IMG/VR virus record: IMGVR_UViG_3300025727_000008
Span: 1 to 64,000 of that record
Source: a virus
Length of the DNA stretch: 64,000 nt
Reading direction: 5' to 3' (one strand)
Shown here: positions 1 to 64,000 of the stretch, in pieces
Numbering within the stretch: the stretch's first letter is position 1
How the letters are laid out: the number at the start of each line of letters is the position of its first letter
Notes under the pieces: generated by a model
The model's input: the letters and a program-made list of their open reading frames with translations, nothing else
The model's database searches: none
What the model was told of the DNA's origin: nothing
Position numbers and translations under genes: made by a program

Positions 1-2840
1 ATTTTTAATAAATATGTACTGGAAGGCATATCTTCATCAACAATAGAATTATCTGATTTTATTCTTTTAACTATATTTGAAGGTTTTAATATATCATAAC
101 CATAAGAACCATCAATTTCAAAAGAACCATTATTAGAAGTTAATTTTAAATCTAAATAAGTAAAGGTATTATAAGTAGAATTATATGTAAAGTTTAATCC
201 TTCATTAAAAACCAATCCCTTTTCAGAAGTATTTGTGAAATCTGTAGGTCTTGTTGTTTCAGTTACATTAGTTGCTAACGCTTTAACACCCGAAATAAAT
301 CTAGAAGAAGTATCTAAAGGATTGTAATAATATATGTTAGTATTGTTTGACGAAGAAACATACGCTTTATCCTTTAATATAATTGTAGTAGTTGTGTTAG
401 GGTCAATTCCTGATTGTGTACTACTAGAGTATTCTCCTATTAATTCATAAGACGAATTAAAGAATAACATATATTTTTTAAAAGTAAATGCGCCATCAAT
501 TGTTATACTAGTCGAAACATCTTTTGTAACTGCCCCATCAGAATTAACAGGTGAAGAAAAATTATCTATATGTGGATTTAATGTAGAATAAACTATATCA
601 TCAGTAAAGTTTAGATTTTTATTTACAGTAGTTGTTAATAAATTAGCAATTTCATCTCTACCTGATATAGTATAAGTCATCATACCTGATTCATTTTTAG
701 ACTCTATATCTTCAACATTACCATTGAATACTTCTTCATTTAGAGTATAACTACCATTATAATAATACATTCTTGATATTGGGGTTTTTTGATAATATTG
801 TTTAGTGGAATCTAATATAGTTAGATATTTATGTGTTCTATCACCATAGTTTACTCTCACATCATGCCCTGATTTATTGGTAATAGACAATCTAGCATTA
901 TATAATTTTGTATTTTTAACTTCTACTGTTCGATTCTCTAAAGTTAATCTATCACTTTGGTCATGTCTTACTTCTGTATCTGCTGCGAACTCCACATTTA
1001 ATTTATTATTAGAATATGGAACTACATAACAATCTACACTACTGAAACTATGAACAGTAGAACCACCAACAAATACACTACTGTTTACTGTCTTTCTAGC
1101 ATCTATCGTAAATGTTTGAGTGGTTAATGTATAATTTCTTGTTGATACGGAAGCGATAATATAATGATACCCATCTATTTCTACAATAGTATTATCTGCT
1201 AATATTGAAGCATAATCATATTCACCTGTTAAACCATTTATAGTAATTGTATTAGAACTAGAACTAACGGTATGTTCTATTTTTTTAAGTTTCAATGTAT
1301 CAGAATAAAGACCATTTCTAACTACCATTTTAGAATCTTCTTTAACTTTCAAATGTTGTGTACCACTATTATCTAAAGTAACTACCGTAGCCATTTTACT
1401 CATTTTATTTTTTGGATTATTAACAATGGTATCTAATGTAGTAGGAATTTTATCATTCTTTAATTGTGCAGATTCAAAAGTTATATATTTTATAGCCCCA
1501 TTTAAATTTTCACTATTAGTCCAAACATTACCCGAAAAAGAGTTTGCGTCTGTTAAACTTCTTTTCATTAATGGGAATGCTTTGTTCCAATATAAGGGGT
1601 CAAAATTACTATCATCTTCATCATCTATTAAAGTATTATCAACTAATATAGCATCTAAATTATTTCTTCCTAAATTCTGTATAGTATTATTGTATTTGCT
1701 TTCTGTTTTGAATACTACATTTTGTATTGTTGTTCCTATTCTTAAATTAAAATTAACATTTGTTGCTGCGAGTGGAGTTGAGTGTCTATAAAAATCTAAA
1801 TAAAATCTATGATAAGATGTAACAGTGTATTTCAATTCTACATTTCCTAAATAATTAGTTCCATTAAAAATTGCCATTCCTTCTTGCAATTTATCATAAT
1901 CATCACTAGACACTATAAAATATTTTCCTGTACTGCCTACTTCATATTGTGTTATACTGCCATTAGGAACACCTGCGGTAACAAAATCAGTAGCCACAAT
2001 AACATCGTCATCATCCCAAACTCTAGTAGAAGTTACCGTATATTTTTCATTGTAATCTAATTGGTCTTTTTCCTTTAACCTATCATTGTAAAAATAAAAG
2101 GTAGGAGTATTTACATTACATATTTTATCGTATTTATCTGTTGTAGCAGAATTATCTCCCCTTAAACCATAAGATACCGCTACTAAATCTGTATCTGTTT
2201 TTGCTGCTCCCTTGTATATTTCAAATGTAGTTCCTTTTGGTATATCACCATTATATTTAGGACTAAACTCTACACCATCACCAAATTCATCAAATGAAAC
2301 TATTCTAGTTACTTTAGCAAAGTGTGCATTAACAGAGTCAACTCCCTTACCGCTTGCAGTATCTAATATATCATGGTTTAAAATTATAAAATAATCATAA
2401 TCTTCTATATCTAAACCTACTCTATCAGTAGGAAAGTCCGAACTAGGATGATAAGTTGCTCGCAAGTTAGTAGCAATATTATTAACAGTTTCGTCAGCAA
2501 AATTAGAATCATATATTTTTACTTTGAAAGAAGGAGTTGTTTCTTTGTTTGTAGTGGCTACTATTTTCGTTTGAACTGTACCATCCTTTCTAGGTGCTTT
2601 TCTTATTTCTGTATGAATTATAGAAGAGAATGGGTTAGTATTACTTTCTATTTTATAATCAGTTTCATTTTCTAAACCTGCTGTATATAATGTAGGGTTA
2701 ACTGAAACATTTTTAAATGCCTTTGCTTTATTATTAGTACTGTTTCTATCAGTATAAACATTAGACCCATTGCTAATAGTTATCTCAGTTTCACTAACAC
2801 CTATATTTAATGGAAATAACATTCTACCCGAATAAGACAC
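1..2840 (-). CDS. tail hub / tail-tip protein, C-terminus cut by window edge
   Basis: This open frame runs without a stop from 2840 to the left edge, giving about 946 residues with the C-terminus missing. I chose the GTG at 2840, which lies five bases after a GGTGA ribosome site; an in-frame ATG is at 2822. The protein is rich in Thr, Ser, Asn and Tyr and looks beta-rich. Around 640-700 it reads MMTYTISGRDEIANLL, resembling the GRD-containing segment of Mu gp44 / gpD-type baseplate hub proteins. It is the next-to-tip gene downstream of the tape measure, where siphovirus hub or tip proteins sit. Hub function is inferred from that segment and the position; host-binding domains may lie beyond the window. 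Confidence 0.6.
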   Translation of the reverse strand, partial: MSYSGRMLFPLNIGVSETEITISNGSNVYTDRNSTNNKAKAFKNVSVNPTLYTAGLENETDYKIESNTNPFSSIIHTEIRKAPRKDGTVQTKIVATTNKETTPSFKVKIYDSNFADETVNNIATNLRATYHPSSDFPTDRVGLDIEDYDYFIILNHDILDTASGKGVDSVNAHFAKVTRIVSFDEFGDGVEFSPKYNGDIPKGTTFEIYKGAAKTDTDLVAVSYGLRGDNSATTDKYDKICNVNTPTFYFYNDRLKEKDQLDYNEKYTVTSTRVWDDDDVIVATDFVTAGVPNGSITQYEVGSTGKYFIVSSDDYDKLQEGMAIFNGTNYLGNVELKYTVTSYHRFYLDFYRHSTPLAATNVNFNLRIGTTIQNVVFKTESKYNNTIQNLGRNNLDAILVDNTLIDDEDDSNFDPLYWNKAFPLMKRSLTDANSFSGNVWTNSENLNGAIKYITFESAQLKNDKIPTTLDTIVNNPKNKMSKMATVVTLDNSGTQHLKVKEDSKMVVRNGLYSDTLKLKKIEHTVSSSSNTITINGLTGEYDYASILADNTIVEIDGYHYIIASVSTRNYTLTTQTFTIDARKTVNSSVFVGGSTVHSFSSVDCYVVPYSNNKLNVEFAADTEVRHDQSDRLTLENRTVEVKNTKLYNARLSITNKSGHDVRVNYGDRTHKYLTILDSTKQYYQKTPISRMYYYNGSYTLNEEVFNGNVEDIESKNESGMMTYTISGRDEIANLLTTTVNKNLNFTDDIVYSTLNPHIDNFSSPVNSDGAVTKDVSTSITIDGAFTFKKYMLFFNSSYELIGEYSSSTQSGIDPNTTTTIILKDKAYVSSSNNTNIYYYNPLDTSSRFISGVKALATNVTETTRPTDFTNTSEKGLVFNEGLNFTYNSTYNTFTYLDLKLTSNNGSFEIDGSYGYDILKPSNIVKRIKSDNSIVDEDMPSSTYLLK

Positions 2841-2841
2841 T

Positions 2842-3915
2842 TCACTCACCAAATGTATAATAAAATAAAATATTACTGTAACTAGGAGTTAAAGTATTAA
2901 GTGTTAAACTAGGTTCTTTTCCTTTATGCATGGAGATTTCAAATAATTCTCCCATAAATTGTTCGCTAATTAAAGTACCTTTACCAATTCTAGACTCTCC
3001 ACTATTTGTTGTATTATCAAATTCAAATGCAGGTACAGAAATAGTTTGAGTTTTAATAGATTGATTATTAACATAAAGTTCTATTTCTCCGTTCTTCCTG
3101 TAAGAACATGAAACCTTGTAAATTTCTTCTAAATACATTGCTTCTCTAGGTTGAGAAATATAAATTGATACTCCCGATAAAGAGGAAGAAGAATTAAGTG
3201 TAGTATTTGAGCCGCTTTTACTAATCACTTTTCCTAAACTAACACCACTACTATTGAATATTTCAGTACCGCCACTACTATGCGCTCCTAATTCAGCCAT
3301 TTTAGTAGAATAACTACTACCAAAAGTTAGCGTAGCACCGGAAATAGTAGCGTCAGAAGCCAATTCAGTAAGACTAGTAGTGTGTTTTTGGTAATAACCA
3401 TCTTCATCATAATAACCATGTAAAGTATTAACCGATGTTATAATCGGACTATCACTAGAAATAGTAGTAGTTAATCCTGATGTATTAGTAAAATCAACAC
3501 ATAGTTTATATTCAGCAGGTTGATTATAATTAGTAGTTGTAGTATTTTGTAAATAAAATTTAAAATTATTATTGTGAAATAACATCATTTTATGAGAAAG
3601 GCGATTTGTTATATGATTTGTATAATCCCCTGTACCAAAGTATCTAGAACTTTGAAACCCACTTTCAGTTTCATCTTCGGCAGGACTAGGTGGAGTTTTT
3701 GTTGATGTTTTAGTATCTATATCATCAGAAGCATGACCATTACCATTAACGTCATATGGCGTTATAATTGCTTCAATGGTAAAACTATCAGAGTGATTCC
3801 AGAAGTTGCCTCTAGACGTGCCTGTGCCTACTGTATCGGCATCTAATTTTAAATAACCATCACACATAACAGGAAATACTAATGCTTTAGAATTTCCAAT
3901 ATAAACATTAGCCAT
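2842..3915 (-). CDS. tail-associated protein with LamG / concanavalin-like fold
   Basis: 357 residues, start ATG preceded by GAGGTAGTAAAATG. The N-terminus (SFTIEAIITP, about residues 44-53) and C-terminus (GEIELYVNN, then GELFEISMHKGKEP) match the pattern of laminin-G / concanavalin A-like lectin domains often found in viral tail fibres and adsorption proteins. The middle is Ser/Thr-rich and low in complexity. It stops one base before the hub gene start, so the two are probably co-translated. A role in host surface or glycan binding is inferred from fold and position only. Confidence 0.6.
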   Translation of the reverse strand: MANVYIGNSKALVFPVMCDGYLKLDADTVGTGTSRGNFWNHSDSFTIEAIITPYDVNGNGHASDDIDTKTSTKTPPSPAEDETESGFQSSRYFGTGDYTNHITNRLSHKMMLFHNNNFKFYLQNTTTTNYNQPAEYKLCVDFTNTSGLTTTISSDSPIITSVNTLHGYYDEDGYYQKHTTSLTELASDATISGATLTFGSSYSTKMAELGAHSSGGTEIFNSSGVSLGKVISKSGSNTTLNSSSSLSGVSIYISQPREAMYLEEIYKVSCSYRKNGEIELYVNNQSIKTQTISVPAFEFDNTTNSGESRIGKGTLISEQFMGELFEISMHKGKEPSLTLNTLTPSYSNILFYYTFGE

Positions 3916-3927
3916 TTTACTACCTCA

Positions 3928-4626
3928 TCAATCAAAGAAATTATCGCCTATTACTTTCGCTTCTTCAAAATCTAAAGTAAATCCAATACTAGGAAATTCA
4001 GTGGCTATTATATTTGTAGTAAATGAACGAACAAAACCAGTTACTCCTGTATGATTTTCAGTTTTTTCAGCAGCCTTAAAAATAGATGATTGGTCATTCA
4101 TAGTATTGCCTGTTCCCATTGTAAAATTATTATCATAGGCTCTGTTCTTCCACGAAAAAGGTATAATTGGTAGTGTTTCTATTGAAGTATTTGCATCAAC
4201 ATTTGTTCTATAATTAAATTCATTATTAACCCTACTAGGATAAAAAAACAAAATTTTACTTATATTTTGGTCATCCTGTAAAGAACTTGAATCAACATAA
4301 GAATGTATTAATTGTGCCAATTCAAATGAAGTCATAACAACCTCTTTTGCATCGGCTGTTCCTGATTGTTTCTTAATAGTCTGCTCAACTAATGTTCCCG
4401 ACAAAGACATAGTTTTGGATGATAACCCCATATCAAATGCTAAATTAAGAGATTCCCCTCTAACTGCACCTGATAATGGAACTCCCATATTTGGAACAGT
4501 TTTAGTAGTCATAATATTTACAGAGTCAACATGCAAAGGAATTCTATTTATTATGGCATCATCACCAATTTCATTCCTTCTAGATAATTCTAACATTACC
4601 ATGTTATTAGGGTCTAGTGCGCTCAA
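3928..4626 (-). CDS. distal tail-like structural protein
   Basis: 232 residues. The start overlaps the tape-measure stop by four bases (ATGA), and it lies directly between the tape measure and the LamG and hub genes, the usual position of a distal tail or tail-tip adaptor. The sequence SKTMSLSGTLVEQ and later beta-rich stretches resemble the tube-like fold of distal tail proteins, but I do not recognise a family with certainty. No signal peptide or membrane segment is visible. The call rests mainly on synteny. Confidence 0.5.
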   Translation of the reverse strand: MSALDPNNMVMLELSRRNEIGDDAIINRIPLHVDSVNIMTTKTVPNMGVPLSGAVRGESLNLAFDMGLSSKTMSLSGTLVEQTIKKQSGTADAKEVVMTSFELAQLIHSYVDSSSLQDDQNISKILFFYPSRVNNEFNYRTNVDANTSIETLPIIPFSWKNRAYDNNFTMGTGNTMNDQSSIFKAAEKTENHTGVTGFVRSFTTNIIATEFPSIGFTLDFEEAKVIGDNFFD

Positions 4627-6248
4627 AAGTTATTCACCACCGAACCGGTTCTATTCATTCTAAGGTTAATTTCTCTAGCAACCTTATTTGCTATATCTCG
4701 TATCTCTGTATCGGAAGCACCAACTCTACCATTAACATTAACATTAATTGTATTACCACCTGAGCCGCCCATCATTCCTTTACTATCTGCATTAGAATGT
4801 ACTCTTGAGCCTCTTGGTAGAGATACTAATTCTGCACCTCTTTCTCCAACTAATTGCATATTAGAATTAACTACCCCGCCTGTACTAAATGGATTAATTG
4901 CCGCTACTAAAATACCTCCTAATGTCCATGCTAGTATAACAGGTAAAGAATAAATAGCAATACCAAGATATGTTAAAGCACCAAGTACTAAACCTATTGA
5001 AATCATTATCCCTGCTATTGTATCTACTGTTGTTGCTCCACCTTCTAATAAAGATTCTAATATTTCTCCTAAAATAGATATAACTGATATAAATGATAAC
5101 CAAACAAGCCCCCCTAATACTTGAAGTGCTAATTTTAGAATATTAGCACCAATTAAAATTATCCCCCCAACAACCATTAAAAAATCACCCTGAACAAACC
5201 CATCGTATAATAAATAGAAAGCACCTACTAAATCACTAATGGTATTCATTATTCCACCTAACACAAAATTAATTTCTTCTTTAATAGTAACCCATGCTTC
5301 TATTAATGGTTCTTTTAATAATTGGAATGCTTTTCTAATAGCAAATAGAGTCAATACAATAATTGCAAACCATTTCATTGCTGTTTTAAAGAAATTCCAC
5401 CCTGATTTAAGATAGCCCTTGAAGTTCTTTCTTATCTTTGTGAAAAAATCAAACAATAGCACTTGTTTTTCAATTACCCCTTTCCTAAACTCAGAAAACT
5501 CCTTTTGTTTATCAAAATATTTTTGCAACCCCTTTCTTCCACTGAGCCAATTAGTAATTTTACCTTCTTTCTTAGGTTTCTTATTTTGTCTTTCTGTAAT
5601 TATGTTATCCATATAACGTTTCTTTTCTAATGTTCCAGCCGCTTCTTCTTTTCTATCCTCAATTTGTTTAAATTGTCTTTCTGTAATTTCTTTGGTGTAA
5701 TTTAATACTTCTTTCATATCATCTAAATTTTTAGTATCAATACCCTTCTCACCAAAAAGAAGATATTCTACTCCATCAAAACCCTTAAAAGAGTTTCTTA
5801 AAGTTTCCACCATATTTTTTGCTTTTTTAAGTCCAGTTGCTCCATCATTCAAACTATTAAAAAAATCCTTATCATATAATTTTTTAAATGGCTTCATTGC
5901 AGTTTCCATTTCTCGTACTTCCAATAAGGCTTCCATTGCCTTCATTGCTTCTTCCGTTGATGCCGTTTGTTTCTTATGATATTCGTTTATTATAGTGAAA
6001 CCTGCTCTAACTTTATTTTGTAATTGCCAAAAAGTAGGAAGAATACCCGAAGCCAATCTACTGATAACACCTAACGCTTTAGAACCTGCTAAAGTATCAA
6101 TAGTCTTTTGAAACCCAGTTTGAGAACCCGACAAAGCCTCCGTTGCCCTTTTTACATCATATAATTTTGCAGTGAATACATTGGCTTCTTTAGCCGCTTC
6201 AATAAAGATAGAGCGAAAGTTATCAATCTCATTGTTATTTGAAACCAT
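4623..6248 (-). CDS. tail tape measure protein
   Basis: 541 residues. The N-terminal half is helical and charged. The middle (about 290-470) carries several hydrophobic, Gly-rich segments typical of tape-measure membrane-insertion regions. The C-terminus has the hallmark series FSTGGVV, QLVGERGAELVSLPRGSRV and NVNVNGRVG seen in phage tape measures. It follows the frameshifted chaperone by four bases, the canonical order. At about 1.5 angstrom per residue it would set a tail near 80 nm, so the virus is probably siphovirus-like; that number is an inference from the usual ruler rule. Confidence 0.9.
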   Translation of the reverse strand: MVSNNNEIDNFRSIFIEAAKEANVFTAKLYDVKRATEALSGSQTGFQKTIDTLAGSKALGVISRLASGILPTFWQLQNKVRAGFTIINEYHKKQTASTEEAMKAMEALLEVREMETAMKPFKKLYDKDFFNSLNDGATGLKKAKNMVETLRNSFKGFDGVEYLLFGEKGIDTKNLDDMKEVLNYTKEITERQFKQIEDRKEEAAGTLEKKRYMDNIITERQNKKPKKEGKITNWLSGRKGLQKYFDKQKEFSEFRKGVIEKQVLLFDFFTKIRKNFKGYLKSGWNFFKTAMKWFAIIVLTLFAIRKAFQLLKEPLIEAWVTIKEEINFVLGGIMNTISDLVGAFYLLYDGFVQGDFLMVVGGIILIGANILKLALQVLGGLVWLSFISVISILGEILESLLEGGATTVDTIAGIMISIGLVLGALTYLGIAIYSLPVILAWTLGGILVAAINPFSTGGVVNSNMQLVGERGAELVSLPRGSRVHSNADSKGMMGGSGGNTINVNVNGRVGASDTEIRDIANKVAREINLRMNRTGSVVNNF

Positions 6249-6252
6249 AATA

Positions 6253-6824
6253 TCACTTCTGTTTCATTTTTTCCATTTCTTCTGCTTCTATTTTCTTAAC
6301 TTCGCCATGTATTTCTAACATTTGTTTTACAAGAATTGCAGGAGTACAGTATGCCTCTAAAGGACTAATACTGAAAGTTGTTGAGTATGTATATATCATT
6401 ATTCGTGAAACAATATTTGGTGGAACTTCTCCACCTTTTAATGCTCTACGAATTAACTTTCGTTTCCCGTATCATCCCCCATCATATCGGTGAAAGGATT
6501 AGGGAGAATTTCTTTTAATTGTGCGCCAACATAAGGGCTAAGTCGTAGTAAATCAACAGACGATAAAACTGGGTCTGTTTTTTCAACAAAATTTTCAACC
6601 ATGAACTTATACATCTTATTCAAATCTAAATCAAAAGATTGAGTTTTTGAATCAATTTTCATCACGCTTGATAACGCTTGTTCTACCTGTAACCAAGTTG
6701 GTTCTTTAATCCAAACTTGTAGGTATTCATCAGATTCAGGTTCAACCCGTATATGATGGCATTCTGTATTTACTGCGGCAAATAGCCGGCTCTTATCTGT
6801 TATCGCTTTTTTTTCTTCTACCAT
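6253..6824 (-). CDS. tail assembly chaperone, -1 frameshift fusion product
   Basis: If ribosomes slip back one base on GGGAAAC (6462-6468), the frame continues as KRKLIRRALKGGEVPPNIV through to a TGA at 6253, adding about 67 residues. This would be the GT-type long form that recruits tail tube subunits to the tape measure. The extension is a coherent protein with an Arg/Lys-rich start and a helical Glu/Lys-rich end (EAEEMEKMKQK), has no independent start site, and stops four bases before the tape-measure start. The product is about 190 residues. It is a shifted product, so a simple translation of these coordinates will not reproduce it. Confidence 0.8.
6453..6824 (-). CDS. tail assembly chaperone, short (unshifted) product
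   Basis: 123 residues from the ATG at 6824, six bases after AGGTGG; a GTG at 6833 is possible but is part of the ribosome site. It corresponds to lambda gpG by position: after the tail tube, before the tape measure. The reading frame ends ten bases after a GGGAAAC heptamer, and the -1 frame stays open to 6253. Sequence similarity to known gpG proteins is not obvious to me, but the gene order plus slippery site is diagnostic for this class. Confidence 0.8.
   Translation of the reverse strand: MVEEKKAITDKSRLFAAVNTECHHIRVEPESDEYLQVWIKEPTWLQVEQALSSVMKIDSKTQSFDLDLNKMYKFMVENFVEKTDPVLSSVDLLRLSPYVGAQLKEILPNPFTDMMGDDTGNES
6462..6468 (-). promoter_or_regulatory. programmed -1 ribosomal frameshift site GGGAAAC
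   Basis: Read on the minus strand in the zero frame as ACG GGA AAC GAA, the heptamer G GGA AAC fits the X XXY YYZ slippery rule exactly. Lambda G/GT uses the closely related GGGAAAG. The zero-frame stop follows ten bases later and the -1 frame is open for about 67 codons. Confidence 0.85.
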
Positions 6825-6833
6825 ATTTTCCAC

Positions 6834-6916
6834 CTAACTAATACTAACTAACAAACAAACAAATGTGTTAGTGGAATGTGATAATGAACTATTATTTAAT
6901 TAAATAGTCCTCCGTA
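6834..6916 (-). other. intergenic gap with small inverted repeat between tail tube and chaperone
   Basis: About 83 bases downstream of the tail tube stop. Near 6890-6910 a short inverted repeat (ACTATT / AATAGT) encloses an AT-only loop, followed by GTTT/GTTA repeats near 6840-6865. It could be a transcript processing point or weak terminator that lowers chaperone expression relative to the abundant tube protein. No coding frame is seen. Confidence 0.3.
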
Positions 6917-8452
6917 TTAATGCATTAAAGCCCATTTACCTTTATATTGTGCATTGGATAATGTTCTTGCTGATGCTGTGAATGCTACTTCTATTGCTCC
7001 TTTATCTTCAGGGAATGGGATATCAACAGTACTGAGTATAAAATCTGTTAATGTTAATGTAATAAATTCTTCTGTTTCTTTTGTAAAGTTCACAACAATA
7101 TTACCTGTTGATTCGTTATCCTTTCTCAACTCATCCCATAATGTTGTATCTGTAATTAGTGCCGTCATTGAAACTTCATATGTTCTTTGTGCAGGTATAT
7201 GTTCATTCATAACTTGCCTACTTGTATTTCCAATATATCTTTGAGGGGTTATGTTATTATTAATAGTAATAGAACCTGATTTAATCCTTGCATATGTTTG
7301 ACTGAATACTTCTAAAGCACCGTCTGAAAACATAAATGGATAATTATCAGAATCAGTAACACTAAAGTTTTTCAAACCACTAGGAGTTAGAACTCCATTG
7401 TGAGGAATGTAATTATTAGCGGTATCAGTAACAACATCATATGCCCTTCTAGTAACTAAATCTAAACTTGTTTTTAACTCCATACCTTCTTCAAAATTAA
7501 GAGTCAATGTATTAACTTGGCATCCTGTAAAGATACGAGAAAATATGTTTTCATGTGGGGTCAGATTATCAACGGCAGTGGTTGCAGCCACACCTGCTTT
7601 TCTATAAGATACATCTAACCCAAAAGACGGTAAAGATGCTCCATTGGATTCATCAAAGGTATAGGTTAAAACACTAGTAGTTCCCATTTCATGATAATTG
7701 GCTAAATCACTAATACTAGTAGCAGGTGTAGTATCAGTAGTATTTGTTGAAAGAGGCGGGTATTCAGCACCACCCGCAATTGGAACTCTAACTAAACCTT
7801 GTGAAACATCATTAGCAATGAACTTATTATTAGTCGATGAAGTCCAATCAACAGCATTATTGGTAATTCCTAATCCTGTTACTTTTCCTAAAGCATAATA
7901 CAACCAAGAACCATTATTTAATGATAAATCTAAAGAGCCACCACTAACAGTTTCAGCACCTCTAAATTGTAAAGCAAGATTTCTAGTATTTCCACCCATT
8001 AAAGCCAGTTGTGTAACTGGTGCATCAACGCTTGGTGGAGAAAAGGAATTAACTAACCCTAACCAATTATCAGATAATAGTTTTTGGTTAGTAGTTGAAG
8101 GTGCAATAACAGGCGCACCGAATGATAATAATTTAACATCTACATTTTCTGTACCGATTGCTTCCATATCAGAAACATTTGAATCAAAAGTAAAACTATT
8201 TTCAGTATTTGATGTAACCGTTACATAGTAAACTACTGCGGGAGTAGCAGAATCAGTAACTTTCGCTCTGCATCCAACATATAAATCAGTCAAAAACTTA
8301 AACTTATCACTATCGGCAGTAGCCAAAACTGCAATATTTAAATCGGTATTTCCAGCAGCCCAAGTAACTACCATACTATCAAAATACATATCCATTTCCG
8401 GCACTAATGTAGCCATTGTCCCTGCGCCTACAAATACTTCATTACTTACCAT
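6917..8452 (-). CDS. major tail tube protein
   Basis: 511 residues, beta-rich, Thr/Asn/Ser-rich and low in Lys, as expected for an abundant structural subunit. It lies between the tail-completion gene and the frameshifted chaperone, the standard place for a siphovirus tube protein. The length is well above simple tube proteins (about 150-250 residues), suggesting extra surface domains. The C-terminal part (TYEVSMTALITD, TLTLTDFILSTVDIPFP) resembles the tube beta-sandwich; this is a pattern impression. The ribosome site GGGTGATTAAAA precedes the ATG. Confidence 0.75.
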   Translation of the reverse strand: MVSNEVFVGAGTMATLVPEMDMYFDSMVVTWAAGNTDLNIAVLATADSDKFKFLTDLYVGCRAKVTDSATPAVVYYVTVTSNTENSFTFDSNVSDMEAIGTENVDVKLLSFGAPVIAPSTTNQKLLSDNWLGLVNSFSPPSVDAPVTQLALMGGNTRNLALQFRGAETVSGGSLDLSLNNGSWLYYALGKVTGLGITNNAVDWTSSTNNKFIANDVSQGLVRVPIAGGAEYPPLSTNTTDTTPATSISDLANYHEMGTTSVLTYTFDESNGASLPSFGLDVSYRKAGVAATTAVDNLTPHENIFSRIFTGCQVNTLTLNFEEGMELKTSLDLVTRRAYDVVTDTANNYIPHNGVLTPSGLKNFSVTDSDNYPFMFSDGALEVFSQTYARIKSGSITINNNITPQRYIGNTSRQVMNEHIPAQRTYEVSMTALITDTTLWDELRKDNESTGNIVVNFTKETEEFITLTLTDFILSTVDIPFPEDKGAIEVAFTASARTLSNAQYKGKWALMH

Positions 8453-8463
8453 TTTTAATCACC

Positions 8464-8991
8464 CTATGTATTACGACCGAACCGCTTCATTTCAACTGAT
8501 AACTTATACCCTAATAGTCTTTTACCCCTATCATTGGCTTCACTTCTACTCATCAATTTTAGTAACTCAGCACTTTCTTCTATTGTTCCTGAAGTACCGC
8601 CACCAACATACACAGTTGGTCGTAAAGAGTTGTGTTCTAAAATGTATCGTGCAATTCTATACAATGCTTGTAGTCTATCTCTAGAAAAAGTAATTGTTGG
8701 GAAATCTCTTCTATGTAAAACCCTCATGTGTAAGGTAAATGTGAAAGTTTCATTTCTAACTGCATAATCTATGGTAGGATATTCAATATTAGCACTCTCT
8801 TCAAAGACAATTATAACTTCTTGTGAATCTACATCTACTCTTCTTCCGGTTTTAGGTTCTATTGAACGAACATCAATAAATTTAGGAGTTACTGCATGAC
8901 TCGATATTATACTACCATTGCTCGTTAAAGTAGAGGCAGTTGCAGCCCAATTATCATTTAATAAACGAATAATAAAAGTTACTTCATCCAT
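8464..8991 (-). CDS. tail completion / terminator-like protein
   Basis: 175 residues with alternating strands and helices (MDEVTFIIRLLNDNW at the start; FTFTLHMRVLHRR and LQALYRIARYILEHN in the middle). Size, charge and position between the head-tail connector and the tail tube match tail terminator proteins of the gpU / gp17 type. Its start overlaps the end of the 65-residue gene upstream. Assignment is by synteny and fold-like pattern, not by a recognised signature. Confidence 0.55.
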   Translation of the reverse strand: MDEVTFIIRLLNDNWAATASTLTSNGSIISSHAVTPKFIDVRSIEPKTGRRVDVDSQEVIIVFEESANIEYPTIDYAVRNETFTFTLHMRVLHRRDFPTITFSRDRLQALYRIARYILEHNSLRPTVYVGGGTSGTIEESAELLKLMSRSEANDRGKRLLGYKLSVEMKRFGRNT

Positions 8992-9176
8992 ACACTTAAC
9001 TCCTTTTCAACATCTTTAACCAATTCTTTAGTAAGTATATCTATTGCATTATCTAAAATATTATCTTCAGAAAAACTAATGTCGAAGCCCAATTCAGTTT
9101 CTAATTCTTTAAGAATAAGATTACGTTCTTCTTGTATTCTTATTAATTCTGTTAATCTTTTAGAATAATTTTTCAT
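8979..9176 (-). CDS. small helical head-tail region protein
   Basis: 65 residues from the ATG at 9176 (MKNYSKRLTELI), after GTGATTATT. It is almost wholly alpha-helical and charged, with repeated Glu/Leu spacing suggestive of a short coiled coil. It starts 6 bases after the stop of the adaptor gene and overlaps the next gene by 13 bases. The product is probably a small connector or assembly protein; I do not recognise a family. Confidence 0.55.
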   Translation of the reverse strand: MKNYSKRLTELIRIQEERNLILKELETELGFDISFSEDNILDNAIDILTKELVKDVEKELSVWMK

Positions 9177-9181
9177 AATAA

Positions 9182-10258
9182 TCACGAAATAAAATGTATT
9201 ATATTCTTTTTCCCATTAATAATATCATTTGCTTCTTCTAATAAAATATCATGTTTAGTTTTTAAATCTATATTAGAACCTGTTTCTGCAATCAATATAG
9301 AATTATCATCATGTCGAATTACTTCTGCCGCAACTAATTTAGTAGTCGCCTCATGTATTCCGGCTGGAACTCTACCATCACCTGCAACATATGTAACTCT
9401 AATAGAATGATTTTGAACATATGGGAATTGTTTATGGAAAAATATCTTTCCTTCATGGTTTATCATCCAATAATCACCCATTCTATTTTGGTCTTGGTTG
9501 TCGGTAAATCCTGTAACCGTACCGAAATTAGAAGTAAGATTACATGCCGAACCATCTTCTCCTAACAGTAGTGAAGATATTATTACATTACCACCATTTT
9601 CTGAATCAACCGTAGCATAAAAGAAATCTGAAATATTTACATTAGAATTACCATTAGCAGTAACAGATTTAGCAGCAACTTCACCTGTAAATTTTGCTGT
9701 CTTATGTGGGAAAACTTCATTGATTGCATCTACTATTTGACTAGCAGTTGTCTTAGTACCAAAATTATCATAAAAATGTGTACTCTCTACTAAATTAAAA
9801 GTATAGGTTCCGACAGTTAATGATATAGTCCAAGCACTAGTTGTTACTGTTGTAGGCAAGGTTAGTTTAGCAGTAGCAGATGCTAAATCTTTATATTCGC
9901 TACCTTGCCAAACTTCTAATCTAACTAACTTTTGAATTCTTGGTTGTGATAATTGGACAAACCCAACATAATCTTTCCATATAGATACAGGATATGCACC
10001 TTGATTCCAACCATCAAAAGAAAAATATTCATCTCTATGTATAATAGGTCTGTATGATTGTCCGATTTTATCGTCTACTTTCTCTTCTGCTCTCTTAATT
10101 AATTTACCTAATTCGGCTCTTGTAGGAGTAGTGGTATCACTAAATGCACTAATTTGTAATAAATTAGAAACGTCAGTGTGAGTAGTATAATGTCCAAAAC
10201 CAATATTATAATTTACATCAATATTTGTGAAATCACTAGGAGAGGAAACTTTTACCAT
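9182..10258 (-). CDS. head-tail connector (adaptor) protein
   Basis: 358 residues. The N-terminal helical part (AFSDTTTPTRAELGKLIKRAEEKVDDKIG) and the C-terminal RVTYVAGDGRVPAGIHEATTKLVAAEVI match the pattern of HK97 gp6-type adaptor proteins, which have a helical bundle ending in a YxAG...VP..I..A segment. Between them, about residues 130-250, is a beta-rich Thr/Asn insertion that makes the protein about three times the usual adaptor length and may be a surface domain. It lies upstream of the tail genes as expected. Confidence 0.65.
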   Translation of the reverse strand: MVKVSSPSDFTNIDVNYNIGFGHYTTHTDVSNLLQISAFSDTTTPTRAELGKLIKRAEEKVDDKIGQSYRPIIHRDEYFSFDGWNQGAYPVSIWKDYVGFVQLSQPRIQKLVRLEVWQGSEYKDLASATAKLTLPTTVTTSAWTISLTVGTYTFNLVESTHFYDNFGTKTTASQIVDAINEVFPHKTAKFTGEVAAKSVTANGNSNVNISDFFYATVDSENGGNVIISSLLLGEDGSACNLTSNFGTVTGFTDNQDQNRMGDYWMINHEGKIFFHKQFPYVQNHSIRVTYVAGDGRVPAGIHEATTKLVAAEVIRHDDNSILIAETGSNIDLKTKHDILLEEANDIINGKKNIIHFIS

Positions 10259-10268
10259 AGTATTACAC

Positions 10269-13200
10269 CTACTTACTCCTTGCGAGTAACTTGCTATACT
10301 TATTACTTGCCCTTAGAAATATATCGTTATTTACACTTCTTTGTTGCGCCCTTTCTCTTCTATGTCTTCCTTTTATTTCAGGATTAGGTTCTCGCCTATT
10401 ATTATTTCTATATCCAGTATCAATAAATTGACCGGCTATTTTAAAATCTAATGTCCTAATAGATTCCCATGTACTTCCCTTTTCTAATACTACTGGTATA
10501 TATTCTATCTCTCCTAAATGTCCAGTAAATACTTCTCTCCAATGTTCTTCTGTTTGTTTTATGTTATCCTTACCAGTGAATATAAAGTCAATATAAAAAT
10601 TATAAAACTCAGTAATTATATTTTCTTTTTCACTTGCTATATTAGTATCGCTATTTAAACCTAATAAAGCATATATTGTAAGCCCTTGAAAATCCTTCTT
10701 ATTATCAGTTATCAAGGTAAAATGTCTTGTTATTTTAGCGAAACTTTCAAATATTTTTATTATTTCTTTTCTATCTTCTGGTTTTATCCAAAATAAATGT
10801 TCATATAATTCTATTTCATCTAACATATGTTTAGTAGAAGGCACTTCAGAATTCCTGCTACCTCCCCACAATTCTCCTGCTTGAAATGTACCTGAAGAAT
10901 TAATTGGTACTATAGCATCTATTTTTCTTTGCGTATCTCCTTCATCTCCTGCTTTTATTATTGATTTAAATGTATATTTATTTACATTGTAAGTTTTTCT
11001 AAATGAAACTTTCGTATTTTCTTCGTCAGGAAATTTATATTCCGGCATACTAAGTGCTTGGTCTTTTTTATCCCATTTACTATCTTTTTTATCCTTATTT
11101 TTATATGCATCAGTTATACCATCTATTAAATGTTGCATTTCTTCTTCATTTAAATCCTTTAAATGCATGAAGTCCGTTTGTCCTACATTCCATGCTGTAG
11201 GATTAAATAATTTCTCATAATAATATTGTAAACCGTGGTCATACCAAGCAGGAAATTTTTGTTCTTGTGTACCTAATTTGTACTCTTTCTTAAACCATTT
11301 ATATTCATCTGTCTTTTCAAATTCATTGAATAATTTTTTATTTTCTTTATTACTATATTCCACTTTAATGTCTTTTAACATTGATTTAAAAGCATCATGT
11401 TTCTCTTTATTATTTTTAATATTTATTACATATTGTTTGCCATCATTTTTAAATTCTACTTTATCTTTATCTACTTCATCTTGATTAAAGAACCATTGCA
11501 AATATGGCTTAGATTTATCATCCATAAATAATTTATATGAAGGATAATCATGCTCATAATCTCGGTCTGTATGAATAGTTTCTTTTAAATTATATCCAAA
11601 TATAGAACTCAAATCACGAACCTTATTCCTGCTTAAATATTCCTCTTTCCAGTCAGGATTGTCTGCCATATACTCTTCTGTTGGTGTCCATTTACCATCC
11701 TTTATATCCTCATATGTTGGTGGATAATTCAATGCTTCCAATATATTCTGATACTTTTCATATGCCTTATATAATTTTAAACTACCTACCTCTCCGTCTT
11801 TAAGTATTCGTTGAATATTTATATGCTGTTCAATCTTACCTATTTCTATATCTAAATTACTTAAATCATCAATTAGTAGTTTAAATGCCAAATTTATGGA
11901 AGCAGTTTGACTTTTACTTTCTTTTTGCCAACTATTAGCACTACCACTTGATACAGTTCCTTTAATAAAACTATAAATTAATTCTCTTATTGTTTCGTTA
12001 TCAGGTCGTTTGAAGGGTTCAAATTTTTTATTATTATATTGATAATAAGAATTACCATCAAATATTGTAGTTAAATCTCTTTCAGTATCTATCAGTATAT
12101 CCATTATCTTTCTTACCCTGCCAACATTAGAGTATAATTTTTCTTGTTGTTTTTCATTAAAAATATCTTTTTCTTCACTTCTAGAAACTGTAGTGCCTCG
12201 TTTTAAATAATCCTTAAACGTTCCAATATCCTTTAATGCTTTAACAATCTCAGTATCAATTTTAAAATTTAAAACCATATCTCCTAAATCTAAGTTACCA
12301 TCTTGGGGAGTTATCCTTAACAATATATCTTTTTTAATATCAGATAAACCCCTTTTAGGTTTAATTTCTCCATCCATTATATCTATAATAGTTTCTTTTA
12401 GAGTTTCTTTATCATTAAATCCCTTAATTTCATCATTAATCTTTTTAAATAATTGCACGTCAGATAAGTTTTTACTAGTAGTATTAGTCAATACAGAATA
12501 TAGGTTATATGTATTGTCCTCTTTAAACCGACGTTTGATTTCATCTAATCTTTCTCTATTTATTATTGCCACATCTACTGCAAGGTTCTCCATATTTTTA
12601 TCATTCATATAATCTATATGACCATCTACTTTGGTGTTAATATTAGCCCGTATTTGTTTATCATTTACAAGAACTTTAATTCCCTCTTCATATTCATTTT
12701 TGTCTTTAACTATATTTCTTTGTATTAATAATAATGATGACCTATCCGATATGCCAGTAAGTTGGGGTTCTATTTTAGTTGATTCTTTTTCTTCCTTAAT
12801 AATATTAATAGTTTTAACAATAGATTTTAATAATTGTTTTTCCATTGGTTCTTCATCTTCTTCTATCTTAGTTGATGCTTGTGATTGTTTATATGCCCTA
12901 AATATCTTTTTAAATAATCGTCTTATATCAGTAGGTAGTAACTTGTTATCGTTAAAAAATGTTTTGAATTTATTTTCTACTTTAGTTCCATGTATTTTTT
13001 CAGGTGTTAAACTTTCATCATAATTATCTAATATTCCATTTATTGTTTTAATCTCTACATCGTTAAATTTCCAATCTTTTTTAAATTTATCAAACTCTTT
13101 CATTTCTTTTGTTTTTTCCAACCATTCATATAGATTTTTATTACCATTATATAAATCAGTAATTATATCAAAAATTTCATTTACTTGTATTTCTTTTAAA

Positions 13201-14003
13201 AATGTATCTTTTTCTACAAAATTATAAGGAAAACCCGACTCATCCCAATCACCAAATGGTTTATCAAATACATTTTTAATATAATCTAATATTTTTATTG
13301 TAATAGTTATCTTTTCTTTTTTAATATCTACATATAAATGATTTTCTAATATTTTAGTATTTAAAATAGGTTTTGATGTTTGGATTTTATTCTCAATTTC
13401 CTTTACTACTGTACTTTTATAATCTATTGTAGATTCTCGTATTTCCTTTTCTTCGTTTTTTGTATCTGCTACTGCATCTTTATCACTACTAGTAGATAAT
13501 TCCGTTTCTTCTAATATCTCTTTAAGATTTCCTTTATCAAGCCCTTCTGCTACAGTTTTTTTTCCAATGCGTTTTATTATTCGCGTAGTAAGAATATCAT
13601 CTTCTATATATCCTTCATTATGTAATAATTGTATAATCCCTAATAAAGTAGAGTTTGATAATTTATCCACTACTATTATTTTTAAACAATTTTCAAGTTC
13701 TGTTAAATTTGTTTTAGAAGTTTTACGGTTAGGATATTCTGCTCTTAAATCTTCCAGTTGAACATTTAACAACAGTTGAATTTTATCTTCACTTTGTTCC
13801 ATTTTAGATGTTATGTCTAAAAAACTATCCGAAAAAATATAAGCAGCGTAATCTAAAAAAAGGTTGGGTACATTATCATTAGAAACTATTATGTTATCAT
13901 CTTTTGTTGTATGATTAATTATTTCCCAACCATTAACTATTTCTTCTGTTAATGTAATTGAAGTAGGTAAAGTAGGTATAATTCTCTCAGTAATTTTTAC
14001 CAT
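10269..14003 (-). CDS. 1244-residue charged helical protein, unknown
   Basis: The largest complete gene here. It is dominated by Lys, Glu, Asp, Asn and Ile in long helical stretches, with no Cys-rich module, signal peptide or membrane segment. The last 200 residues are more globular and end in a basic Arg-rich tail (NNNRREPNPEIKGRHRRER). It sits between the Gln-rich protein and the head-tail adaptor, so a virion role is likely. Unlike the three other giant proteins at 24.8-37.1 kb it lacks the N-terminal tryptophan tag. It could be a minor head or ejection protein; no function is claimed. Confidence 0.7.
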   Translation of the reverse strand: MVKITERIIPTLPTSITLTEEIVNGWEIINHTTKDDNIIVSNDNVPNLFLDYAAYIFSDSFLDITSKMEQSEDKIQLLLNVQLEDLRAEYPNRKTSKTNLTELENCLKIIVVDKLSNSTLLGIIQLLHNEGYIEDDILTTRIIKRIGKKTVAEGLDKGNLKEILEETELSTSSDKDAVADTKNEEKEIRESTIDYKSTVVKEIENKIQTSKPILNTKILENHLYVDIKKEKITITIKILDYIKNVFDKPFGDWDESGFPYNFVEKDTFLKEIQVNEIFDIITDLYNGNKNLYEWLEKTKEMKEFDKFKKDWKFNDVEIKTINGILDNYDESLTPEKIHGTKVENKFKTFFNDNKLLPTDIRRLFKKIFRAYKQSQASTKIEEDEEPMEKQLLKSIVKTINIIKEEKESTKIEPQLTGISDRSSLLLIQRNIVKDKNEYEEGIKVLVNDKQIRANINTKVDGHIDYMNDKNMENLAVDVAIINRERLDEIKRRFKEDNTYNLYSVLTNTTSKNLSDVQLFKKINDEIKGFNDKETLKETIIDIMDGEIKPKRGLSDIKKDILLRITPQDGNLDLGDMVLNFKIDTEIVKALKDIGTFKDYLKRGTTVSRSEEKDIFNEKQQEKLYSNVGRVRKIMDILIDTERDLTTIFDGNSYYQYNNKKFEPFKRPDNETIRELIYSFIKGTVSSGSANSWQKESKSQTASINLAFKLLIDDLSNLDIEIGKIEQHINIQRILKDGEVGSLKLYKAYEKYQNILEALNYPPTYEDIKDGKWTPTEEYMADNPDWKEEYLSRNKVRDLSSIFGYNLKETIHTDRDYEHDYPSYKLFMDDKSKPYLQWFFNQDEVDKDKVEFKNDGKQYVINIKNNKEKHDAFKSMLKDIKVEYSNKENKKLFNEFEKTDEYKWFKKEYKLGTQEQKFPAWYDHGLQYYYEKLFNPTAWNVGQTDFMHLKDLNEEEMQHLIDGITDAYKNKDKKDSKWDKKDQALSMPEYKFPDEENTKVSFRKTYNVNKYTFKSIIKAGDEGDTQRKIDAIVPINSSGTFQAGELWGGSRNSEVPSTKHMLDEIELYEHLFWIKPEDRKEIIKIFESFAKITRHFTLITDNKKDFQGLTIYALLGLNSDTNIASEKENIITEFYNFYIDFIFTGKDNIKQTEEHWREVFTGHLGEIEYIPVVLEKGSTWESIRTLDFKIAGQFIDTGYRNNNRREPNPEIKGRHRRERAQQRSVNNDIFLRASNKYSKLLARSK

Positions 14004-14016
14004 TCATTAAACCACC

Positions 14017-14751
14017 TTAAGCAAGCCATTTAGCCCAAGCAACTGCTTTGCCTAATCCTTGTGCTAGACCTAAACCGCTCTGTGGTGGGGTGTATGTTGG
14101 CTGACCGGTCTGAGGGTCAATCCAATAAGGATTATTCATACTATCATATCCTTGTGGGGGAATAGGATAACCACTGCCATTTTGTAATGCCATTTGTTGT
14201 TGGTTCATAGTATTATTAAAATTAGTACTCATGTTACCACCTTGTATTTGGCTAGGATTTAAGCCTTGAGGGTTCATACCTTGTTGCTGCATACCCATTT
14301 GTTGCCGCATATCCATTGGTGTTTGAGTTTGAGATTGGGGTTGTGATGGAGATGAGAACCCTTGTGCTTCAAGATATTGTTGTTTAGCCATCCTTCGTTG
14401 CATTACAACTTCACTATTAATAGCAGTAGCCAAAAGATTAGCCATATCTAAATCAATATTTTCTTGAGTAATCCTAGTAAATTCAGTAAGAGCATCTGGA
14501 GATATAACAAGATTACCACTAGAACTTTGATTAAATTCTAACTTAATTAACATTTGGCTAACTGCTCTTTGAACAGTATCTTCAATTAGTTTTTCCATTG
14601 CCTTTAAAAATGATTCACCGTGATATTGAAAGAAATCTTCAACATGATTTTCTTGTAAAGTTAAAAGGTTATTGATTGTTTTAAATTGGGTTTGCTGTTG
14701 CGCCCCCATTTGTGTTGATAAGTTACTATTACTCGTTCCAAATAACCCCAT
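14017..14751 (-). CDS. structural protein with Gln/Met-rich tail
   Basis: 244 residues. The first about 130 are helical (NNLLTLQENHVEDFFQYHGESF). From about 130 to 210 the sequence is low in complexity, dominated by Gln, Met, Asn, Pro and Ser (QQQMALQNGSG, MDMRQQMGMQQQG), ending in WIDPQTGQPTYTPPQSG and a short hydrophobic helix (AQGLGKAVAWAKWLA). The stop is one base from the next start. A disordered, sticky tail of this type is common in virion or assembly proteins. No family recognised. Confidence 0.6.
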   Translation of the reverse strand: MGLFGTSNSNLSTQMGAQQQTQFKTINNLLTLQENHVEDFFQYHGESFLKAMEKLIEDTVQRAVSQMLIKLEFNQSSSGNLVISPDALTEFTRITQENIDLDMANLLATAINSEVVMQRRMAKQQYLEAQGFSSPSQPQSQTQTPMDMRQQMGMQQQGMNPQGLNPSQIQGGNMSTNFNNTMNQQQMALQNGSGYPIPPQGYDSMNNPYWIDPQTGQPTYTPPQSGLGLAQGLGKAVAWAKWLA

Positions 14752-15422
14752 TACTCAACCACCTCTTCCGTAACAATTGCGACCTTAACGCCATCGGTTA
14801 ATAGAGTTTTGACTCGCTCATTAATACTGTTAGTTTCTATTACTAATCTAAATAATTCTTCTTCTTTAGATTCAATACCCATAGTAGGTGGTTTAATTGT
14901 CCAACCTAATGAAGATAATGATTGCATGTCTGTCTGTTTTAAACTAGTCAATGGGGCAGAAATTAAAGGGTTTAACATTTTAGCAGAAGGAATATATGCA
15001 CTAAAAGAAAGACCATGTTCTTCTGCTAACATTTGTTGTTCTAACATTTCATATTGCTTATGGATTGTTGCGTGTTTATTACAATAAGTTCCCCTCATAG
15101 GATAGCCCCTTCTTACTTTATGTAATGGTAAAGGGGGGCGCATAGAATCTCCTGCTTCCCATATTTTTTGAGAGCCACATACAACACATCTATCTTTAAT
15201 ATTATATTTAAATTTATATGGGAATTTAAGAAATGTTTTTTTCTCAGGCATTAAAACTTTAATTATTTCCTTCAATTGTTTTTTGGGTTTTAAATTTTTA
15301 TATTCATATTGCATTACTGACCCTGCTGCTCTCGCAGTACTAAAAGTATCTAAATATGGGTTTGAAGTAATATGTGCTGATTGTGCGCCTATTAAATTTG
15401 GGGGGTTGAAATTCATTGCCAT
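14751..15422 (-). CDS. zinc-binding protein of the GTPase cluster, unknown
   Basis: 223 residues from the ATG at 15422 (MAMNFNPPNLIGAQ); an earlier ATG at 15437 overlaps the GTPase stop (TAATG) and is also possible. The middle holds CVVC about 65 residues in, then a Cys and His about 40 residues on (TYCNKHATIHK), consistent with one zinc site. It lies immediately downstream of the small GTPase and upstream of the Gln-rich protein, overlapping both neighbours by a base, so it may belong to the same functional cassette. Partner or effector of the GTPase is speculative. Confidence 0.55.
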   Translation of the reverse strand: MAMNFNPPNLIGAQSAHITSNPYLDTFSTARAAGSVMQYEYKNLKPKKQLKEIIKVLMPEKKTFLKFPYKFKYNIKDRCVVCGSQKIWEAGDSMRPPLPLHKVRRGYPMRGTYCNKHATIHKQYEMLEQQMLAEEHGLSFSAYIPSAKMLNPLISAPLTSLKQTDMQSLSSLGWTIKPPTMGIESKEEELFRLVIETNSINERVKTLLTDGVKVAIVTEEVVE

Positions 15423-15436
15423 GTGATATTCTCCCA

Positions 15437-16105
15437 TTAGTAATCCTTTATCATTGTTAGGATTCCCCTATATACCATTTCTGAATCTGATTTAGCACTT
15501 ACTATGTATTTATAACAAGGTATTCCTTTATCATTTAACTTTTGCATACCATTTCTAAATGAGTCAAATATTGGATGTTTTTCAATAGATGTATAGTCAT
15601 ATTTATCTTTCCATAAATCATGTTTATTAGCCCATAATCCAACTGCAACAGGGTAATCATGTATTTTCTTTTTTTGTTTTTTTCCTTTGTGGTTCCAATA
15701 AGGAGTACAAATTGTATCAACTAAAAAAGTCCAACATAATTGTTGTTCTATATCATAATGTTTATCCATATGTCTATCATCAATCATAAAAATAATATAT
15801 TTTACTTTTCTAGTTTTCATGTCTTGAACCCATTCATTCCAAAATACTGTTTCACCACCAACATCAGCAGTTTTAATGGTATGAGCATCACCATCTAATT
15901 TTACAAATTTTCTAGATGGTCGTTGTAATCCAACAGTTCTATCTGTAATAGCAGGGATTTCACCTCTAGTTCTTAATTGATGATGTAGAGTAGTTTTACC
16001 TACTTTACTTGCACCATATACTCCAAAAGGAATTGAATGTAATCTTTGATAGATTCTATTCATTCCTTCTACAAATAAAATAGCGAAACCCGCCATCACC
16101 GACAT
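15437..16105 (-). CDS. Ras/Arf-like small GTPase
   Basis: 222 residues with a full set of GTPase motifs in order: P-loop GASKVGKT (31-38), switch I Thr near 57, Walker B / G3 DVGG (81-84), G4 NKHD (160-163) and G5 SAK (203-205). G4 specifies guanine. The DVGGE form resembles Arf-like and related small GTPases. Residue 85 is Glu where Ras has the catalytic Gln, so intrinsic hydrolysis may be slow. A Lys-rich insert (GKKQKKKIHD, about 141-150) precedes G4. The N-terminus has a short hydrophobic stretch (VMAGFAILFVEG). Small membrane proteins lie directly upstream. A small GTPase inside a viral structural block is unusual; membrane or assembly control is inferred. Confidence 0.85.
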   Translation of the reverse strand: MSVMAGFAILFVEGMNRIYQRLHSIPFGVYGASKVGKTTLHHQLRTRGEIPAITDRTVGLQRPSRKFVKLDGDAHTIKTADVGGETVFWNEWVQDMKTRKVKYIIFMIDDRHMDKHYDIEQQLCWTFLVDTICTPYWNHKGKKQKKKIHDYPVAVGLWANKHDLWKDKYDYTSIEKHPIFDSFRNGMQKLNDKGIPCYKYIVSAKSDSEMVYRGILTMIKDY

Positions 16106-16111
16106 TATTAA

Positions 16112-16336
16112 TCACACCAAATGATGCCATAAATTAACAATCCCATTCCATGTAGAAGAATATAAATTATACCCAAATAAAGGTATTGCATGACCTATCA
16201 AAAAACCTATTACTGTTGAGATTATACCCCATAACCAAAACCTCGCTCTAAGAAACCAAATATCAGCAGAGTGCGCTCTTTGCAAATCATATGCTAATGT
16301 GGATTCATCGAACCCCATTAGTATCTCAGATACCAT
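16112..16336 (-). CDS. small single-pass membrane protein
   Basis: 74 residues. A charged amphipathic N-terminus is followed by one clear hydrophobic span (FWLWGIISTVIGFLIGHAIPLFG, split here by no gap) at about 33-55 and an aromatic C-terminus. The ATG follows AGTGATTAA. Only six bases separate it from the small GTPase gene, so it is a candidate membrane anchor or partner for that enzyme. It might instead be holin-like, but no lysis enzyme is nearby. Confidence 0.6.
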   Translation of the reverse strand: MVSEILMGFDESTLAYDLQRAHSADIWFLRARFWLWGIISTVIGFLIGHAIPLFGYNLYSSTWNGIVNLWHHLV

Positions 16337-16343
16337 TTAATCA

Positions 16344-16787
16344 CTACTCGTTAAATCCAGTTAAAAATGTAGGGTTTATTGTATTGCTATCAAATTGCGG
16401 TTGTTGGTTTTGTTGCATTGTAGGTAAGTTAGCATCTCCATACACCGGCTGACCGAAGGTTTGATTGAAACTTCTTAATGATTCTCTAACTCTCTTTCTA
16501 TTATCTTCATCCCTTGCTTTTCTATTCCAATAAGAATCTATTTTTCTTTGTAGCAGGAAATCTTCTATTACATCATTTAACATTAAATCAAATAGTGCTT
16601 TCAATAACATGATACCCCCTACTGTGCATATACCGAATAATACTGCATGGGAAAGTCCTGTGTATGGGAAATCCATACCATATAAAGTATAGAAATAAAT
16701 ATTTGTTCCACTAATTGCACCAACAAATAGTATAGTCATTACTAGTCTTGTATCTGTATCAATACTAGGCAAACACATCAACTCCAT
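16344..16787 (-). CDS. membrane protein with basic and Gln/Asn-rich tail
   Basis: 147 residues. Two hydrophobic spans lie near residues 15-35 (MTILFVGAISGTNIYFYTLYG) and 46-68 (LSHAVLFGICTVGGIMLLKAL), followed by a strongly charged helix (RKIDSYWNRKARDEDNRKRV) and a Gln/Asn/Pro-rich tail. A second start at 16778 sits closer to GGAG and is equally possible. With the neighbouring 74-residue protein it forms a membrane pair just upstream of the GTPase. Confidence 0.6.
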   Translation of the reverse strand: MELMCLPSIDTDTRLVMTILFVGAISGTNIYFYTLYGMDFPYTGLSHAVLFGICTVGGIMLLKALFDLMLNDVIEDFLLQRKIDSYWNRKARDEDNRKRVRESLRSFNQTFGQPVYGDANLPTMQQNQQPQFDSNTINPTFLTGFNE

Positions 16788-17053
16788 GTGCAGGAATATG
16801 AGCCACCTGAACCGGATAGTATTGCAGTTATACCTGTTCCCATTGCTCTGTCGTGCATATCAAATTCAATAGTATTATTAGCAGTAAGAATTAATCTAGC
16901 AACTTCATCTGCTGAACCAACAGTAGTGTTATTATGGTCATATAATTTTAATGTTGCAGTTCCAGTAGAACAAAAATGAATGCTGGTCATTTTACATCTA
17001 CCGTCATTCAATACTGCACTAGATGTTTTAACAGGACTACCTGCTGAAACCAT
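16778..17053 (-). CDS. small beta-rich protein, possible capsid decoration
   Basis: 91 residues from the ATG at 17053, which shares its A with the TGA of the upstream gene. The sequence is strand-rich (IHFCSTGTATLKLYDHN, VARLILTANNTIEFDM) with a Gly/Ser-rich C-terminus containing ILSGSGGSYSCTWS. Small beta proteins encoded right after the major capsid gene are often capsid decoration or head-stabilising proteins. No family is recognised; the call is from position and composition. Confidence 0.5.
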   Translation of the reverse strand: MVSAGSPVKTSSAVLNDGRCKMTSIHFCSTGTATLKLYDHNNTTVGSADEVARLILTANNTIEFDMHDRAMGTGITAILSGSGGSYSCTWS

Positions 17054-17466
17054 CACTTCACATCCTTAGTGGTTTTCTTCTTAGTAGTGGTTTTCTTAGC
17101 AACGGGTTTCTTTTCTTTTACTGTTTCTTTAGGGACAACAGTTTCAACCACTGCTTCAACCACTGCTTCAACCTGCTTTTTAACAGGAGTTTTTACTTTC
17201 TTAGGAAATAATATATCATTAACATCGCCTTCTACACCTAAATGTCGTCGTATTGCTTTAATTCTATTTTCAGGTAAATTAGCAATATCCTTTTTATCAT
17301 CAACTGTAAAGTCAACTTGGATTGCTTCATCTCCTAAATAAAGTGCTGCGATTCTAGCAGGTACTTCACAAGGGGTTTGTGCTGTAAGAGAATATATTTT
17401 TTCTCCAACCCCTCTAATTTCTAATGCGCCTTCAACTCTATGTGTTTTCAATCTTATTAATGCCAT
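17053..17466 (-). CDS. capsid-adjacent protein with Lys/Thr/Val-rich tail
   Basis: 137 residues from the ATG at 17466, preceded by GGTGATATT; an upstream ATG at 17541 would add 25 residues but has a weaker ribosome site. The N-terminal 90 residues are mixed alpha/beta (HRVEGALEIRGVGEKIYSL). The tail is a low-complexity Lys-Thr-Val run (VVEAVVETVV; TTTKKKTTKD), positively charged and probably disordered. Directly downstream of the major capsid gene. It may be a head completion or DNA-binding internal protein; no family recognised. Confidence 0.55.
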   Translation of the reverse strand: MALIRLKTHRVEGALEIRGVGEKIYSLTAQTPCEVPARIAALYLGDEAIQVDFTVDDKKDIANLPENRIKAIRRHLGVEGDVNDILFPKKVKTPVKKQVEAVVEAVVETVVPKETVKEKKPVAKKTTTKKKTTKDVK

Positions 17467-17557
17467 AATATCACCATTTTTTAAAGGGTAGTAACCCCTA
17501 CCCCGATGTTTCGGAGTAGAGGCTACTACTTTACATTTCACTTATTATTTAAGTATC

Positions 17558-18961
17558 TCAAGCACTCTTTAGGTTGGTAATCTTACCTTGACCCTTGAAG
17601 AAGGAACAGCATGTTTCGCCCATTGTGCGATACATACCTTGATTTCCAAGTTTACCAACACCGAATGGATTTCCACTAGTAATTCCATCCTCAAAATACT
17701 GAGTAGGCTTCATTACAGATAACCAAAGATGGTCTGTATCAAGAATTAACATATCACTTAACCTGTTGCTTGTTGATTGACCAGTTGACGGCATATCTTT
17801 AGCAGGGATAATTGGTATGTCGTAGTAGGTTGCCACACGGAAACCTACTTCTTGACCCTTTACTCCACGAACACCATTATGGGAAGGAACTATTTCTTTC
17901 CTATCCATAAATCGCTCTTGTGATTGTAGTAAATCAGAAAGTTTCTGTATGGTATCATATCCAGTAATGATAACTTTAGGATTACCACCGTTAGTGCGGA
18001 TTCTACGAATCATATCATTAAGTATGCTTAGAGTTAAAACTCTACAATTACCTGATGTATAATCAGTACCGAAGTCAACTTCTGCGTCTAGGAAAGATGC
18101 AACACCTGTGTAAGTGTAAGCACCTGTTCCGCCGCTAGTATCAACAGTAACAGTTCTAGTTGAACCAAAGATAGTAGTAGCATCAGCAAGTTGTGCTGCT
18201 GTACCATTATTTGTTTGGTTGTGATAGAATACGTCGTCATCAGCCATCTTTGCAAGTTCAGCAGCAGATGATATAATCTTCATTAGAGAAGTATAATTCT
18301 TCTCAATTCCAGTTGTACCGTTCTCTGAATACTTTTCAAGAGGCATAACTAACATCTTGCTTTGTACTTCAGCGTGTAACTTACCCATGTCTTCTCTAAC
18401 GATAGCGCGAATATCTCCGACACCATCATCAATTGCAGCCATTTCCATTCCTAGTTCTGAGAACTCAAATAGATGTGCAATAGTCTTAGGGCTAACATAT
18501 AGTTTAGTATATTCAGGAGCGATTGCTCTGAATCCATCTGCACCACCTAATGCTGCGTTTTCTCCAACACCACCAATTTGGTCTGCTCTAGGTGTTTCTG
18601 CCTGAGCAGAAGTCATTGCTGCTGTTACTGCATTAGTACCAGTTCCGAATGCTGCACTTGAACCACCAATAGGTCGGCTCTTTAGTACTCTCCAACCACT
18701 AGATGTGTAAGGTCGCTTTGCAAGCATTGCAAGAGGGTTAACTTCTTGGTTTAATACTGACCAAACTTTTTGTCCGTATAATAGGTTGTATAAATCTCCT
18801 AATCCTGCTGCACCGGTAAATGCATTAGCACTAGTATCGTGAGGTGTTCCAAATCCACCAACGACTCCACCTGCTTTAAGCAAAGCGTTGCCGCTACCAG
18901 TTCCACCATATCCGTATGTTGCTGCTTCTAAATCTTTCATTGTCTTAATATATCCACTCAT
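17558..18961 (-). CDS. major capsid protein, HK97 fold
   Basis: 467 residues, three bases after the protease-scaffold gene, the canonical order. The pattern (PLAMLAKRPYTSSGWRVLK early; VSPKTIAHLFEFSE; RREDMG-like REDMGKLHAEVQSKML; NPKVIITGYDTIQKL; C-terminal GMYRTMGETCCSFF) fits HK97-type capsid subunits with an E-loop, spine helix and P-domain. The GC content and Cys/Gly/Ala codons are visibly higher than in surrounding AT-rich genes, as expected for a highly expressed protein. No N-terminal delta domain is separate because the scaffold is fused to the protease upstream. Confidence 0.85.
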   Translation of the reverse strand: MSGYIKTMKDLEAATYGYGGTGSGNALLKAGGVVGGFGTPHDTSANAFTGAAGLGDLYNLLYGQKVWSVLNQEVNPLAMLAKRPYTSSGWRVLKSRPIGGSSAAFGTGTNAVTAAMTSAQAETPRADQIGGVGENAALGGADGFRAIAPEYTKLYVSPKTIAHLFEFSELGMEMAAIDDGVGDIRAIVREDMGKLHAEVQSKMLVMPLEKYSENGTTGIEKNYTSLMKIISSAAELAKMADDDVFYHNQTNNGTAAQLADATTIFGSTRTVTVDTSGGTGAYTYTGVASFLDAEVDFGTDYTSGNCRVLTLSILNDMIRRIRTNGGNPKVIITGYDTIQKLSDLLQSQERFMDRKEIVPSHNGVRGVKGQEVGFRVATYYDIPIIPAKDMPSTGQSTSNRLSDMLILDTDHLWLSVMKPTQYFEDGITSGNPFGVGKLGNQGMYRTMGETCCSFFKGQGKITNLKSA

Positions 18962-18963
18962 AT

Positions 18964-20142
18964 TTAATCACCCCTCACTAGGTTGTGAACGTCATCCCAA
19001 GTCATAGATGCTGCTGCTTCTAAACTTGTAGGTATTCCTTCAGGTAGCGTCATAGACACTTCTGCGCTCTTGCGAATTGTTTCATTTTCTTTTGATAGAG
19101 ATTTGCGTAGTAATACAAACTCTTCTTTTAGTGCTGCTACATCTGTTCGGGCATCGTATGATGCTGATTCATGGTTTGCTTTCTTTACAGAAAGTTCTTC
19201 AGCAAGTCTAGATTCAAAAGTCTTGCTTAGATTATCATAAGCGTATTTTTCCATCTGTTCTGCTTTAAACTGCACATATGCCTTTTCAACATTCTCTGCG
19301 CTTAGGTTAAGAGTACTAAAATCAGAGTCATTTAGACCCTCACTCTTTAGTTCAGAAGGTGCTGCTGTTGGTTTACCGCCGCTAACAACTAATTCTCCTG
19401 CTTCATAATCTCTAGTTGTATCTTCATCTAGAGCCTTCAGTTCTTCCTCTTCTTCTTCAGAATCTCCCTTTTCCATTTCAGGTTCTTCTTCAGTGTCCAT
19501 ATACTGTTCATTCTTCGTTACTTCTTCATTTTCTTGCTCTCCGAGTCCGTTAACTTGTTTCATTAAGTCATTCAACTCTTCAAGTGCTTTTTCTAATTTT
19601 TCACTCATTGTTTTGTCCTCCATTTTTAAAATGTCGAATTTTGCTTCGGGATTAATACCCTTTTCGCAGATAGTTACTTCGTGTAACTCTAATCTGTCTA
19701 TCTCATTGTATTCGCCAAACTCTTCTGATGTTCTTTGTTTCTTAGAAATCGCTTGACCCCCAATACTAAAAGAACGAAGTGTTCCCTTTCTAATACTTCT
19801 TGAAATTTCTTTTGCTTTTTCTATGTCCTCTCTTAACTTAATAACAACATAAAACCCTACATCATCTACACCGGTTTTATGTAAAGTTCCATTAGTATCA
19901 CGATATTTTTCAATAACTTCTCCAACTTGCACATTAGAATGATTAGACATTACATTTCTATATTTCTTCTCACCCATATATTTTACAACTGCTTCATCTA
20001 AAGCACTTAATGTAATTAAATCGTTTTGTTTATCTACTATTTCTATAGAAGCATATCCACCAATAACTAAATTATCAGACTTAAGAATAGTAAATTCATG
20101 ATGAGAATTTGCTTTCAACAAAAGTGTAGGCTGCATCAGCAT
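18964..20142 (-). CDS. prohead maturation protease fused to scaffold, with C-terminal W-tag
   Basis: 392 residues. Residues 25-165 match the HK97 / U35 prohead protease fold: GGYASIEIVDKQNDLI, catalytic His68 in SNHSNVQVGEV and Ser126 in LRSFSIGG. From about 175 to the end the protein is acidic and coiled (a Glu-rich run near 225-240), typical of an internal scaffold domain. The extreme C-terminus reads SMTWDDVHNLVRGD, a version of the tryptophan motif found at the N-termini of many neighbours. Ribosome-site signal is weak; a TATA-like AT run about 25-30 bases upstream of 20142 suggests a promoter for the capsid genes. Confidence 0.85.
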   Translation of the reverse strand: MLMQPTLLLKANSHHEFTILKSDNLVIGGYASIEIVDKQNDLITLSALDEAVVKYMGEKKYRNVMSNHSNVQVGEVIEKYRDTNGTLHKTGVDDVGFYVVIKLREDIEKAKEISRSIRKGTLRSFSIGGQAISKKQRTSEEFGEYNEIDRLELHEVTICEKGINPEAKFDILKMEDKTMSEKLEKALEELNDLMKQVNGLGEQENEEVTKNEQYMDTEEEPEMEKGDSEEEEEELKALDEDTTRDYEAGELVVSGGKPTAAPSELKSEGLNDSDFSTLNLSAENVEKAYVQFKAEQMEKYAYDNLSKTFESRLAEELSVKKANHESASYDARTDVAALKEEFVLLRKSLSKENETIRKSAEVSMTLPEGIPTSLEAAASMTWDDVHNLVRGD

Positions 20143-20174
20143 TATTTTTTAATTTTTAACTTTTACTATATTAA
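20143..20174 (-). promoter_or_regulatory. possible promoter before the protease/capsid genes
   Basis: On the minus strand the 32-base gap reads as an almost pure A/T stretch with TTAATATAG about 30 bases before the ATG at 20142 and no clear ribosome site. This is the arrangement expected for an archaeal TATA box with a short or leaderless transcript. Sequence evidence only. Confidence 0.35.
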
Positions 20175-22760
20175 CTAATCGCTATTTTTATTAGGAAATT
20201 TTAAATTACTATATTTATCCTCATTAATATTCCATATATTAACATCATCTTCATCCTTTAACATTGATTGTTTCTTACCTGTCCAAGCAATCCATGTTTT
20301 CTTTTCATTTATTGGAACAACTCTTAGATGTAGTCTAGTTTCAAACTTATCTCCTTCTAATTTATATTCATGATAACCGTCTTTTTGAACACCTAATGTT
20401 ACTATCCCCTTATCTATAATTTTACCTTCATTTATATTAGTTGCAACAATAGCAGGATATTTATTAGATTTACCAAATAAATTATAAATATCATCAGTAT
20501 CTTCAATATCTATTAACCATGCTAATCTTTTATTTTTATAATTAATTACAAAATTAATATTACCATCTTCTTGAAGAGAAATATTAAATTTTCCTTGTTT
20601 AGAATCTTCCTTATAGATTATATTTTCATCCACATCTTTTTCTAAAATTTCTTCATTAGAAAAGAATTTATTAGGATGTTTGTAAATGAATGAATCTTGT
20701 TTTTTCATCCAAGACATTAATTTAGATTCTACTGATTTAAATAAACTTTGGAATAAATCAGGGTATTCTTTCTTTACAAATAAAACTATTTTTTCAAATT
20801 CTAATTCATCATTTCCGCTATTTAATATTTCATTTCTTATAGATATTCTTAACTCAGAACGCTTACTTTTTATTAATTGATTTAATTCTTCTTTCCACAA
20901 ATCAATATTATGTAAAGCGTTTTTCTCCATTAAATTATCTCCTTCAAATCCATATAAAGTATAGCCTTCTAAATTTTCTTTTAATATAATTTCAGCAGTT
21001 CCATGTATATCGTCTGTAATATAATATCCCTTTTTTAGTTTTTTAGGTTTTACTAAATCAGACTCTAAACCACTCATAACTCTAAATGGTTTAGGAACAA
21101 CTCCTGAAACTAAACCGCGTATAGCAGATAATGATTTTTTACTTTTAGATGCTAATTTTTCTAATGTTGCGATATTATCAGATTGAGTAACTTCAGGAAC
21201 TTCTATCACTTTAGCGGAATACAAACTAAAACCATTTTTATTTTTAGTAACTTCATCAACTTTAACTCTAACAATACTACCAACATCTACATTGATTTTA
21301 GTGTTTAAAGCCTTACCAACTTCTAAATAATCCTTCCCTTCAAATTCAACAGTTGCATAATTTCTAGCAACTTCTGCTGTAACTGCACCTATACCCATTG
21401 TATAAGAATGTAAATTGCTTTTAGTTTTTCTATCTTTTAGAACTATCACATCTAAGTCAACAAATTTTTTCCATTTAATCCATTTTGGATTTTTTCTATT
21501 TCCAATATAATAGGTAGATTCTATATCTTTAATAACTACTCCTTCAGAAGCAGGTAATTTCATAATATCTTTAGAATACTCTTCTACTTCTTTCTTAGAA
21601 TCTGCAATACGAGTATCTTTTTTAGAAGGAAATGCTAAATTTTCAGAAGAGTGTTGAGCATATTGATATAATAAAATATTAATTCTTTCTCTTAAAGGTT
21701 CTTCTGTTATTTCTTTTCCTTCATGTATCATAATATCAAAAACATGAGCCTTTAGTGTACCTTCAGTTTTTTTATGGAAAACATGAGTAATAGTGTCTGC
21801 TCGTTGTAATGGCTCATCATCTAAGAATAACATTAATTCTGCATCTAAGATACAATCACCAAACTGTTTCTTTTCCATATGTTTAACTTGTTCAGGGCAT
21901 TTTAAAGTAATATCTTTTTGATTAAAAGAATAAATTTTAACTTTATTATCAAACTTATGAATTTGTATTCTCATTCCATCATATTTTTCTTGAACTACAA
22001 ATTCACCTGTTAAACCTTTAATATCATCTAAATCATCTATTTCAAATATCCTATACATTGGTTTATTTGGTTGAATAAAATCTATTCCTGCTTTTGTTAT
22101 ATCTAATTCTAATAATGAATCCCATTGTTCTTCATTATATTTTTCTAAATATATTTTTTCTAATTGTTTAAATGCGTGTTTACATTTAGATTCTATTCTT
22201 CTAGTATCGTCATTTTCATCACCATAATGTTCAATAATATAAATAGGAACATCTTTAGGTTCTAAATCCAAACCCATATATCCTTGAGTAATATTATCAG
22301 GTTGTAAATTATGTGCATTCCAAGATTTATCAGGAATAGGATTAGTATGAGAACGCACTGCATAATGAATAAATGCTAATAACATAGATTCATTTTTCAT
22401 AAATTCTTTGATTACATCATCACCTAATTGTTTTGAAAATGGGTCGCTTACTTTATCAGATTTGAACCTAAGACTTTTAACACCTTCATAAATTTCTTTT
22501 GCTTGTCTAGATTCAGGGTCATATGCTTCTTCTGAAAAAACTATATCTTCTTTCAAATATTTTTTTAATTCTCTAGTAAAATCATCTAAAGAATCAAACT
22601 GATTTCTAACTTCCTTTACTGTTTTTCGCCACTTCTTGTTATAATCAGAAGGGTTTTCTTTAGCAGATAAATAAGAATATCTGACTCTTTCAAAAAAATC
22701 CAATACTCGTTTAGTTAAAGTATCTTTTTCCTTTTCAAAAATAACCCCTGTTTGCGGCAT
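20175..22760 (-). CDS. large ATP-dependent DNA ligase with N- and C-terminal extensions
   Basis: 861 residues. The core (about 240-510) shows nucleotidyltransferase motifs in order: I, KYDGMR with adenylated Lys near 259; III-like DAELML; IV, EGVVIKD; V, KWIKWKK; then an OB-type segment (AEVARNYATVEFEGKDYLEVG). The first 230 residues are helical and unfamiliar. The last 270 include a beta-rich part (GYHEYKLEGDKFETRLHLRVVP...TWIAWTG) that faintly resembles the LigD 3'-phosphoesterase fold. Seals nicked DNA. Its place beside the capsid genes, with a second ligase at 61.1 kb, suggests a distinct role such as genome end processing or packaging; that is inference. Confidence 0.85.
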   Translation of the reverse strand: MPQTGVIFEKEKDTLTKRVLDFFERVRYSYLSAKENPSDYNKKWRKTVKEVRNQFDSLDDFTRELKKYLKEDIVFSEEAYDPESRQAKEIYEGVKSLRFKSDKVSDPFSKQLGDDVIKEFMKNESMLLAFIHYAVRSHTNPIPDKSWNAHNLQPDNITQGYMGLDLEPKDVPIYIIEHYGDENDDTRRIESKCKHAFKQLEKIYLEKYNEEQWDSLLELDITKAGIDFIQPNKPMYRIFEIDDLDDIKGLTGEFVVQEKYDGMRIQIHKFDNKVKIYSFNQKDITLKCPEQVKHMEKKQFGDCILDAELMLFLDDEPLQRADTITHVFHKKTEGTLKAHVFDIMIHEGKEITEEPLRERINILLYQYAQHSSENLAFPSKKDTRIADSKKEVEEYSKDIMKLPASEGVVIKDIESTYYIGNRKNPKWIKWKKFVDLDVIVLKDRKTKSNLHSYTMGIGAVTAEVARNYATVEFEGKDYLEVGKALNTKINVDVGSIVRVKVDEVTKNKNGFSLYSAKVIEVPEVTQSDNIATLEKLASKSKKSLSAIRGLVSGVVPKPFRVMSGLESDLVKPKKLKKGYYITDDIHGTAEIILKENLEGYTLYGFEGDNLMEKNALHNIDLWKEELNQLIKSKRSELRISIRNEILNSGNDELEFEKIVLFVKKEYPDLFQSLFKSVESKLMSWMKKQDSFIYKHPNKFFSNEEILEKDVDENIIYKEDSKQGKFNISLQEDGNINFVINYKNKRLAWLIDIEDTDDIYNLFGKSNKYPAIVATNINEGKIIDKGIVTLGVQKDGYHEYKLEGDKFETRLHLRVVPINEKKTWIAWTGKKQSMLKDEDDVNIWNINEDKYSNLKFPNKNSD

Positions 22761-22770
22761 AATACCTCAC

Positions 22771-22986
22771 TCAGTTAGATTTATTTTCTTTTCCTTCAAT
22801 ATTACTAGTTTGAGGCAATTTAACTTCTTTAGGATTTTCTTTAGGTTTCTCTACCTTAACTTCTTCACCTGTTAATGGTTCTTTAAGTTCTAAAGTTCCT
22901 AAATGTTTAGCCTCTTGAATTACTTCTTTGGCTTTTGCAATCGCTAGTTCTAATATTTTTTCTTCTCTTGTTACTTTTTCCGGCAT
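22771..22986 (-). CDS. small Lys/Glu-rich helical protein
   Basis: 71 residues from the ATG at 22986 (MPEKVTREEKILELA), preceded by GGGGTGAATAAA; an upstream in-frame start at 23031 would overlap the preceding gene. One long helix (about 5-30) is followed by a Pro/Lys/Glu-rich disordered region. Seven bases separate it from the 76-residue W-tagged protein upstream and ten from the DNA ligase downstream. Unknown function; head assembly is plausible by location. Confidence 0.5.
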   Translation of the reverse strand: MPEKVTREEKILELAIAKAKEVIQEAKHLGTLELKEPLTGEEVKVEKPKENPKEVKLPQTSNIEGKENKSN

Positions 22987-22991
22987 TTTAT

Positions 22992-23222
22992 TCACCCCAT
23001 TGTATTTACTAATTCGTGTATATCTTCCCATTCCATACTCTTTTTTATTGGGCTGCCACTCATAGGAATATTTGTACTGTCCATCATTGGTGAAGGAGAA
23101 TCTACCACTACTAATCCTGATTTCATAAGTAAGTTATCTTTATGATAAACTGCTTCTTCAAGATGTTTCACTTTACTTACTAATTCTTTTAATAATAATA
23201 ACATTTCATTTTCTTCACTCAT
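22992..23222 (-). CDS. small coiled protein with C-terminal W-tag
   Basis: 76 residues from the ATG at 23222. The N-terminal half is a Leu/Glu/Lys coiled coil (EMLLLLKELVSKVKHLEEA), the middle Ser/Pro/Met-rich, and the C-terminus SMEWEDIHELVNTMG closely matches the end of the protease-scaffold, SMTWDDVHNLVRGD. A small coiled protein carrying the same capsid-end peptide as the scaffold is a good candidate for an auxiliary scaffold or protease regulator. The function is inferred from this shared tail. Confidence 0.6.
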   Translation of the reverse strand: MSEENEMLLLLKELVSKVKHLEEAVYHKDNLLMKSGLVVVDSPSPMMDSTNIPMSGSPIKKSMEWEDIHELVNTMG

Positions 23223-23295
23223 AAAAACCATTCCTTCGATATGCTGCCACTAGTTCTTCTGTTATTAATCTTTTAAGTTCTCTTTTCATATTCAT
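23215..23295 (-). CDS. 26-residue coupled microprotein
   Basis: ATG at 23295 shares its A with the TAA of the upstream tagged gene, and its TGA overlaps the start of the next gene. The product MNMKRELKRLITEELVAAYR... is a basic amphipathic helix. Overlap at both ends argues for real translation. No family recognised. Confidence 0.45.
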   Translation of the reverse strand: MNMKRELKRLITEELVAAYRRNGFYE

Positions 23296-23603
23296 TATTT
23301 ACCATCTCTCGGTTTATATATTTTAGTTCCTATATATTTCGGTTCAGGTAATGTAGGACTTAAAGGATGTTCAGTATTCATTAAACAACTCCCATTATCA
23401 CTAATAGTTACTTCAGGTAAAGAACATTTTAAGTTTTTATTATGACCACATTTGGTAGCCTCACATTTTCTTACTTTACAATCTGATGCAGTAGGTATAA
23501 ACGCAGTTCCTTTTGGTATATATTTTGTTCCGCCACCTGCAATATCACTAATTCTAGAAGCCATTTCTGCATCTTCATTCTTAACTATATCTTTCCAACT
23601 CAT
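23295..23603 (-). CDS. W-tagged Cys-cluster protein (DUF1540-like)
   Basis: 102 residues beginning MSWKDIVKNED, a clear copy of the N-terminal tag. The body has a Cys cluster at about 42-73: CKVRKCEATKCGHNKNLKC, then Cys after VTISDNGS, spaced like the metal-binding DUF1540 family seen in some bacteria and archaea. A Pro-rich tail follows. As a tagged protein it is a candidate for packaging inside the capsid. The DUF resemblance is by Cys spacing and I rate it moderate. Confidence 0.6.
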   Translation of the reverse strand: MSWKDIVKNEDAEMASRISDIAGGGTKYIPKGTAFIPTASDCKVRKCEATKCGHNKNLKCSLPEVTISDNGSCLMNTEHPLSPTLPEPKYIGTKIYKPRDGK

Positions 23604-23615
23604 TTAATCATCTCC

Positions 23616-24092
23616 TTAATATTCTGCACCATATTGGTTATCTACTTTAACAGGCAGCATTAGTCCATCACCCATTGGTTCTCCCCACATTTCATCATCC
23701 TTTAGTTTGTAATCTATATATGCTGGATGAACTTCACCCATTCCACCTGAAGGAGTTTGTCGCATATTGGTATCTTTCTTACTATTCGTTTCTTCCTTAT
23801 ATTCATCAGATGTATCTACTAAGCCTTGAATTAAGTGAAGCAAAGCACTATTGTAGGATTCTTTAGCATGTTCTAACCTGTTAAATTTCTCATCAATATA
23901 TTTAAAATCTTCTTCTGATAACTTTCCGTCTAATTTTGGAAATCGCTCATATGCTAAATGCTCAAAATCACCCCAATCTAATTTGGAAAAAGGCTCTATT
24001 TCCAAACTTTCTAATTCGTCTGCTATATCTTCTAATTCTTCCGCAATGCTACCTTTATCATTTATCTTTACTATATCTTTCCACCAACTCAT
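23616..24092 (-). CDS. W-tagged acidic protein
   Basis: 158 residues beginning MSWWKDIVKINDKG. The body is acidic and helical (AEELEDIADELESLEIEP; YIDEKFNRLEHAKESYNSALLHL) and ends GLMLPVKVDNQYGAEY. No catalytic motif, Cys cluster or membrane span. Belongs to the run of tagged genes from 23.3 to 26.7 kb. Unknown function; internal head protein is inferred from the tag. Confidence 0.6.
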   Translation of the reverse strand: MSWWKDIVKINDKGSIAEELEDIADELESLEIEPFSKLDWGDFEHLAYERFPKLDGKLSEEDFKYIDEKFNRLEHAKESYNSALLHLIQGLVDTSDEYKEETNSKKDTNMRQTPSGGMGEVHPAYIDYKLKDDEMWGEPMGDGLMLPVKVDNQYGAEY

Positions 24093-24124
24093 TTAATCAC
24101 CTTAATTTTGTCGTATCTGCAAAT

Positions 24125-24397
24125 TCAGGTGATTCTGCTGTACCACTCAATTTTCTCCTTTATTAGTATATCTTTTATTGTCTCGGCTTCCTTATCCCAT
24201 TCAACATCTTCAGGATTTGTGTCGCCTTTTGCCAAATCCTCAAACAACCTTTGAATATATTTTAAACTTCCTAGTAAATTATTTACCCGCCCTCCAAGTT
24301 CACGAATTACGGCACTATCAGTTCCCTGTCGTAGGGTTTTATTATTAGGATTTCTCTTATCTGCGTCTTCTTTCTTTATTTCATCTTTCCAAGTCAT
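24125..24397 (-). CDS. W-tagged small protein
   Basis: 90 residues beginning MTWKDEIKKEDADKR. It is charged and helical (VIRELGGRVNNLLGSLKYIQRLFEDLAKG), ending KEKIEWYSRIT. Its start overlaps the stop of the next tagged gene by four bases, so the two are translationally coupled. No family recognised. Confidence 0.6.
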   Translation of the reverse strand: MTWKDEIKKEDADKRNPNNKTLRQGTDSAVIRELGGRVNNLLGSLKYIQRLFEDLAKGDTNPEDVEWDKEAETIKDILIKEKIEWYSRIT

Positions 24398-24720
24398 TCT
24401 AAATCCCCCTTACTCTTAGGATAAACCATATCTCTTAATTGACGATATAGTGTTTCATAATCTTTTCTAAGTTCTGCTGCTGATGATACTATTTCTAAAT
24501 TCCTTTCATCAAAGCCCTCAAACTTTTTTTGTAATTTTTTATCAGATTTAACTAAATCTAATTTACGCATTTCATCTAATAAATCAGATAAATGAGTCAT
24601 CTCTTGACCCATATATTCAGTAGGTTGGGTTTTCTGTAAAAGTTTCTTAAGTTTCTTTTTTTGTTTAGGTTCAACTTTTTCTAAAATTGAAGTAGATTTA
24701 AGTATATTTTTCCAACTCAT
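24394..24720 (-). CDS. W-tagged small helical protein
   Basis: 108 residues beginning MSWKNILKSTSILEK. A Lys-rich stretch (PKQKKKLKKLLQK) is followed by helices with Leu/Asp/Arg spacing (LSDLLDEMRKLDLV, SAAELRKDYETLYRQLRDM). It may bind DNA or the capsid wall through the basic part; this is inference. Overlaps the downstream tagged gene by four bases. Confidence 0.6.
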   Translation of the reverse strand: MSWKNILKSTSILEKVEPKQKKKLKKLLQKTQPTEYMGQEMTHLSDLLDEMRKLDLVKSDKKLQKKFEGFDERNLEIVSSAAELRKDYETLYRQLRDMVYPKSKGDLE

Positions 24721-24757
24721 ATCTTACCCTTATCCATTCGCTTGTATGTATAGTTTA

Positions 24758-26746
24758 TCAATTTATGTTTTTAAGTTTAGAAATAATTAATTTTTCTAAC
24801 CCGTTATTTTTCATAGATGTTACATATTCATTATAAATATCATCTAATTGCTTTTCAGTAGGGTTTGTTAATTTACTTTGTTTTTCTTTTAGTGTTTTTA
24901 TAAATTCCATATGTTGTATCTGCGCTGGTCTATTTAATTTTAAATCTCTAAGTGTATCAAACCATGAATCAGCCTCATCTTTCAAACTATCTATATTATC
25001 TCCTGTTTGGCTAGCATTTACATCTTTAATTTTCCTCTTCATGCGATGTGTTTCTTCTTTAGTATTATCAGGTAAATCTCCAAACCCTTCACCTAAAGCA
25101 CCAGTACCATTAAATAAATTACTTAATTTTGTTAATTTCTTAACATATTTCTTTTTAAGTTCCTTAATTTTATTTATGTTAGATTTGTTTTCCCGTTCTG
25201 TTATAGATGCGTCAACACGTTCTGTTAATTGTTCTATAGTTAATTTTTCACCTTTTTTACTATTTAAAGTAGTATCAAGCATATCTAAAATTTCTGTTTC
25301 TATTTCAATTATTTCTATATTTAACTTCTCTAGAAGAATATATTTTCCTTTAATTTTCAATGCAGATAAAATACCATTAAGTGCTTTTGATATTTTTTTC
25401 CTTTTACTAACTAATTCTTTAAAATTATCAATAATGGCTAAAGGCTCATTAGGTTTTGAATAACTAATACTATCTTTGAAATCTTCAGTCATTTCATATC
25501 CATCATCATTAATATCTTTTACCCATTGTCGTTTTTGAGGTTTAACTTCTTTAGAGAGTTCGTATAGTTCTTTTATTGATACTCCGTCTAATGGAATGTC
25601 TGCATCTATTAGTGTTATTTCGTTTGATTTATCATTTAAATCTTTTATTGATTCATTTAAATCATCAATTCTAGATTGTTTCATAGGATTTTTAATTTCT
25701 ACCATACAACTAATTATGAGTCTTAATATTTTTAAATTAGATTCAATTTCTAACATAAATTCTTTAAAATCAGGTTTATCCTTTTCAATATCAATACCAT
25801 TATCACCTATTTCATCTTCTAATATTATTATTTTTTTTATTATTTCATATCCAATTAAATCATTATTTTTTTTAAAAAGAAGTGGTAAATGTTCATCTGC
25901 CTCTTTTATTAATTCAATATTATTTGATTCTATAGGTTCAATAAATTCTTCTATAAATTTAATAGTACTTTCATAATCCATATCAAAATATTCAGTTAAC
26001 AATTCTGTTGATTTATCACTTATATATTGATTATCAAATGTAATATCTAATTTATCAAATATAGCATATAATATTTTTTTGGATTTTATAAATCCGAAGT
26101 CTGTTATAATTTTAGAATATCTTTTAGGTATTTTTTCATTATTATTTAAATAACCATTTAATGATTCAGCAAGGCGTTTAATTAATTCATTTTCACTGTT
26201 AGTAGTAGTCTTTCCTGTATTTAATATTTTTTTAAACATTTCAAGGTCTTTATCTGATTTGTGTTTTTTAGGAATACCATAAATCTCTTTTAATCTAAAA
26301 ATTAATCCACTTTTACGCTTTTTCTCTTCTAATAATAAGTTATATGCTTCAGGATATTTATCTTTAGTTATATTTTTTTCAACATCATCTATTGCATTTT
26401 TAAGAATATTTAAAACTTTAAAATCATCTATTTTCCTTGTTCCTGTATCGTCTTTAGGAGTAGTAGTTTGTGTTTTTTCACCCTCTTCAAGTCGTTCCGT
26501 GTCTGTAAATGTTTTATGATGTATATATGTCCACTCACTATTATTAATATCATCCAAATTAAAAATATCTAATTGAGGAACACCATCTAATTGATTATAT
26601 TTATTTTTTACGTCTTTCATATCCCTAATTAAAGTCTTACTTTCCTTTAAATCCATCTCCCTATATTTACGCAAAATTTTTATTATGATTTCCGATAATG
26701 GTTTAAGTTTACGTTCTTTATTTTTTAAAATATCCATAAACGACAT
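24758..26746 (-). CDS. giant W-tag family protein (662 residues), tag variant MSFMDILK
   Basis: 662 residues starting MSFMDILKNKERK, where Phe replaces the tag Trp but the DILK remains. The rest is almost continuous charged helix, rich in Lys, Glu, Asp, Asn and Ile, with heptad-like stretches (ELKKKYVKKLTKLSNLF). No enzyme motif is visible. Resembles in composition the 920- and 753-residue tagged proteins at 32.0-37.1 kb. I propose an internal head or ejected protein, based on tag and location upstream of the portal's neighbours. Confidence 0.6.
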   Translation of the reverse strand: MSFMDILKNKERKLKPLSEIIIKILRKYREMDLKESKTLIRDMKDVKNKYNQLDGVPQLDIFNLDDINNSEWTYIHHKTFTDTERLEEGEKTQTTTPKDDTGTRKIDDFKVLNILKNAIDDVEKNITKDKYPEAYNLLLEEKKRKSGLIFRLKEIYGIPKKHKSDKDLEMFKKILNTGKTTTNSENELIKRLAESLNGYLNNNEKIPKRYSKIITDFGFIKSKKILYAIFDKLDITFDNQYISDKSTELLTEYFDMDYESTIKFIEEFIEPIESNNIELIKEADEHLPLLFKKNNDLIGYEIIKKIIILEDEIGDNGIDIEKDKPDFKEFMLEIESNLKILRLIISCMVEIKNPMKQSRIDDLNESIKDLNDKSNEITLIDADIPLDGVSIKELYELSKEVKPQKRQWVKDINDDGYEMTEDFKDSISYSKPNEPLAIIDNFKELVSKRKKISKALNGILSALKIKGKYILLEKLNIEIIEIETEILDMLDTTLNSKKGEKLTIEQLTERVDASITERENKSNINKIKELKKKYVKKLTKLSNLFNGTGALGEGFGDLPDNTKEETHRMKRKIKDVNASQTGDNIDSLKDEADSWFDTLRDLKLNRPAQIQHMEFIKTLKEKQSKLTNPTEKQLDDIYNEYVTSMKNNGLEKLIISKLKNIN

Positions 26747-26761
26747 TACTATTACCTCTGC

Positions 26762-26992
26762 TTAAAATGGGATATTTTCACTACGCATATTTTTTCTTTT
26801 AGGAGTTATCATAACATCAGGTATGTTACTAGGGGCATCATCTGTTTTATTTTTTAATGTTGTAGATGGGTCTACACCAACTACCGCATAATCCTTACTA
26901 ACAGTAACATTACTTCTCTGTTCCGAACCTTCCTTAATTCTTGCTTGCTTCAATTCTCTTTCTAATTGTCTTACACTTTTTTCTTCACTCAT
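26762..26992 (-). CDS. small portal-adjacent protein
   Basis: 76 residues. The N-terminus is a charged helix (RQLERELKQARIKEG) and the remainder is Ser/Thr/Asn/Pro-rich and probably disordered, ending in a basic stretch (TPKRKNMRSENIPF). It starts one base after the portal stop. It carries no tag. It may act with the portal in head assembly, by position only. Confidence 0.5.
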   Translation of the reverse strand: MSEEKSVRQLERELKQARIKEGSEQRSNVTVSKDYAVVGVDPSTTLKNKTDDAPSNIPDVMITPKRKNMRSENIPF

Positions 26993-26993
26993 T

Positions 26994-28664
26994 TTATCCT
27001 ACTCTCCTTTCTGTTCTTTTATCATTATTTTGATTACCAGCATCTTTAGGTAATCCTGTAAATCTTTTATCAGGGGCAACATTCATTCTAGGTTTGTTTC
27101 TCTTTTTAGGGGGTTCTGATTTTGCTTTTTCTGGAACACCCGCTTCTGCCAAACTAGGTTTATTACCCGCTTCCATCATTTGCCCTAATTGGCTTGCATC
27201 AACATCAGTTCCAGCATAAGGGTCAGGTTTGAAATCATCACCATCTGTTTGGGTTTTACCTTGTTCATCTCCTTCTACTGGTTCGGGTTTAGTATAAATA
27301 AATCCACCTTCATCATCCATTTCTACATCAAACCCTAAATTCTTTATTGAACCTGCAATATTAACTTCCATTTCTCTTAATCGAAGAACAGCAATTTCAT
27401 CTTCTTCTTCAGAAGGTGGTAATTTTAATTCCCAATCAGTAATGCCAAATTCACTAGTCATAAAAGGAAATACATAATTATTCCAAGTTGTTTGTGCCAT
27501 CTCTACTGCGCGATTAGTAACAAGAATTTGCATACCTTCGTTATTTAACCCACCACTAGCAGAAGCATCATTCATAAACACTTTACTAACTCCATAGAAC
27601 CCTGATATTCTATCTCTCAAATCATCTTTAACTGCAATATAATCCATTTCCTTAAGGCTGTCCATAAATCTAACCCATTCAACAGAACCCTTACCACCTT
27701 CAGATTCTATTCCCATTACAGGTATGAAGTGTGGGTCTTGTTCCATCTTCTCTTTAACGCCACGCCAAAAAGATTTCATTGAATCCATATTTCTAGTTTG
27801 AACAGCCAACAATCCCTTCGGCATTCTTGCCTTAGTATATGATGAATTTACATAATTATCCATTGCTATTAAGGTTGTAACATTATTCCATAATGTTATT
27901 ATTGGCGACATACCATATAATCTAGAAGGAGAATATTTACTAAAATGTACTACTTCACCTTTAATGAAATACTGTTCCTCTCCATTTACTCTATTAACAT
28001 AATGAACAGGATATAATTCAGATGCACAAGTTTCACATAACTCAGTTTGATGACTATGTACTCTATCTCTATGTCTTAAACAAATAAATCCACCTTTACC
28101 TCTTTCCCCTAATTCATTAGAATAAATATGCATAGTAACAGGGTCGCCTCTAAATATTTCTTTAATTTTATGCATTCTAATTTTTGAATTATTATCTAAA
28201 TAATATTCTTTAACATTAACTAAATATGCATCATCCATAATATTCAAATCATCTTCTAATTCTTTTAATACATCAATAAATAATTGTTCTGCACCATTAA
28301 CATAACCATCTAAAAAATCTTTAGCATAACTTAATTGTTTAGGTTCAGGTTTAACTAAATTGGTAGAACCGCAATCAACACATTCCTTTACAGGAGTAGA
28401 ATGTTCTTTATCACATTCTGCACACTTTTCTGTAAATTTTCCTTCCCATATATATCCCCGTCTAAATATTTCTTGTTTCAATTGAGTTATACAAGTTCGT
28501 ACTATTGTTGATTGTTGAACTATATGATAAATTATAGGACTAGTTAACATATAGGAATTATCTCTTTCTTGTATTCCTAAATTAAACACCGTTCTATCTG
28601 CGGGTTTAGGTGTAGTATTTCTAAACAAGTTAGTAAATGAAAACTTTCTTTTTTCTTCAACCAT
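26994..28664 (-). CDS. portal protein with two zinc-binding insertions
   Basis: 556 residues. The order TerL, portal, protease, capsid is conserved here apart from insertions. Portal-like features: an early helix (SPIIYHIVQQSTIVRTCITQLKQEI), VHFSKYSPSRLYGMSPI and the helical C-terminal crown (RLREMEVNIAGSIKNLG). Two Cys modules are inserted: CAEC-x9-CVDC at about 75-93 and CLRH...CETC at about 197-216, each consistent with a zinc ribbon. The C-terminal 110 residues are disordered, Asp/Glu- then Lys/Arg/Pro-rich. Its ATG overlaps the stop of the LAGLIDADG gene by one base. Confidence 0.8.
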   Translation of the reverse strand: MVEEKRKFSFTNLFRNTTPKPADRTVFNLGIQERDNSYMLTSPIIYHIVQQSTIVRTCITQLKQEIFRRGYIWEGKFTEKCAECDKEHSTPVKECVDCGSTNLVKPEPKQLSYAKDFLDGYVNGAEQLFIDVLKELEDDLNIMDDAYLVNVKEYYLDNNSKIRMHKIKEIFRGDPVTMHIYSNELGERGKGGFICLRHRDRVHSHQTELCETCASELYPVHYVNRVNGEEQYFIKGEVVHFSKYSPSRLYGMSPIITLWNNVTTLIAMDNYVNSSYTKARMPKGLLAVQTRNMDSMKSFWRGVKEKMEQDPHFIPVMGIESEGGKGSVEWVRFMDSLKEMDYIAVKDDLRDRISGFYGVSKVFMNDASASGGLNNEGMQILVTNRAVEMAQTTWNNYVFPFMTSEFGITDWELKLPPSEEEDEIAVLRLREMEVNIAGSIKNLGFDVEMDDEGGFIYTKPEPVEGDEQGKTQTDGDDFKPDPYAGTDVDASQLGQMMEAGNKPSLAEAGVPEKAKSEPPKKRNKPRMNVAPDKRFTGLPKDAGNQNNDKRTERRVG

Positions 28665-30001
28665 TAAGCAACAACTCCTTCTAATCTATCCATTTCAAAC
28701 ATCTTACATTTATCATGTAATTTCGCTACCGTAGTAATATCTACCCCATCTTTAGAAAAATCATATCCTACATGGTCTTTATGATTCTCATATTTCATTA
28801 ATTGAAATAATTCTGTCTTTCTATTATTATACCAATCTTCTTTTTTATGTGATTTTTTCATTCGTATTAACTCCAATAAAATATCAGCATTAGACCCCTT
28901 CATTTTGAAGTGCGGTCTACACTTAGTTAGTATTTCAGTCACATCTGCTGCCGAATAAAAATTTAATCTATTAACTGGTCTAGTATCTTGTGGTGATTTT
29001 TGGTCTAAATGTAATCTCCCACATCCTAATGATTTATGCATTTCTAACATGAAAGCCTTACCTCTTTCACCTGTTGCAACTAATCCTACTCTTGGATTGA
29101 ATTTTTTATCCATTGTTATGTAGCCATCAGAATCTATGAAAGCCGCAGTATATGCATAAATATCCTTTTTAATATCATCACTAATTTTATACAAAGCACC
29201 GTTTACATTTGTAACATTACAAGATACTGCCATCTTTGAAATTATACTTGGAGTAGTTTTATTGAATAACGATTTAGGTAATCGTTCATGTATTTGTCTT
29301 GCTGAAATACCAGCATCCTCACTAACAAGTTTAACTATGTTTTGCTTTATAATTTCTTTATCAAATCCCTTGTTAATAGATTTCATATGTTTCTTTATTA
29401 AATGTTTAAATTTTCTTTTGGTTGAAGTCATTTCCTTAGATAAATCACAATATTCTTGATTATATTTCATATCTTTTAGTTCTAATTTTGCTTCCCAATA
29501 TTTACATAATGTATCTACTAATTCTCTTCTAGTAGATTCATCTTGAACATATGATAATTTAATTAAATGTTCTTCACTGCAAGTCATATCTTTAACTACG
29601 GGTTTATATTTACTTATCCAATAAATATCATCTATACTTTTATCTAAATGATTAGAATAACCATCAATTAAATTATCTATTGAATTTGATATTTTTATTT
29701 TATTATCCCCCTTTAAAGTTCTACGATATTTACGCATTTGTTTTATTAATTTAGGTATATCATTTCCTTCAACTTCATATTTTTTTAATTTATAATTCAA
29801 ATGTTTTTTAGCATCTGTTAATGATAATTTAAATTCTTTAGCAAAGATTTTCTCAAGTTGTGTATGGTCTGATAAATTAGAATCAACTAACCAACTTCTT
29901 TTTAACTCATCAGTTATTCTTTTTTGTTCATCTTTAAGACGTTCTTCTTCATCAGCAAGTTCAGCCATTTCTCTCAAGTTTTCGCCTTTTTCACTAACCA
30001 T
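28664..30001 (-). CDS. LAGLIDADG-type endonuclease-like protein
   Basis: 445 residues. The first 240 are charged helix, followed by a winged-helix-like segment (ISARQIHERLPKSLFNKTTPSIISKMAV). At about 285-295 AAFIDSDGYITM matches the LAGLIDADG signature (core helix plus catalytic acid). The following pattern (NPRVGLVATGERGKAFML...GCGRLHLDQ...FYSAADVTEIL...ILLELIRMKK) is the usual LAGLIDADG fold order. Only one motif copy is clear, so it would act as a homodimer. Set between TerL and portal, it could be a free-standing homing endonuclease, or a domesticated DNA-binding or small-terminase-like protein given its long helical N-terminus. Confidence 0.7.
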   Translation of the reverse strand: MVSEKGENLREMAELADEEERLKDEQKRITDELKRSWLVDSNLSDHTQLEKIFAKEFKLSLTDAKKHLNYKLKKYEVEGNDIPKLIKQMRKYRRTLKGDNKIKISNSIDNLIDGYSNHLDKSIDDIYWISKYKPVVKDMTCSEEHLIKLSYVQDESTRRELVDTLCKYWEAKLELKDMKYNQEYCDLSKEMTSTKRKFKHLIKKHMKSINKGFDKEIIKQNIVKLVSEDAGISARQIHERLPKSLFNKTTPSIISKMAVSCNVTNVNGALYKISDDIKKDIYAYTAAFIDSDGYITMDKKFNPRVGLVATGERGKAFMLEMHKSLGCGRLHLDQKSPQDTRPVNRLNFYSAADVTEILTKCRPHFKMKGSNADILLELIRMKKSHKKEDWYNNRKTELFQLMKYENHKDHVGYDFSKDGVDITTVAKLHDKCKMFEMDRLEGVVA

Positions 30002-30013
30002 TATATCACCGCC

Positions 30014-31447
30014 CTAAAAGTTCAGTCCTAGCATACCGCCTAAAGAGTTATTCGTAGGAGTAGGAGATTCAAATAACCCCATATCATCTAATAACATAAA
30101 AACATCTTGTGAATTTTGAGTAGCGGCATTGGCTAATGCTAAACTCATAACTAAATCGTCATGTGCGCCAACTCCCTCAAATTTACCTGAATGAGTAATA
30201 GAAAACATAGACAATTCTTCTACTAATAAATTAGTTAATCTCTTACTAGTATTATCACCATAAGGAAAATTGATTTTTCCATTTTCTATGTTCATTTGAA
30301 GGTTCAAAATGATTTCTTGTTTTCTTTTTCTAGTAGTATTGAAATCTGTAACATTCAAATCTGAAATGTTTCTTAATTCTTGAGTAAATGCTTTAGCAAA
30401 GGTATTAGTTTCGTATAGGATTTCTTCAGGTTCAAATATTTTACCAATCAATCTAATTTTATCTATGTTTTCTCTAAACTCAACATTTTTTGCTCTATCA
30501 ACATGAACTACGGTTTTATTCATATGTTCATCTACTTCTAATACAGTAATAACATTATAATCACCATCTGTTGAAATAGCAGGGTCAACCCCAACATAAT
30601 ATTTGTAGCCTTTGTGTTTTCTATGTCCTAATTTAAGAACGTAATCTTTATTTTTACATTTATCTATAAATTGAGGATTAAATAATGCTGTTCCAGTGGA
30701 AATCGGAACACATAGATATTCCCTTGTAAACTTTAAAGAACCAATTTCCTTTTTCCTACGCATAAGGGCATCATAATCCCATCTATCAACCCAAAGTGGT
30801 TCATTTAAGGCATTAAGACATGGATATTTAGTAACAGTATATGCTTCATTATCCTCTAATTGTGCAAAAATATCAGTATAAGTGAAAGGAGTTCCAATCA
30901 TTCTCAACTTAGAAGAATGGTGTAGGGTTGGTATCATATCTCCAAAGAACCAATCAGTTACTTTCTCAATACCTACTAAACTAAATTCTTTCAAAGGGTC
31001 ATCAATAATGATTTCTTGCGGGTGAAGTCCTCTAATTTGAGAACCAACTGAACGCTCTAAAATTGCGTTTCCATTTGTAAGTTGTATATTTCCAATAGCC
31101 CAACCACGACTAGGTTTGTATGGTTTTAATGCTGGAAGATTAAAATATCTATCAATTTCTCGCATGTGAACTAATGTCTGTTTTTGGTTAGATGAAATGT
31201 ATAGCATTTGGAATGGTGGTTCTTGGAATACTAAGTTCCACACAACCCAACTATGCATAAATACAGATTTACCGTGGTCGCGGCTACAAATGATAACTGT
31301 TCTATCTGTTGTTTGCATACTCTCTAACCATTCATGCATATATTCAGGATATAATAATCCCAATACATTTTGGAAAAAATATGGAAAGGAAGTTTTAGAT
31401 AATTCCATATCCATTTGAGTTACAAAATCTAAATTATCCAATTCCAT
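30014..31447 (-). CDS. terminase large subunit
   Basis: 477 residues. ATPase motifs: Walker A SRDHGKS (55-61) in a TVIICSRDHGKS context, Walker B EIIIDDP (about 145-151), and a coupling motif near RMIGTPF. The nuclease domain begins YYVGVDPAISTDGDYN (Asp288), continues LYETN and ends GAHDDLVMSLALA, giving the acidic residues of an RNase H-type fold. It translocates and cuts genomic DNA at the portal. Length is normal for the family. The product starts one base downstream of the GNAT gene stop. Confidence 0.92.
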   Translation of the reverse strand: MELDNLDFVTQMDMELSKTSFPYFFQNVLGLLYPEYMHEWLESMQTTDRTVIICSRDHGKSVFMHSWVVWNLVFQEPPFQMLYISSNQKQTLVHMREIDRYFNLPALKPYKPSRGWAIGNIQLTNGNAILERSVGSQIRGLHPQEIIIDDPLKEFSLVGIEKVTDWFFGDMIPTLHHSSKLRMIGTPFTYTDIFAQLEDNEAYTVTKYPCLNALNEPLWVDRWDYDALMRRKKEIGSLKFTREYLCVPISTGTALFNPQFIDKCKNKDYVLKLGHRKHKGYKYYVGVDPAISTDGDYNVITVLEVDEHMNKTVVHVDRAKNVEFRENIDKIRLIGKIFEPEEILYETNTFAKAFTQELRNISDLNVTDFNTTRKRKQEIILNLQMNIENGKINFPYGDNTSKRLTNLLVEELSMFSITHSGKFEGVGAHDDLVMSLALANAATQNSQDVFMLLDDMGLFESPTPTNNSLGGMLGLNF

Positions 31448-31448
31448 A

Positions 31449-32039
31449 CTATGTCTCCATAAACATAAACATAGTTGCTTCTAATTCACTCATTGCCTTT
31501 ACAATATTCCAAGCCTTATTCATTGAATTAGGATTCCAAACTAATATTTTATCCCCGCCAATTCTTTTTCTTTCATTTTCAACTACTTCCATTGGTAATC
31601 CTTCAGGAATTTCTTCATCAGTAGGATTTTTAATCCAACCTCTTCTTTGAAATGCAGCAATCCAACCACCATCAGGTATAGTTTTATTATTTATACTACC
31701 TAAAATAGGTTTATCCTTTATCAATTGCATTCTTTTATCTATTAAATTAGAAGAAATTCTTTTTTTTCTATATGGAGTAGCAATAGTGCTTCCGGCTAAA
31801 ACCACATAACTTTTTTTTTCAGACCAACCCGAATAACCCACAATCATATCTCCGTCTAATGCAATTAGATATTTTACATTATCAACAGAATATGGACTTA
31901 AAGTGGGGCGTGTTTTTCTAGGGTTTTTATTTTGAACATATATTTTTTGCCAATTTTCTTCGCGAGATTCTCCCCATTGACTATTCCATAGTTCTAACAT
32001 CTCTGCTTCTGTATATATTTTACTAGGGTATGTTATCAT
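31449..32039 (-). CDS. GNAT-family N-acetyltransferase (untagged)
   Basis: 196 residues. LIALDGDMIVGYSGW followed by VVLAGSTIATPYRKKRISSNLIDKRM matches the GNAT beta4 strand and the acetyl-CoA loop (Arg/Gly-x-x-Gly/Ser form), with the aromatic FQRRGW later. Typical length. It lies between TerL and a giant protein. Substrate is unknown; viral GNATs may modify host or virion proteins or small molecules. Unlike the GNAT at 37.9-38.3 kb it has no tryptophan tag. Confidence 0.65.
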   Translation of the reverse strand: MITYPSKIYTEAEMLELWNSQWGESREENWQKIYVQNKNPRKTRPTLSPYSVDNVKYLIALDGDMIVGYSGWSEKKSYVVLAGSTIATPYRKKRISSNLIDKRMQLIKDKPILGSINNKTIPDGGWIAAFQRRGWIKNPTDEEIPEGLPMEVVENERKRIGGDKILVWNPNSMNKAWNIVKAMSELEATMFMFMET

Positions 32040-32043
32040 AATA

Positions 32044-34806
32044 TCACCTAAAGTTAGCCTTTAAGAAATATACACTTTCTTTTGGAACACCATGTTTTAC
32101 ACCAATTTCACCTAAAGAATTAATCTCATTAACTATTAAATATATTTCATGGGCAGTTACATCTACATTATAATCATTTTTCATTATTTCAATAGCAGCA
32201 TTAGTATGGTCGAAATTATCTAATTTAGATGTATTATAGTATATTGGTTTACCTAACATTTTTCTAATACTATCATGTGCTTTTAGCATTTTATATTCCA
32301 TAGTTGCTTCAGAATTTTTAAACTCATCTAATGCCTGTACGAAATTAATTATAATATTAGCATTTTTTTGTTTACTTCCACTAAAAGACTGTTCAATACT
32401 TTCTCTATGATTATGTATTTCTTTAACTATCATATAAAATGGGTAATTTTTTCTCTTACTCTTACTACTATCATCATGCCAATTTTCAGGAGTTTTCTTA
32501 GAGTCTGAATTAGGGAAATATCCTTCAGGATTAATATTACTCTTACTATGATACTCAAAATATTCCTCTAACCTTCCATAGTTATCTAATATATTATACA
32601 GATGTGTTCCGAATTCTTCATTAGCATCTGTTAATAATATTTTATCATTTTTATCTAAATCTGCAATTAGTTTAACTAAGTTAATTCCTTCTTTCATCAG
32701 GTCAATAATTTTAGCCATTGTTATATTTTTATTGGGGGTATTTATTTTATTAAGATAATTAGTTACTCTTTTAATATGTCTAGGTTTAAATTTACTATAA
32801 CCTAGTTCTAATGTTTCATCCGACATATAATTTTCAAGTGTTTTTCTTTTAGTAGCACCTCTCAATATACCAAATACTCTCGTTAAATTATTATCTCCTG
32901 TATCTAACGATAATGAATCTTCAAAAGGGGAATATCTACTGTTTATGGGAGTTACAAAATACTCATTAATAATTTCTAATAATGCTTTAAATGTTTTATC
33001 TAGTTTTTTAAGTTGCTCACCTTCAATCATAATTTCATCATCACCAATAGAACCTAAGTTTTCCAATAATGGTGATATTAATGCCTGTACTGCTGTTTTT
33101 TTCTTACGATATTTATCAGTAGTTTTGGTAGGTGCAACAACACCAGTATCATATAACTTAGAAAAAGTAATTAAAAATTCTGCAATCCTATCTGTTTTTA
33201 TCTTTATTTTTCCAACTTCTGTTATAGGAGTTTCAACATATTCATCAACATTTTCTTCTCTACCTTCCTTTACTTGATTATCCATTTTACCCATAAATAA
33301 TGTAGATATGGTAGTCTTAGATAATGGTAAATAATATTCAGACTCATTTAACACAGAAGCAGTTCGGTTTAATTTTTTAACATATTGTAATATTAATGGC
33401 TCTATATCCACATCCATTACTGAATGATATTTATCTGATTCATTAAGTAATAATCTTTCTAATGTTTTCATTTCATCGAATAATACAGGAGTAGGGTCTT
33501 TAAATGCTTTATTTTTAAATTCTAAATAATACAAAGGGTCAACCTTTATTTTTCTCATATCACTTAATGTCTTACCTAAAACAATAATATCTTTTTTAGG
33601 TAATTCTGCTCCTTTTTTCCCACCTTCCACTTCCGCAGTATCAGACACTATATTACCCTCATCATCAAATTGAGCAACACTCTCGTAATGTTGTTCATCA
33701 GGTTCAAATTCATCTTTTATTAAAGGTAATAATTTTTTATTGTTTAAAATCCCCTCAAATAAAACTAAATGTTTTTCATGTTTCATAAAATCATCTAACT
33801 CTTTTGCTTCAAAAGAACTAACATAATTTAAATTATTATCAAGTTCATTACTAACTATATTTTCATTAAATTCTAATAATTTAATAATAATATTTTTAGT
33901 TTCTCCGGTAAATTTTTCTATACCCATATTGTCGATTTCTGTTTTAAATGCCTTAAATTTATTTTGAAAGACCTTGTAATCTTTATTTACTTCTTCCCAA
34001 TACTGATATATGGCCGCTCTATTACTTGCTTTACGAGAATCTAATGTTCCTACCATATCATTAATAGGTAAAAACATTTTTTTATTATCATTTGAATTAT
34101 ATATTTTAAGTTGTTCATAGATAGGTTGCATTGGAGTTTTCTTATGTGGTTCAAGAAGATTAATAAAATCCATATATTTATCTATATCTTTTTTATCTAT
34201 ATCTTTACCTTGTTTGAAATTAACTACATCTATTTTTTGCGTCATGTTTTCAAACACTTTTTTGTAGTTTACAGATTTACCATCAGAATCAACGAACAAA
34301 TTCAATATTTCTTTTATTTTATCATTTTCAGATTGTAACTCATTTTGTCTTTGTCCAGCAGATACTTTACCACTTACCTCTATATCATGTTCTTTTAATA
34401 CATGTTGTATCATTAAACTAACCTTATTTGAAAAATCACTAATATATTCTTCATCTATTCTTTTATTAAGATGGGTATAAGCACCAAATATTTGTTTTGT
34501 AAACTCATTTTTTGTTTGAGTATCATTTGATGTTCTTTCTAGGTTTAATTTTCCATCTTCATTTAATATGTATTCTCTTTTCGGTGTTGAAGGAGAATTT
34601 AAAAAATCATTTAATTTTTCAGGTTTATTAAATATTTTATCAAGAACACTTTTTGTAAATTGTATTTTATCTGATATAGTATTTTCAATAAATTCGGTAT
34701 TTTCTTCATAGAAATTTTTGATAATATATTTCCTAGTTGGTTTATATCCTTCTAACATATACTTAGCAAAAATTTCCTTCTCGTCTTGCCAACTTATTTC
34801 ACTCAT
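32044..34806 (-). CDS. giant protein (920 residues) with divergent W-tag
   Basis: Begins MSEISWQDEKEIFAKYM, in which the tag tryptophan is shifted by three residues and the ILK part replaced, so I count it as a divergent tag. The rest is charged helix with many Lys/Glu/Asp/Asn, no Cys module and no catalytic motif. At about residues 87-93 it carries NLERTSN, a string also found near the start of the protein at 39.4-40.6 kb. Four bases from the next giant gene. Probable internal virion protein by context. Confidence 0.6.
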   Translation of the reverse strand: MSEISWQDEKEIFAKYMLEGYKPTRKYIIKNFYEENTEFIENTISDKIQFTKSVLDKIFNKPEKLNDFLNSPSTPKREYILNEDGKLNLERTSNDTQTKNEFTKQIFGAYTHLNKRIDEEYISDFSNKVSLMIQHVLKEHDIEVSGKVSAGQRQNELQSENDKIKEILNLFVDSDGKSVNYKKVFENMTQKIDVVNFKQGKDIDKKDIDKYMDFINLLEPHKKTPMQPIYEQLKIYNSNDNKKMFLPINDMVGTLDSRKASNRAAIYQYWEEVNKDYKVFQNKFKAFKTEIDNMGIEKFTGETKNIIIKLLEFNENIVSNELDNNLNYVSSFEAKELDDFMKHEKHLVLFEGILNNKKLLPLIKDEFEPDEQHYESVAQFDDEGNIVSDTAEVEGGKKGAELPKKDIIVLGKTLSDMRKIKVDPLYYLEFKNKAFKDPTPVLFDEMKTLERLLLNESDKYHSVMDVDIEPLILQYVKKLNRTASVLNESEYYLPLSKTTISTLFMGKMDNQVKEGREENVDEYVETPITEVGKIKIKTDRIAEFLITFSKLYDTGVVAPTKTTDKYRKKKTAVQALISPLLENLGSIGDDEIMIEGEQLKKLDKTFKALLEIINEYFVTPINSRYSPFEDSLSLDTGDNNLTRVFGILRGATKRKTLENYMSDETLELGYSKFKPRHIKRVTNYLNKINTPNKNITMAKIIDLMKEGINLVKLIADLDKNDKILLTDANEEFGTHLYNILDNYGRLEEYFEYHSKSNINPEGYFPNSDSKKTPENWHDDSSKSKRKNYPFYMIVKEIHNHRESIEQSFSGSKQKNANIIINFVQALDEFKNSEATMEYKMLKAHDSIRKMLGKPIYYNTSKLDNFDHTNAAIEIMKNDYNVDVTAHEIYLIVNEINSLGEIGVKHGVPKESVYFLKANFR

Positions 34807-34810
34807 ATTA

Positions 34811-37072
34811 TTAACCTCTTATATTATGTTCTTCTGCTAACCAAGTAATTGGTTGAAACTTACGGTTTCCACTTAAAACAACATCTTCATTTATTACATA
34901 TTTTATAGATTCTTGTATTTCATTAAGAAGTGATTTTCTTACATGTTCGTATCTATCTAATAATAAATCACGCATGTCTTTAATAAGAGTTTGTTTATTT
35001 TCATCATCATCTATTTTTTCATTTTTATTTTTATCTAAAATATCCCAAGCACGACGTATTTCATTGTTACCATTTATATTCCCATCTAAACCCTTACTAA
35101 ACATTATAAATTTCCCAAAATTTCTACTTACATTATATTCGATTATTTCTGCTTCGGGAGATGTAAGGGTTTCTTCATCTTCATCCTCAGTATTAAAAAC
35201 CATTTTTTTGAATTTTTGAAGAGTTATTTTATCTGCATTATTTTGAGTTTCAAAATCTATATGTGTCTTAACCATATTGTTAAGTATTGTTTTAAATTTA
35301 TTTATATCCATCAGACTCTCTATTGCCATCCCAATATCAAAAAATTCTAATCCTGTTAATCTTTCTATTTTATTTTCAGTTTCATCATCTACCTTACCTT
35401 CAAATAATAACAAACCTTCTCTTTCATTAGAAGTTAAAGTAGCCCCTAAATATGAATCTTCTAGTTTATTTAATAATTTTTTAACACCCGTTTTAAATCT
35501 CAAATCACTTTCGTTATCTACATGTCTGTCTACCGGAAGTATTGTTGCCATTAAATTCCAAGTATTAGAATTATAATTATTATATTTATTTTGTAATTCA
35601 TCTAATAAGTCGTCGTCTATTTTAGTGTCTGTTTTAAGTTGTTTTGTTTCATGTTTATCAAAATAACTTTTTAACTTAATAAGCAATTTACTTGTTTTAA
35701 TTTTACTTTTAACTTCGGTTAACATCTCATTAAGTAATGGTTCTAGTTGTTCTTTATTTTCATGGTTAAAATAAATATCAAACATATACTTATAGGTATC
35801 ATAATCATCAACAAGAAGTCTAAATGACTTATTAGTACCTTGTAACATTTGCTTTTTATCTGACTTTGTTCCAGTCGTTATAGCCTTTAAAAAATATTCT
35901 ATTGATACCTTTGTTGATGGTTGTTCAATCTCATTTTTACGTCGCCCAGTAATCCTTGTTAATTCTTCCGTACTTTTTTTACCTGCTTTTTTACGCGAAC
36001 TTTTTTCACTTGAATCAAAATCAATATATTCAGCAAACTTCAAAGTTTGAGCCAACTTAGTTCTTTTAATAGCATTATAATTATTAGTTGTTCCATTAGA
36101 AAATATAAATAATTGTTCTTTAGTCATAAATTTAGGAAACCCTGTAAACGCAAATAAACTTCTTTCTTTATTTCCATACGCCCTTTCAGTTTTTGATTTG
36201 CTAGGTAGTTTTAATTTAGGTGGTGGGGCTAACAGGTTCTTACCCGAAAGAGGTTGAGGATTCGCATTAAATCCGAACGTAGACCAATCTATATGTCTAA
36301 ATTTAGATTCTAATGGTTTACCACCTATAGTATATGTTTCATTTATTTTATCATATAATACAGGTTTAGGTGTATCAATATCAAGGTCGAGTTTTTCAGC
36401 CTTAATCTTAATAGCATCTGCAACTTTACCTTCTATCTCCATAAGTATCATAGTTCCATCTTTAATTTCATACCCTAATATTTCAGGATTAGATTTTAAT
36501 TTCTCTATGATTTTTTTCTTATCAATTTTATTATTATTAATTAATCTACCTAATATCACCTGTCTTTGAGTAATTGCATCTTCCGCTAATACTCTTTTTT
36601 TGGTAACTAGTTTTTTCTTATCTCTAAAAATATGTTCACTATAAGAAACCTTACCAGTTAAATATTCAATAAGTTTTTCAATATCATTATTATATAGTTC
36701 CATAATAATACTATGATTATGATTACTATGCATATTTTTCAATTCTATAATCCATTTTATTTTTTCACGATATTTTGAGAATTCTTTCATAGGTAATTTA
36801 ACATGTGAAATTGATATTGGTGGTTCTTTAAAATAATCAACTTCAGGTGGGGCTAACAGTTTCTTATGTAGTATAGTTAAAATTTCTTGAAATTTAGGTT
36901 CAGTCATTTTATCCGAAGGAACAGGGGGTTTACCAGTATGAATATGTTTATCATAAAAATCACTAACTGCATTATTCATTTCTGATTTATTATATCCTAA
37001 TAATGGATATACTAATTTCATTTTAGGCGACATAACTTTCGCTCTATCTTTAAGAATTAATTGCCAACTCAT
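34811..37072 (-). CDS. giant W-tagged protein (753 residues)
   Basis: Begins MSWQLILKDRAKVMSPK, a canonical tag. Mostly charged helix; a Pro/Leu-rich stretch (LLAPPPKLKLPSKSK, about 280-295) and a basic run (KKAGKKSTEELTR, about 362-375) break it. A Leu-Leu-Ala-Pro-Pro string occurs twice (about 72 and 279). A Ca-binding-like DKNKNEKIDDDE segment near 705 resembles an EF-hand loop but is not a clean match. Start overlaps the 44-residue tagged gene by four bases. Internal head protein is inferred. Confidence 0.6.
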   Translation of the reverse strand: MSWQLILKDRAKVMSPKMKLVYPLLGYNKSEMNNAVSDFYDKHIHTGKPPVPSDKMTEPKFQEILTILHKKLLAPPEVDYFKEPPISISHVKLPMKEFSKYREKIKWIIELKNMHSNHNHSIIMELYNNDIEKLIEYLTGKVSYSEHIFRDKKKLVTKKRVLAEDAITQRQVILGRLINNNKIDKKKIIEKLKSNPEILGYEIKDGTMILMEIEGKVADAIKIKAEKLDLDIDTPKPVLYDKINETYTIGGKPLESKFRHIDWSTFGFNANPQPLSGKNLLAPPPKLKLPSKSKTERAYGNKERSLFAFTGFPKFMTKEQLFIFSNGTTNNYNAIKRTKLAQTLKFAEYIDFDSSEKSSRKKAGKKSTEELTRITGRRKNEIEQPSTKVSIEYFLKAITTGTKSDKKQMLQGTNKSFRLLVDDYDTYKYMFDIYFNHENKEQLEPLLNEMLTEVKSKIKTSKLLIKLKSYFDKHETKQLKTDTKIDDDLLDELQNKYNNYNSNTWNLMATILPVDRHVDNESDLRFKTGVKKLLNKLEDSYLGATLTSNEREGLLLFEGKVDDETENKIERLTGLEFFDIGMAIESLMDINKFKTILNNMVKTHIDFETQNNADKITLQKFKKMVFNTEDEDEETLTSPEAEIIEYNVSRNFGKFIMFSKGLDGNINGNNEIRRAWDILDKNKNEKIDDDENKQTLIKDMRDLLLDRYEHVRKSLLNEIQESIKYVINEDVVLSGNRKFQPITWLAEEHNIRG

Positions 37073-37203
37073 ATTAAATCACTACTTTCTAAAATAATTC
37101 TAATATCATTTATGGTTGGATTACCTTTCATTACTTTTATAATTTCATTTAGAGCGTCTGACCTTTTAGCCCCTATGTTTTTAATGGTATCTTCCCAACT
37201 CAT
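37069..37203 (-). CDS. 44-residue W-tagged microprotein
   Basis: Small frame MSWEDTIKNIGAKRSDALNE... ending in a TGA that overlaps the start of the giant gene (ATGA), and starting in an ATGA overlap with the gene upstream. The tag makes up almost a quarter of the protein, and the remainder is a helical segment. The double overlap and the tag both support it as a real gene. Confidence 0.65.
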   Translation of the reverse strand: MSWEDTIKNIGAKRSDALNEIIKVMKGNPTINDIRIILESSDLI

Positions 37204-37559
37204 TTTGCCTTACCCCCCGTACATTTTTCAAAATTATCTATCATTTTTTCTAGTTCTGCTAATCCCCAAGTGGGAAAGTTACTATCTTTTTGTGGTTTTT
37301 TAACTTCATCTATCATATGCAAAATTGTTCCCACTACCACATCACAAGGCTTTTCTAATATGCTCAGAAAATAATCTTTCATACCGTTAACATCTTCTTC
37401 AAACAACCCCTCTCTAGAATGACCTAATTTTTCAGCGTAATATTCAACTAATTTTTCAATAAACATACTATACTCAGTTTTTAATTGAGAACAACACGAT
37501 TCATACGCATCGAACTTTACATCTAAAATTTGTATTTTTAAAACATCTTGCCAACTCAT
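37200..37559 (-). CDS. W-tagged Cys-containing protein
   Basis: 119 residues beginning MSWQDVLKIQIL. Helical, with scattered Cys (ESCCSQL, EKPCDVV, EKCTGGKAK) and acidic stretches. No recognised fold. Coupled to the downstream microprotein by a four-base overlap. Candidate internal head protein because of the tag. Confidence 0.6.
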   Translation of the reverse strand: MSWQDVLKIQILDVKFDAYESCCSQLKTEYSMFIEKLVEYYAEKLGHSREGLFEEDVNGMKDYFLSILEKPCDVVVGTILHMIDEVKKPQKDSNFPTWGLAELEKMIDNFEKCTGGKAK

Positions 37560-37565
37560 TGTAAC

Positions 37566-37901
37566 TTATCCCTCCAAATTACCATCTAAACTATACAGTA
37601 TTACATCTGATACTGCTACTTCTAATGATATAATCAGTTCTCTTAATTCTTTATCTAATACCCCTGCGTTTCTTACCGCCATCCTATAATCATCATCATG
37701 CTCCATGTCGTAAGGTTCTCCTTTCTCGTCTATTAAATACGGGTTATTTTTATGATGAGCATATTTTTTAGCGTTTAATAAGAACTGTTGAAGTTGTCTA
37801 ATTTCATCAAGAGTCATAGAACCAAAATTAGGGTGAGTTTGCATAAGTTTAACCATAGCATTTACTTCGGGTTTATTCTTTAAGATATTATTCCAACTCA
37901 T
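37566..37901 (-). CDS. W-tagged small protein
   Basis: 111 residues beginning MSWNNILKNKPEV. Helical (LDEIRQLQQFLLNAKKYAHH), with a polar middle (DMEHDDDYRMAVRNAG) and a hydrophobic amphipathic end (LEVAVSDVILYSL). Overlaps the tagged GNAT stop by four bases. No family recognised. Confidence 0.6.
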   Translation of the reverse strand: MSWNNILKNKPEVNAMVKLMQTHPNFGSMTLDEIRQLQQFLLNAKKYAHHKNNPYLIDEKGEPYDMEHDDDYRMAVRNAGVLDKELRELIISLEVAVSDVILYSLDGNLEG

Positions 37902-38308
37902 TGCATCAACTCTATCATTAATCCTTTTTCATCAATTTCTGTAACTTTCAGTTCTGAATTATTCTTCAGTTTATCTGCAACCTTATACAAATGAGGATTC
38001 GTTATTCGACCATAGGCTAACCAAAATGGCCTATATTCTCCTAATACCCCATTAGTGTCCATTAATGCCCCAACTACCATTTTTTCTGCAAACCCTTTTC
38101 TTTGGTAATCAGGATGAATAGAAATATGTAATTCTCTTATCTTTCCATCATTAAATGGCTTCATGTTTTCAAGGCTACTATAATCTTTAGGCCGGTAATG
38201 CAAAATTAGTTTATCTCCGTATTCCTCAAACAAAACATTGTGAAACCAACCATCATCATCTACTGAAATAGGACTAATTTCCGCTTTTAATAACTGTTGC
38301 CAACTCAT
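37898..38308 (-). CDS. W-tagged GNAT-family acetyltransferase
   Basis: 136 residues: tag MSWQQLLKAEI, then a compact GNAT core. IRELHISIHPDYQRKGFAEKMVVGAL holds the beta4 strand and the Q/R-x-x-G-x-A acetyl-CoA pyrophosphate loop; NPHLYKVADKL is the following helix. It is a complete minimal GNAT. An enzyme carrying the same N-terminal peptide as structural-region proteins suggests it is packaged and delivered with the genome. Substrate unknown. Confidence 0.7.
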   Translation of the reverse strand: MSWQQLLKAEISPISVDDDGWFHNVLFEEYGDKLILHYRPKDYSSLENMKPFNDGKIRELHISIHPDYQRKGFAEKMVVGALMDTNGVLGEYRPFWLAYGRITNPHLYKVADKLKNNSELKVTEIDEKGLMIELMQ

Positions 38309-38964
38309 TGTAACTTCTCCATTTTACTTCTAACATCTAACCAAACTTCAGGATGGTTTTGTGCTAACACCTCTTTGATAATTTGCATCTGATGAACAAT
38401 AATTGTATCTTGCCTCTTATGTACTAACTTACCTTTGAACTCCATCAAGTATCTCAAACTCTCACGGACTTCTTTAGCCAACTTAGTTAGTGAATCAATA
38501 TGTTTAGCATCCAAATCATCGGAATCAAAAAGCATATCTAACTTAATATCTAATCTAGAAATATTTGCACTCAAGGTATCAACCTCATTTATTTCTTGCA
38601 TAGCAATCATATTTGCAGCAGACTGTTGAACTAAAGGTTGCACATGATTTTTAATATGTCTAACTACTTGGTCAGCAGTACAATTTAACATTAAACCAAC
38701 TTCTTCAGGAGTTATATTTGCACCATGTAATTGCAATTCAATCTCACTTCTATGTTCACTAATACAAATGTTACATCTAGGATTAGAAGAATTAACATAT
38801 CCTTCCATGTGATTTCTTTGATGTCTTGAAGCAGTTCCACTAGACCAATCCATTTGGACATCCAAATCATCAGCAGTAATTATCATATTATCTAATTCAT
38901 CTTCTAGAGTTTGCCTATTATCTAAATTACAAAATACACAACGTTTTCTGGTTATCATTTCCAT
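38305..38964 (-). CDS. zinc-finger DNA-recognition protein, candidate small terminase
   Basis: 219 residues, untagged. Two similar Cys/His modules: CVFCNLD...HQRNH (about 9-52) and CNICISEHRSEIELQLHG...HIKNH (about 64-107), the second with a helix-turn-helix-like stretch (ITPEEVGLMLNCTADQVVRHIKNH). The C-terminal half is a long coiled helix. HTH plus coiled coil upstream of TerL in the same transcript is the architecture of a small terminase subunit; zinc modules would be an unusual addition. It might instead be a transcription regulator. Overlaps the tagged GNAT by four bases. Confidence 0.5.
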   Translation of the reverse strand: MEMITRKRCVFCNLDNRQTLEDELDNMIITADDLDVQMDWSSGTASRHQRNHMEGYVNSSNPRCNICISEHRSEIELQLHGANITPEEVGLMLNCTADQVVRHIKNHVQPLVQQSAANMIAMQEINEVDTLSANISRLDIKLDMLFDSDDLDAKHIDSLTKLAKEVRESLRYLMEFKGKLVHKRQDTIIVHQMQIIKEVLAQNHPEVWLDVRSKMEKLQ

Positions 38965-39323
38965 AATTCCTCTTCAGGGTAAAGTTCCATAGCCTCTTCT
39001 ATATCTTCTCTAAAGTTTTCAGCGACTTCTAACCAATCAACATCTGATATTGAATCTCCTACTTCATCTCTATCATTAACGGGAGATAATAATTCATCCA
39101 TGAAACCTTTACTTTGAGTCATCATTTCAGGTAACTCTTTTGCTATTGTATTTAATATATCATCTATAACATCTTGTTTAGTCCAGTTGAATTCAAGATA
39201 ACCTTTTACCTTTAATTTAATTAACTGTACTATAGGAAAATAAAGTTCTTCAGTATTCATAACCCATAAATCTGCACTTCTAGTAGCAGTTGCGGTATCT
39301 TTCAATATCTTTTTCCAACTCAT
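38955..39323 (-). CDS. W-tagged acidic protein
   Basis: 122 residues from the ATG at 39323 (MSWKKILKDTATATR), preceded by GGAGAG; a longer frame from 39371 would bury the tag and overlap the 25-residue gene. The body is mixed, ending very acidic (ENFREDIEEAMELYPEEELWK). No catalytic motif. Overlaps the zinc-finger gene start by ten bases. Confidence 0.6.
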   Translation of the reverse strand: MSWKKILKDTATATRSADLWVMNTEELYFPIVQLIKLKVKGYLEFNWTKQDVIDDILNTIAKELPEMMTQSKGFMDELLSPVNDRDEVGDSISDVDWLEVAENFREDIEEAMELYPEEELWK

Positions 39324-39324
39324 C

Positions 39325-39402
39325 TTAATACTCTCCACAATAAGGACACATAATCCCTGAATAATTATCACTGTTAATATTTATTTTACAACACTTTAAC
39401 AT
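39325..39402 (-). CDS. 25-residue Cys microprotein
   Basis: ATG at 39402 after GAGG, product MLKCCKININSDNYSG... ending CPYCGEY, stop at 39325 two bases before the next tagged start. CC plus CPYC could hold one zinc ion. Start overlaps the upstream gene stop. Good ribosome site and packing make translation likely. Confidence 0.5.
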   Translation of the reverse strand: MLKCCKININSDNYSGIMCPYCGEY

Positions 39403-40562
39403 ATTAATTCCCTCTTTAAAATATCTCGCCAATCATTAACTTCTACATCATTAGTTTTTTTAGTTTGAGATTTAACTTCCGGTTTATCAAATCTAATAGT
39501 AACAGTATTATGTTTCCTACCTGTTTTTGGTTCAGTAAACTTTCTATTATTTTCCTTCAATAATATTTTTGCCATCTGATTTGCTACCCCTCTAGTTAAT
39601 TTAAAATATCCTCGTTTAAGTGTGAAAAATTCAGGTATTCCTAAATTATTCCTAACTCTATTTTGAAAATCTTTTCTTGTTGGCAATAAATGACTTTTAC
39701 TCTCTATTTCTCGCATAACCTCGCCATATCGAAATGCACCATTTCTACCTGCCATATCAGGTTCAATATATTTACGAACTATTCTCTTAATACTATTAAT
39801 TTCTAATGCTTTTTCAGCCCAACCTGTTTGTCCTTTTTTTCCTAATTTAATAGGATTATCTTTACTTATACCTACACCGTCTTTTAAGGCTTCAATACCT
39901 TCTTCTATGATTTCATGTAAACTTTTAGAACTTGTAATTTTAACCTCACCTTCTCTACCATACATAACTTGCCAAAAAGGTGGTTCGGCTACACCTTTAG
40001 AATAGTCATACCAAGATTCAGGACATGCCGGTGCAGGGTTTAAATCCCTTTTAGGGAATTTTTTCATTTTAATTTTTCTTTTATTTTCATAATTTTTAGT
40101 ACGATAGTGTCCATATACTTCTTCTTCATCTACAACTTTACCACTATCTTCATCTACTTCTTTATCGGTAAAAGAAATATTTCTAGGATTTAAAGGGTTT
40201 TGAGGGCTACTATAAGAATCCATTAAAAGTCTAACTTTATTTAATTTTATTATATCATCTATACCAATATCTTCTCCATCAACAATATTAGTAATAATTC
40301 CTATAATTTCAGAACCACCTTTACCACTAGTATAAGGTGAAGGGGATTTATCACCTTGTAATCTACCAATTAATCCTTGTTGTTTAAACATCTGATAAAG
40401 ACTAATATCATTTTCCATAAATAATGTTTCACCACTTATTTCTGATAACTGTTGTTGCCAATTATCAAACGATTTTCCAAACATTTGGACATTAGCACCA
40501 GTTAATTTAACATCATTTTTTAAGATTATATTTGACGTTCTTTCTAGGTTTCTTTTTGCCAC
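39396..40562 (-). CDS. protein with C-terminal W-tag
   Basis: 388 residues from a GTG at 40562 following GGGGG; an internal ATG at 40484 is an alternative. Starts MAKRNLERTSN, sharing NLERTSN with the 920-residue protein. Basic overall, with folded-looking parts (EIIEEGIEALKDGVG; YGEVMREIESKSHLLPTRKDFQNRV) and a C-terminal end VNDWRDILKRELIC, the tag placed at the opposite terminus from its neighbours. No family recognised. With the protease-scaffold it shows the tag works at either end. Confidence 0.6.
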   Translation of the reverse strand: MAKRNLERTSNIILKNDVKLTGANVQMFGKSFDNWQQQLSEISGETLFMENDISLYQMFKQQGLIGRLQGDKSPSPYTSGKGGSEIIGIITNIVDGEDIGIDDIIKLNKVRLLMDSYSSPQNPLNPRNISFTDKEVDEDSGKVVDEEEVYGHYRTKNYENKRKIKMKKFPKRDLNPAPACPESWYDYSKGVAEPPFWQVMYGREGEVKITSSKSLHEIIEEGIEALKDGVGISKDNPIKLGKKGQTGWAEKALEINSIKRIVRKYIEPDMAGRNGAFRYGEVMREIESKSHLLPTRKDFQNRVRNNLGIPEFFTLKRGYFKLTRGVANQMAKILLKENNRKFTEPKTGRKHNTVTIRFDKPEVKSQTKKTNDVEVNDWRDILKRELIC

Positions 40563-40638
40563 GTTTTTTACCCCCTATTGATTTATTATTAAATAAAGAT
40601 GAAGTTCCACTATTACTAGTAGTAACTGCCCCTGCCAT
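40513..40638 (-). CDS. possible 41-residue basic peptide
   Basis: ATG at 40638, product MAGAVTTSNSGTSSLF... with a Lys/Arg-rich end (GGKKRGKKKPRKN). It overlaps the first 50 bases of the 388-residue gene in another frame. A basic tail could bind DNA, but Lys codons are easy to produce in A-rich DNA and the ribosome site is weak. Confidence 0.3.
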   Translation of the reverse strand: MAGAVTTSNSGTSSLFNNKSIGGKKRGKKKPRKNVKYNLKK

Positions 40639-40711
40639 TCTTAGTATTGTAAACCATTTAGTGTTAAGAGAAGATGCCACTTATCTAAGCGCAATACTAC
40701 TTGGACTATAA

Positions 40712-40801
40712 CTATTCTTCTTCTCCTTCTATTGCTCTAATAATAGCATACCAGTATTCTTCTTCTTGAGTTAGAATTTTATTATTCTTATCTTTTTTCA
40801 T
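40712..40801 (-). CDS. possible 29-residue acidic peptide
   Basis: ATG at 40801, product MKKDKNNKILTQEEEYWYAII... ending EGEEE. No clear ribosome site; sits in the roughly 185-base gap between tagged genes at 40.64 and 40.82 kb. Otherwise I see nothing in that gap. Confidence 0.3.
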   Translation of the reverse strand: MKKDKNNKILTQEEEYWYAIIRAIEGEEE

Positions 40802-40823
40802 TTTTATTAAACCAATTTCTATT

Positions 40824-41123
40824 TCACTCCAATCCTTTAAACGAATCTCTTTCTGAAATACCAGCATCATCCATTATATCTTGCAATCTAGCAACAAGAT
40901 ACTCATTTGTGAACACCTGCCAATTACCTTCTTCGGTTTGCATTGCTTCTAATCCACTTTCTAACCAAGTCAACCATCGGTGAGCATCATGTTCTAACTG
41001 TCCTTTCAACTTAGGCAAATACTCTAATCTAAACCTTCTAAGAAAATCCTTTACTTGCGCTACAGTCAATTCATTAGGATTGTAATGGGGTTTTTCCTTT
41101 CTAATTATATTAAACCAATTCAT
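40824..41123 (-). CDS. W-tagged small protein
   Basis: 99 residues beginning MNWFNIIRKEKPHYN, the aromatic-rich tag form shared with the genes up to 43.6 kb. Helical body with several Trp (HRWLTWLESGLEAMQTEEGNWQVF). Overlaps the downstream end of the next tagged gene by four bases. Function unknown. Confidence 0.6.
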   Translation of the reverse strand: MNWFNIIRKEKPHYNPNELTVAQVKDFLRRFRLEYLPKLKGQLEHDAHRWLTWLESGLEAMQTEEGNWQVFTNEYLVARLQDIMDDAGISERDSFKGLE

Positions 41124-41338
41124 TTTAATTGCCTTCTTAACATTGGTTTTTTAAATGTATTATATAATTCCCATAATGGTTCACTTGAATTAAGCCTAGT
41201 TATTTCATCATTCAGTTTTTTCATTCTATAAAGTGCTTGTGCGTCAGATTTAAAATCTTTAACTTTATCTCCTACTTCTGTGTACCATTCAGTATTACCC
41301 GATATGTGTCCTTTCTTAATTTGTTTTTTCCAATCCAT
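41120..41338 (-). CDS. W-tagged small protein
   Basis: 72 residues from the ATG at 41338 (MDWKKQIKKGHIS), after GGGGGAAATGATATT; a longer in-frame start at 41425 would bury the tag. Charged helix throughout, ending LRRQLK. Coupled to the next tagged gene. Function unknown. Confidence 0.6.
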   Translation of the reverse strand: MDWKKQIKKGHISGNTEWYTEVGDKVKDFKSDAQALYRMKKLNDEITRLNSSEPLWELYNTFKKPMLRRQLK

Positions 41339-41342
41339 AATA

Positions 41343-41825
41343 TCATTTCCCCCTTGCCATAACTTCAGCACACCTTCTACAATAGTGTAACTCTTTAGGT
41401 GAACCCTTTGAATGTATTTTACCATCTCTTATATATTTTTTAGTGCCTAGAGATACCGGTTTTTTGCATCGAACACAGCGAAATTTACTAAGATTAGAAT
41501 TTGGTTTTTTCTTTTCTTTTCCTTCAGGTCGCCCACTTGCATTAAATCCTTTAATACCATATTGCACTTCACCTTCTTGTGCCATTGATGTTCCTAACCT
41601 AGTTTTTCTCTCTTCGATTAATTTTTTACCTTCAACATTCCTGTTTAGTGGTAAATCTGTTCCTCTTCCCATTGTTCTACTAGTGCCTTTGGGTGCATGA
41701 CCTTCCTCTTCAATAGATTTTACTCTTTCGTTAGGTTTTAATCGTTCACCACCCATTATATCAACAGGTTTCCTGTTCCTATTCTTTCTAGGCCGATTTC
41801 TTTTAATTAAATCAAACCAAGTCAT
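41343..41825 (-). CDS. W-tagged basic protein with C-terminal zinc ribbon
   Basis: 160 residues beginning MTWFDLIKRNRPRKN. The first 115 residues are strongly basic and low in complexity. The end holds CVRCKKPV...HYCRRCAEVMARGK, a four-Cys zinc ribbon. Basic tail plus zinc ribbon suggests nucleic acid binding inside the head or in the newly infected cell; this is inferred. Overlaps the upstream gene by four bases. Confidence 0.6.
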   Translation of the reverse strand: MTWFDLIKRNRPRKNRNRKPVDIMGGERLKPNERVKSIEEEGHAPKGTSRTMGRGTDLPLNRNVEGKKLIEERKTRLGTSMAQEGEVQYGIKGFNASGRPEGKEKKKPNSNLSKFRCVRCKKPVSLGTKKYIRDGKIHSKGSPKELHYCRRCAEVMARGK

Positions 41826-42088
41826 TTTTTCCCACCTTCTAATATATTCCTACTAACTTGGCAACACAATCTAATCTTTTGTGTACTTTCTAAAAACCAA
41901 AAAGAATCCTTATCCCAATCAAATTTATTCTCAACATGATTACAAAGTTCTCTTCTTCCCATGTTTTGCAAATCACCATCTATACTAACATCAAGAATAT
42001 CACCTTTCGGATGCACTAACTTCTTATCTAACCAAACATAGGTACTACCCATGAATGCAATCAATTTTCTAATTATCCATTGCTTCAT
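41822..42088 (-). CDS. small protein, possible degenerate tag
   Basis: 88 residues. The start MKQWIIRKLIAFMG places a Trp and two Ile in a tag-like order but lacks the M-[STND]-W form, so I treat it as untagged or degenerate. Contains paired Cys (LCCQV) and His/Asn/Cys (ELCNHVENK). Coupled at both ends by overlaps of four bases. Function unknown. Confidence 0.5.
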   Translation of the reverse strand: MKQWIIRKLIAFMGSTYVWLDKKLVHPKGDILDVSIDGDLQNMGRRELCNHVENKFDWDKDSFWFLESTQKIRLCCQVSRNILEGGKK

Positions 42089-42786
42089 ACTAAATCACCT
42101 ACTACAATATCATGAATATTATTTGAACTATCTAAATATTGCAATATTAGTTTTACTTTTTCTTCATGCTTGATAACATCGTCATAAAAAATATCTATAG
42201 ATGAAGGAAACAAATATACATTCTCATGCTTTAATTGCCATACTTTATTACTGTAACTACCAGTTTCATCCCACGTTGTTATATTTTCATCGTAAATAGT
42301 CAATGGTCTAATTACCAGTAAGTTATCCATGTGATTTAGTAGTTCATTTAAAGGCTGGTGGAAAATGGAAGTTCTGTTGTTTTCGGAGAGCCATCCATCA
42401 TCTTCTTCTTGCATTGCGTTATACTCTTCCCACATTCTTTCATTCTCTAATTCATTTTCTGTTTTTTCCGGTTCAATCATATGGAGTTTATTATATCTTT
42501 TCGTTATATTATTTTTAGCAATATTAACTATCTTTTTGAATTTTTCATTCAACACATTATGCCCATTAAGAGTTAGACCACGATTACGCTTAATCCAATT
42601 AATAGTTTCTTCCTTAGTTTTCTGAGTTTCAATTGGTTGGCTCTTAGTCCAAGCAGACGGTTGTTCATGATATTTTTTCGGAGTAACATTTCCACCTGAC
42701 TTATTAGGACTTGACTTATTTCTATTCTTCTTTTGAGCATTACTAGGCCACTTCTTTTTTCTTTTTAGAATATCAAACCAAGTCAT
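42085..42786 (-). CDS. W-tagged protein
   Basis: 233 residues beginning MTWFDILKRKKKWPSN. A basic, Asn/Lys/Ser-rich linker (10-60) leads to a more folded region (about 100-233) with aromatic and acidic stretches (YNAMQEEDDGWLSENN; NVYLFPSSIDIFYDD). No motif recognised. The layout, tag then basic linker then domain, is what a packaged cargo protein might look like. Confidence 0.6.
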   Translation of the reverse strand: MTWFDILKRKKKWPSNAQKKNRNKSSPNKSGGNVTPKKYHEQPSAWTKSQPIETQKTKEETINWIKRNRGLTLNGHNVLNEKFKKIVNIAKNNITKRYNKLHMIEPEKTENELENERMWEEYNAMQEEDDGWLSENNRTSIFHQPLNELLNHMDNLLVIRPLTIYDENITTWDETGSYSNKVWQLKHENVYLFPSSIDIFYDDVIKHEEKVKLILQYLDSSNNIHDIVVGDLV

Positions 42787-42790
42787 TTTT

Positions 42791-43219
42791 TCACCCTTTA
42801 TTTTCTATGCCTAATTTAACATTTGGTGTTCCAAACAAACCATCAATAATTCGCCTGTATGGTTTACTAATATAACTATTGTATGCAACAAAATCTATTA
42901 ATTCTTGAACGGAACTAAATTCTGTCTTAGTTAAATATTGTTCTATTTCTTCAGAATCCCACATAAAATGCCCCCCATTAGAAAACGAATTACCATCCAG
43001 TCTTTTGGGAGAACCACGCTCATCATATTTTTTATATTGTAATCCTAATCTAGATGCTGTGTTTTTAATTTCTTCTTCAATTTCATTAGACCAAGAAATA
43101 GGAATATAACCAATTGCCTTTTGTTGATTTGAATTAAACATATTTTCTAATTCTCTTAATTTATTTAGATTGTGTTCTTTATCGAACCTTTCATTCTTTA
43201 AAACACTAAACCAATCCAT
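42791..43219 (-). CDS. W-tagged protein
   Basis: 142 residues beginning MDWFSVLKNERFD, after GGTGATAAA, which is also the end of the 44-residue gene upstream. Mixed alpha/beta body (AIGYIPISWSNEIEEEI; VQELIDFVAYNSYIS). No recognised family. Start is certain because the tag sits at the first residue after a strong ribosome site. Confidence 0.6.
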   Translation of the reverse strand: MDWFSVLKNERFDKEHNLNKLRELENMFNSNQQKAIGYIPISWSNEIEEEIKNTASRLGLQYKKYDERGSPKRLDGNSFSNGGHFMWDSEEIEQYLTKTEFSSVQELIDFVAYNSYISKPYRRIIDGLFGTPNVKLGIENKG

Positions 43220-43223
43220 TTTA

Positions 43224-43358
43224 TCACCAAAGTTGTGGGTACTGAAATGTTTTACCTAATGAAAACTGAAAAATGTGGTGGAATTTATTTAGCACTAGCG
43301 CGATTTTTTTTGTTGGGTAGTAACCATAAACAGTATAAGGATAATAGTAATGTGCCAT
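43224..43358 (-). CDS. 44-residue Tyr-rich microprotein
   Basis: ATG at 43358 after GAGGAATAATAA. Product begins MAHYYYPYTVYGYYP and ends FQYPQLW; eight of the first fifteen residues are aromatic. Its TGA forms part of the next gene's ribosome site, suggesting coupled translation. Tyr-rich peptides may self-associate; no function is claimed. Confidence 0.5.
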   Translation of the reverse strand: MAHYYYPYTVYGYYPTKKIALVLNKFHHIFQFSLGKTFQYPQLW

Positions 43359-43361
43359 TTA

Positions 43362-43571
43362 TTATTCCTCGATAAACTTTAGTGTTGTTTGTTTTGAATT
43401 AGGTTTCTGTTCATCAGCACTAATAACTTTAGTTGGTTTAGGTTTACCTTTAAACCATTTACTCGCAGGTTTAGATGATACAGTTGCACCGTCAATTAAT
43501 TCTTCAGGTAGTTTTGTTTGTGTTGTATTCTTTTTATTTTTACTATCTTTGATAATATTAAACCAGTTCAC
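43362..43571 (-). CDS. W-tagged small basic protein, first gene of the virion block
   Basis: 69 residues from a GTG at 43571, after GGTGATGTT. Begins MNWFNIIKDSKNKKN and continues as a Lys/Thr/Pro/Ser-rich disordered peptide. It is the first gene after the divergent control region, so it should be expressed from the promoter at about 43.6 kb. Function unknown beyond the tag. Confidence 0.6.
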   Translation of the reverse strand: MNWFNIIKDSKNKKNTTQTKLPEELIDGATVSSKPASKWFKGKPKPTKVISADEQKPNSKQTTLKFIEE

Positions 43572-43698
43572 AACATCACCAATAGATTAACCCGATACAC
43601 TATCCTTAATTAAATTAGTTATTAATAATAATAAAATAAAAAAAAAATTAAAACGCAAAGCATATGGTTGGATAAATATATTGTTGTCCAACCATATG
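43572..43698 (-). promoter_or_regulatory. divergent promoter/operator for the virion block
   Basis: Between the first minus-strand gene and the plus-strand control region lies an A/T-only stretch (about 43605-43655) containing TATA-like sequence, then a perfect 12-base inverted repeat CATATGGTTGGA (43661-43672) / TCCAACCATATG (43687-43698) around the spacer TAAATATATTGTTG. This suits a regulator-bound promoter driving the block leftward. Confidence 0.5.
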
Positions 43699-43771
43699 GT
43701 AGCATTCATTGTTAAATGTGCTACCATACGGGGTTTCGGGGGGAATACTAATGTTTGACGAAGAAGATTGA
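43691..43771 (+). other. control unit A: palindrome, hairpin, G-rich site, acidic mini-ORF
   Basis: ACCATATGGT (43691-43700) runs into a hairpin GGTAGCA / TGCTACC (43698-43724), then GGGG and GGGGGG tracts, then ATG TTT GAC GAA GAA GAT TGA (43751-43771), encoding MFDEED. The same order recurs as unit B at 44348-44420. A perfect 12-base inverted repeat, GGGGGGAATACT (43738-43749) / AGTATTCCCCCC (43798-43809), encloses the mini-ORF. It may be a leader peptide or RNA switch. Confidence 0.55.
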
Positions 43772-43810
43772 TTAACAAGTTAAGTCTATCATACGGGAGT
43801 ATTCCCCCCA

Positions 43811-43833
43811 ACCATATGGTAATGCACTTTGTA
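43811..43833 (+). repeat. composite repeat copy 1 (ACCATATGGT + CACTTTGTA)
   Basis: ACCATATGGT followed after four bases by CACTTTGTA, a two-mismatch version of AACTTTGTG. Direct orientation, just upstream of the first plus-strand gene. Confidence 0.5.
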
Positions 43834-43870
43834 CTTATTACCTTATATGTATGGTAATTATACCATTATT

Positions 43871-44074
43871 ATGGTAAACTTTACACGAGCGGACTTTCAA
43901 TTACTTGCAGTGTTAGCAATTGATATGAAATTAACAGAAGAACAAAAGAACATATATGTTGCTAATCTAAAACGCACTAATATTAACTTCAATGAAGATA
44001 AATTCAGAAAGGCTATGATGATTGAATATAACAATCGTCATATTGCCGGCGAATTTGCAATAGGTGGGATTTAA
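43871..44074 (+). CDS. small protein of the control region, first rightward gene
   Basis: 67 residues from the ATG at 43871 (MVNFTRADFQLLAVLAIDM). TTATATG lies about 25 bases upstream with little room for a leader, fitting an archaeal TATA box and leaderless start; an in-frame ATG at 43829 would add 14 residues. Helical, with a DNA-binding-like mix of Arg/Lys and aromatic residues, but no clear helix-turn-helix. It is followed without a gap by a zinc microprotein. Regulator of the flanking repeats is a guess from position. Confidence 0.5.
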   Translation: MVNFTRADFQLLAVLAIDMKLTEEQKNIYVANLKRTNINFNEDKFRKAMMIEYNNRHIAGEFAIGGI

Positions 44075-44158
44075 ATGAAAGAATGCTATAAATGTGGAAA
44101 AATAATCAGTGATAATAAATATTGTTGTTATTCTTGTATTAAAAGTGAGGCGATATAA
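44075..44158 (+). CDS. 27-residue zinc-ribbon microprotein
   Basis: ATG directly after the upstream TAA. Product MKECYKCGKIISDNKYCCYSC... has CxxC and CCxxC pairs 11 residues apart, a minimal zinc ribbon. Its TAA shares the A of the next ATG (mini-ORF MFDEED). Confidence 0.55.
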   Translation: MKECYKCGKIISDNKYCCYSCIKSEAI

Positions 44159-44178
44159 TGTTTGACGAAGAAGATTAA
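44158..44178 (+). CDS. acidic mini-ORF MFDEED, second copy
   Basis: Six codons plus stop, identical in the protein it encodes to the mini-ORF of unit A and started by a TAATG overlap with the zinc microprotein. A third version, VYDDED from a GTG after GGGGGTGA, is at 44400-44420. Three coupled or well-primed copies suggest these are translated. Confidence 0.4.
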   Translation: MFDEED

Positions 44179-44332
44179 TATAACTCAAACGGGCAAATGC
44201 GAAGACTACTGAGCGAACTTTGTAGGTTAATGAACTCGGCCATAATGGTTTTCTATTGAAATACCATTTGGATAGCCAACCTACCCATTGTAAGTCCCGA
44301 CCTAATAAAATTCCCTTCGGGGTCTTAATAAT
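44179..44332 (+). ncRNA. structured non-coding stretch after the mini-ORF
   Basis: No good frame. GTAGGTT (about 44212) and AACCTAC (about 44278) form a seven-base inverted repeat around about 60 bases, and CCCTTCGGGG near 44312-44321 is a tight stem with a T/A-rich flank. It could be a small RNA or an untranslated region with terminator. Weak call. Confidence 0.3.
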
Positions 44333-44357
44333 CACAAAGTTCTCACAACCATATGGT
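44333..44357 (-). repeat. composite repeat copy 2 (inverted)
   Basis: CACAAAGTT (44333-44341), six bases, ACCATATGGT (44348-44357): the exact core pair in reverse orientation. Confidence 0.65.
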
Positions 44358-44420
44358 AGCATCAATAAAGATGCGCTACCACATCGGGGGTGAAAATAAG
44401 TGTACGACGACGAAGATTGA
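44348..44420 (+). other. control unit B: palindrome, hairpin, ribosome site, acidic mini-ORF
   Basis: ACCATATGGT, then hairpin GGTAGC / GCTACC with an inner ATC/GAT pair, then GGGGGTGA, then GTG TAC GAC GAC GAA GAT TGA (44400-44420), encoding VYDDED. Same order and spacing as unit A, and the mini-ORF is similar in protein but not identical in DNA, which points to selection on the peptide. Confidence 0.5.
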
Positions 44421-44453
44421 TTATCCTAACAATACAAGTGTAAGTCCTACCAC

Positions 44454-44477
44454 ACCATATGGTTTGGTAACTTTGTG
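44454..44477 (+). repeat. composite repeat copy 3
   Basis: ACCATATGGT (44454-44463), five bases, AACTTTGTG (44469-44477), direct orientation. Confidence 0.65.
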
Positions 44478-44705
44478 GAAACCCTAATTATAATAAAATT
44501 ATAACAAATTACTAAAAGGGCATCGGGTAGCAGTGACTTTACTATAAAATACGATTAAGGTTCTTGCAATCCGTTCCGGTATGTCGAAGTTTCTAGAATG
44601 TCGGGATAGCGGTCAGGCATAGTGTTTGTGTCTTGCGTCGTGGTTTTTTATATCGTGAAATTAATCACTGTGCGTGTGTATTGCTACTTTCAGCCCTAAA
44701 GGTAA
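44478..44705. other. non-coding spacer
   Basis: About 230 bases between composite repeat 3 and the leftward gene at 44.7-45.0 kb. The composition is more balanced than the flanks (for example CGGGTAGCAGTGACTTT near 44527 and GTCGGGATAGCGGTCAGG near 44599), which can mark a small RNA. I could not fold it into a tRNA and see no convincing frame. Confidence 0.25.
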
Positions 44706-44990
44706 TCAGATTACAATGGGAATGGGTGTTAGGGAAAGAAGAAGAGTATTATATTGTTCAATATTATCTTCAGTAATATCACCAAAGGCATTTATTGCAT
44801 CAATGTTTTTCTTCATTATTGTTAGTGCTTTAGTTGCTTCTTCTACTACTTCAGATGCAAAATCACCTCTAAATTTTAAGGACTTAATAATAATCTTATG
44901 TACTGAACCAGATTTAGATTGTGATATTTCTATTTCAAAGGGATAAGACATATTTAATATCTGTTCGGGTGTGTTTGTATGTTCTGCCAT
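44706..44990 (-). CDS. small leftward protein in the control region, unknown
   Basis: 94 residues from the ATG at 44990 (MAEHTNTPEQIL); a longer frame starts at 45014. TATATTTA lies about 20 bases upstream, fitting an archaeal promoter with a short leader. The only leftward gene inside the rightward half, it begins next to composite repeat 4, which would lie between its promoter and that of the gene at 45.1 kb. Mixed alpha/beta, acidic. A repressor-like role is possible but no DNA-binding motif is seen. Confidence 0.5.
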   Translation of the reverse strand: MAEHTNTPEQILNMSYPFEIEISQSKSGSVHKIIIKSLKFRGDFASEVVEEATKALTIMKKNIDAINAFGDITEDNIEQYNTLLLSLTPIPIVI

Positions 44991-45040
44991 AATCCAAGCA
45001 TGATAAATATACATATGAGGTAATGATTACAAAGTATCAT

Positions 45041-45063
45041 ACCATATGGTTGTGAACTTTGTG
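45041..45063 (+). repeat. composite repeat copy 4
   Basis: ACCATATGGT (45041-45050), four bases, AACTTTGTG (45055-45063), between the divergent genes at 44.99 and 45.14 kb; likely operator. Confidence 0.65.
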
Positions 45064-45139
45064 AACTCACCCTATATGTGAATATATTCACCCCTCATTG
45101 TGCTGAGGGTAATACCACAGAGAAAGGAAAGTGAATAAA

Positions 45140-45613
45140 ATGGCAAAATACACAACAACCGAAATAAGAGATATAATGACGACATGGGTGGATTCTGAAA
45201 AGAACACTACCGGATGGATGAAAGGAGCAGTTGAGGATGCTTGCGCTAATTTAGATGCAGGAGAAATAACTGAATCTGTATTCAGTTCTTCAATTCAAGG
45301 AATGTGCAGACAACTTAAGGAGAATCCACTATCACGACGCGGAACCAATTTCTCATATGATGAAACACGAGAAATTAACCTCGCAGAATGCAAGACCTTT
45401 ACCACAACAATTGAAACAGCATTTAATAAATTAAGCCCAGTGGCTCAAACTTATTACCGAGCAAAGATTTCAGACCAACGCCCAGCAGGAATATACGCCA
45501 ACGGCGCAGATTTAGCCGGATTTATGTACGAAAGATGCGAAGGCGAAGCAAAAATTCAGCAAAAGGCTGATAAAAAGTCAAGCAAAGCAAGTGCGAAAGG
45601 GGGCAATATCTGA
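45140..45613 (+). CDS. helical protein with Lys/Ser-rich tail, unknown
   Basis: 157 residues from the ATG at 45140 (MAKYTTTEIRDIM), after AGGAAAGTGAATAAA; the GTG at 45131 is part of the ribosome site. GAATATATTC and TATATG lie upstream. GC content is visibly higher than neighbouring genes. The body is helical with conserved-looking turns (ISDQRPAGIYANGADLAGFMY) and ends in KKSSKASAKGGNI. Flanked by composite repeats 4 and 5. Strong ribosome site and better codons suggest high expression, as for a nucleoid or replication-initiation protein, but I do not recognise it. Confidence 0.6.
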   Translation: MAKYTTTEIRDIMTTWVDSEKNTTGWMKGAVEDACANLDAGEITESVFSSSIQGMCRQLKENPLSRRGTNFSYDETREINLAECKTFTTTIETAFNKLSPVAQTYYRAKISDQRPAGIYANGADLAGFMYERCEGEAKIQQKADKKSSKASAKGGNI

Positions 45614-45647
45614 GGTTGTCCCTTCCCTCGGCACACTTGGGGTTTCT

Positions 45648-45670
45648 CACAAAGTTCCACACCATATGGT
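45648..45670 (-). repeat. composite repeat copy 5 (inverted)
   Basis: CACAAAGTT (45648-45656), four bases, ACCATATGGT (45661-45670), directly after the 157-residue gene. Confidence 0.65.
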
Positions 45671-45730
45671 TGGATAGTATATTCTTAGATTTTTTAAGGA
45701 TAGTATATTCTTAGGATTTTTAAGGATAGG
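45671..45730 (+). repeat. tandem repeat, about 26-base unit
   Basis: Two near-identical units GGATAGTATATTCTTAG followed by a T-run and AA, with a third partial unit (GGATAGG). AT-rich with TATA-like cores; could be an origin unwinding element or a doubled promoter. Confidence 0.55.
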
Positions 45731-46015
45731 AAAAAAAGAGAGGGTACATCGGATGGAAAAGTTGCTTTATATATGAATGGAATGTATATGGATTATAGAT
45801 GATGGGAGAATCCGTTAAAGTGCGTGTTTCTCTATAACATCATATAATGACCACTAACTTAAGGGAAAAACATTTCACTACCTATTTTAATGGTTCATAA
45901 GGATAGTAATATCTCCCATCCCATATAATATAATATAAAATATCAATATTTATACTATATAGGATATATCATAATAAATATAATAATACATGATTTAGTT
46001 ATCATGGTTTTCTCA
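45731..46015. other. AT-rich non-coding stretch
   Basis: No convincing frame. From about 45920 to 46000 it is nearly all A/T (repeated ATAT/AATA). It lies between the tandem repeat and the inverted repeat set and could serve as an unwinding element; this is inference. Confidence 0.35.
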
Positions 46016-46197
<182 letters not shown>

Positions 46198-46336
46198 AGA
46201 AAATGCGATAAACATACTAAAATATGTGAATCCGGCTCAATTTCAAAGATTTCATTTCTCAACGGCTTGAGAATGACTGAGAATTACATGATAAGTAATT
46301 CATATACACCAATGTTACGATATGTAGCATTTTACA

Positions 46337-46434
46337 CTCACACTAGGCGATAGTCCTGTAAATCTATCAAAGAGTTCCCCTTCTTCGGAAAAAGTTCAAT
46401 TTGATAGTATGCGCCGTGAGAACAGGGGTTTTTT
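46337..46434 (+). ncRNA. candidate structured RNA with pseudoknot potential
   Basis: Three nested helices: CTCAC (46337) / GTGAG (46416), GGCG (46346) / CGCC (46412), CTATCAAA (46364) / TTTGATAG (46400), the last closing an arm with a TTCC/GGAA hairpin. CCTGT (46355-46359), in the internal loop, can pair with ACAGG (46422-46426) just outside the outer helix, forming a pseudoknot. A six-T run follows at 46429. No frame covers it. Function unknown. Confidence 0.5.
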
Positions 46435-46452
46435 ACAATAATAAGAACCGAG

Positions 46453-46518
46453 GAATGGAACTATCCATAGGAATTATCTGACTTAGCGGAAGGATAAGGA
46501 ACATGAGGAATTCCATTC
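46453..46518 (+). other. stem-loop GAATGGAA/TTCCATTC
   Basis: Perfect eight-base outer stem with an inner TATCC/GGATA stem. Part of the row of hairpins downstream of the pseudoknot candidate. Confidence 0.4.
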
Positions 46519-46584
46519 TTCAGAAAAAGATAAAGAAGTTTATATTAGAAACTGAATATGGAAAAGATTAGAATTAGTGTTACA

Positions 46585-46632
46585 TGATTAACATACCTTA
46601 AATGCCTTCGGGAGTTATACGGCAGTTAATCA
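46585..46632 (+). other. two-tier stem-loop TGATTAAC/GTTAATCA
   Basis: Perfect eight-base outer stem (46585-46592 / 46625-46632) with a second TGCC/GGCA stem inside (46603 / 46621). Non-coding. Confidence 0.45.
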
Positions 46633-46684
46633 TTATCTGATTCTAGTTTAAGTAAGTATTCTAGTTTTTAAAAAGATGTTTATG

Positions 46685-46703
46685 CAAGGAAAGGTGTTCC
46701 TTG
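46685..46703 (+). other. hairpin CAAGGAA/TTCCTTG
   Basis: Seven-base perfect stem with a five-base loop (AGGTG). A weaker copy, CAAGGAA...TTTCTTG, follows near 46740-46760. Confidence 0.4.
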
Positions 46704-46913
46704 TGTACTGCGGCCATTAATAAGTAAAAGCATTGTTAATCAAGGAATTTATTTCTTGTGTTTGTTAGTAACATCAGTAGTCAACATCGAATAGTAAAAA
46801 CTAATTAATAACATTTGACTAATGTGATTACATCACCTTCGCGTAAACCGGCATAGCACGTTTTTTCTTTCCCCATACCTTTCACAAACACTTTTCAGGT
46901 ATTACCCTGATTT

Positions 46914-46949
46914 GGGGCTTACTACTTTTTTGCCATTGTAGTAAGTCCC
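46914..46949 (+). terminator. 12-base hairpin with T-run in the loop
   Basis: GGGGCTTACTAC (46914-46925) pairs with GTAGTAAGTCCC (46938-46949), one G-U. Six T in the loop. About 200 bases before the helicase start, so it could be a terminator for an upstream small RNA or part of an attenuating leader. Confidence 0.4.
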
Positions 46950-47153
46950 TTCACACTCAACACTCACTAACGATACATATACCAAGTATGGGACAGTATT
47001 ATGCTTAGTGAATACTGAGTTAGGTTTTGAACAAGTAATAAATTGTATTATGCACATTGCCCCAAGCGGTACTGTTCTTAATCCTGTGGTGGGATGAACA
47101 ATTTTCCTAACTATTCACATTCCCAAATAATAATAATAAAAGAGGAAATAAAA

Positions 47154-48593
47154 ATGATAATAAAAGGAACAAACGAACAAGAAGAAATATGGAAAGAAAT
47201 GACTTATGGTGATTCACATATGATGGTTTATGCTGGTGCTGGCACTGGTAAGACATTCACAATTGTTGAAGGTGCTGAACATGTAGTTGGTAATAAATGC
47301 TTTTTAGCATTTAACAAGGCAATTGCAACTGAATTAGCAAATAAATTACCTGATGATTGTGAAGCAAAAACATTTCATAGTTTAGGTCTATCATCTATTA
47401 AGATGGTTAAAAGGAATTGTAAAGTTGATAATAAGAAAACCTACAACATAGTAAACAACCTAATGGGTAGGAAGTTCAAATCTACATCACAATTAATTAA
47501 ATTAGTTAGTTTGATTAAATCATCAATGATTGAATGGGATGATAGAGAATCAATTCAAAAAATAATGGATGAATATAATATTGAGTTTGATGGTGTATTA
47601 GAAATGAATAATGCCCTGAAGTATCTCCCTACAATAAAGAACAATTGTATGGATTTATCAATCGTTGATTTTGATGATATGATTTGGCTTCCAGTTGTTA
47701 TGGATTTAAGCGTTAAACATTATGATGTAATATTTGTTGATGAAGCACAAGACTTCAATGAAGTTCAAAGACAATTAATTTTGAAAACCTGTAATGGTGG
47801 TAGGATGATTGTAGTGGGCGACCCAAAGCAAGCCATCTATGGATTTAGAGGTGCAGATAGCGCATCAATGAATTTATTTCAAGACACATTAAATCAATCT
47901 CCTAGAGGGGTAAAAGATTACACTCTAAGTATTACTTGGAGATGCCCTAAATCCGTAGTCAAAGAAGCAAATCGTTTCTTTGGTGATTATACATGTCGAG
48001 AAGATGCTGAAGAAGGAGTAGTTAAAACTAATGCAGATTTTGACCCTAAAGTTGGAGATTTAGTTTTATGTAGAACTAATGCACCTTTGATTCAAAGTTG
48101 CTTCTCATTAATTTCACAAGGAATACCTGCTTATGTATTAGGTAGGGATATTGGTTATAGTTTGAATCTTCTAGTAAAGAAGGTAACAAAGAATATGGAT
48201 ATGTCTATTGCAGAATTTCTACCTTTATTAGAAAAACATGTTTCATATCAAGTTGATGTATTAAAGAAAGCAGACAAAGAGCGATTAGTTCAATCTGTTG
48301 AAGATAAACATCAATGTATAATTTATCTCACTAAAAATGCAAGTAGTGTTCAAGGTATTCTTGATAACATTAAGGCTATATTTGGTGATGGTAAAAAGAG
48401 AGGCGTTGTATTCTCTACTATTCATAAAGCCAAAGGTCTTGAAAGAGATAACATTTGGATATTAAAACCTGAACTTATGCCTCATCCTATGGCAAAGTCA
48501 GCAGCAGATAAGCAGCAAGAAAAGAATCTTTGTTATGTGGCAATCACAAGAGCAAAGAAAACTTTGAATTATGTAGGTGAGAGAATTGGTTAA
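47154..48593 (+). CDS. UvrD/Rep-like SF1 DNA helicase
   Basis: 479 residues from the ATG at 47154 (MIIKGTNEQEEIWKEM), after GAGGAAATAAAA. Motifs in order: Q-like GTNEQ, Walker A GAGTGKT (about 26-33), Ia FNKAIATEL, Walker B FVDEAQD (about 195), motif III VGDPKQAIYGFRGAD, IV SITWRCP, V STIHKAKGLE and VI YVAITRAKKTL. A short form lacking the large 1B/2B inserts, as in many viral helicases. Unwinds DNA 3' to 5' in replication or repair. First gene of the rightward operon. Confidence 0.92.
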   Translation: MIIKGTNEQEEIWKEMTYGDSHMMVYAGAGTGKTFTIVEGAEHVVGNKCFLAFNKAIATELANKLPDDCEAKTFHSLGLSSIKMVKRNCKVDNKKTYNIVNNLMGRKFKSTSQLIKLVSLIKSSMIEWDDRESIQKIMDEYNIEFDGVLEMNNALKYLPTIKNNCMDLSIVDFDDMIWLPVVMDLSVKHYDVIFVDEAQDFNEVQRQLILKTCNGGRMIVVGDPKQAIYGFRGADSASMNLFQDTLNQSPRGVKDYTLSITWRCPKSVVKEANRFFGDYTCREDAEEGVVKTNADFDPKVGDLVLCRTNAPLIQSCFSLISQGIPAYVLGRDIGYSLNLLVKKVTKNMDMSIAEFLPLLEKHVSYQVDVLKKADKERLVQSVEDKHQCIIYLTKNASSVQGILDNIKAIFGDGKKRGVVFSTIHKAKGLERDNIWILKPELMPHPMAKSAADKQQEKNLCYVAITRAKKTLNYVGERIG

Positions 48594-48741
48594 GTGTGAA
48601 GAATGTAAAGATACAGGTTTAGTAGCAGTGCAACTTCCTGAAGGTGGTTTAGTGGTTGAACCATGTATGCCATGTTCTATGGAAGATTATATTAAATATA
48701 TAGATACATTAGATTTCTATGATAAACATGGAATTAATTAA
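48586..48741 (+). CDS. 51-residue zinc-finger microprotein
   Basis: Likely TTG start at 48586, inside the helicase end, after AGGTGAGAGA. Product begins MVKCEECKDTGLVAVQL and has a second pair CMPC, so one zinc site of the DnaJ-like CxxC-x-x-TG form. Coupled to the helicase. Confidence 0.5.
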   Translation: MVKCEECKDTGLVAVQLPEGGLVVEPCMPCSMEDYIKYIDTLDFYDKHGIN

Positions 48742-48851
48742 TACTTTAAGGATAATTAAGAATTAGTATTATTACATGCGAAATGGTTCTGGTGATAACT
48801 ACTGGTGATAACAATGTTGCTATTGGACACAAAGCAGGATGTAAAAAGTGT

Positions 48852-48878
48852 GTTTTTAGCCTAAAAACAGTGTTTTTT
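48852..48878 (+). terminator. possible terminator
   Basis: Symmetric GTTTTTAG-c-CTAAAAAC followed five bases later by a T-run of six. It would separate the helicase unit from the small genes after it. Confidence 0.35.
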
Positions 48879-48892
48879 ATGTTGTAAAATTT

Positions 48893-48988
48893 ATGCGAAA
48901 TAAAAAAAGTAGATATTGTGGTAGGGATAGAAGGTTTCATAAAGGAATAAAATGTTTTGATGTATTGCCTTCTCGGTGTGATTGTTAA
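48893..48988 (+). CDS. possible 31-residue Cys-rich microprotein
   Basis: ATG at 48893, product MRNKKSRYCGRDRRFHKG... ending SRCDC; four Cys and one His could bind a metal. No clear ribosome site, so translation is uncertain. Ends two bases before the next start. Confidence 0.35.
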   Translation: MRNKKSRYCGRDRRFHKGIKCFDVLPSRCDC

Positions 48989-48990
48989 TC

Positions 48991-49281
48991 ATGCCAATAG
49001 AAGATTTTAGTCGTAAACATTATGCAAGATTTACTAATGGAGTAGTGTGTATAGATGATGTTCAAGCATTCACATGGAGTAAATTAAAACCTAATGATGA
49101 GTTAACTAAATTTATCTATCCTTCAACAAGAAAGGGGGATGTGTATAAAATAGTTTTATTCTTAAAAGGTGGACAGAATTTTATCACTGCAACTAGTAGA
49201 AAAAACCTTAAAAAAATAATAACTAGATTTAAGGCTCAAAAAACCCTTTTAGGAGAGGATGAGTTATGGGAAGAGGAATAG
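48991..49281 (+). CDS. small protein, unknown
   Basis: 96 residues from the ATG at 48991 (MPIEDFSRKHYARF); an in-frame TTG lies at 48982. Mixed alpha/beta with a basic second half (ATSRKNLKKIITRFKAQK) and an acidic end (GEDELWEEE). Overlaps the next gene by 16 bases. The strand pattern (VVCIDDVQAFTW, KIVLFLKGGQNFIT) might be a small beta-barrel-like nucleic-acid binder, but I do not recognise it. Confidence 0.5.
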   Translation: MPIEDFSRKHYARFTNGVVCIDDVQAFTWSKLKPNDELTKFIYPSTRKGDVYKIVLFLKGGQNFITATSRKNLKKIITRFKAQKTLLGEDELWEEE

Positions 49282-49469
49282 TAACTGAAGATATAATAAA
49301 GAACATACAAGCAATGCAATATCATTACAATAAAATGGTTGAAGCATATGAAAAATTACCTACTCTAACGCCAATGAGAAAGGTAATAATAGACGATGCA
49401 TTAATAGTTATAGGAGCAACTATGGATGGAGTTTATAATGAATTAAAAGATTATGGCGAACAAATATGA
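49266..49469 (+). CDS. small helical protein, unknown
   Basis: 67 residues, start ATG after GGAGAGGATGAGTT. Two helices (IIKNIQAMQYHYNKMVEAYEKL; MRKVIIDDALIVIGATMDGVYNEL). No motif. Overlapping neighbours on both sides indicate it belongs to the early operon. Confidence 0.5.
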   Translation: MGRGIVTEDIIKNIQAMQYHYNKMVEAYEKLPTLTPMRKVIIDDALIVIGATMDGVYNELKDYGEQI

Positions 49470-49479
49470 GGAAATAAAA

Positions 49480-49800
49480 ATGAATGAAGAAAAAGAAATT
49501 AACCCTTTTATGGGAATGAAAGAACAACACAAATATGAGGTAATAAAAATGTATAATAAAGAAAGAAAAAAATTGAATAAGGAATTAAGAATGAGTGCTG
49601 CTATACCAAAAGGTATGGAAGATTTGAATGAAACTACTTGGAAAAATAAGTATAATAATTGTATAATTACAATTGTAAAAAGAATAGTTACAGATACAGG
49701 TAATGTTTTTTGGTATTCAAATACTGATGAAATATACACTATTAAAGATTTGAATAAACATTGGCATCTTGTTTCTGATACTACCGAAGAAGAGGAATAA
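49480..49800 (+). CDS. small protein, unknown
   Basis: 106 residues from the ATG at 49480 (MNEEKEINPFMGM), after GAGGAAATAAAA, the same leader seen before the helicase; an earlier in-frame ATG at 49453 overlaps the previous gene. Charged N-terminal helix, then a compact region (NNCIITIVKRIVTDTGNVFWYSNTDEIYTIKDL) that could be a small beta-sheet domain. Unknown function. Confidence 0.5.
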   Translation: MNEEKEINPFMGMKEQHKYEVIKMYNKERKKLNKELRMSAAIPKGMEDLNETTWKNKYNNCIITIVKRIVTDTGNVFWYSNTDEIYTIKDLNKHWHLVSDTTEEEE

Positions 49801-49801
49801 T

Positions 49802-50044
49802 ATGAATAAAGAAAGTAATGTAGAATTTAGAATGGTATCTGATGATGAGATGCCACCAATAGTGATAACTATGAATGAAGATGATAAAGTTAAAGTTGTT
49901 TTAAATCAAAATAATTTAATATGGTTATCTCTACATAGAAAAACAATTGGTGGACTACCTGAAGCACTATATTCAAAACTAGATATGCTTCTTGATGGTT
50001 TTCTACGAGAACAAAGACATAATGAAAGGATTGATTTAGAATGA
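49802..50044 (+). CDS. small acidic protein, unknown
   Basis: 80 residues from the ATG at 49802 (MNKESNVEFRMVSDD), after GAGGAATA. Beta strands (PIVITMNEDDKVKVVL) then a helix (EALYSKLDMLLDGFLREQRHN). Four-base overlap with the next gene. No family recognised. Confidence 0.5.
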   Translation: MNKESNVEFRMVSDDEMPPIVITMNEDDKVKVVLNQNNLIWLSLHRKTIGGLPEALYSKLDMLLDGFLREQRHNERIDLE

Positions 50045-51135
50045 ATGCAGATATATTTGAAGAACAACTTAAAATAAAAAGTAATAATTATCCTAGATTG
50101 ACTGGTAAATTATTAGAATTATCTAATGCTGATAAATATGATGATGCTAAACAGGAATGGAGAATAACAGGTAAAACTTGGGACACTAATAGACATTATA
50201 ATAATCATCCTGATGTTTTATTGGAACTTAATAACCATCCTAGTAATCATAAACATCATTGTTTATGTGGTCATAATATTAGATACCATTTTGAAATAGA
50301 AAACACTACAACTAATGTATTAGAAATAGTAGGTTCTAGTTGTATTAACAATTGGATGGTATTAAGACATATTAATGAGGTATTGAAAATAGATAAGAGA
50401 ACCATTACTGAAAAGATGATTGATGAATGGAAACAAACAGCAGTTCAATCTTTGGTGAAGGATTCATGGTGGGAATTAGATGGTGAAGAGTTTACTAATA
50501 ATTTTAATAATATAAAGGATTTAGATTTAAGAATAAATGTGAAAAAGACAGGAAGGAAATATTGGGATGAAATGTTAAAGGAATACAGACCCCAAACATA
50601 TATTCGCAAATCAAGTAATGGTATATATGGACACCCTGATTATCAAATGGCTTCAATTGTTTGGAGATGGAATCATCCTGATAATAAACGAAGTCAAATA
50701 AATAGTAAGAGGGGATTTCCTAATGAAAGACTAATTAATGATATTGCTCATTTTCTTATTAATATGAATAGAATACTTACTATAATTCAAATTGAAGATA
50801 AAAAGGATTCAGAAAGGTATCAAGAATTAGCATTAATTGATAATGTTATTCGTAATGAAATAATTAAAACTAATGAAAATGATTTAGACCAACATCATTT
50901 TTTGAAGGGATGTGATTATTTTGGTATCAGACCATTCACAGCAGGTGAAGCAAGAAATGCTTGGGAACGACGATTTCTGAGAGATATGAGAAGGGTAGTG
51001 GTTAATATTCAACAGCCTACAGAAAAACAAGCCGATAAACTTATTAATATATTAAATAGAAGAAGTATTACAGAAGAAGGGGCGGTTCTTTCCAACGATG
51101 AATTTGTTAACCCTGACGATACAATGAGGATGTAA
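50041..51135 (+). CDS. protein with viral CxCG...GSxC zinc module
   Basis: 364 residues. About residues 72-106 contain HCLCGHNIRYHFEIEN...EIVGSSCINNW, a zinc-binding pattern I know from many phage and giant-virus proteins of unclear function (CxCG, I/V-N, then VGSxC). A basic middle (KKTGRKYWDEMLKEYRP; NKRSQINSKRGFPNERL) and the C-terminal EKQADKLINILNRRSI support nucleic acid binding. It starts four bases before the previous stop. A replication or recombination accessory is inferred, not shown. Confidence 0.55.
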   Translation: MNADIFEEQLKIKSNNYPRLTGKLLELSNADKYDDAKQEWRITGKTWDTNRHYNNHPDVLLELNNHPSNHKHHCLCGHNIRYHFEIENTTTNVLEIVGSSCINNWMVLRHINEVLKIDKRTITEKMIDEWKQTAVQSLVKDSWWELDGEEFTNNFNNIKDLDLRINVKKTGRKYWDEMLKEYRPQTYIRKSSNGIYGHPDYQMASIVWRWNHPDNKRSQINSKRGFPNERLINDIAHFLINMNRILTIIQIEDKKDSERYQELALIDNVIRNEIIKTNENDLDQHHFLKGCDYFGIRPFTAGEARNAWERRFLRDMRRVVVNIQQPTEKQADKLINILNRRSITEEGAVLSNDEFVNPDDTMRM

Positions 51136-51137
51136 AT

Positions 51138-51401
51138 ATGGCAAAGAAAAATAAGAAAATAGAAGAAGAAGTAACGGAAGAAGAATCAGAAGATGTGGCT
51201 ATGCAAACGCCATTAAATACATTGCAAGAAGATTTCAATCGTCTTTTAGAATATGCTAAGGGGTTAGAAGGAACTCTTCAGTCATTCAGACAGAAGGTTG
51301 ATGTTTACGAAGCAATGCAAATACAACTACTTGGTGATAAGCGCGAGTTAAAATCGTATATTACACAATTAGAAACAGCACAAAGACAAAGTGAGTCTTA
51401 A
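51138..51401 (+). CDS. small coiled-coil protein
   Basis: 87 residues: a basic/acidic start (KKNKKIEEEVTEEESED) then a continuous helix with heptads (LQEDFNRLLEYAKGLEGTLQSF; IQLLGDKRELKSYITQLETAQ). Two bases after the previous stop. Directly upstream of the ubiquitin-like gene. Could be a scaffold or a modification substrate; no evidence beyond position. Confidence 0.5.
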   Translation: MAKKNKKIEEEVTEEESEDVAMQTPLNTLQEDFNRLLEYAKGLEGTLQSFRQKVDVYEAMQIQLLGDKRELKSYITQLETAQRQSES

Positions 51402-51425
51402 ACACACAAACATAGAGGAATAAAA

Positions 51426-51641
51426 ATGGTTAAAGAAATGAAATTAAGAATAATGAATGAAACAGGCGACACAAATTTAGTTGTTAACACAACTGAAATG
51501 TGTGAGCAAATAGCAGAACACCCAACACATTGGGTTTATGTTGACGGAGATATGATTTCTAGGGAATCTGTAGTCAATGTAGATTGGAATGAAGTTGAGG
51601 CTGTTAACTTAGTACCAGCACTTGTTGGCGGAAGTCAGTAA
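51426..51641 (+). CDS. ubiquitin-like (ThiS/MoaD-type) beta-grasp protein ending GG-SQ
   Basis: 71 residues. Strand order fits a beta-grasp: KLRIMNE, NLVVNT, a helix TEMCEQIAEH, then WVYVDGDMISRESVVN, which aligns with the ThiS pattern (V-A-V-N-G-E-x-V-x-R-S), and the end AVNLVPALVGG. Gly68-Gly69 are followed only by Ser70-Gln71. Ubiquitin-like proteins are adenylated and conjugated through a terminal Gly-Gly, so removal of SQ would expose it. E1-like (56.4 kb) and JAMM (59.0 kb) genes on the same strand support a modifier rather than a pure sulfur carrier. Start follows GAGGAATAAAA. Confidence 0.7.
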   Translation: MVKEMKLRIMNETGDTNLVVNTTEMCEQIAEHPTHWVYVDGDMISRESVVNVDWNEVEAVNLVPALVGGSQ

Positions 51642-51792
51642 ATCTGTAAATATTAAGTATATCTTACTATAGACTATAGTGTCTATCGGTAATTACTATA
51701 GGTCTAGTCTGACTGTTAGTAATCCCAATAACGGGAGTTGTTATCTAATGGGTGTGAAGCCCATTAAATCTTATTTAAAGGAGAAAAAAAAA
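51642..51792 (+). promoter_or_regulatory. structured 5' leader of the ribonucleotide reductase
   Basis: About 150 bases with four stems in a row: TAGAC/GTCTA (51670/51681), TTACTA/TAGTAA (51693/51717), ATAAC/GTTAT (51728/51740) and a perfect TAATGGG/CCCATTA hairpin (51746/51760, loop TGTGAAG), then AAAGGAG before the ATG. It could be a regulatory leader. I see no B12-box, so it is not a recognisable cobalamin riboswitch. Confidence 0.45.
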
Positions 51793-53715
51793 ATGAATAA
51801 AGAAACTGAATTTGCATCAAAAATAACACACTTTACTAAATACGCTAAACATAAACCCGAATATAATAGAAGAGAAACATGGGAAGAAACTTGTATTAGA
51901 AATCTAATAATGCATCAAAATAAAATAACCACCGAATACACAAATATTAACACTCAAAATTTACTTTTACATAAACTATATGATGTTTATGATAATTATG
52001 TAATTCCAAAACTAATACTACCATCAATGCGCTCTATGCAATTCTCAGGGAGAGCAATAGAACGCTCACCAAATAGAATATACAATTGTGCTTACTTACC
52101 AATAGATAATATTTTATCTTTTTCAGAAACAATGTACCTTCTATTAGGTGGAACAGGTGTAGGTTATTCTGTTCAGCAACATCACATTGAACAATTACCG
52201 ATAATTAAAAAGGCAACATATCCTATGAAGTATATTATTCAAGATACCATTATAGGTTATGCTGATGCAGTAAAGGTTTTAGTTGAATCTAATACAGGAA
52301 TAATAGACTATAACCCTGTTTTTGATTTAAGTGAGATTAGACCTGAAGGAACTTTGTTAAAAACTACTGGTGGTAAATCTCCTGACCCAATGATTCTAAA
52401 AAGATGTTTAGAGAATATTTCTAATGTTTTTAATAGCAAACAAAATGGAGATAAATTAACCCCTTTAGAATCACATGATATTCTTTGTTATATTGCAGAT
52501 GCAGTATTAGCAGGTGGTATTAGGCGTTCAGCAATGATTGCTTTATTTAGTTATGATGATAATGAAATGATTGACTGTAAAAGTGGTGAATGGTGGACTT
52601 TTAATGAACAAAGAGGTATGGCGAATAATTCTGCTGTATTAGATAGGAATGAAGTTACCCAAAGTGATTTTAAGGTTCTATGGAATAAAGTTCAAAATAA
52701 TGGTAGCGGAGAACCTGCATTCTATTTCACTAACGATACAGAATGGGGAACAAATCCCTGCGTAGAAATAAGTTTAAAACCATATAGTTTCTGTAATCTT
52801 TGTGAAGTAAATGTTGCTAATGTTAAAGACCAATTAGATTTAGAAAATAGAATAGATGCGGCTACATTTTTAGGAACTTTACAAGCAACATATACAGATT
52901 TTCATTATTTACGACCTATATGGAAACAAACAACTGAAGAAGATGCATTAATTGGAATATCTATGACGGGTATTGCTAATAATAGAATTAAAGGATTAAA
53001 TTTAATTAACGCTAGTGATTTAGTTAAAGAAAAAAATCAGTATTACTCACAATTAATGAAAATTAATCAAGCGGCAAGAACAACTTGCGTTAAACCTGCT
53101 GGAACAACTAGCCTAATATTAGGCACAAGTAGTGGTATTCATGCATGGCATTCTAAATACTATATTAGAAGAATGAGAATAGGTAAAAAAGAACCTATTT
53201 ATAATTATTTATTAGAGAATATTCCTAAATTAATAGAGTGTGAGATTAAACACAATAAAACTACGGGAGAATCTTATTCTTCAGAACATTCTGCTGTGTT
53301 ATCATTACCTCAAAAAGCACCCTATAAAAATAGCATTGTAAGAGATGATGAATCAGCGTTAGATTTACTTAACCGTATTAAATATATTTCAACTAATTGG
53401 GTAAAGAATGGACATAACAATGGTATTAACACAAATAATGTATCTGCTACTGTTAGTGTGAAACCTAATGAATGGAAAGAAGTTGGTGAATGGATGTGGG
53501 ATAACAGAATTTTATACAATGGTATAGCATTATTACCGTATGATGGTGGTAATTATACACAAGCACCATTTGAAACTATTGATAAGAATAAATTTGAGGA
53601 AATGGTTAATATTATAGAAGATTCTAATTTTAATCTACAAGATATTGTAGAAATAGATGATAATACTAATCTACAATCCGAAATTGCTTGTGCTGGTGGA
53701 ACTTGTGAAATTTAA
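51793..53715 (+). CDS. class II (adenosylcobalamin) ribonucleotide reductase
   Basis: 640 residues from the ATG at 51793 (MNKETEFASK), after AAAGGAG; a longer in-frame start at 51679 would translate the structured leader. Active-site elements: YNCAYLPID (N-terminal redox Cys), the radical Cys in FCNLCEVN (about 332), AGTTSLILGTSSGIH, and the C-terminal redox tail CAGGTCEI. The layout, with GGTGVGYSVQ early, matches monomeric B12-dependent reductases. Makes deoxyribonucleotides for viral replication. No thioredoxin or activase gene is seen, so the host must supply cobalamin and reductant. Confidence 0.88.
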   Translation: MNKETEFASKITHFTKYAKHKPEYNRRETWEETCIRNLIMHQNKITTEYTNINTQNLLLHKLYDVYDNYVIPKLILPSMRSMQFSGRAIERSPNRIYNCAYLPIDNILSFSETMYLLLGGTGVGYSVQQHHIEQLPIIKKATYPMKYIIQDTIIGYADAVKVLVESNTGIIDYNPVFDLSEIRPEGTLLKTTGGKSPDPMILKRCLENISNVFNSKQNGDKLTPLESHDILCYIADAVLAGGIRRSAMIALFSYDDNEMIDCKSGEWWTFNEQRGMANNSAVLDRNEVTQSDFKVLWNKVQNNGSGEPAFYFTNDTEWGTNPCVEISLKPYSFCNLCEVNVANVKDQLDLENRIDAATFLGTLQATYTDFHYLRPIWKQTTEEDALIGISMTGIANNRIKGLNLINASDLVKEKNQYYSQLMKINQAARTTCVKPAGTTSLILGTSSGIHAWHSKYYIRRMRIGKKEPIYNYLLENIPKLIECEIKHNKTTGESYSSEHSAVLSLPQKAPYKNSIVRDDESALDLLNRIKYISTNWVKNGHNNGINTNNVSATVSVKPNEWKEVGEWMWDNRILYNGIALLPYDGGNYTQAPFETIDKNKFEEMVNIIEDSNFNLQDIVEIDDNTNLQSEIACAGGTCEI

Positions 53716-54037
53716 TTTAAAAAATTATCCAATACTGTCCCATACAGAAAAAAATAACTTTTTACTTATTGAAGAAGATATAATAGATATTATAGAAAAT
53801 ACAGAGGGTAAATATATTATTAGAAGTAATTTCAATGCAAGAAAAAAGGGTGAATTATCCCATACTAAATTAATTAAAAATATTGTATATTATGTAATAT
53901 ATGGATATACAATAATAAATACTATAGATGAATTAGAGAATTATATCTACTATTCAATAGATGTTAAAATAAATAATAAAAAAAATAAATGGAGAAATAA
54001 ATATGAAAATAAAAATAGCAATACCAACTGTCGGTGA
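53705..54037 (+). CDS. small basic protein, unknown
   Basis: 110 residues from a GTG at 53705 (MKFNLKNYPILSHTE), placed inside the reductase end after GGTGGAACTT. Very rich in Ile, Asn, Lys and Tyr; the C-terminus is a basic Asn-rich tail that overlaps the next gene by 35 bases. Gene overlap on both sides and a good ribosome site support it. No family recognised. Confidence 0.5.
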   Translation: MKFNLKNYPILSHTEKNNFLLIEEDIIDIIENTEGKYIIRSNFNARKKGELSHTKLIKNIVYYVIYGYTIINTIDELENYIYYSIDVKINNKKNKWRNKYENKNSNTNCR

Positions 54038-55316
54038 TAGTGGAAACACAACAAATTCTAGTTTTTTGTTTAGAGCAGAAGAAAAGGACAAATTTCTGTT
54101 TAGTAAGTTATACACAAGGGAATATGTTAAACCTAACTATATTTATAAAAGTCGTGGTTTAAATAATCGTGGTGAGAAAGTTATTACTTGTGGTAGAGTA
54201 ACTATAGGAAATAATAACGATGACCCTGTTTTACACACTATATCTACAACTATTAATGATTCGTTATTCCCAACAAAGATTAGAGATACGACAAAATCTA
54301 ATTTTATGAATACTATTACATTTAAATATATTAATGGTTCTATGATGTTATTTTATGGTAGAACTAATAAAAGATATTATATTAATGGTATGTTGATAAA
54401 TAAAGCAGACCTTATTAAAGCAATAAGTAAAATTATATTAAGGGCTTCATTAACTAGATGTAAAAACCAATTATTTCAGTATATGAGAAAAGTAACACTA
54501 TTTCCTCATAATGTTCTTTATGCTTTAGAAAATAGAACACCTTATCATTTTCAACATGAAATGAGAAAAACAGAAGTAGTAATTAATACTAAATTAATTA
54601 ATGAAGAAGAATGTGTATTAGAAATATCTGATGGTATTTGGGGAGCATTAAAAACAAAAGAATTAAGCACTTTTATTGATTATTTTAAATATAATAAGAA
54701 GAGAAGTAAAACATGGAAAGTAGGAATTACTAATGAGTTCTTATGGGAACAATTAATGGGTGAACCACCTTCAAGAACAGAACTATCTAAAATGACGCAG
54801 TGGTTATTACAACATAGAACATCTGATTTAATAGAAGATAGAGCAACTAAATTGTTATTTGATATTTCCGCAGAAAATCCTGCTATTGATTTTGTTCAGT
54901 TTCGTAATCCACAAAATAAAGCATTATTTGTACATGGAAAATATTCTGATTGGGTTATAGTGTATATTGGTAAAGGTATGAAGCGAGGAAGACAAGATGT
55001 AGTAACCTACCAAATTAAAGCCCCTTCTAAAGAGAAAGGTAATTGGCATGGAATGAAACTTTCAGGTAGTATTTGTATTGATAATGTGTCTAGAGGGTCT
55101 AGTATTGGCGACCAATTAGTTGCTAGAGCATTAGCGTTGGTTGATGAAAGAATAGCGGCACACCACCTTTACACGATTAAACCGTTGATAACCCCTGCAT
55201 TAATTAGTGGGGATGTAATTATGCCGAGATTAGATAGAAAGAAATTAAATAGTTGGAATCAATCAAAGGCAAATGAATATACTTTAAAGCAAACACAAAA
55301 GAGGAATGTAAAATGA
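54003..55316 (+). CDS. 437-residue protein upstream of TFB, unknown
   Basis: Start ATG after GGAGAAATAA. Mixed alpha/beta with basic patches (IILRASLTRCKNQLFQYMRKVTLF), a conserved-looking GYWxA-like ISDGIWGALKTKELS, and a C-terminal region NKALFVHGKYSDWVIVYIGKGMKRGRQD. No Cys module, Walker motif or nuclease signature. It overlaps TFB by four bases, so the two are probably co-translated and may act in the same process, transcription initiation or replication. I do not recognise it. Confidence 0.6.
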   Translation: MKIKIAIPTVGDSGNTTNSSFLFRAEEKDKFLFSKLYTREYVKPNYIYKSRGLNNRGEKVITCGRVTIGNNNDDPVLHTISTTINDSLFPTKIRDTTKSNFMNTITFKYINGSMMLFYGRTNKRYYINGMLINKADLIKAISKIILRASLTRCKNQLFQYMRKVTLFPHNVLYALENRTPYHFQHEMRKTEVVINTKLINEEECVLEISDGIWGALKTKELSTFIDYFKYNKKRSKTWKVGITNEFLWEQLMGEPPSRTELSKMTQWLLQHRTSDLIEDRATKLLFDISAENPAIDFVQFRNPQNKALFVHGKYSDWVIVYIGKGMKRGRQDVVTYQIKAPSKEKGNWHGMKLSGSICIDNVSRGSSIGDQLVARALALVDERIAAHHLYTIKPLITPALISGDVIMPRLDRKKLNSWNQSKANEYTLKQTQKRNVK

Positions 55317-56233
55317 AATGTTCAGAATGTAATTGTATTACAACTTCCTTTGATGAAAGATTAGGTGAAACTATTTGTAATGATTGCGGTCTGATTTTAT
55401 CAGTAGATATTTTTGAAGAAACAATGAGTGTAATTACAACAACAAAGCAACAAGGTAATATTAAATTTAATAGAAGTGCTGATATTTATACTCTAGGTTC
55501 TGTAATATGGAAGAATGATGTGAAGGTAGGCTACAATAGTAATAACTACAAGTTGTTTCGTGAACAATTAAGGTCAGTTTCTAATCCAACAGAACAAAAG
55601 TTCAAGGTTTCATCCGGTATGTTTTTATCTTATTATAGTGGAAAATCACTACTTCCTGAAGTTTTTTTGAAGTTTAAAATTCTTAAAGAAGAACATATAA
55701 TAAGAGGACTACCTATTGATAATGTAGCCGCAGGTATAGTATATTATGTTCTTAAAGAAAAAAATATTCCTGTTTCATTGAAGGATTTTTCAAAGAAAAG
55801 TAAAATACCCACTAAAAATATAATGAGAACGGCTAAAAAACTAACTAAGAGGTTTGGTAAAGCACATGTATTTAGTGATTTAAATGTAAATGATATAATT
55901 AATCAATTTATAGAAAATTTAAATTCTTTAGAAGGTAAATGTAAGATACCTGATTCTGTTAGAATGGATTGTTACAATTTTATTGAATATATAAAAAGGT
56001 GTTATGATAATTTTAACTTAACATTTACAAGAAACCATATAATAACAGCAATATGGATGGTAGGACAAACACATATTTCACTAAATATAACACAAGATTC
56101 TCTCAAAGAATTATGTAACATAAGCCCATATACTATTAGACATAAAACTGAACAGATTTGTAATAATCTAAATTTAGATAGAAGTAAATTGAAATTATAT
56201 ACTATTGAAAATATTATAAATGGGGTAAGATAA
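55313..56233 (+). CDS. tfb: TFIIB-like archaeal transcription factor B
   Basis: 306 residues. N-terminal zinc ribbon CSECN...CNDCG (Cys3, Cys6, Cys22, Cys25), a linker corresponding to the B-reader, then two cyclin-like helical repeats (about 110-200 and 210-300; IRGLPIDNVAAGIVYYVLKEKN is the repeat-1 helix pair). This is the archaeal/eukaryal basal factor that joins TBP-bound DNA to RNA polymerase. A viral copy probably redirects host polymerase to viral promoters. Divergent from host TFBs in the linker. Strong evidence for an archaeal host. Confidence 0.85.
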   Translation: MKCSECNCITTSFDERLGETICNDCGLILSVDIFEETMSVITTTKQQGNIKFNRSADIYTLGSVIWKNDVKVGYNSNNYKLFREQLRSVSNPTEQKFKVSSGMFLSYYSGKSLLPEVFLKFKILKEEHIIRGLPIDNVAAGIVYYVLKEKNIPVSLKDFSKKSKIPTKNIMRTAKKLTKRFGKAHVFSDLNVNDIINQFIENLNSLEGKCKIPDSVRMDCYNFIEYIKRCYDNFNLTFTRNHIITAIWMVGQTHISLNITQDSLKELCNISPYTIRHKTEQICNNLNLDRSKLKLYTIENIINGVR

Positions 56234-56234
56234 T

Positions 56235-56381
56235 ATGGGAATAATGAATGAAATAGATATAATGGTTAAAAACCAAGAAAGCCCTGAAGAAATAGCAAAA
56301 GTTATTCTCAGTTCAGGGAATTTTGATGGTAATAGTGATGAAGCATTAAGATGTGCAATAGAAATAATAAAGGAGCAATAA
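56235..56381 (+). CDS. 48-residue small protein before E1
   Basis: ATG one base after the TFB stop, product MGIMNEIDIMVKNQESPEE... ending CAIEIIKEQ; a short two-helix acidic protein. Its end contains the ribosome site of the E1-like gene. No family recognised. Confidence 0.5.
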   Translation: MGIMNEIDIMVKNQESPEEIAKVILSSGNFDGNSDEALRCAIEIIKEQ

Positions 56382-56383
56382 AA

Positions 56384-57025
56384 ATGAAAATAAAAAAATT
56401 AAAACAAAGAAAAATATTGATAATAGGAGCAGGTGGGATAGGTAGTTATCTTGTATCTTTCCTAGAAAGAATTAGTGAGAGAAGACAACCACTTTATCAC
56501 ATTACTATTTATGATGATGATAAAGTAGAAGAAAAGAATTTATCTTATCAGAATTATAATGTAAGTGATGTTGGTAAAACAAAAGTAAGCGTTGTTGGTA
56601 ATTCAGTAGGGATAAAACCTGCTATAATTAATCGAGAAGAATTTCAAGTATTAATATCTAAACAAATGCATGGATATAAAGGTAAATATCCTTATGACCT
56701 TGTAATTTGTTGTGTTGATAATCTTGCTGCTAGAAGATTAATGTATAAAGAAGGACATGGAGAAGATTGTCCTGTAAAATGGTTAGACCTTAGAGCGCAA
56801 GGTAGAAATGCAGTATTGATTTCTTACAAAGTTAATCCTATATTAATACCGGATTTACTTGCCGGTGCAGATGGTTCATTTAGTTGCCAAAATGGAGATT
56901 GGGATGGTTCTGCTAAAGACGTTAATTCAATGCATATTGCAATAGCAGGTATTGGAACTCAATGGATTCAACGATGGTTTAATGATAATAATGATGTTGC
57001 AGATAAAATGGTGGTGCATGTATGA
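56384..57025 (+). CDS. E1/ThiF-like adenylating enzyme
   Basis: 213 residues from the ATG at 56384, after AAAGGAG. Rossmann GAGGIGS (15-21), acidic strand end YDDDKVEEKNL (43-53), DVGKTKV (62-68), and CVDNLAARR (110-118) follow the E1/MoeB/ThiF order for ATP and Mg binding. NLSYQ replaces the usual N-L-x-R-Q, so the conserved Arg is missing. Late SFSCQNGDWDG then VNSMHIAIAGIGTQ resembles the Cys-containing end of ThiF-type enzymes; Cys167 is the best catalytic candidate. No UFD or extra domains. Should adenylate the C-terminus of the ubiquitin-like protein at 51.4 kb. Confidence 0.82.
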   Translation: MKIKKLKQRKILIIGAGGIGSYLVSFLERISERRQPLYHITIYDDDKVEEKNLSYQNYNVSDVGKTKVSVVGNSVGIKPAIINREEFQVLISKQMHGYKGKYPYDLVICCVDNLAARRLMYKEGHGEDCPVKWLDLRAQGRNAVLISYKVNPILIPDLLAGADGSFSCQNGDWDGSAKDVNSMHIAIAGIGTQWIQRWFNDNNDVADKMVVHV

Positions 57026-57258
57026 GAGCCGCGTCAAAGGCTCATGTTGAGTATGAAGTGTTAAGATATATTCTTAATAATATAGACTTGTCTGATTTAG
57101 AAGAAAGAATGTGTCCTAAAGATGATGCTAAGTTAGAGTTACTAACTAAGAGATTTAATGATGGTGCAAACGCTATTTCTAAACAGATTAATAATAAGAT
57201 TCAAAGTAGGAAGAATAAACTTCCAAAGAAGCATTCAGCATATGAGGTGAAAGAATGA
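57022..57258 (+). CDS. small helical protein after E1
   Basis: 78 residues, start in an ATGA overlap with the E1 stop. Charged helix with a Lys-rich tail (SRKNKLPKKHSAYEVKE). One Cys (ERMCPKDD). Not an E2 fold by eye. Perhaps an accessory or substrate of the conjugation enzymes by coupling only. Confidence 0.5.
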   Translation: MRAASKAHVEYEVLRYILNNIDLSDLEERMCPKDDAKLELLTKRFNDGANAISKQINNKIQSRKNKLPKKHSAYEVKE

Positions 57259-57545
57259 GTGATGAAAGTGGAATGCTAAAAGAGATGTGCGACGAGTGTG
57301 GTAAGGATTATTCAGGTGACGAGATTCGACGCTGCTCTATCTGCAACACAGCAGTTCACATGAACAGTTGTGGGGATGAGTGGAAGTATGACGAGTCACT
57401 ACATGACGAGCATCACAGAAGCGGTGATGTGTGTTCCCGCTGCGTAACAAACATTATCTTACACCACTTACAACATTTAGGTGAGAGTGAGGATAGACAA
57501 GCCAACTTTACTTGGTGGTTCAACAAAGGAGATGAAGAAGAATGA
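57255..57545 (+). CDS. PHD/RING-like zinc finger protein, candidate E3
   Basis: 96 residues. Cys12-x2-Cys15-x11-Cys27-x2-Cys30-x4-His35-x3-Cys39-x20-Cys60-x2-Cys63 gives the C4HC3 spacing of PHD fingers and close to RING, a cross-brace zinc fold rare in prokaryotic viruses. It overlaps the previous gene by four bases and follows the E1-like gene by one. The DNA is clearly richer in GC (and CGN Arg codons) than its neighbours, so it may have been acquired separately. E3-like function is a hypothesis; a plain nucleic-acid or protein-binding finger is possible. Confidence 0.55.
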   Translation: MSDESGMLKEMCDECGKDYSGDEIRRCSICNTAVHMNSCGDEWKYDESLHDEHHRSGDVCSRCVTNIILHHLQHLGESEDRQANFTWWFNKGDEEE

Positions 57546-58096
57546 ATGATAAAGAAGAAGATGATAGAATGATTGATGAAAGCAAATACGAAGGACACAC
57601 ACCTGCACCTTGGCGAGTTGAAAACGGAAGCATACACGCAAAAGCCGATTGGTGGTCAGGAGCAGGTGATATGATTTTCTTTTCAAAACGACACGGACAA
57701 GATGCAAACTCACAACTCATGGCAGACGCACCACTTCTCTTAGCAGAAGTCAAGCGGTTGCGTAAGATATTAGGCGATATTGTTGAGACTGAATCTCCGG
57801 AAATATGTTTGGCTTGTAATGGAGTGAATAAAGACCCCGAAACTCACGGATATTGTGAAAACTGCCGAGTGAAATGCGAGATTTGCGGAAATTATTTGGA
57901 TGAAGACACCGAAGGAGAAAATTATGAGAATGAGAATTGTGGGTGTTGTTATGTTGAAGCAGGGATTATCCCCGAATGGATGGGTCATTCCTATTACGCC
58001 AACGATTATCTCAAAGATTTCTCCCCCAAAGTGTTAGAAGAATACGGGTATGATAACCCTTGTGATTGTGGGGATGAGGAAGGTGATGCAGAATGA
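57542..58096 (+). CDS. TPAPW-domain protein fused to zinc fingers
   Basis: 184 residues. Residues 18-80 (HTPAPWRVENGSIHAKADWW...ANSQLMADAPLLLAEVKRLRK) match a small domain common in phages (TPGPW...ANAxLIAAAPELL). The C-terminal half has CLACNGV, CENC, CEICGN, CGCC and CDCG, enough for two or more zinc sites. Like the previous gene it is GC-richer than the surroundings. Function of the domain is unknown; the fusion suggests binding to nucleic acid or protein. Confidence 0.6.
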   Translation: MNDKEEDDRMIDESKYEGHTPAPWRVENGSIHAKADWWSGAGDMIFFSKRHGQDANSQLMADAPLLLAEVKRLRKILGDIVETESPEICLACNGVNKDPETHGYCENCRVKCEICGNYLDEDTEGENYENENCGCCYVEAGIIPEWMGHSYYANDYLKDFSPKVLEEYGYDNPCDCGDEEGDAE

Positions 58097-58353
58097 AGTA
58101 TATTCATTTCAATATATTAGATAGGGTTCTATGTGATGCAGAAGCAGAACCCGTTCCAGAAAAATTGGCAAACACTAGAAGATTGTGTAATGATTGTATT
58201 CAAGTTATATGGAAGGAACAGTATAGTAGAAGTCGATTTTTTCCCCAAGAGTGGGTAGAAAAAGTTGATACACAAACGGAGTTATTACCACCTAAAAAAA
58301 TAAAACCATTAGCGTATTATTTAAAATTAAAGGAAGTACAACTATGGGAGTAA
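58093..58353 (+). CDS. small protein, unknown
   Basis: 86 residues. Four-base overlap with the previous gene. Contains CNDC (one Cys pair) and a Pro/Lys-rich second half (ELLPPKKIKPLAYYLKLK). AT-rich again after the GC-rich pair of genes. No family recognised. Confidence 0.5.
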   Translation: MKYIHFNILDRVLCDAEAEPVPEKLANTRRLCNDCIQVIWKEQYSRSRFFPQEWVEKVDTQTELLPPKKIKPLAYYLKLKEVQLWE

Positions 58354-58541
58354 AAAGATACCGGTATATGGATGGTGAAAAAGGTGATGAACAATACCTA
58401 AAAGCGAAAGATGAGGAATCAGAAGCCGTAACCATGTTTATGCACAATCTAATAGAAAGGGCTGAAATAAAAGCAAGTAAATATAGAAATATTGCTTTAC
58501 TTTCTAATGTCTGTTGGATTTTAGTATATTATTGGTGGTGA
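58344..58541 (+). CDS. small protein with hydrophobic end
   Basis: 65 residues: charged N-terminus (VKRYRYMDGEKGDEQYLKAKDEE) and a short hydrophobic C-terminus (IALLSNVCWILVYYWW, about 50-65), which could be a membrane tail anchor. Overlaps the previous gene by ten bases. Confidence 0.5.
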   Translation: MGVKRYRYMDGEKGDEQYLKAKDEESEAVTMFMHNLIERAEIKASKYRNIALLSNVCWILVYYWW

Positions 58542-58545
58542 AAGT

Positions 58546-58707
58546 ATGAGCAATGACTCAGTAAATAATTGCCCTATTTGTAAAGAACCAATGAAATTAA
58601 TGAAGGGAATATCCCATAAATCCCGTTATGATGACGGTGTTTCAACACAATACCATTATTGTGTTCATTGTAGTGAAGAAAAATGGAAAAACAAGGAGAG
58701 TGAATAA
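58546..58707 (+). CDS. 53-residue zinc-ribbon microprotein
   Basis: ATG at 58546 after GGTGGTGAAAGT. CPIC near residue 9 and HYCVHC near residue 38 form a zinc ribbon. Ends one base before the next ATG. Confidence 0.6.
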   Translation: MSNDSVNNCPICKEPMKLMKGISHKSRYDDGVSTQYHYCVHCSEEKWKNKESE

Positions 58708-58708
58708 A

Positions 58709-58948
58709 ATGGTAGAAGATACAGATATAGATGATATAATAGAAGAAGATGTAGGGAATATAATGAATGTAATAACAACTGATGGTTATTATATTCAAGC
58801 CCAAGTAGTAAAGGTATCATGCCCTGCTTGTGGTGAGGAATTTTTAGGAACTAAACGCCATGCTGGTGGATTTATTGCAGGTCATATAGCCTTTCATGAA
58901 TTTGAAAATACCCGCGACACAATAGTAGAATCAATGGGGGGAATATAA
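58709..58948 (+). CDS. small zinc-finger protein
   Basis: 79 residues from the ATG at 58709 (MVEDTDIDDIIEED), after GGAGAGTGAATAAA. Acidic N-terminus, then VSCPACGEEFLGTKRHAGGFIAGHIAFHE, a C2H2-like module (CxxC ... H-x-x-x-H). Typical of small transcription or anti-host regulators, but function is unknown. Confidence 0.6.
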   Translation: MVEDTDIDDIIEEDVGNIMNVITTDGYYIQAQVVKVSCPACGEEFLGTKRHAGGFIAGHIAFHEFENTRDTIVESMGGI

Positions 58949-59038
58949 TTGGTTTCGTGGTCGTTTGAAGAAAGAACAATGTTATATGAATTAGATAATG
59001 ATGGACACCTGATGGTAATTAGGAGTGAAATAAAATGA
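58949..59038 (+). CDS. possible 29-residue peptide before JAMM gene
   Basis: TTG at 58949 directly after the previous TAA, preceded by GGGGGGAATATAA. Product MVSWSFEERTMLYELDN... ends in a TGA that overlaps the JAMM gene start. Good ribosome site and coupling; peptide unknown. Confidence 0.4.
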   Translation: MVSWSFEERTMLYELDNDGHLMVIRSEIK

Positions 59039-59597
59039 AAGAAAAAATAAAAATAGAAGAAGAAAATAAAGCAATGAAAGATTTTGATTGGAAGAATCAC
59101 ATTAGGGATGTGTATAAAGATATGAATAAAATCAATGAAGGTGGTGTTAATTTTATTAGCCCTTGCCAAGATAGTGAAGTATTTTTAACATCAATTTGGA
59201 ATATGTCTATGGATGTATTAGATGGTATGGAAGTGCAAGTAGTTATTGACGACAAAGATGATTTGTATATCAGTAGTGGTTCAGCATCATTTGTATCTTT
59301 TGAAAATCATGAAGATGAATTAGTAAATGGTGCGCCAATGAGAATACCAATTAAATCATGGATTCATACCCATCCATTTGGTGAGGCTTACCTTAGCGGT
59401 ACAGATTGGAAAACAGTAAAGACATGGCAACCTATTATGAAAAGTGCTATTGTGTTAGGTGATAATCAATACCTTGCGGTGAACATGGATAATGCTAGAT
59501 ACGAAAAGGGAACTTTTTCAGCAAAGAAGGTTTACTATGGATTATTAGAACAAACTAATTTTGGTGATGTAGAACCTATGATGGAAGGTGAAGAATA

Positions 59598-59598
<1 letters not shown>
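59035..59598 (+). CDS. JAB/JAMM (MPN) metallopeptidase, putative deubiquitinase-like
   Basis: 187 residues, start after GGAGTGAAATAAA. SWIHTHPFGEAYLSGTD gives His111-x-His113-x10-Asp124 with Ser121, the zinc-binding JAMM signature HxHx(10)D; the expected upstream Glu may be in GMEVQVVID (about 66). The strand after it (AIVLGDNQYLAVN) is the normal fold continuation. JAMM proteins cut isopeptide bonds or trim ubiquitin-like precursors. With the Gly-Gly-Ser-Gln modifier and E1-like enzyme it would process or remove the tag. A tail-assembly gpK-like role is less likely because it lies far from the tail genes. Confidence 0.85.
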
Positions 59599-59897
<299 letters not shown>

Positions 59898-59999
59898 ATG
59901 ACTACATTAACTGAAGAGAATAGCAGACAAACAACATTAGAAGAATTTGGATTATTTTTATACTTAAAGTTTGGAGATGAAGAATGGTGGTTAGAATGA
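59898..59999 (+). CDS. 33-residue peptide
   Basis: ATG directly after the previous stop. Product MTTLTEENSRQTTLEEF... ending GDEEWWLE resembles a PCNA-interacting peptide (Q-x-x-L-x-x-F-F/L: QTTLEEFGLF), the same box used by clamp-bound proteins. Stop overlaps the lipoprotein start (ATGA). Confidence 0.5.
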   Translation: MTTLTEENSRQTTLEEFGLFLYLKFGDEEWWLE

Positions 60000-60439
60000 A
60001 GAAATTTATTGCAATATTATTTGCATCAATTCTATTAGCAGGGTGTTCCATTCCTGACCCTGAAGAAGTATTTGCTGAAGAAAAGGAAGCCCCTAAAGAA
60101 TGGATTAATATTAATGGGTCATTTACTTATTTAATTAATGATATGAATAATTCTACACAAGAAACTATTTGGATAAATGTTAATAGTTCTCATGGTTTAA
60201 TTGAGTTAGATAGTTTCCAATATAATATTACACATCTAAGTTTTGAAGTAGTGAATAATACAGTTTATTTTCATAACTATACATATGTTGTATCGGGTTA
60301 TCTTGAACAAAATAATTTTATGTGGAATATTGGATATGCACCTAATTTTGGTAATGCAAGTTTAATATTTCCAACCTTTCCATTTGATGTAACTATTTAT
60401 TACAATGTTAATTATCGTATATGGAATGGTCAAGAATGA
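59996..60439 (+). CDS. secreted lipoprotein with many N-glycosylation sequons
   Basis: 147 residues from the ATG at 59996. MKKFIAILFASILLAGCS is a signal peptide with lipobox LAGC; the mature protein would start at the Cys and be membrane-anchored outside. The beta-rich domain holds about eight N-x-S/T sequons (NGS, NNS, NST, NSS, NIT, NNT, NYT, NAS). Archaea N-glycosylate surface proteins at such sites. A virus-coded, glycosylated surface lipoprotein could block superinfection or mask the cell; inferred from location and fold of such proteins. Confidence 0.75.
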   Translation: MKKFIAILFASILLAGCSIPDPEEVFAEEKEAPKEWININGSFTYLINDMNNSTQETIWINVNSSHGLIELDSFQYNITHLSFEVVNNTVYFHNYTYVVSGYLEQNNFMWNIGYAPNFGNASLIFPTFPFDVTIYYNVNYRIWNGQE

Positions 60440-60837
60440 ATAAGAAAGCATTGACTGTTCATTTTCCTGCACCATTACCAGCAGAAATACCTTGCCCTAT
60501 TTGTGAAGGCAATAAATGTAAGGTTTGTGATAAAACAGGTAAGATGAAATTAGTAGTAGATGCTAAAGTACCAATACAAAGAAATCTTATTATAAAATAT
60601 ATTTCTAATAATTTAGAACATATAGCAATAGAATTATCTAGACAGTATGGTTTAGTTCCTGAAGTTAATACTGAAGAAATATTTGAGTGTGATGAAGGAA
60701 CAACATATGAAATTGCAAAGATAAGTAGTTTAGGTGGAGTGATATGGATAGCAAGCAGATTAGACAAATTAGAATCTCCTAGATATTTTAATAGTGTTAA
60801 AGAATTAACTCGATTTAAAGAAGGGTGGTTTACATGA
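60436..60837 (+). CDS. DnaJ-like zinc-motif protein, unknown
   Basis: 133 residues from the ATG at 60436, overlapping the lipoprotein stop (ATGA). CPICEGNKCKVCDKTGK (about 15-31) matches the CxxCxGxG-type zinc repeat of DnaJ. The rest is mixed (LEHIAIELSRQYGLVPEVN; LGGVIWIASRLDKL). Single zinc repeat without a J-domain. Could be a small chaperone-like or nucleic-acid protein. Confidence 0.55.
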   Translation: MNKKALTVHFPAPLPAEIPCPICEGNKCKVCDKTGKMKLVVDAKVPIQRNLIIKYISNNLEHIAIELSRQYGLVPEVNTEEIFECDEGTTYEIAKISSLGGVIWIASRLDKLESPRYFNSVKELTRFKEGWFT

Positions 60838-61064
60838 GTGATGATATGGATATAATAGCAAGAGTACCACGAAATGCTACCACTGAACTATTAATCAAAA
60901 CAGGAACTTTTTGGAAAATTGAAGTGGTAGATATTAGATGGTATTCTGATGGTAAACCAACAAGAAAAGGAGTAAGAATAAATATGGATGAATTGCCTAC
61001 TTTAATTAAGGCACTTCAAAAAATTAATAATAAAAATGAGGCAAACAAGGATGAGTCTGAGTAG
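60834..61064 (+). CDS. small protein upstream of ligase
   Basis: 76 residues from the ATG at 60834 (MSDDMDIIARVPRN), in an ATGA overlap and after GGGTGG. Beta-rich with a basic centre (DGKPTRKGVRI) and a helical end. Overlaps the ligase start. A ssDNA- or RNA-binding fold is possible (about the size of transcription factor PC4-like domains: FWKIEVVDIRWYSDGKPTRKGVRINMDEL). PC4 resemblance is tentative. Confidence 0.5.
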   Translation: MSDDMDIIARVPRNATTELLIKTGTFWKIEVVDIRWYSDGKPTRKGVRINMDELPTLIKALQKINNKNEANKDESE

Positions 61065-62580
61065 ATTATCAAAAATGTGTGAAGCAATAGAAATAACTAA
61101 TAGTTTCAAAGATAAAATTAAAATTATAGATGAATCGTTGAGTTCATTTTCTAATCCTAAATTAGTGTTAGATATTCTAACTCTAAATTTAGAAACTAAT
61201 TCTATTGGTAATAAACGAGCAATAACTTGGGTTGCTAATGCTTTAGAGTTGTTTGAAGAAGAAGTTAAAAGTCAAGAAGAAATATGGGGAGATATAGGAG
61301 AAGGACTGTATCAATATTTACCTAGTAAAGAAGATAGTAAACTTTCAATTAAAGAAGTTTATTCCTTATTATTATTAGATTGTTCTAGTATTAACAGTAA
61401 TTCATATGTTATTTTTGCTAGTGCAATAAAAGATATGTCTGATTTAGAGATTAAATGGTTTATTAGATATTGGTTAAGGATTCCTAGAAATAGAGTTTCA
61501 TATTCAATTGTTGTTAAGGCAATAAATAAAAGATTTCCTAATAATGATGTAATTAAATTATGTAATATACAACATGTTTCAATAGTATTTTCTTATTTAG
61601 AATCAGGTAGAACACCACCTACTACTATACAAACAGGAATGTTTCTAAAACCATCATTGGCTAAAACTTATAATTCTAATTTACCTTCAGAATATATTTT
61701 AGACATAAAGTATGATGGTAATAGATATCAAATACATAAAGATAATAAAAATGTTATGATTTTTAATAGAAAAGGTAAACTTGTAACTCATCAGTTTCCT
61801 GATGTAGCAGAACAGGTTTCACACTTCAATGCCAATAGTTGTATTTTAGATACTGAAATATATCCCATAATTAAAAATGGTAGTATAGACCCTGCACCAC
61901 ACAAGAAAATGGCGGCAAGGGTACATTCCAAAGATAAACAAGAAGCCTTGCTTAAATGCCCAGTTAAAATGGTAATTTTTGATATTATACAATACATGGG
62001 TGAGTTATTAATTGACGAACCATATAGAATAAGGTTATCACATCTATTGGATTTTCCAATAGAAAATAGAGTATGGAGTTTTGATATAGATACTTCGATT
62101 GAATCAGCATATAACATTGCTATTAATAGAGGATTTGAGGGTATTATGATTAAAGATTTAAATGCCCCATACAAAAGTGGTAGGAGTAATAATATATTGA
62201 AACATAAACCTTCTAGAATAGAATTAGATGTAGTTATTACTTCTGCTGAATATGGTAAAGGTAGAAGGACAGGTGTGTTTAGTTCATTTGGAATTTCAGT
62301 AAAAACTGAAAATGGATATGAAAGTATAGGTAAAGTAGGCACTGGATTATCAGATAGTGATTTGCTACATCTAACAACAGAACTTAAGAAGATAATAGAT
62401 AACTATTCTTCGGATGTGTATTATGTATTACCTAGAATAGTTTTAGAAGTTAGATGTGATTTAATATCACAAGATTCTAATGGTAATTATGGATTAAGGT
62501 TTCCTAGAGTAGAGAGAATTAGAAATGATAAACACCCATATGATTGCAATACTTTAGAAGATGTTAAAAACAATAGGTAA
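61051..62580 (+). CDS. ATP-dependent DNA ligase (second)
   Basis: 509 residues from the ATG at 61051 (MSLSRLSKMCEAIE); an ATG 15 bases upstream is in frame. An N-terminal helical DNA-binding domain (1-200), then motif I KYDGNR with adenylated Lys near 220, DTEIYP, motif IV EGIMIKD, V KHKPSRIELD and an OB domain (AEYGKGRRTGVFSSFGISV; GKVGTGLSD). This is the usual archaeal/LigB layout, smaller than the 861-residue ligase of the virion block. It fits replication: Okazaki fragment sealing. Confidence 0.88.
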   Translation: MSLSRLSKMCEAIEITNSFKDKIKIIDESLSSFSNPKLVLDILTLNLETNSIGNKRAITWVANALELFEEEVKSQEEIWGDIGEGLYQYLPSKEDSKLSIKEVYSLLLLDCSSINSNSYVIFASAIKDMSDLEIKWFIRYWLRIPRNRVSYSIVVKAINKRFPNNDVIKLCNIQHVSIVFSYLESGRTPPTTIQTGMFLKPSLAKTYNSNLPSEYILDIKYDGNRYQIHKDNKNVMIFNRKGKLVTHQFPDVAEQVSHFNANSCILDTEIYPIIKNGSIDPAPHKKMAARVHSKDKQEALLKCPVKMVIFDIIQYMGELLIDEPYRIRLSHLLDFPIENRVWSFDIDTSIESAYNIAINRGFEGIMIKDLNAPYKSGRSNNILKHKPSRIELDVVITSAEYGKGRRTGVFSSFGISVKTENGYESIGKVGTGLSDSDLLHLTTELKKIIDNYSSDVYYVLPRIVLEVRCDLISQDSNGNYGLRFPRVERIRNDKHPYDCNTLEDVKNNR

Positions 62581-62612
62581 AATATTAATTACCTACAGCC
62601 AAAGGCAAGTAT

Positions 62613-63014
62613 ATGTTAGACCGGAATGTGGTTCTTGGTATTTGTTCAATAATAGCAAAACCCACAGTATCAATTATTAAAGCCGAAAGATATAGTATGG
62701 GATATAGAGTTAAATTATCAATAGTATTTAGAAGCAATGCTGAAAGGTTGTTGGCACTTCAGCGTTGCTTCCTTCAAAACAATATAGAAAGTAAATATAA
62801 AATATCTGAATCAAAAAGTAGACAAAGACCTATTCTGATTATATCTAAGTTAAATGATATATCTAAATTTGTAGAAACATATGATATTGTTTCAGTATCT
62901 TTTAGTGATAATTGGGATATATTTATTAATGTTAAAAAATTAATAGGAGAAAACTCACATAAAACTATGAAGGGTCTTGATGAAATAATAGAATTAAAGG
63001 GGTATTTAATATGA
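62613..63014 (+). CDS. small LAGLIDADG-like fold protein, tentative
   Basis: 133 residues. GYRVKLSIVFRSNAERLLALQRCFLQNNIESKYKIS and IISKLNDISKFVETYDIVS recall the strand-strand-helix pattern of LAGLIDADG-fold proteins but without the acidic motif. Follows the ligase by 32 bases. May be a structured DNA-binding domain rather than a nuclease. Confidence 0.45.
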   Translation: MLDRNVVLGICSIIAKPTVSIIKAERYSMGYRVKLSIVFRSNAERLLALQRCFLQNNIESKYKISESKSRQRPILIISKLNDISKFVETYDIVSVSFSDNWDIFINVKKLIGENSHKTMKGLDEIIELKGYLI

Positions 63015-63340
63015 AGTGTGTTAGATGTAATCTAAGAAATACTTCATCAAATAAAGACATGTGTAACATGTGTTATCTAAATATATTAGATAATAAACCT
63101 AAAAATAAAGTTGATGATGTAGAGATATTAGAATATCATATTCACAAGGCTCTTTGGGATGGTTGCAACGATTGTGGTTGTAATGATTTTTATTGTGATG
63201 CAGGTATAAAAGAAGAAAAAGAAGTTAAATGGTACATATTAAAAGTTCGATGTCCCAATTGTAATAGTAATTATGAACAAATAATGGAAGTAAGAATAAA
63301 TGAGTTTAATAAAAATAAGCAAAGAACACATGAGCAGTAA
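63011..63340 (+). CDS. zinc-ribbon protein, unknown
   Basis: 109 residues, four-base overlap. CVRCN, CNMC, CNDCGCNDFYC and CPNC give at least two zinc sites (residues about 3-21 and 57-90). Mixed with Lys/Glu strands (VKWYILKVRCPNCNSNY). Typical nucleic-acid-binding microprotein of this block, perhaps TFIIS- or RPC-like; not identifiable further. Confidence 0.55.
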   Translation: MKCVRCNLRNTSSNKDMCNMCYLNILDNKPKNKVDDVEILEYHIHKALWDGCNDCGCNDFYCDAGIKEEKEVKWYILKVRCPNCNSNYEQIMEVRINEFNKNKQRTHEQ

Positions 63341-64000
63341 GCCACTAATAGTTTTAGGCAATACTGCTATGGATAAAATGAAAAGAGCAAGAAGTTTTGT
63401 TTCTGATAGTCCAATAGTAATGTATGCCAATGAGTTTAATATTGTAGACAATTATAGTATTCCTAAAGATAGAGGAATTATAATAGATGAGATGCACTTT
63501 AAACCAAATAATGATTTAATTAAAAAAACTATATTAGAATATGCAGGACAAGTAGTATTGATTTCTGATAGTAAAAAAGCAGTGTTGCCTACAATATATA
63601 ATTTATGTGATATGAAAAGACCAACGGAAAAAATAGATGTGAAAAACATTTCACCAAGAGCAGATGAACCTGTTAATTATGAAGTAGATATGTTCACTTT
63701 AGCAAGAGAATATTTAACTAATAGAGATAGAGATGAAGTTGCATTAAAACTTAAGATAAATACACCAGCAGATAATCAATTATTATCTTGGATTGTTCCT
63801 AATATAAACCCTAACAAAATAGCGTTTATAGATAATAATGTTAAAAGACGCTGGAACAGTTCATATTTTTATGAGTTATTAGCATATTCTCATAATGGTA
63901 AACTAAGTGCTAAGATGGTTATGCCTACCAGAAGGAAATATTCTAAGTTAGGTAGTATCGCTAGTAGATTAGGATTAAGAAGGCATGAAACTTATTTGAT
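63330..64000 (+). CDS. AAA+ clamp-loader-like protein without P-loop, C-terminus cut by window edge
   Basis: At least 223 residues, starting inside the previous gene. RGIIIDEMHFKPNNDLIKKTI resembles Walker B with its following helix, and GQVVLISDSKKAVLPTI resembles sensor 1 of clamp-loader subunits. No Walker A (G-x4-G-K-S/T) is visible near the N-terminus (IVLGNTAMDKMKRA), so it may be an inactive clamp-loader or helicase-loader homologue. Later Arg/Lys-rich (RRWNSSYF; RRKYSKL). Continues beyond the window. Confidence 0.5.
   Translation, partial: MSSKPLIVLGNTAMDKMKRARSFVSDSPIVMYANEFNIVDNYSIPKDRGIIIDEMHFKPNNDLIKKTILEYAGQVVLISDSKKAVLPTIYNLCDMKRPTEKIDVKNISPRADEPVNYEVDMFTLAREYLTNRDRDEVALKLKINTPADNQLLSWIVPNINPNKIAFIDNNVKRRWNSSYFYELLAYSHNGKLSAKMVMPTRRKYSKLGSIASRLGLRRHETYL

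What the first reader, a model, noticed from the sequence alone, without database searches (positions are those of the whole stretch)
15437..16105. Ras/Arf-like small GTPase inside the capsid-tail block
GASKVGKT, DVGG, NKHD and SAK occur in correct order and spacing in a 222-residue protein. Small GTPases of this type are widespread in archaea and eukaryotes, but I know of no structural-block copy in tailed viruses. It lies between membrane proteins and tail genes; possible roles are membrane remodelling at entry or exit, or gating of head-tail assembly.
Basis: partly seen in the sequence, partly recalled or inferred. Interest (0 to 1): 0.87.

Follow-up and report, generated by a model that had tools for sequence, protein, structure and literature searches.

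The report
Arf-like GTPase cassette in marine archaeal viruses
A family of abundant tailed viruses, probably infecting marine archaea, carries among its head genes a complete Arf-type molecular switch of the sort cells use to shape membranes, together with two membrane proteins and two other partners that are always inherited as one five-gene block, suggesting a GTP-driven membrane step in the infection cycle of a tailed virus.

Summary
It encodes a 222-residue small GTPase with G1-G5 in order. All five motifs are practically invariant in 215 distinct relatives. At least 390 IMG/VR contigs carry it. An AlphaFold2 model (pLDDT 89) matches Arf/Arl GTPases best (ARF6, Z 18.9, 2.3 A over 161 residues), with an added N-terminal helix and a lysine-rich hairpin. 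Sequence alone does not reach Pfam's Arf cut-off. It is the most conserved gene of the block (median identity 74%, dN/dS 0.13; capsid protein 69%, 0.19).

It belongs to a precise five-gene insertion between the capsid/decoration genes and the connector genes: a two-TM protein, a one-TM protein, the GTPase, a zinc-finger protein and a helical protein. Among 231 non-redundant loci spanning capsid gene to connector gene, 193 have all five, 38 have none and none has a part. On the capsid tree this is one change. Related haloarchaeal viruses and a marine sister clade lack it, so general head-tail gating is unlikely. I favour a membrane-recruited Arf-type switch for a late membrane step (egress, or assembly on the membrane). 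GTP binding and function are untested. No tailed-phage counterpart was found in the collections searched.

The parts
15437..16105 (-). Arf-like small GTPase, 222 aa (residue 1 at 16105)
16040..16102 (-). N-terminal hydrophobic/amphipathic helix, residues 2-22, outside the Arf-aligned core
   Evidence: AF2 helix 2-22; conserved M-S-[VLI]-[ML]-[AT]-G-F start, hydrophobic moment 0.21 versus 0.14 shuffled
15989..16015 (-). G1 P-loop GASKVGKTT (residues 31-39)
   Evidence: G31, G36-T39 invariant in 215/215
15929..15940 (-). G2/switch I RT[V]G (residues 56-59)
   Evidence: R56, T57, G59 invariant
15851..15865 (-). G3/switch II D-x-G-G-[E/Q] (residues 81-85), with invariant W92 at D+11
   Evidence: E 159, Q 56 of 215 at residue 85
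15665..15700 (-). lysine-rich beta-hairpin insert (residues 136-147), K146 invariant
15617..15628 (-). G4 NKxD (residues 160-163)
15491..15499 (-). G5 SAK (residues 203-205)
16112..16336 (-). cassette gene 2: 74-aa single-TM protein with invariant RAHSAD motif before the TM
16344..16787 (-). cassette gene 1: 147-aa membrane protein, probably two TM segments with a charged C-terminal tail
   Evidence: second TM read from sequence, only one passes the hydropathy cut-off
14751..15437 (-). cassette gene 4: 228-aa protein with invariant C84-x2-C87...C119-x2-H122 (putative zinc finger)
14017..14751 (-). cassette gene 5: 244-aa protein, conserved N-terminal half, Q-rich linker, conserved C-terminal tail
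   Evidence: weak non-significant I-BAR hit
17558..18961 (-). HK97-fold major capsid protein, upstream boundary gene
   Evidence: PHROG major head protein 2e-24; Druskaviridae MCP homolog
16778..17056 (-). small beta-type protein, putative decoration protein (flank, not cassette)
17053..17541 (-). 162-aa protein next to the capsid gene (flank, not cassette)
10269..14003 (-). 1244-aa fast-evolving protein downstream of the cassette; the sister clade has a 788-1027-aa gene at this place
9182..10258 (-). head-tail connector-type protein, homolog of HVTV-2 gp126; downstream boundary gene
   Evidence: E 6e-18
6917..8452 (-). tail tube protein, homolog of HVTV-2 gp129
   Evidence: E 1e-20; PHROG minor tail protein

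Best explanation
The gene encodes an Arf-type small GTPase that is the switch of a five-gene, virus-specific membrane module in one clade of magrovirus-like tailed viruses (predicted hosts: Poseidoniales). Proposed mechanism: made late with the head proteins, the GTP form exposes its N-terminal helix and, with the lysine-rich hairpin, docks on the cytoplasmic membrane next to the two small membrane proteins. The helical and zinc-finger proteins act as effector and regulator. Hydrolysis (Glu/Gln at the catalytic place) releases it. The cycle drives or times a membrane step of the late infection, most likely remodelling or opening the envelope for exit, possibly anchoring heads at the membrane. 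Shown: gene, family, Arf-like fold (predicted), all-or-none five-gene module, single change on the capsid tree, strong purifying selection. Inferred: GTP cycling, membrane binding, partner roles, late timing, exit. The GTPase identity alone I hold at about 0.95; the stated confidence is for the membrane-switch mechanism.
For: G1-G5 practically invariant in 215 relatives. AF2 model pLDDT 89 matches Arf/Arl first, Z 18.9. Invariant DxGG and a Trp at D+11 resemble Arf's DVGGQ and W78 (Arf numbering from general knowledge). Helix 2-22 lies outside the Arf core and is hydrophobic and mildly amphipathic. Two adjacent conserved membrane proteins. All five cassette genes in 193 loci, none in 38, partial in 0; one change on the MCP tree; 45 of 45 MCP-baited loci with enough sequence carry all five. 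Lowest dN/dS of 11 genes tested. Precedent in Euryarchaeota: the small GTPase ArvA drives vesicle formation with partners ArvB and the zinc-ribbon ArvC, and has an N-terminal amphipathic helix (PMC10927574).
Against: No experiment; GTP binding, membrane binding and virion content are unknown. Sequence profiles for Arf stay below the curated cut-off (18.9 versus 22.3 bits in one virus, no match in four other virus records). Ser2 instead of Gly2, so no Arf-type myristoylation site. The helix does not pass a TM threshold and its hydrophobic moment is modest. The membrane link rests mostly on gene neighbourhood. Viruses of the sister clade and Druskaviridae manage without it, so it serves a clade-specific need that I cannot name. 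Such strong conservation is unusual for lysis or exit genes.
Confidence: 0.45

Rival explanations
1. Membrane-tethered head morphogenesis: the GTPase module anchors or times procapsid initiation, connector assembly or packaging at the cell membrane in this clade (as membrane chaperones do for some phages), rather than exit.
For: The cassette sits inside the head gene run, between capsid/decoration genes and the connector gene, same strand and tight spacing; it is as faithfully kept as the capsid gene (193 of 193 in the clade) and under stronger constraint.
Against: The sister clade and Druskaviridae build homologous heads, connectors and tails without it. No sequence link to known assembly chaperones was found.
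Confidence: 0.25
2. Host takeover: the GTPase mimics or competes with a host small-GTPase pathway (vesiculation of the ArvA kind, secretion or division) and redirects host membrane traffic during infection.
For: Arf-like fold; euryarchaeal ArvA GTPases control vesicle release and have a zinc-ribbon partner gene (PMC10927574); strong conservation could reflect a conserved host partner.
Against: No homology of the cassette partners to ArvB (PF09846 in the own record) or ArvC (PF09845 missed the zinc-finger gene). No close cellular homolog turned up in 84,980 genomes except two contigs that look misbinned. Host-directed genes usually vary more than capsid genes.
Confidence: 0.15
3. Entry: the module proteins are packaged and help genome delivery across the archaeal membrane.
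For: Position in the structural block; membrane proteins alongside.
Against: A GTP-cycling cytosolic switch with a membrane helix is an odd virion component; nothing in the sequences suggests packaging; relatives enter without it.
Confidence: 0.08
4. The fold is a GTPase fossil: a structural or scaffolding protein that no longer cycles GTP.
For: Glu instead of Gln at the catalytic position in 159 of 215 members.
Against: All nucleotide-contact motifs G1-G5 are essentially invariant, which a dead fold would not need.
Confidence: 0.05

Closest known systems
Arf/Arl family GTPases (ARF6, ARL1, ARL3, Asgard ArfR)
   Same: Predicted fold (Z 17-19, about 2.3-2.7 A over about 160 residues), DxGG switch II with Trp at D+11, NKxD, extra N-terminal membrane-type helix
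   Different: About 16-23% identity; Arf Pfam cut-off not reached; Ser2 not Gly2; lysine-rich hairpin insert; SAK instead of Arf's CAT-type G5; mostly Glu at the catalytic Gln position; viral operon
ArvA/ArvB/ArvC (OapABC) vesiculation system of Euryarchaeota (PMC10927574)
   Same: Small GTPase with N-terminal amphipathic helix, MMR_HSR1-type Pfam similarity (one viral member scores exactly at the cut-off), small operon with a zinc-finger partner
   Different: Viral partners do not match OapB (PF09846) or OapC (PF09845); two membrane proteins are part of the viral module; homology of the GTPase to ArvA itself could not be tested (no ArvA sequence at hand)
Ras/Rab-family GTPases of giant viruses (Pithovirus, Klosneuvirus, Tupanvirus and others)
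   Same: Virus-encoded small GTPase fold
   Different: Scattered, eukaryote-derived-looking genes (inference) of nucleocytoviruses, 11-21% identity; not in a structural operon of a tailed virus
Magroviruses (order Magrovirales) and Druskaviridae (HVTV-2)
   Same: MCP, protease, connector and tail tube homologous; ligase next to protease as reported for group A magrovirus (PMC7318539); TFB, PolB
   Different: Druskaviridae and a marine sister clade lack the five-gene GTPase cassette; none of the magrovirus papers that I could open mentions a GTPase in the parts read or searched

Membership tests
Small GTPases (TRAFAC, Ras superfamily) | G1-G5 motifs in order and spacing | tested here: met
   practically invariant in 215 relatives
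Small GTPases (TRAFAC, Ras superfamily) | small-GTPase fold | tested here: met
   AF2 pLDDT 89; 1585 PDB matches at E <= 0.001, those shown all small GTPases
Small GTPases (TRAFAC, Ras superfamily) | profile similarity above curated cut-off | tested here: inconclusive
   TIGR00231 E 3e-6 but 27 of 42.5 bits; MMR_HSR1 21.9 bits, equal to the cut-off, in L053; window protein below all cut-offs
Small GTPases (TRAFAC, Ras superfamily) | GTP binding and hydrolysis | not testable with these tools
   needs purified protein
Arf family | closest structural neighbours are Arf/Arl | tested here: met
   VIA-align rows 1-44 all Arf/Arl/ArfR, Z 17.1-18.9; first other row is G-alpha at Z 17.1. Foldseek E-values rank Rab first, so the margin is small
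Arf family | Pfam Arf (PF00025) above cut-off | tested here: not met
   18.9 versus 22.3 bits in one virus record, no match in G000 and three others
Arf family | myristoylated Gly2 | tested here: not met
   Ser2 in the family
Arf family | N-terminal amphipathic helix | tested here: inconclusive
   helix 2-22 predicted; hydrophobic, moment 0.21 versus 0.14 shuffled
ArvABC vesiculation system | ArvB (DUF2073/OapB) next to the GTPase | tested here: not met
   PF09846 finds nothing in the own record while controls ring; Pfam scan of neighbours empty
ArvABC vesiculation system | ArvC (DUF2072/OapC zinc ribbon) near the GTPase | tested here: not met
   PF09845 does not match the zinc-finger gene in any of 6 virus records
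ArvABC vesiculation system | GTPase homologous to HVO_3014 | not tested
   sequence not available in the tools
SRP receptor beta subunit (SRPRB) | Pfam SRPRB above cut-off | tested here: not met
   21.1 versus 25 bits
P-loop kinases | kinase lid and nucleotide-kinase fold, no NKxD | tested here: not met
   NKxD and SAK invariant; no kinase among structural matches shown
Magrovirales | HK97 MCP related to Druskaviridae, own PolB, TFB, ATP-dependent ligase, low GC | tested here: met
   comparison with ICTV text; direct comparison with reference genomes not possible

The most novel reading that the evidence does not exclude
Tailed viruses of marine archaea run their own GTP-driven membrane-remodelling machine, a switch with dedicated membrane receptors, effector and regulator, acquired once and then kept by every member of the clade. 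It would be a virus-encoded analogue of Arf-type vesiculation, used for a non-lytic or controlled exit through the archaeal membrane.
Probability: 0.25. Interest if true: 0.93.

Novelty: new variant of a known kind. Interest (0 to 1): 0.75.

Why it matters
How tailed viruses leave archaeal cells is largely unknown. This gives a concrete, widespread (at least 390 viral contigs, mostly marine by their relatives) and testable candidate machine built around an Arf-like switch, a protein class mostly discussed for eukaryotic and Asgard membrane traffic and recently for euryarchaeal vesicles. A five-gene block with an all-or-none pattern and one change on the capsid tree also offers a natural experiment: sister viruses with the same head and tail genes, with and without the module.

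Tried and rejected
First AlphaFold run with 16 close sequences was useless (pLDDT 55); 83 diverse sequences solved it. BLAST of GTPase, zinc, helical and two-TM proteins against phages (and GTPase against plasmids) gave nothing. PHROGs, Pfam and NCBIfam gave no name for the partners. OapB/OapC models do not match the partners; the one weak OapC hit lies outside the window beside the PolB pieces and is probably a generic zinc ribbon. The I-BAR hit of the 244-aa protein (E 0.24) is not significant and is not used. Homology of the GTPase to any HVTV-2 gene in the syntenic stretch was rejected. ON649702, OR863078, PP497039 and PP497040 are not held, nor are two main magrovirus papers. A cellular phylogeny could not be built: no archaeal host genome could be reached as a centre. 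hhalign of GTPase against zinc protein: unrelated. Repeats around the cassette: no insertion scar found. Absence of decoration genes g92 and g162 in the sister clade by profile is not taken as real absence, as small beta proteins of that size are there; for the cassette, absence is shown by the tiled interval itself.

Full report
Observation. The reported 222-aa protein is encoded at 15437-16105 on the minus strand; the plus strand there is not coding. G1 GASKVGKT, G2 RTVG, G3 DVGG, G4 NKHD and G5 SAK occur in order. The combined pattern was found in 0 of 400,000 shuffles and in no other open frame of the window.

Virus. The record is a 78,572-bp IMG/VR virus. Its capsid protein is related to those of Druskaviridae haloviruses, it encodes TFB, two ATP-dependent DNA ligases and a portal and terminase, and PolB lies outside the window. 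Two opposed gene blocks at about 30% GC match the ICTV description of Magrovirales (PMC10768690). The ligase-protease adjacency matches that reported for a group A magrovirus (PMC7318539). Host Poseidoniales is therefore a prediction by relationship, not shown here.

Family. Searches of IMG/VR found 108, 281 and finally 390 contigs encoding relatives, 56-90% identical to the window protein in an 83-member set. In 215 distinct sequences the G motifs are essentially invariant; residue 85, the place of the catalytic Gln, is Glu in 159 and Gln in 56. The only hits in 84,980 cellular genomes were two contigs of one MAG labelled Maricaulis, most likely misbinned virus; that scan reaches close relatives only. 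PHROGs, phages and plasmids gave nothing.

What kind of GTPase. Pfam and NCBIfam report weak small-GTPase hits. With 83 sequences AlphaFold2 gave a confident model (pLDDT 89). Foldseek finds small GTPases throughout, Rab first by E-value. The VIA-align second look puts Arf/Arl/Asgard ArfR in the first 44 rows, best ARF6-GTP at Z 18.9, 2.3 A over 161 residues; the next row is a G-alpha at Z 17.1. Outside the Arf core are helix 2-22 and a lysine-rich hairpin at 136-147. Among viral predicted structures, the named rows of the top 50 are giant-virus proteins. I call it Arf-like in fold, not a member of the Arf family, because the Pfam Arf cut-off and Gly2 are not met.

Neighbourhood and module. 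In nearly all relatives the order is MCP, two small decoration-type genes, a 147-aa and a 74-aa membrane protein, the GTPase, a 228-aa zinc-finger protein, a 244-aa helical protein, then a large variable gene and the connector gene, on one strand with gaps of a few bases. Against HVTV-2, MCP, protease, connector and tail tube are homologous but the five genes have no counterpart.

All or none. Baiting with MCP instead of the GTPase, 45 of 45 loci with enough downstream sequence carry all five genes. A second bait starting from the halovirus MCP reached Druskaviridae, other relatives and a marine sister clade. Of 231 non-redundant loci spanning MCP to connector, 193 have all five genes, 38 none and 0 a part; in the sister-clade loci examined the interval is completely tiled by three small genes and the large gene, leaving no room for a cassette. 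No family member was found elsewhere in the sister-clade records examined (positive control). On the MCP tree the cassette needs a single change (support 89, quick method). The tree does not by itself separate gain from loss; with Druskaviridae as outgroup one gain is the simplest reading.

Constraint. On 96 loci holding all genes, the GTPase has the highest median identity (73.9%; MCP 69.0%) and the lowest dN/dS (0.129) of eleven genes.

Mechanism. The fold, the N-terminal helix, the lysine-rich insert and two co-inherited membrane proteins point to a membrane-recruited switch. The zinc-finger and helical proteins are the natural candidates for regulator and effector. A precedent is ArvA of Haloferax, a small GTPase that drives vesicle formation, with a zinc-ribbon partner suggested to be its GAP (PMC10927574), though the partner genes are not homologous. 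Because viruses with the same head, connector and tail genes lack the cassette, a general role in head-tail joining is unlikely; a clade-specific late membrane step is preferred. The step itself (exit, membrane-based assembly, host takeover) is inference.

Novelty. I found no report of this GTPase in the magrovirus papers held, and the only paper combining 'Caudoviricetes' and 'small GTPase' is about haloarchaeal plasmids. Two main magrovirus papers could not be read, so an earlier annotation as 'GTPase' cannot be excluded.

Noticed in passing
20175-22760 (-) and 61036-62580 (+): Two ATP-dependent DNA ligase genes in one virus; the first (861 aa, ligase core only at 251-431) sits in the head gene run beside the protease.
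   Followed up: partly
10269-14003 (-): 1244-aa charged protein with almost no detectable homologs among close relatives, although relatives have a large gene there; extremely fast evolving.
   Followed up: partly
14017-14751 (-): Profile of the 244-aa cassette protein hits the I-BAR domain of BAIAP2L2 at E 0.24 over 114 residues: not significant, but worth a structure prediction beside an Arf-like GTPase.
   Followed up: no
51679-55316 (+): Ribonucleotide reductase-like region with overlapping frames (51679-53715, 53657-54037, 54003-55316): possibly a split gene, intein or frameshift.
   Followed up: no
56351-57025 (+): ThiF/E1-like protein beside a TFB-like transcription factor (55313-56233).
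   Followed up: no
G000:C1:70218-71556 (outside the window): PolB matches fall into two pieces, with a small zinc-ribbon-like ORF (weak OapC hit) in the gap; agrees with the PolB-NTD/CTD labelling of Aoguangviridae.
   Followed up: no
L151, L152 (NZMJ01000101.1, NZMJ01000024.1): A GTDB MAG labelled Maricaulis sp. contains magrovirus-like contigs: probable contamination.
   Followed up: partly
L182 contig (184,733 bp): Two GTPase copies 92 kb apart: probably two virus genomes joined in one contig.
   Followed up: no
L532-L557, L559, L561-L563, L566, L567: Marine sister clade of magrovirus-like viruses without the cassette; it has short decoration-type genes and some members carry a chaperonin.
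   Followed up: partly

Follow-up and report, generated by a model that had tools for sequence, protein, structure and literature searches.

Short packaging tags have a precedent in the capsid-targeting sequence (CTS) of phage T4 (PMC3012670, PMC5694885), an N-terminal peptide of roughly 10 residues borne by otherwise diverse proteins (IPI-III and Alt) and partly similar to the start of the T4 scaffold gp22. In HSV-1, the C-terminal ends of the scaffold and the protease bind the major capsid protein (PMC8539031). The available portion of the account of phage P2 describes gpO as an N-terminal protease and a C-terminal scaffold in one protein, notes that gpO density was not seen in the reconstruction, and reports neither a partner protein with the same ending nor cargo tags (PMC7552001). 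In phages SPN3US and phiKZ, numerous internal proteins bear N-terminal propeptides that are believed to send them to the prohead; these propeptides are mostly >100 residues long and are cut at A/S-x-E type sites (PMC5694885).

We analysed a 64,000-nucleotide stretch of viral DNA (positions 1 to 64,000 of IMG/VR record IMGVR_UViG_3300025727_000008; hereafter the window). As in T4, diverse proteins here begin with a short tag, but this tag is unrelated in sequence to the CTS (M-K-T-Y-Q-E-F-I-x-E) and by sequence is not a member of it. It is ~8 residues long, stands at either terminus, occurs in many more families, is followed by no conserved residue that would mark a common cleavage site, and would serve in targeting by analogy with the CTS; the matching end of the scaffold is here the C-terminus. 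As in herpesviruses, two proteins, one of them with a protease, have the same tail. There, however, overlapping genes account for the sharing and, in HSV-1, the tail binds the capsid, whereas here the genes are separate, the proteins are unrelated apart from the tail, and the tail is a candidate capsid binder. The protease and scaffold are fused as in gpO, and many proteins carry N-terminal peptides, as in SPN3US and phiKZ, although much shorter ones.

The virus is one of a large assemblage of archaeal viruses from the sea that have not been cultured. Its head and replication genes point in opposite directions, it encodes a ligase and it is kin to the Druskaviridae, the features by which Magrovirales, viruses of Poseidoniales, are recognized (PMC12999244). 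The Druskaviridae HVTV-1, HCTV-1 and HCTV-5 encode a homologous protease (~30% identity) and capsid protein (~23-30%), and in them, as here, the protease gene adjoins the capsid gene. HCTV-1, the one of the three that was listed gene by gene, showed no tail motif and no W..ILK tags. The phage collection that we searched gave no match to a named magrovirus, and in the open-access literature no description of a tag of this kind in magroviruses came up; a shared terminal address in archaeal viruses is apparently undescribed.

The scaffold tail and the small coiled protein

The head genes considered here are as follows.

17558..18961, minus strand: major capsid protein, HK97 fold, adjoining the scaffold gene (Pfam SU10_MCP, E=5.6e-11; Foldseek matches to HK97-fold capsids)
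18964..20142, minus strand: prohead protease-scaffold, 392 aa, with S78 protease domain, long helices, flexible linker and C-terminal motif; ending ...AASMTWDDVHNLVRGD
18976..19005, minus strand: scaffold C-terminal motif MTWDDVHNLV, residues 380-389
22992..23231, minus strand: small coiled protein, 79 aa, or 76 aa from an inner Met at 23222; ending ...KKSMEWEDIHELVNTMG
23007..23036, minus strand: coiled-protein C-terminal motif MEWEDIHELV

The name protease-scaffold, first given from the letters alone, proved correct. The ORF contained Peptidase_S78 (Pfam PF04586, E=4.9e-10, above the cut-off) and matched the PHROG head maturation protease (E=4e-14). Its predicted fold runs from the protease domain through long helices, which give a helical C-terminal half, to a variable linker, and its gene lies directly upstream of the capsid gene, as is characteristic of S78-type protease-scaffolds.

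The tail motif was present in 79/79 scaffold relatives in a first search and in all 162 of a non-redundant set that spanned several clades; 159 were detected by pattern, and the other three had Ala at +3 (numbering from the Trp). The linker before the motif could not be aligned among these 162 relatives, and the motif was nonetheless kept. In 60 divergent scaffolds, down to 38% identity, W382 was the sole invariant residue of the last 30.

Both ORFs were present, and so were the two endings in which the original prediction had seen one common tag. When the 16-residue C-termini of 92 module genes were compared in all 4,186 pairs, these two tails were the top pair (BLOSUM62 ungapped score of 46; runner-up, 32). 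A score of 46 was reached in none of 20,000 shuffles of both tails, where the maximum was 37. Their common motif is M-[ST/D/E]-W-x-[DE]-[IV]-[H/N]-x-[LM]-[VA], and it occurred in 62/62 relatives of the coiled protein in the first search, with further cases in distant clades. We concluded that the common ending is far from chance.

Related tags on late-strand proteins

Fifteen late-strand proteins in the window start with a tag of consensus M-[ST]-W-x-[DEN]-[IV]-[LIV]-K, and one further protein bears such a tag at its C-terminus.

23580..23603, minus strand: N-terminal tag MSWKDIVK, ORF 23295-23603 (DUF1540)
24066..24092, minus strand: N-terminal tag MSWWKDIVK, ORF 23616-24092
24374..24397, minus strand: divergent N-terminal tag MTWKDEIK, ORF 24125-24397
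24697..24720, minus strand: N-terminal tag MSWKNILK, ORF 24394-24720
26723..26746, minus strand: N-terminal tag MSFMDILK, ORF 24758-26746
37049..37072, minus strand: N-terminal tag MSWQLILK, ORF 34811-37072
37536..37559, minus strand: N-terminal tag MSWQDVLK, ORF 37200-37559
37878..37901, minus strand: N-terminal tag MSWNNILK, ORF 37566-37901
38285..38308, minus strand: N-terminal tag MSWQQLLK, ORF 37898-38308
39300..39323, minus strand: N-terminal tag MSWKKILK, at an inner Met of ORF 38955-39371
39414..39434, minus strand: C-terminal cargo-type tag DWRDILK, ORF 39396-40562
41100..41123, minus strand: N-terminal tag MNWFNIIR, ORF 40824-41123
41802..41825, minus strand: N-terminal tag MTWFDLIK, ORF 41343-41825
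42763..42786, minus strand: N-terminal tag MTWFDILK, ORF 42085-42786
43196..43219, minus strand: N-terminal tag MDWFSVLK, ORF 42791-43219
43548..43571, minus strand: N-terminal tag MNWFNIIK, ORF 43362-43571 (missed by an ATG-only scan, and so probably with a non-ATG start)

The N-terminal tags that had been proposed on other proteins are real: they were found on 15/46 late-strand genes and 0/46 early-strand genes (p=1.6e-5). A scan for W..[ILV][ILVM][KR] found a dozen in the first residues, against 0.035 expected. One family, that of ORF 39396-40562, bears the cargo tag C-terminally instead of N-terminally, and most of its 30 members end in K-S-W-x-x-[ILM]-L-like tags.

Among relatives, k-mer clustering resolved the proteins with the N-terminal tag into about 195-331 unrelated families. 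The DNA pattern of the tag was confined to one strand in every tagged contig (24/24 in the first set, 22/22 in the second). A blind scan for tags returned 22 long contigs, 16 of which encode the scaffold. Three further contigs had 5-8 tags each, and the two that were inspected were incomplete relatives; the last three had one tag each and are apparently unrelated.

Domain searches with 127 tagged families returned almost nothing (PAP2 in two, DUF5754 in two, one portal-like and one HNH); with hardly any tagged protein having a recognized domain, no function points independently to the virion. The idea that tagged proteins are a basic, DNA-binding class was rejected, as their pI was not shifted. 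Likewise, the portal N-terminus RRFSFTNLFR was rejected as a degenerate tag, since portal starts are unrelated in other clades.

Possible docking to the capsid and alternative explanations

The original prediction had raised the possibility that the scaffold tail is a capsid-docking end, which N-terminal tags on other proteins would then mimic. Part of this stands: a short, strongly conserved terminal motif sits on a flexible linker and is always found on the coiled protein, and its core recurs on many late proteins. In an AlphaFold2 model of a readthrough fusion, in which the scaffold tail continues past its stop codon into the capsid protein, the pLDDT of the tag helix was ~57-70, not above that in the control with the scaffold alone (~66-74), the capsid N-arm was disordered, and no confident contact between tag and capsid was seen in this one-subunit model, in which 16/79 alignment rows contained the tail.

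Tails and cargo tags have the core [ST]-W-x-[DEN]-[IV] in common, and columns -1, +2 and +3, which were not used in selecting the tags, fit the scaffold/coil profile (log-odds r of.79,.55 and.79; p=1e-105 versus internal Trp). Two observations speak against simple mimicry. At +4 and +5, cargo tags have Leu/Ile/Val then Lys, whereas scaffold and coil have His/Asn then a variable residue, and this difference holds also for the C-terminal cargo tag. Moreover, in clade G019-G022 the scaffold tail is unchanged (MSWDEVH) whereas the cargo tag has been swapped for M-x-[PA]-F-[DN]-x-A-W-x-x-L-K.

Both differences would fit a reading in which the tails bind the capsid and the cargo tags bind something else (the scaffold core, the portal or the coiled protein), with the S-W-x-D-I core reflecting shared ancestry or chance convergence. 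We consider such separate partners rather unlikely, given the close match at -1, +2 and +3. The alternative cargo tag also retains a related hydrophobic spacing, although it aligns only weakly in register with the scaffold tail (r=0.55 over 9 columns).

Less probable still is that, instead of serving in docking, the motif is where the prohead protease recognizes or cuts its substrates, which would include the scaffold, the coiled protein and the tagged proteins alike. In favour are the S78 protease domain of the scaffold itself and the T4 case, where the residues common to the CTS and the start of gp22 take in the cleavage site (IPII MKTYQEFIAEA, gp22 MLKEQLIAEA). But the information in the N-terminal tags stops sharply past the Lys, with no conserved residue beyond +5 and hence no apparent common cut site; cutting inside residues 3-8 would take off almost nothing; and the capsid protein and the portal, the usual substrates, do not start with the motif.

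A motif directed at the host or replisome (e.g. PCNA-binding), or some other function outside the head, appears very improbable. The function of the tagged proteins is unknown and two of them have PIP-like C-termini, but tags are restricted to the strand of the capsid gene and have their core in common with the scaffold. The tag itself was rejected as a PIP box, as it lacks the Gln and the aromatic end of Q-x-x-[LIM]-x-x-aromatic, nor were PIP-like ends enriched among tagged proteins. Lastly, a DNA or RNA element that resembles a peptide (a translation start enhancer or late promoter) is largely refuted: Ser is mostly AGT, such that many tags begin ATGAGTTGG, but the same peptide occurs also at C-termini, and different synonymous codons encode its Ile, Leu, Lys, Asp and Thr, which indicates that selection acts on the protein.

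Proposed role of the tag and its meaning for the virus group

Judged by sequence conservation, the motif is strongly selected in the scaffold and the coiled protein, and a closely related core stands at the very N-terminus, or in one family at the C-terminus, of a large, fast-changing set of unrelated late proteins. We favour, with some reserve, a role for the shared ending in head assembly, as a short docking motif held at the terminus by a flexible tether, with the tagged proteins captured as procapsid cargo. By analogy, the ending is best read as a terminal assembly or packaging address, akin to the T4 CTS combined with a shared scaffold tail of the herpesvirus type.

Under this docking model, the tails of the scaffold and the coiled protein would both recognize one partner in the procapsid as it forms; the likeliest is the capsid protein, at its inner face or N-arm. 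The coiled protein would act as an additional scaffold, or as a component of the core, that has no protease. The variant of the core on the other tagged proteins would let the procapsid capture these as internal proteins, which, like those of T4, would probably be delivered with the DNA at infection. The scaffold would later be cleared by its protease.

A broader proposal, which we advance more tentatively, is that these viruses use a terminal peptide code that works at either end of a protein, descends from the scaffold tail or is matched to it, and may load ~10-20 unrelated proteins per virion. Clades would have swapped this code (S-W-x-D-I-L-K versus P-F-D-x-A-W-x-x-L-K), and the cargo of uncultured viruses could then be read from sequence.

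If the docking and cargo reading is true, an eight-residue tag marks the packaged, and probably injected, proteins of an abundant group of ocean archaeal viruses that have yet to be cultured. Some 330 families of unknown function would then be candidate take-over or anti-defence factors, and the partner of the scaffold tail would be a clean biochemical question. The tag would also offer a ready peptide for putting proteins into a capsid, and the system as a whole would parallel, in archaeal viruses, the internal proteins of T4.

A common C-terminal motif

The scaffold-protease ends in AASMTWDDVHNLVRGD and the small coiled protein in KKSMEWEDIHELVNTMG. The genes concerned lie in the head module of the window:

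17558-18961, minus strand: capsid protein
18964-20142, minus strand: scaffold-protease
20175-22760, minus strand: ATP-dependent DNA ligase, between the coiled protein and scaffold genes
22992-23231, minus strand: coiled protein

When all pairs of C-termini from both gene modules were compared, these two tails were the top-scoring pair (46, versus 32 for the runner-up), and no shuffles of the two tails came close to this score. The original observation that scaffold and coiled protein end in the same tag was borne out. The motif was kept in 79/79 scaffold relatives in a first search, and in all 162 non-redundant scaffolds when several searches were pooled, with Ala at +3 (columns are counted from the motif's Trp) in three of them. 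The scaffold stretch from the long helices to the motif was unalignable across clades, and the Trp was the sole invariant residue within the last 30 among 60 scaffolds with identity down to 38%. All 62 coiled-protein relatives kept the motif, as did a ~115-residue protein of the most distant clade, which we take from its position to be the coiled-protein homologue. Judged from sequence, this is how a tethered short linear motif for docking would be conserved.

The capsid protein has the HK97 fold. Because the capsid gene follows the scaffold stop codon in frame in 33 relatives, readthrough translation allowed tail and capsid to be modeled as a single chain. The model placed a tag helix at modest confidence, with no gain over a model of only the scaffold, and left the capsid N-arm disordered; this result speaks neither for nor against docking in an oligomer.

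Tags on other late proteins

M-[STND]-[WF]-x-x-[ILV]-[ILVM]-[KR] or a close variant starts 15 of 46 late-strand genes in the window, versus 0 of 46 early-strand genes. By k-mer clustering, tagged families across all loci numbered from ~195 to 331, depending on the pattern used and the data at the time of the count. An alignment of 127 tagged families gave MxWxxILK and hardly anything beyond; information stops after the Lys, which argues against a common cleavage site behind the tag. The family of 39396-40562 carries the tag C-terminally in most of its 30 members, so that the tag is terminal yet independent of the start codon, and the varied codons for the same residues indicate that selection acts on the peptide. 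Two loci (L282:11931-14546 and L285:14667-17267) held four-gene runs of adjacent tagged genes whose starts are alike past the tag, which suggests local expansion of cargo genes.

N-terminal tags for comparison with the scaffold tail were selected by W, by hydrophobicity at +4 and by K/R at +5, and by nothing else. The unselected columns -1 (S/T), +2 (D/E/N) and +3 (I/V) tracked the scaffold/coil profile (log-odds correlations 0.79, 0.55 and 0.79), the best register was the aligned one, and tag scores against this profile far exceeded those of internal Trp windows (p = 1e-105). We regard this evidence for one and the same motif as strong but not absolute, since the comparison covers few columns and full independence of the families cannot be assumed. 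At +4 and +5 the two differ: scaffold and coil have His/Asn followed by a variable residue, whereas cargo has Leu/Ile/Val followed by Lys. This difference is not positional, because C-terminal cargo tags are mostly of the cargo type. The proposal that N-terminal tags mimic the scaffold tail is supported at the core columns; the difference at +4/+5 and one clade with another cargo tag (contigs G019-G022) speak against simple mimicry.

In those four contigs, which lacked M-S-W tags and retained the motif in both scaffold and coil, late genes carried M-x-[PA]-F-[DN]-x-A-W-x-x-L-K, with 17 matches on the capsid strand versus 1 on the opposite strand; one of the 17 and the single opposite match are probably chance. 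With its F set on the scaffold Trp, hydrophobic columns agreed best at zero shift, albeit weakly (r = 0.55, 9 columns). Among the arguments against strict mimicry this clade is the foremost, and it also offers the best natural test of that idea. In G019-G022, a ~1,700-1,900 aa protein occupies the head-module place that DNA ligase has in the window.

Late genes with a second, different tag at the N-terminus (M-x-[PA]-F-[DN]-x-A-W-x-[VLIF]-L-K) in the clade without M-S-W tags
L274: 771-3697, minus strand
L186: 14255 and 19484
L193: 14250-15902
L280: 8570
L294: 14031
L289: 11336

Genomes carrying the tag

The DNA form of the tag was present in 24 of 28 large records (the window genome and 27 relatives), each time on one strand only, which in the window genome is the capsid strand; a reversed-pattern control gave 1 match in total. 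A blind scan of IMG/VR with one strict tag form found 65 stretches. Tags were again confined to one strand in the 22 long contigs among them, 16 of which encode the scaffold. Two of the six scaffold-less contigs (G034, G036) are relatives that stop shortly past the terminase or portal region, a third (G048) has 8 tags, and the remaining three have one tag each and appear unrelated.

The IMG/VR virus record whose bases 1-64000 form the window comprises 78,572 bases, with head and tail genes on the minus strand and replication genes on the plus strand. Among named phage records, the nearest for capsid and protease were haloarchaeal Druskaviridae. Gene orientation, this kinship and the ligase fit the magroviruses of marine Poseidoniales described in PMC12999244, and Poseidoniales would be the host. 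An ORF between portal and terminase (28664-30001, minus strand) has a LAGLIDADG-like stretch, AAFIDSDGYITMDKKFNPRVG, and is perhaps a homing endonuclease; a Pfam search of it gave no convincing match. Relatives inside MAGs labelled Maricaulis and Altibacter (L087-L091) are probably mis-binned virus contigs. Record IMGVR_UViG_3300021958_000021 (G030; 184,733 bases) has two different scaffold genes ~91 kb apart, and may therefore be two virus genomes joined.

Known systems and proposed mechanism

Terminal targeting tags and common scaffold tails are already known kinds. The closest working models are the capsid-targeting sequence (CTS) system of T4 internal proteins (PMC3012670, PMC5694885) and the C-terminus that herpesvirus scaffold and protease have in common and that binds capsid protein (PMC8539031); by sequence, the present tag lies outside the CTS family. 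We found no report among the open-access papers searched of both combined, with the tag at either end on hundreds of families in archaeal viruses, though such absence is weak evidence. Several small, adjacent right-end ORFs of the haloarchaeal virus HCTV-1 (NC_021330, ~45006-46167) have [RE][FY]W[DST]-x-x in common close to their C-termini, which may be a further system of terminal tags.

Most likely, scaffold and coiled protein would bind one common partner in the procapsid via their tails, and a variant of the same core would load internal proteins. The motif, its conservation, its distribution and the common core are established by the data above, from which we infer such a partner, together with packaging, injection and later removal.

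Follow-up and report, generated by a model that had tools for sequence, protein, structure and literature searches.

The window, which is the whole 64,000-nt stretch analyzed here (positions 1 to 64,000 of IMGVR_UViG_3300025727_000008), comes from a marine archaeal virus with hundreds of relatives, and contains genes for a terminase, a portal, a protease, and a tape measure protein. On its minus strand, over the interval 22992–43571 surveyed for tags, a short tryptophan-containing peptide heads a series of otherwise dissimilar proteins (Table 1). The first-pass annotation had listed 17 such N-termini, and all 17 are encoded at in-frame starts on that strand; the expected start was confirmed on the DNA for 16 of them, while MDWKKQIK was taken from the ORF translation. 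Two tag starts lie inside the longest ORF (39323 and about 41338), one tagged gene (43571) begins with GTG, and most tagged starts are preceded by a purine-rich, ribosome-binding-like sequence. A divergent version (MSEISWQDEK) had also been assigned to a 920-residue protein at 32044–34806. This protein was rejected as a tag carrier because it has 66 homologues and every one sampled lacks the tag at its N-terminus.

Table 1. Tagged genes and untagged reference genes in the 64,000-nt window
Coordinates	Strand	Feature	Terminal peptide	Remarks
17558..18961	-	Major capsid protein (MCP), SU10/HK97 type; proposed docking partner		PF17236; phrog_24667; encapsulin/HK97 fold matches
18964..20142	-	S78 prohead protease fused to coiled-coil scaffold-like region	C-terminal, SMTWDDVHNLVRGD	Pfam PF04586, E=4.9e-10
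22992..23231	-	79-aa coiled-coil-like, scaffold-like protein	C-terminal, SMEWEDIHELVNTMG	
23295..23603	-	102 aa	N-terminal, MSWKDIVK	N-tag in 14/19 family members
23616..24092	-	158 aa	N-terminal, MSWWKDIVK	One extra W
24125..24397	-	90 aa	N-terminal, MTWKDEIK	
24394..24720	-	108 aa	N-terminal, MSWKNILK	Widespread core family
24758..26746	-	662 aa	N-terminal, MSFMDILK	F-variant
26994..28664	-	Portal protein	Untagged	Internal negative control; phrog_18178, E=5.5e-65
30014..31447	-	Large terminase	Untagged	Internal negative control; phrog_38, E=5.4e-51
34811..37072	-	753 aa	N-terminal, MSWQLILK	
37069..37203	-	44 aa	N-terminal, MSWEDTIK	
37200..37559	-	119 aa	N-terminal, MSWQDVLK	
37566..37901	-	111 aa	N-terminal, MSWNNILK	
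37898..38308	-	136 aa	N-terminal, MSWQQLLK	GNAT-acetyltransferase match, weak
38955..39371	-		N-terminal, MSWKKILK	Start probably 39323
39396..40562	-	388 aa	C-terminal, NDWRDILKRELIC	
40824..41123	-	99 aa	N-terminal, MNWFNIIR	
41120..41425	-		N-terminal, MDWKKQIK	Internal start near 41338; read from translation
41343..41825	-	160 aa	N-terminal, MTWFDLIK	
42085..42786	-	233 aa	N-terminal, MTWFDILK	
42791..43219	-	142 aa	N-terminal, MDWFSVLK	
43362..43571	-	69 aa	N-terminal, (GTG)NWFNIIK	

The same peptide had been reported at the C-termini of three other proteins, and all three copies are present, that of the protease lying outside the interval 22992–43571. The protease–scaffold fusion bears the motif at its extreme C-terminus in 62 of 62 non-redundant relatives examined. 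The 79-residue protein, found in most of ten genomes, has 94 distinct homologues, and every sampled one ends in the motif. Since both of these proteins end in it, the tag is tied to procapsid assembly. A single family, that of the 388-residue protein, uses either end: the tag is C-terminal in 43 of 67 homologues and N-terminal instead in a few. Two positions distinguish the C-terminal version from the N-terminal one (His/Asn versus Leu/Ile, and a variable residue versus Lys), and the two may therefore bind non-identical sites.

The tag is absent from the terminase, portal, ligase, and MCP. Its earlier assignment to the virion block as a whole is too broad: the tag marks head-region genes 5' of the MCP gene, and the tail genes lack it with one exception. 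The best fold matches of the MCP model include encapsulins, and HK97 capsids resemble it as well. An in-frame TGA in some MCP matches proved, in the cases read, to be merely the normal stop.

A trained position matrix was used to score ORF starts on both strands. In this record it places the tag on 15 of 51 late-strand ORFs versus 0 of 59 on the opposite strand; over ten records the counts are 123 of 622 versus 3 of 649 (Fisher p=4.6e-37), so that the tag is far from equally common in non-virion genes. Among the internal methionines, 4,552 in all, only 2 reach tag-level scores. A strict DNA pattern finds 6 matches in this record, none in 50 Markov shuffles, and none when reversed. The strand bias, the rarity of high-scoring internal methionines, and the empty shuffled and reversed controls exclude chance. 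Tagged genes of the ten records lie almost entirely on the late strand 5' of the MCP gene, the exceptions being three tags on the other strand and one 3' of the MCP, and among relatives 531 tag matches fall on the terminase strand versus 17 opposite. The motif recurs hundreds of times at ORF ends of related viruses: 460 tagged proteins form 179 clusters, of which 116 are singletons, with up to about twenty unrelated proteins tagged per virus. In the core family at 24394..24720, the strict tag is found in 63 of 92 homologues, several others carrying W-x-x-[IL]-[LI]-[KR] variants; an F/Y variant occurs in 26 proteins among relatives.

The consensus in relatives is M-[STN]-W-x-[DEN]-[IV]-[LIV]-K. 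Conservation ends at residue 8, and no residue beyond it is conserved at a fixed position, so that no positionally fixed cleavage site is apparent from the sequence. It is most improbable that a nucleotide-level element, such as a translation-initiation context or a recombination seam, accounts for the shared start in place of a functional peptide. At Ser2 the codon is AGT in 93% of tags but in 50% of Met-Ser starts that lack a tag; this bias would agree with such an element, as would the adjoining genes of one relative (L222), which have about 15 N-terminal residues in common. However, the other tag positions show free synonymous variation, all six Leu codons being in use at residue 7; C-termini bear the same peptide; and same-codon rates are nearly equal, those within genomes being little above those between genomes. 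Conservation tracks the peptide, not the DNA, and this explanation is already disfavored. On the same codon rates, recent copying within a genome was rejected as the source of the tag, the L222 neighbors excepted. The AGT bias nevertheless makes some copying possible, and the proposed convergence on one peptide is not established. A protein-level tag is supported: the protein bodies are unrelated, the codons vary, and the peptide is strictly terminal and occurs almost exclusively in the head-gene segment.

The tag probably forms a short amphipathic helix that caps itself, which would fit both the residue statistics and the AlphaFold models. Residue 2 is S/T/N/D in 89% of 910 starts, Asp at residue 5 is enriched 8-fold over background, and in two models the helix begins exactly at the tag Trp. 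Met1 (Leu in the scaffold) could serve as a hydrophobic staple and Ser/Thr/Asn/Asp2 as the helix N-cap, with Asp/Glu5 closing a capping box and Trp3, Ile/Val6, and Leu7 lying on one helix face. Met1 might be removed in the cell when Ser or Thr follows, which would weaken the idea of a staple. The protease–scaffold read through the stop into the MCP gave a mean pLDDT of 48, and the last 50 scaffold residues joined to the MCP (62 rows) gave 67, with the MCP partly folded. The tag itself reached about 55–62 in the fusion models and showed no confident dock; thus no binding site is claimed, and only the helix start is used.

Because the same peptide ends the capsid scaffold, a head-loading address label is probable. 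It is rather likely that the peptide is a portable tag for loading the procapsid, for which we infer a docking partner, packaging, and delivery. The C-terminal copy of the scaffold would hold on to the inside of the shell during assembly, or else to the growing scaffold core. Cargo tagged at either end would occupy the same kind of site as the scaffold tail, would be enclosed when the shell closes, and would be carried inside the head, presumably to be delivered to the host. In phages such as P22, a C-terminal segment of the scaffolding protein engages the coat during procapsid assembly; this segment is not known to recur as a tag across numerous other proteins. The likeness is that here, too, the scaffold has a conserved element at its very end.

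It is possible, if somewhat unlikely, that the tag binds the scaffold core or the protease and not the shell, so that cargo enters with the core and the scaffold copy serves self-association. Two coiled-coil, scaffold-like proteins are among the motif bearers, and the internal proteins of T4 join the core through their capsid-targeting sequence (CTS) (PMC5694885, PMC9026906). A recognition or processing signal for the S78 prohead protease, whose own copy would then be an autoprocessing or auto-inhibitory site, is improbable. In its favor, the protease of every relative itself ends in the motif, and the T4 prohead protease cleaves off CTS peptides (PMC9026906). But beyond residue 8 there is no conserved residue at a fixed position, the motif is also found on the small scaffold-like protein, cleavage at the C-terminal copies would take off only a few residues, and the MCP, the usual substrate of such proteases, is untagged. 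Quite improbable, too, is a signal that acts in the cell, for localization, stability, or an interaction such as recruitment to assembly sites, instead of loading the head. The strict pattern has 10 matches in 146 Poseidoniales-order genomes, near the control level (5 for the reversed pattern), versus 60 in 0.94 Mb of virus, where it is about 1,500 times denser; moreover, tail and early proteins are almost without the tag, and the scaffold tail has it.

Among characterized systems, the CTS of T4 offers the comparison drawn by the first-pass annotation. It consists of about ten residues at the N-termini of divergent head-internal proteins (IPI–III, Alt) and suffices to bring foreign proteins into the head (PMC9026906, PMC3012670); it is removed by the prohead protease (PMC9026906). 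The analogy is sound insofar as a short peptide is common to the N-termini of unrelated proteins, which here would be head proteins by their gene position. It does not extend to the C-terminal copies found here in three protein families, to the Trp-based motif in common with the scaffold tail, to the apparent want of a fixed cleavage site, or to the up to about 19 genes headed in one stretch, the products of which would be packaged. In phage P1, the large virion-internal protein DarB has an N-terminal packaging signal, of which 30 residues suffice for a reporter (PMC9024508); that signal is described for DarB alone, whereas an 8-residue consensus is found here on scores of unrelated proteins. 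Encapsulin targeting peptides are likewise short and terminal, mostly C-terminal and sometimes N-terminal, and dock cargo inside an HK97-fold shell (PMC8346489). Use of either terminus and the encapsulin matches of the MCP are points in common. In contrast, the encapsulin motif is of a Gly-Ser-Leu type (PMC8346489), not M-S-W-x-D-I-L-K, and encapsulins are cellular compartments without the scaffold, protease, and genome, here accompanied by a terminase, portal, and tape measure. The literature searched contained no earlier account of a tag of this kind; a prior report is possible.

The nearest characterized relatives of the MCP and portal are those of the haloviruses HVTV-1 and HCTV (Druskaviridae). 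The gene order portal, cargo region, protease, MCP is the same, but in the haloviruses the proteins encoded from portal to MCP carry no MSW-type tags, and the protease does not end in a clear motif. The features of Magrovirales (family description, PMC12999244) are found in this virus: an MCP and portal related to those of Druskaviridae, in a large archaeal member of Caudoviricetes whose replication module lies on the strand opposite to its morphogenesis module. The host, judged from relatives, is presumably a member of Poseidoniales. A broader proposal, which we hold tentatively and at a little under even chances, is that a single universal peptide address serves this whole lineage of tailed archaeal viruses. 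Of the same kind as the shell-gripping tail of the scaffold and functional at either terminus, it would direct into the head a rapidly changing arsenal, in each virus up to about twenty different proteins, to be delivered to the host. Such a system would be a viral counterpart of encapsulin cargo loading, possibly akin to it in origin.

Lacking a common fold, the proteins inside the heads of tailed viruses are difficult to recognize. A simple rule, that a Trp tag means packaged, would list the likely head cargo of abundant uncultured ocean viruses straight from sequence; it would also bring cargo loading and the scaffold tail under a single mechanism, and would provide a compact tag with which proteins could be packaged into shells of the HK97 type. 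The hundreds of tagged proteins, in 179 clusters and nearly all of unknown function, are therefore candidate injected effectors. Searches with 94 tagged representatives gave one strong Pfam match (PAP2) and matches to two phosphatase models of NCBIfam; six PHROGs and three PADLOC matches were weak or unnamed. The tagged, soluble PAP2-type phosphatase retains the full set of catalytic motifs and is thus plausible cargo. One of the PHROGs matched by a tagged representative is a head-protease PHROG.

The 17 N-terminal tags reported in the first-pass annotation, eight-residue tryptophan peptides such as MSWKDIVK, are all present, as are the three C-terminal copies; the divergent version that it assigned to the 920-residue protein (32044–34806, − strand) is not kept in homologues of that protein. 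A regular-expression search of 80 relatives retrieved with the terminase gives 531 tags on the strand of the terminase gene and 17 on the opposite one. The logo reads M-[STN]-W-[FQKE]-[DENS]-[IV]-[LIV]-K, with conservation ending sharply at residue 8. In ten near-whole records the tag occurs on 123 of 622 late-strand ORFs and on 3 of the 649 remaining ORFs (Fisher p = 4.6e-37; the ORFs came from a simple greedy caller, so the denominators hold some false ones), and 2 of 4,552 internal methionines, the control, are tag-like. Tag-like strings are nearly absent inside proteins (1 per 140,620 late residues). A relative, L222, packs 19 tagged ORFs into 14 kb.

A strict DNA pattern matches 60 times in 0.94 Mb of virus sequence (reversed pattern, 0) and 10 times in 146 host-order genomes of about 250 Mb (reversed, 5). 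A narrower pattern matches at least 120 stretches across IMG/VR; the major capsid protein (MCP) is encoded in 33 of the 49 records tested, at 50–75% identity, and several of the remaining records contain other homologues. The 36-kb contig IMGVR_UViG_3300025168_000261 (L206) has tagged ORFs (MSWENILK, MSWQDILK) adjoining tail-like genes for which homology to the window was not detected; it is possible that this contig represents a second virus group with the same tag.

The signal lies at the protein level. Clustered by their bodies, the 460 distinct tagged proteins form 179 unrelated groups, and 116 of these have a single member. The tag codons vary synonymously, Leu7 using all six. Recent copying is not the general source of tags, since codons are shared hardly more often within genomes than between them. 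Ser2 is AGT in 93% of tags, versus 50% of untagged Met-Ser starts and 25% overall, a bias that could stem from a preference at initiation or from ancient shared ancestry. At L222:2201–7969, adjacent tagged genes have about 15 N-terminal residues in common (ILKNIQISSQ), and in an 806-residue tagged protein there the adjoining segment is repeated internally several times without the Trp tag.

The same motif closes the scaffold. In 62 of 62 non-redundant relatives the protease–scaffold fusion, whose gene immediately precedes that of the MCP, ends in [MLIV]-[STDA]-W-x-[DE]-[IVL]-[HNA]. So does a coiled-coil-like protein of 74–82 residues encoded a few kilobases upstream (94 distinct homologues; the motif is in all of those sampled). 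Homologues of the 39396–40562 product carry the tag C-terminally in 43 of 67 cases and N-terminally in a few. The C-terminal copies and this either-end family therefore define the tag as a position-independent module that the scaffold tail also carries. Because the residue before [STD]-W is still Met in 84% of scaffold C-termini, where there is no start codon, Met is part of the motif.

Tagged genes lie in the late operon 5′ of the MCP gene, among and upstream of the terminase, portal and small head genes; with one exception, the tail genes 3′ of it lack the tag. In the window the portal, terminase, head-region ligase and 38305–38964 protein are untagged, the last two also in relatives, where homologues of these two were compared. 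The putative cargo has a median length of 109 residues. One tagged family is a soluble PAP2-type phosphatase retaining KX6RP, PSGH and SRX5HX3D; some members have a second tag-like peptide, EKWQDILHKK, behind the phosphatase domain. Members of a GNAT-like family bear the tag in some relatives and lack it in the window.

Among 910 tag starts, position 2 is S, T, N or D in 89%, and Asp at position 5 is eight times background, probably the signature of a capped helix, in which Met and Ile would form a hydrophobic staple and Trp3, Ile6 and Leu7 would share one face. Both AlphaFold models begin a helix exactly at the scaffold-tail Trp, but their confidence there is modest and neither yields a reliable dock. 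The MCP model best matches encapsulins and HK97 capsids (E-values above 0.001). The scaffold tail may grip the inner shell, or core; cargo taking over that grip would be enclosed. Such borrowing is the simplest account, and we infer packaging, a docking site and delivery of the tagged proteins.

The likeness to the T4 capsid-targeting sequence drawn earlier holds for the logic: in T4 the targeting peptide is the sole feature common to diverse internal proteins (PMC3012670; PMC9026906), and the P1 DarB signal works similarly (PMC9024508). In contrast to both, the present tag is Trp-based, usable at either end and shared with the scaffold tail; it lacks a cleavage site at a set position and is employed much more widely. 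For an HK97-fold shell, the closest parallel is offered by the targeting peptides of encapsulins (PMC8346489). The tag is not placed as a member of either the T4-type or the encapsulin peptide family.

The source record, from IMG/VR, spans 78,572 bases, of which the window is bases 1–64000 (GC 30.6%). HVTV-1/HCTV haloviruses are closest for both MCP and portal, and genes for a TFIIB-like factor, ribonucleotide reductase, helicase and ligase are on the + strand. These features fit Magrovirales, viruses of marine Poseidoniales, as described (PMC12999244); a Poseidoniales host is likewise inferred.

Principal features with coordinates and strand (L024 is another virus record)
Feature	Position	Strand	Remark
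Tape measure	4623-6248	-	
SU10-type MCP	17558-18961	-	
S78 prohead protease	18964-20142	-	with coiled-coil-like extension
ATP-dependent DNA ligase, 861 aa	20175-22760	-	inside head-gene block, between protease and small scaffold-like protein
Portal	26994-28664	-	
Large terminase	30014-31447	-	
ATP-dependent DNA ligase	61036-62580	+	ordinary early type
Tagged PAP2-type phosphatase	L024:10322-11119		and relatives

Several minor observations were made. The tag of 24758–26746 (−) has Phe for Trp (MSFMDILK), and 26 F/Y-tagged proteins were found in relatives; this variant may be a weaker tag or one of different stoichiometry. Beside ribonucleotide reductase, 51426–51641 (+) encodes a 66–71-residue protein whose conserved end resembles V[DN]W[DN]xVExVxLxPAIVGG; its likeness to the tag is superficial, being another motif on the early strand. 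The 1,244-residue tail-region protein (10269–14003, −) has no match in Pfam or PHROG. The virus carries two ATP-dependent DNA ligases, and the one in the head block is conserved widely among relatives. A ThiF/E1-like protein is encoded at 56351–57025 (+), here from an archaeal virus. In the structural block, 15437–16105 (−) encodes a small GTPase-like protein with weak SRPRB/Roc/MMR_HSR1 matches, adjoining membrane-like small proteins.
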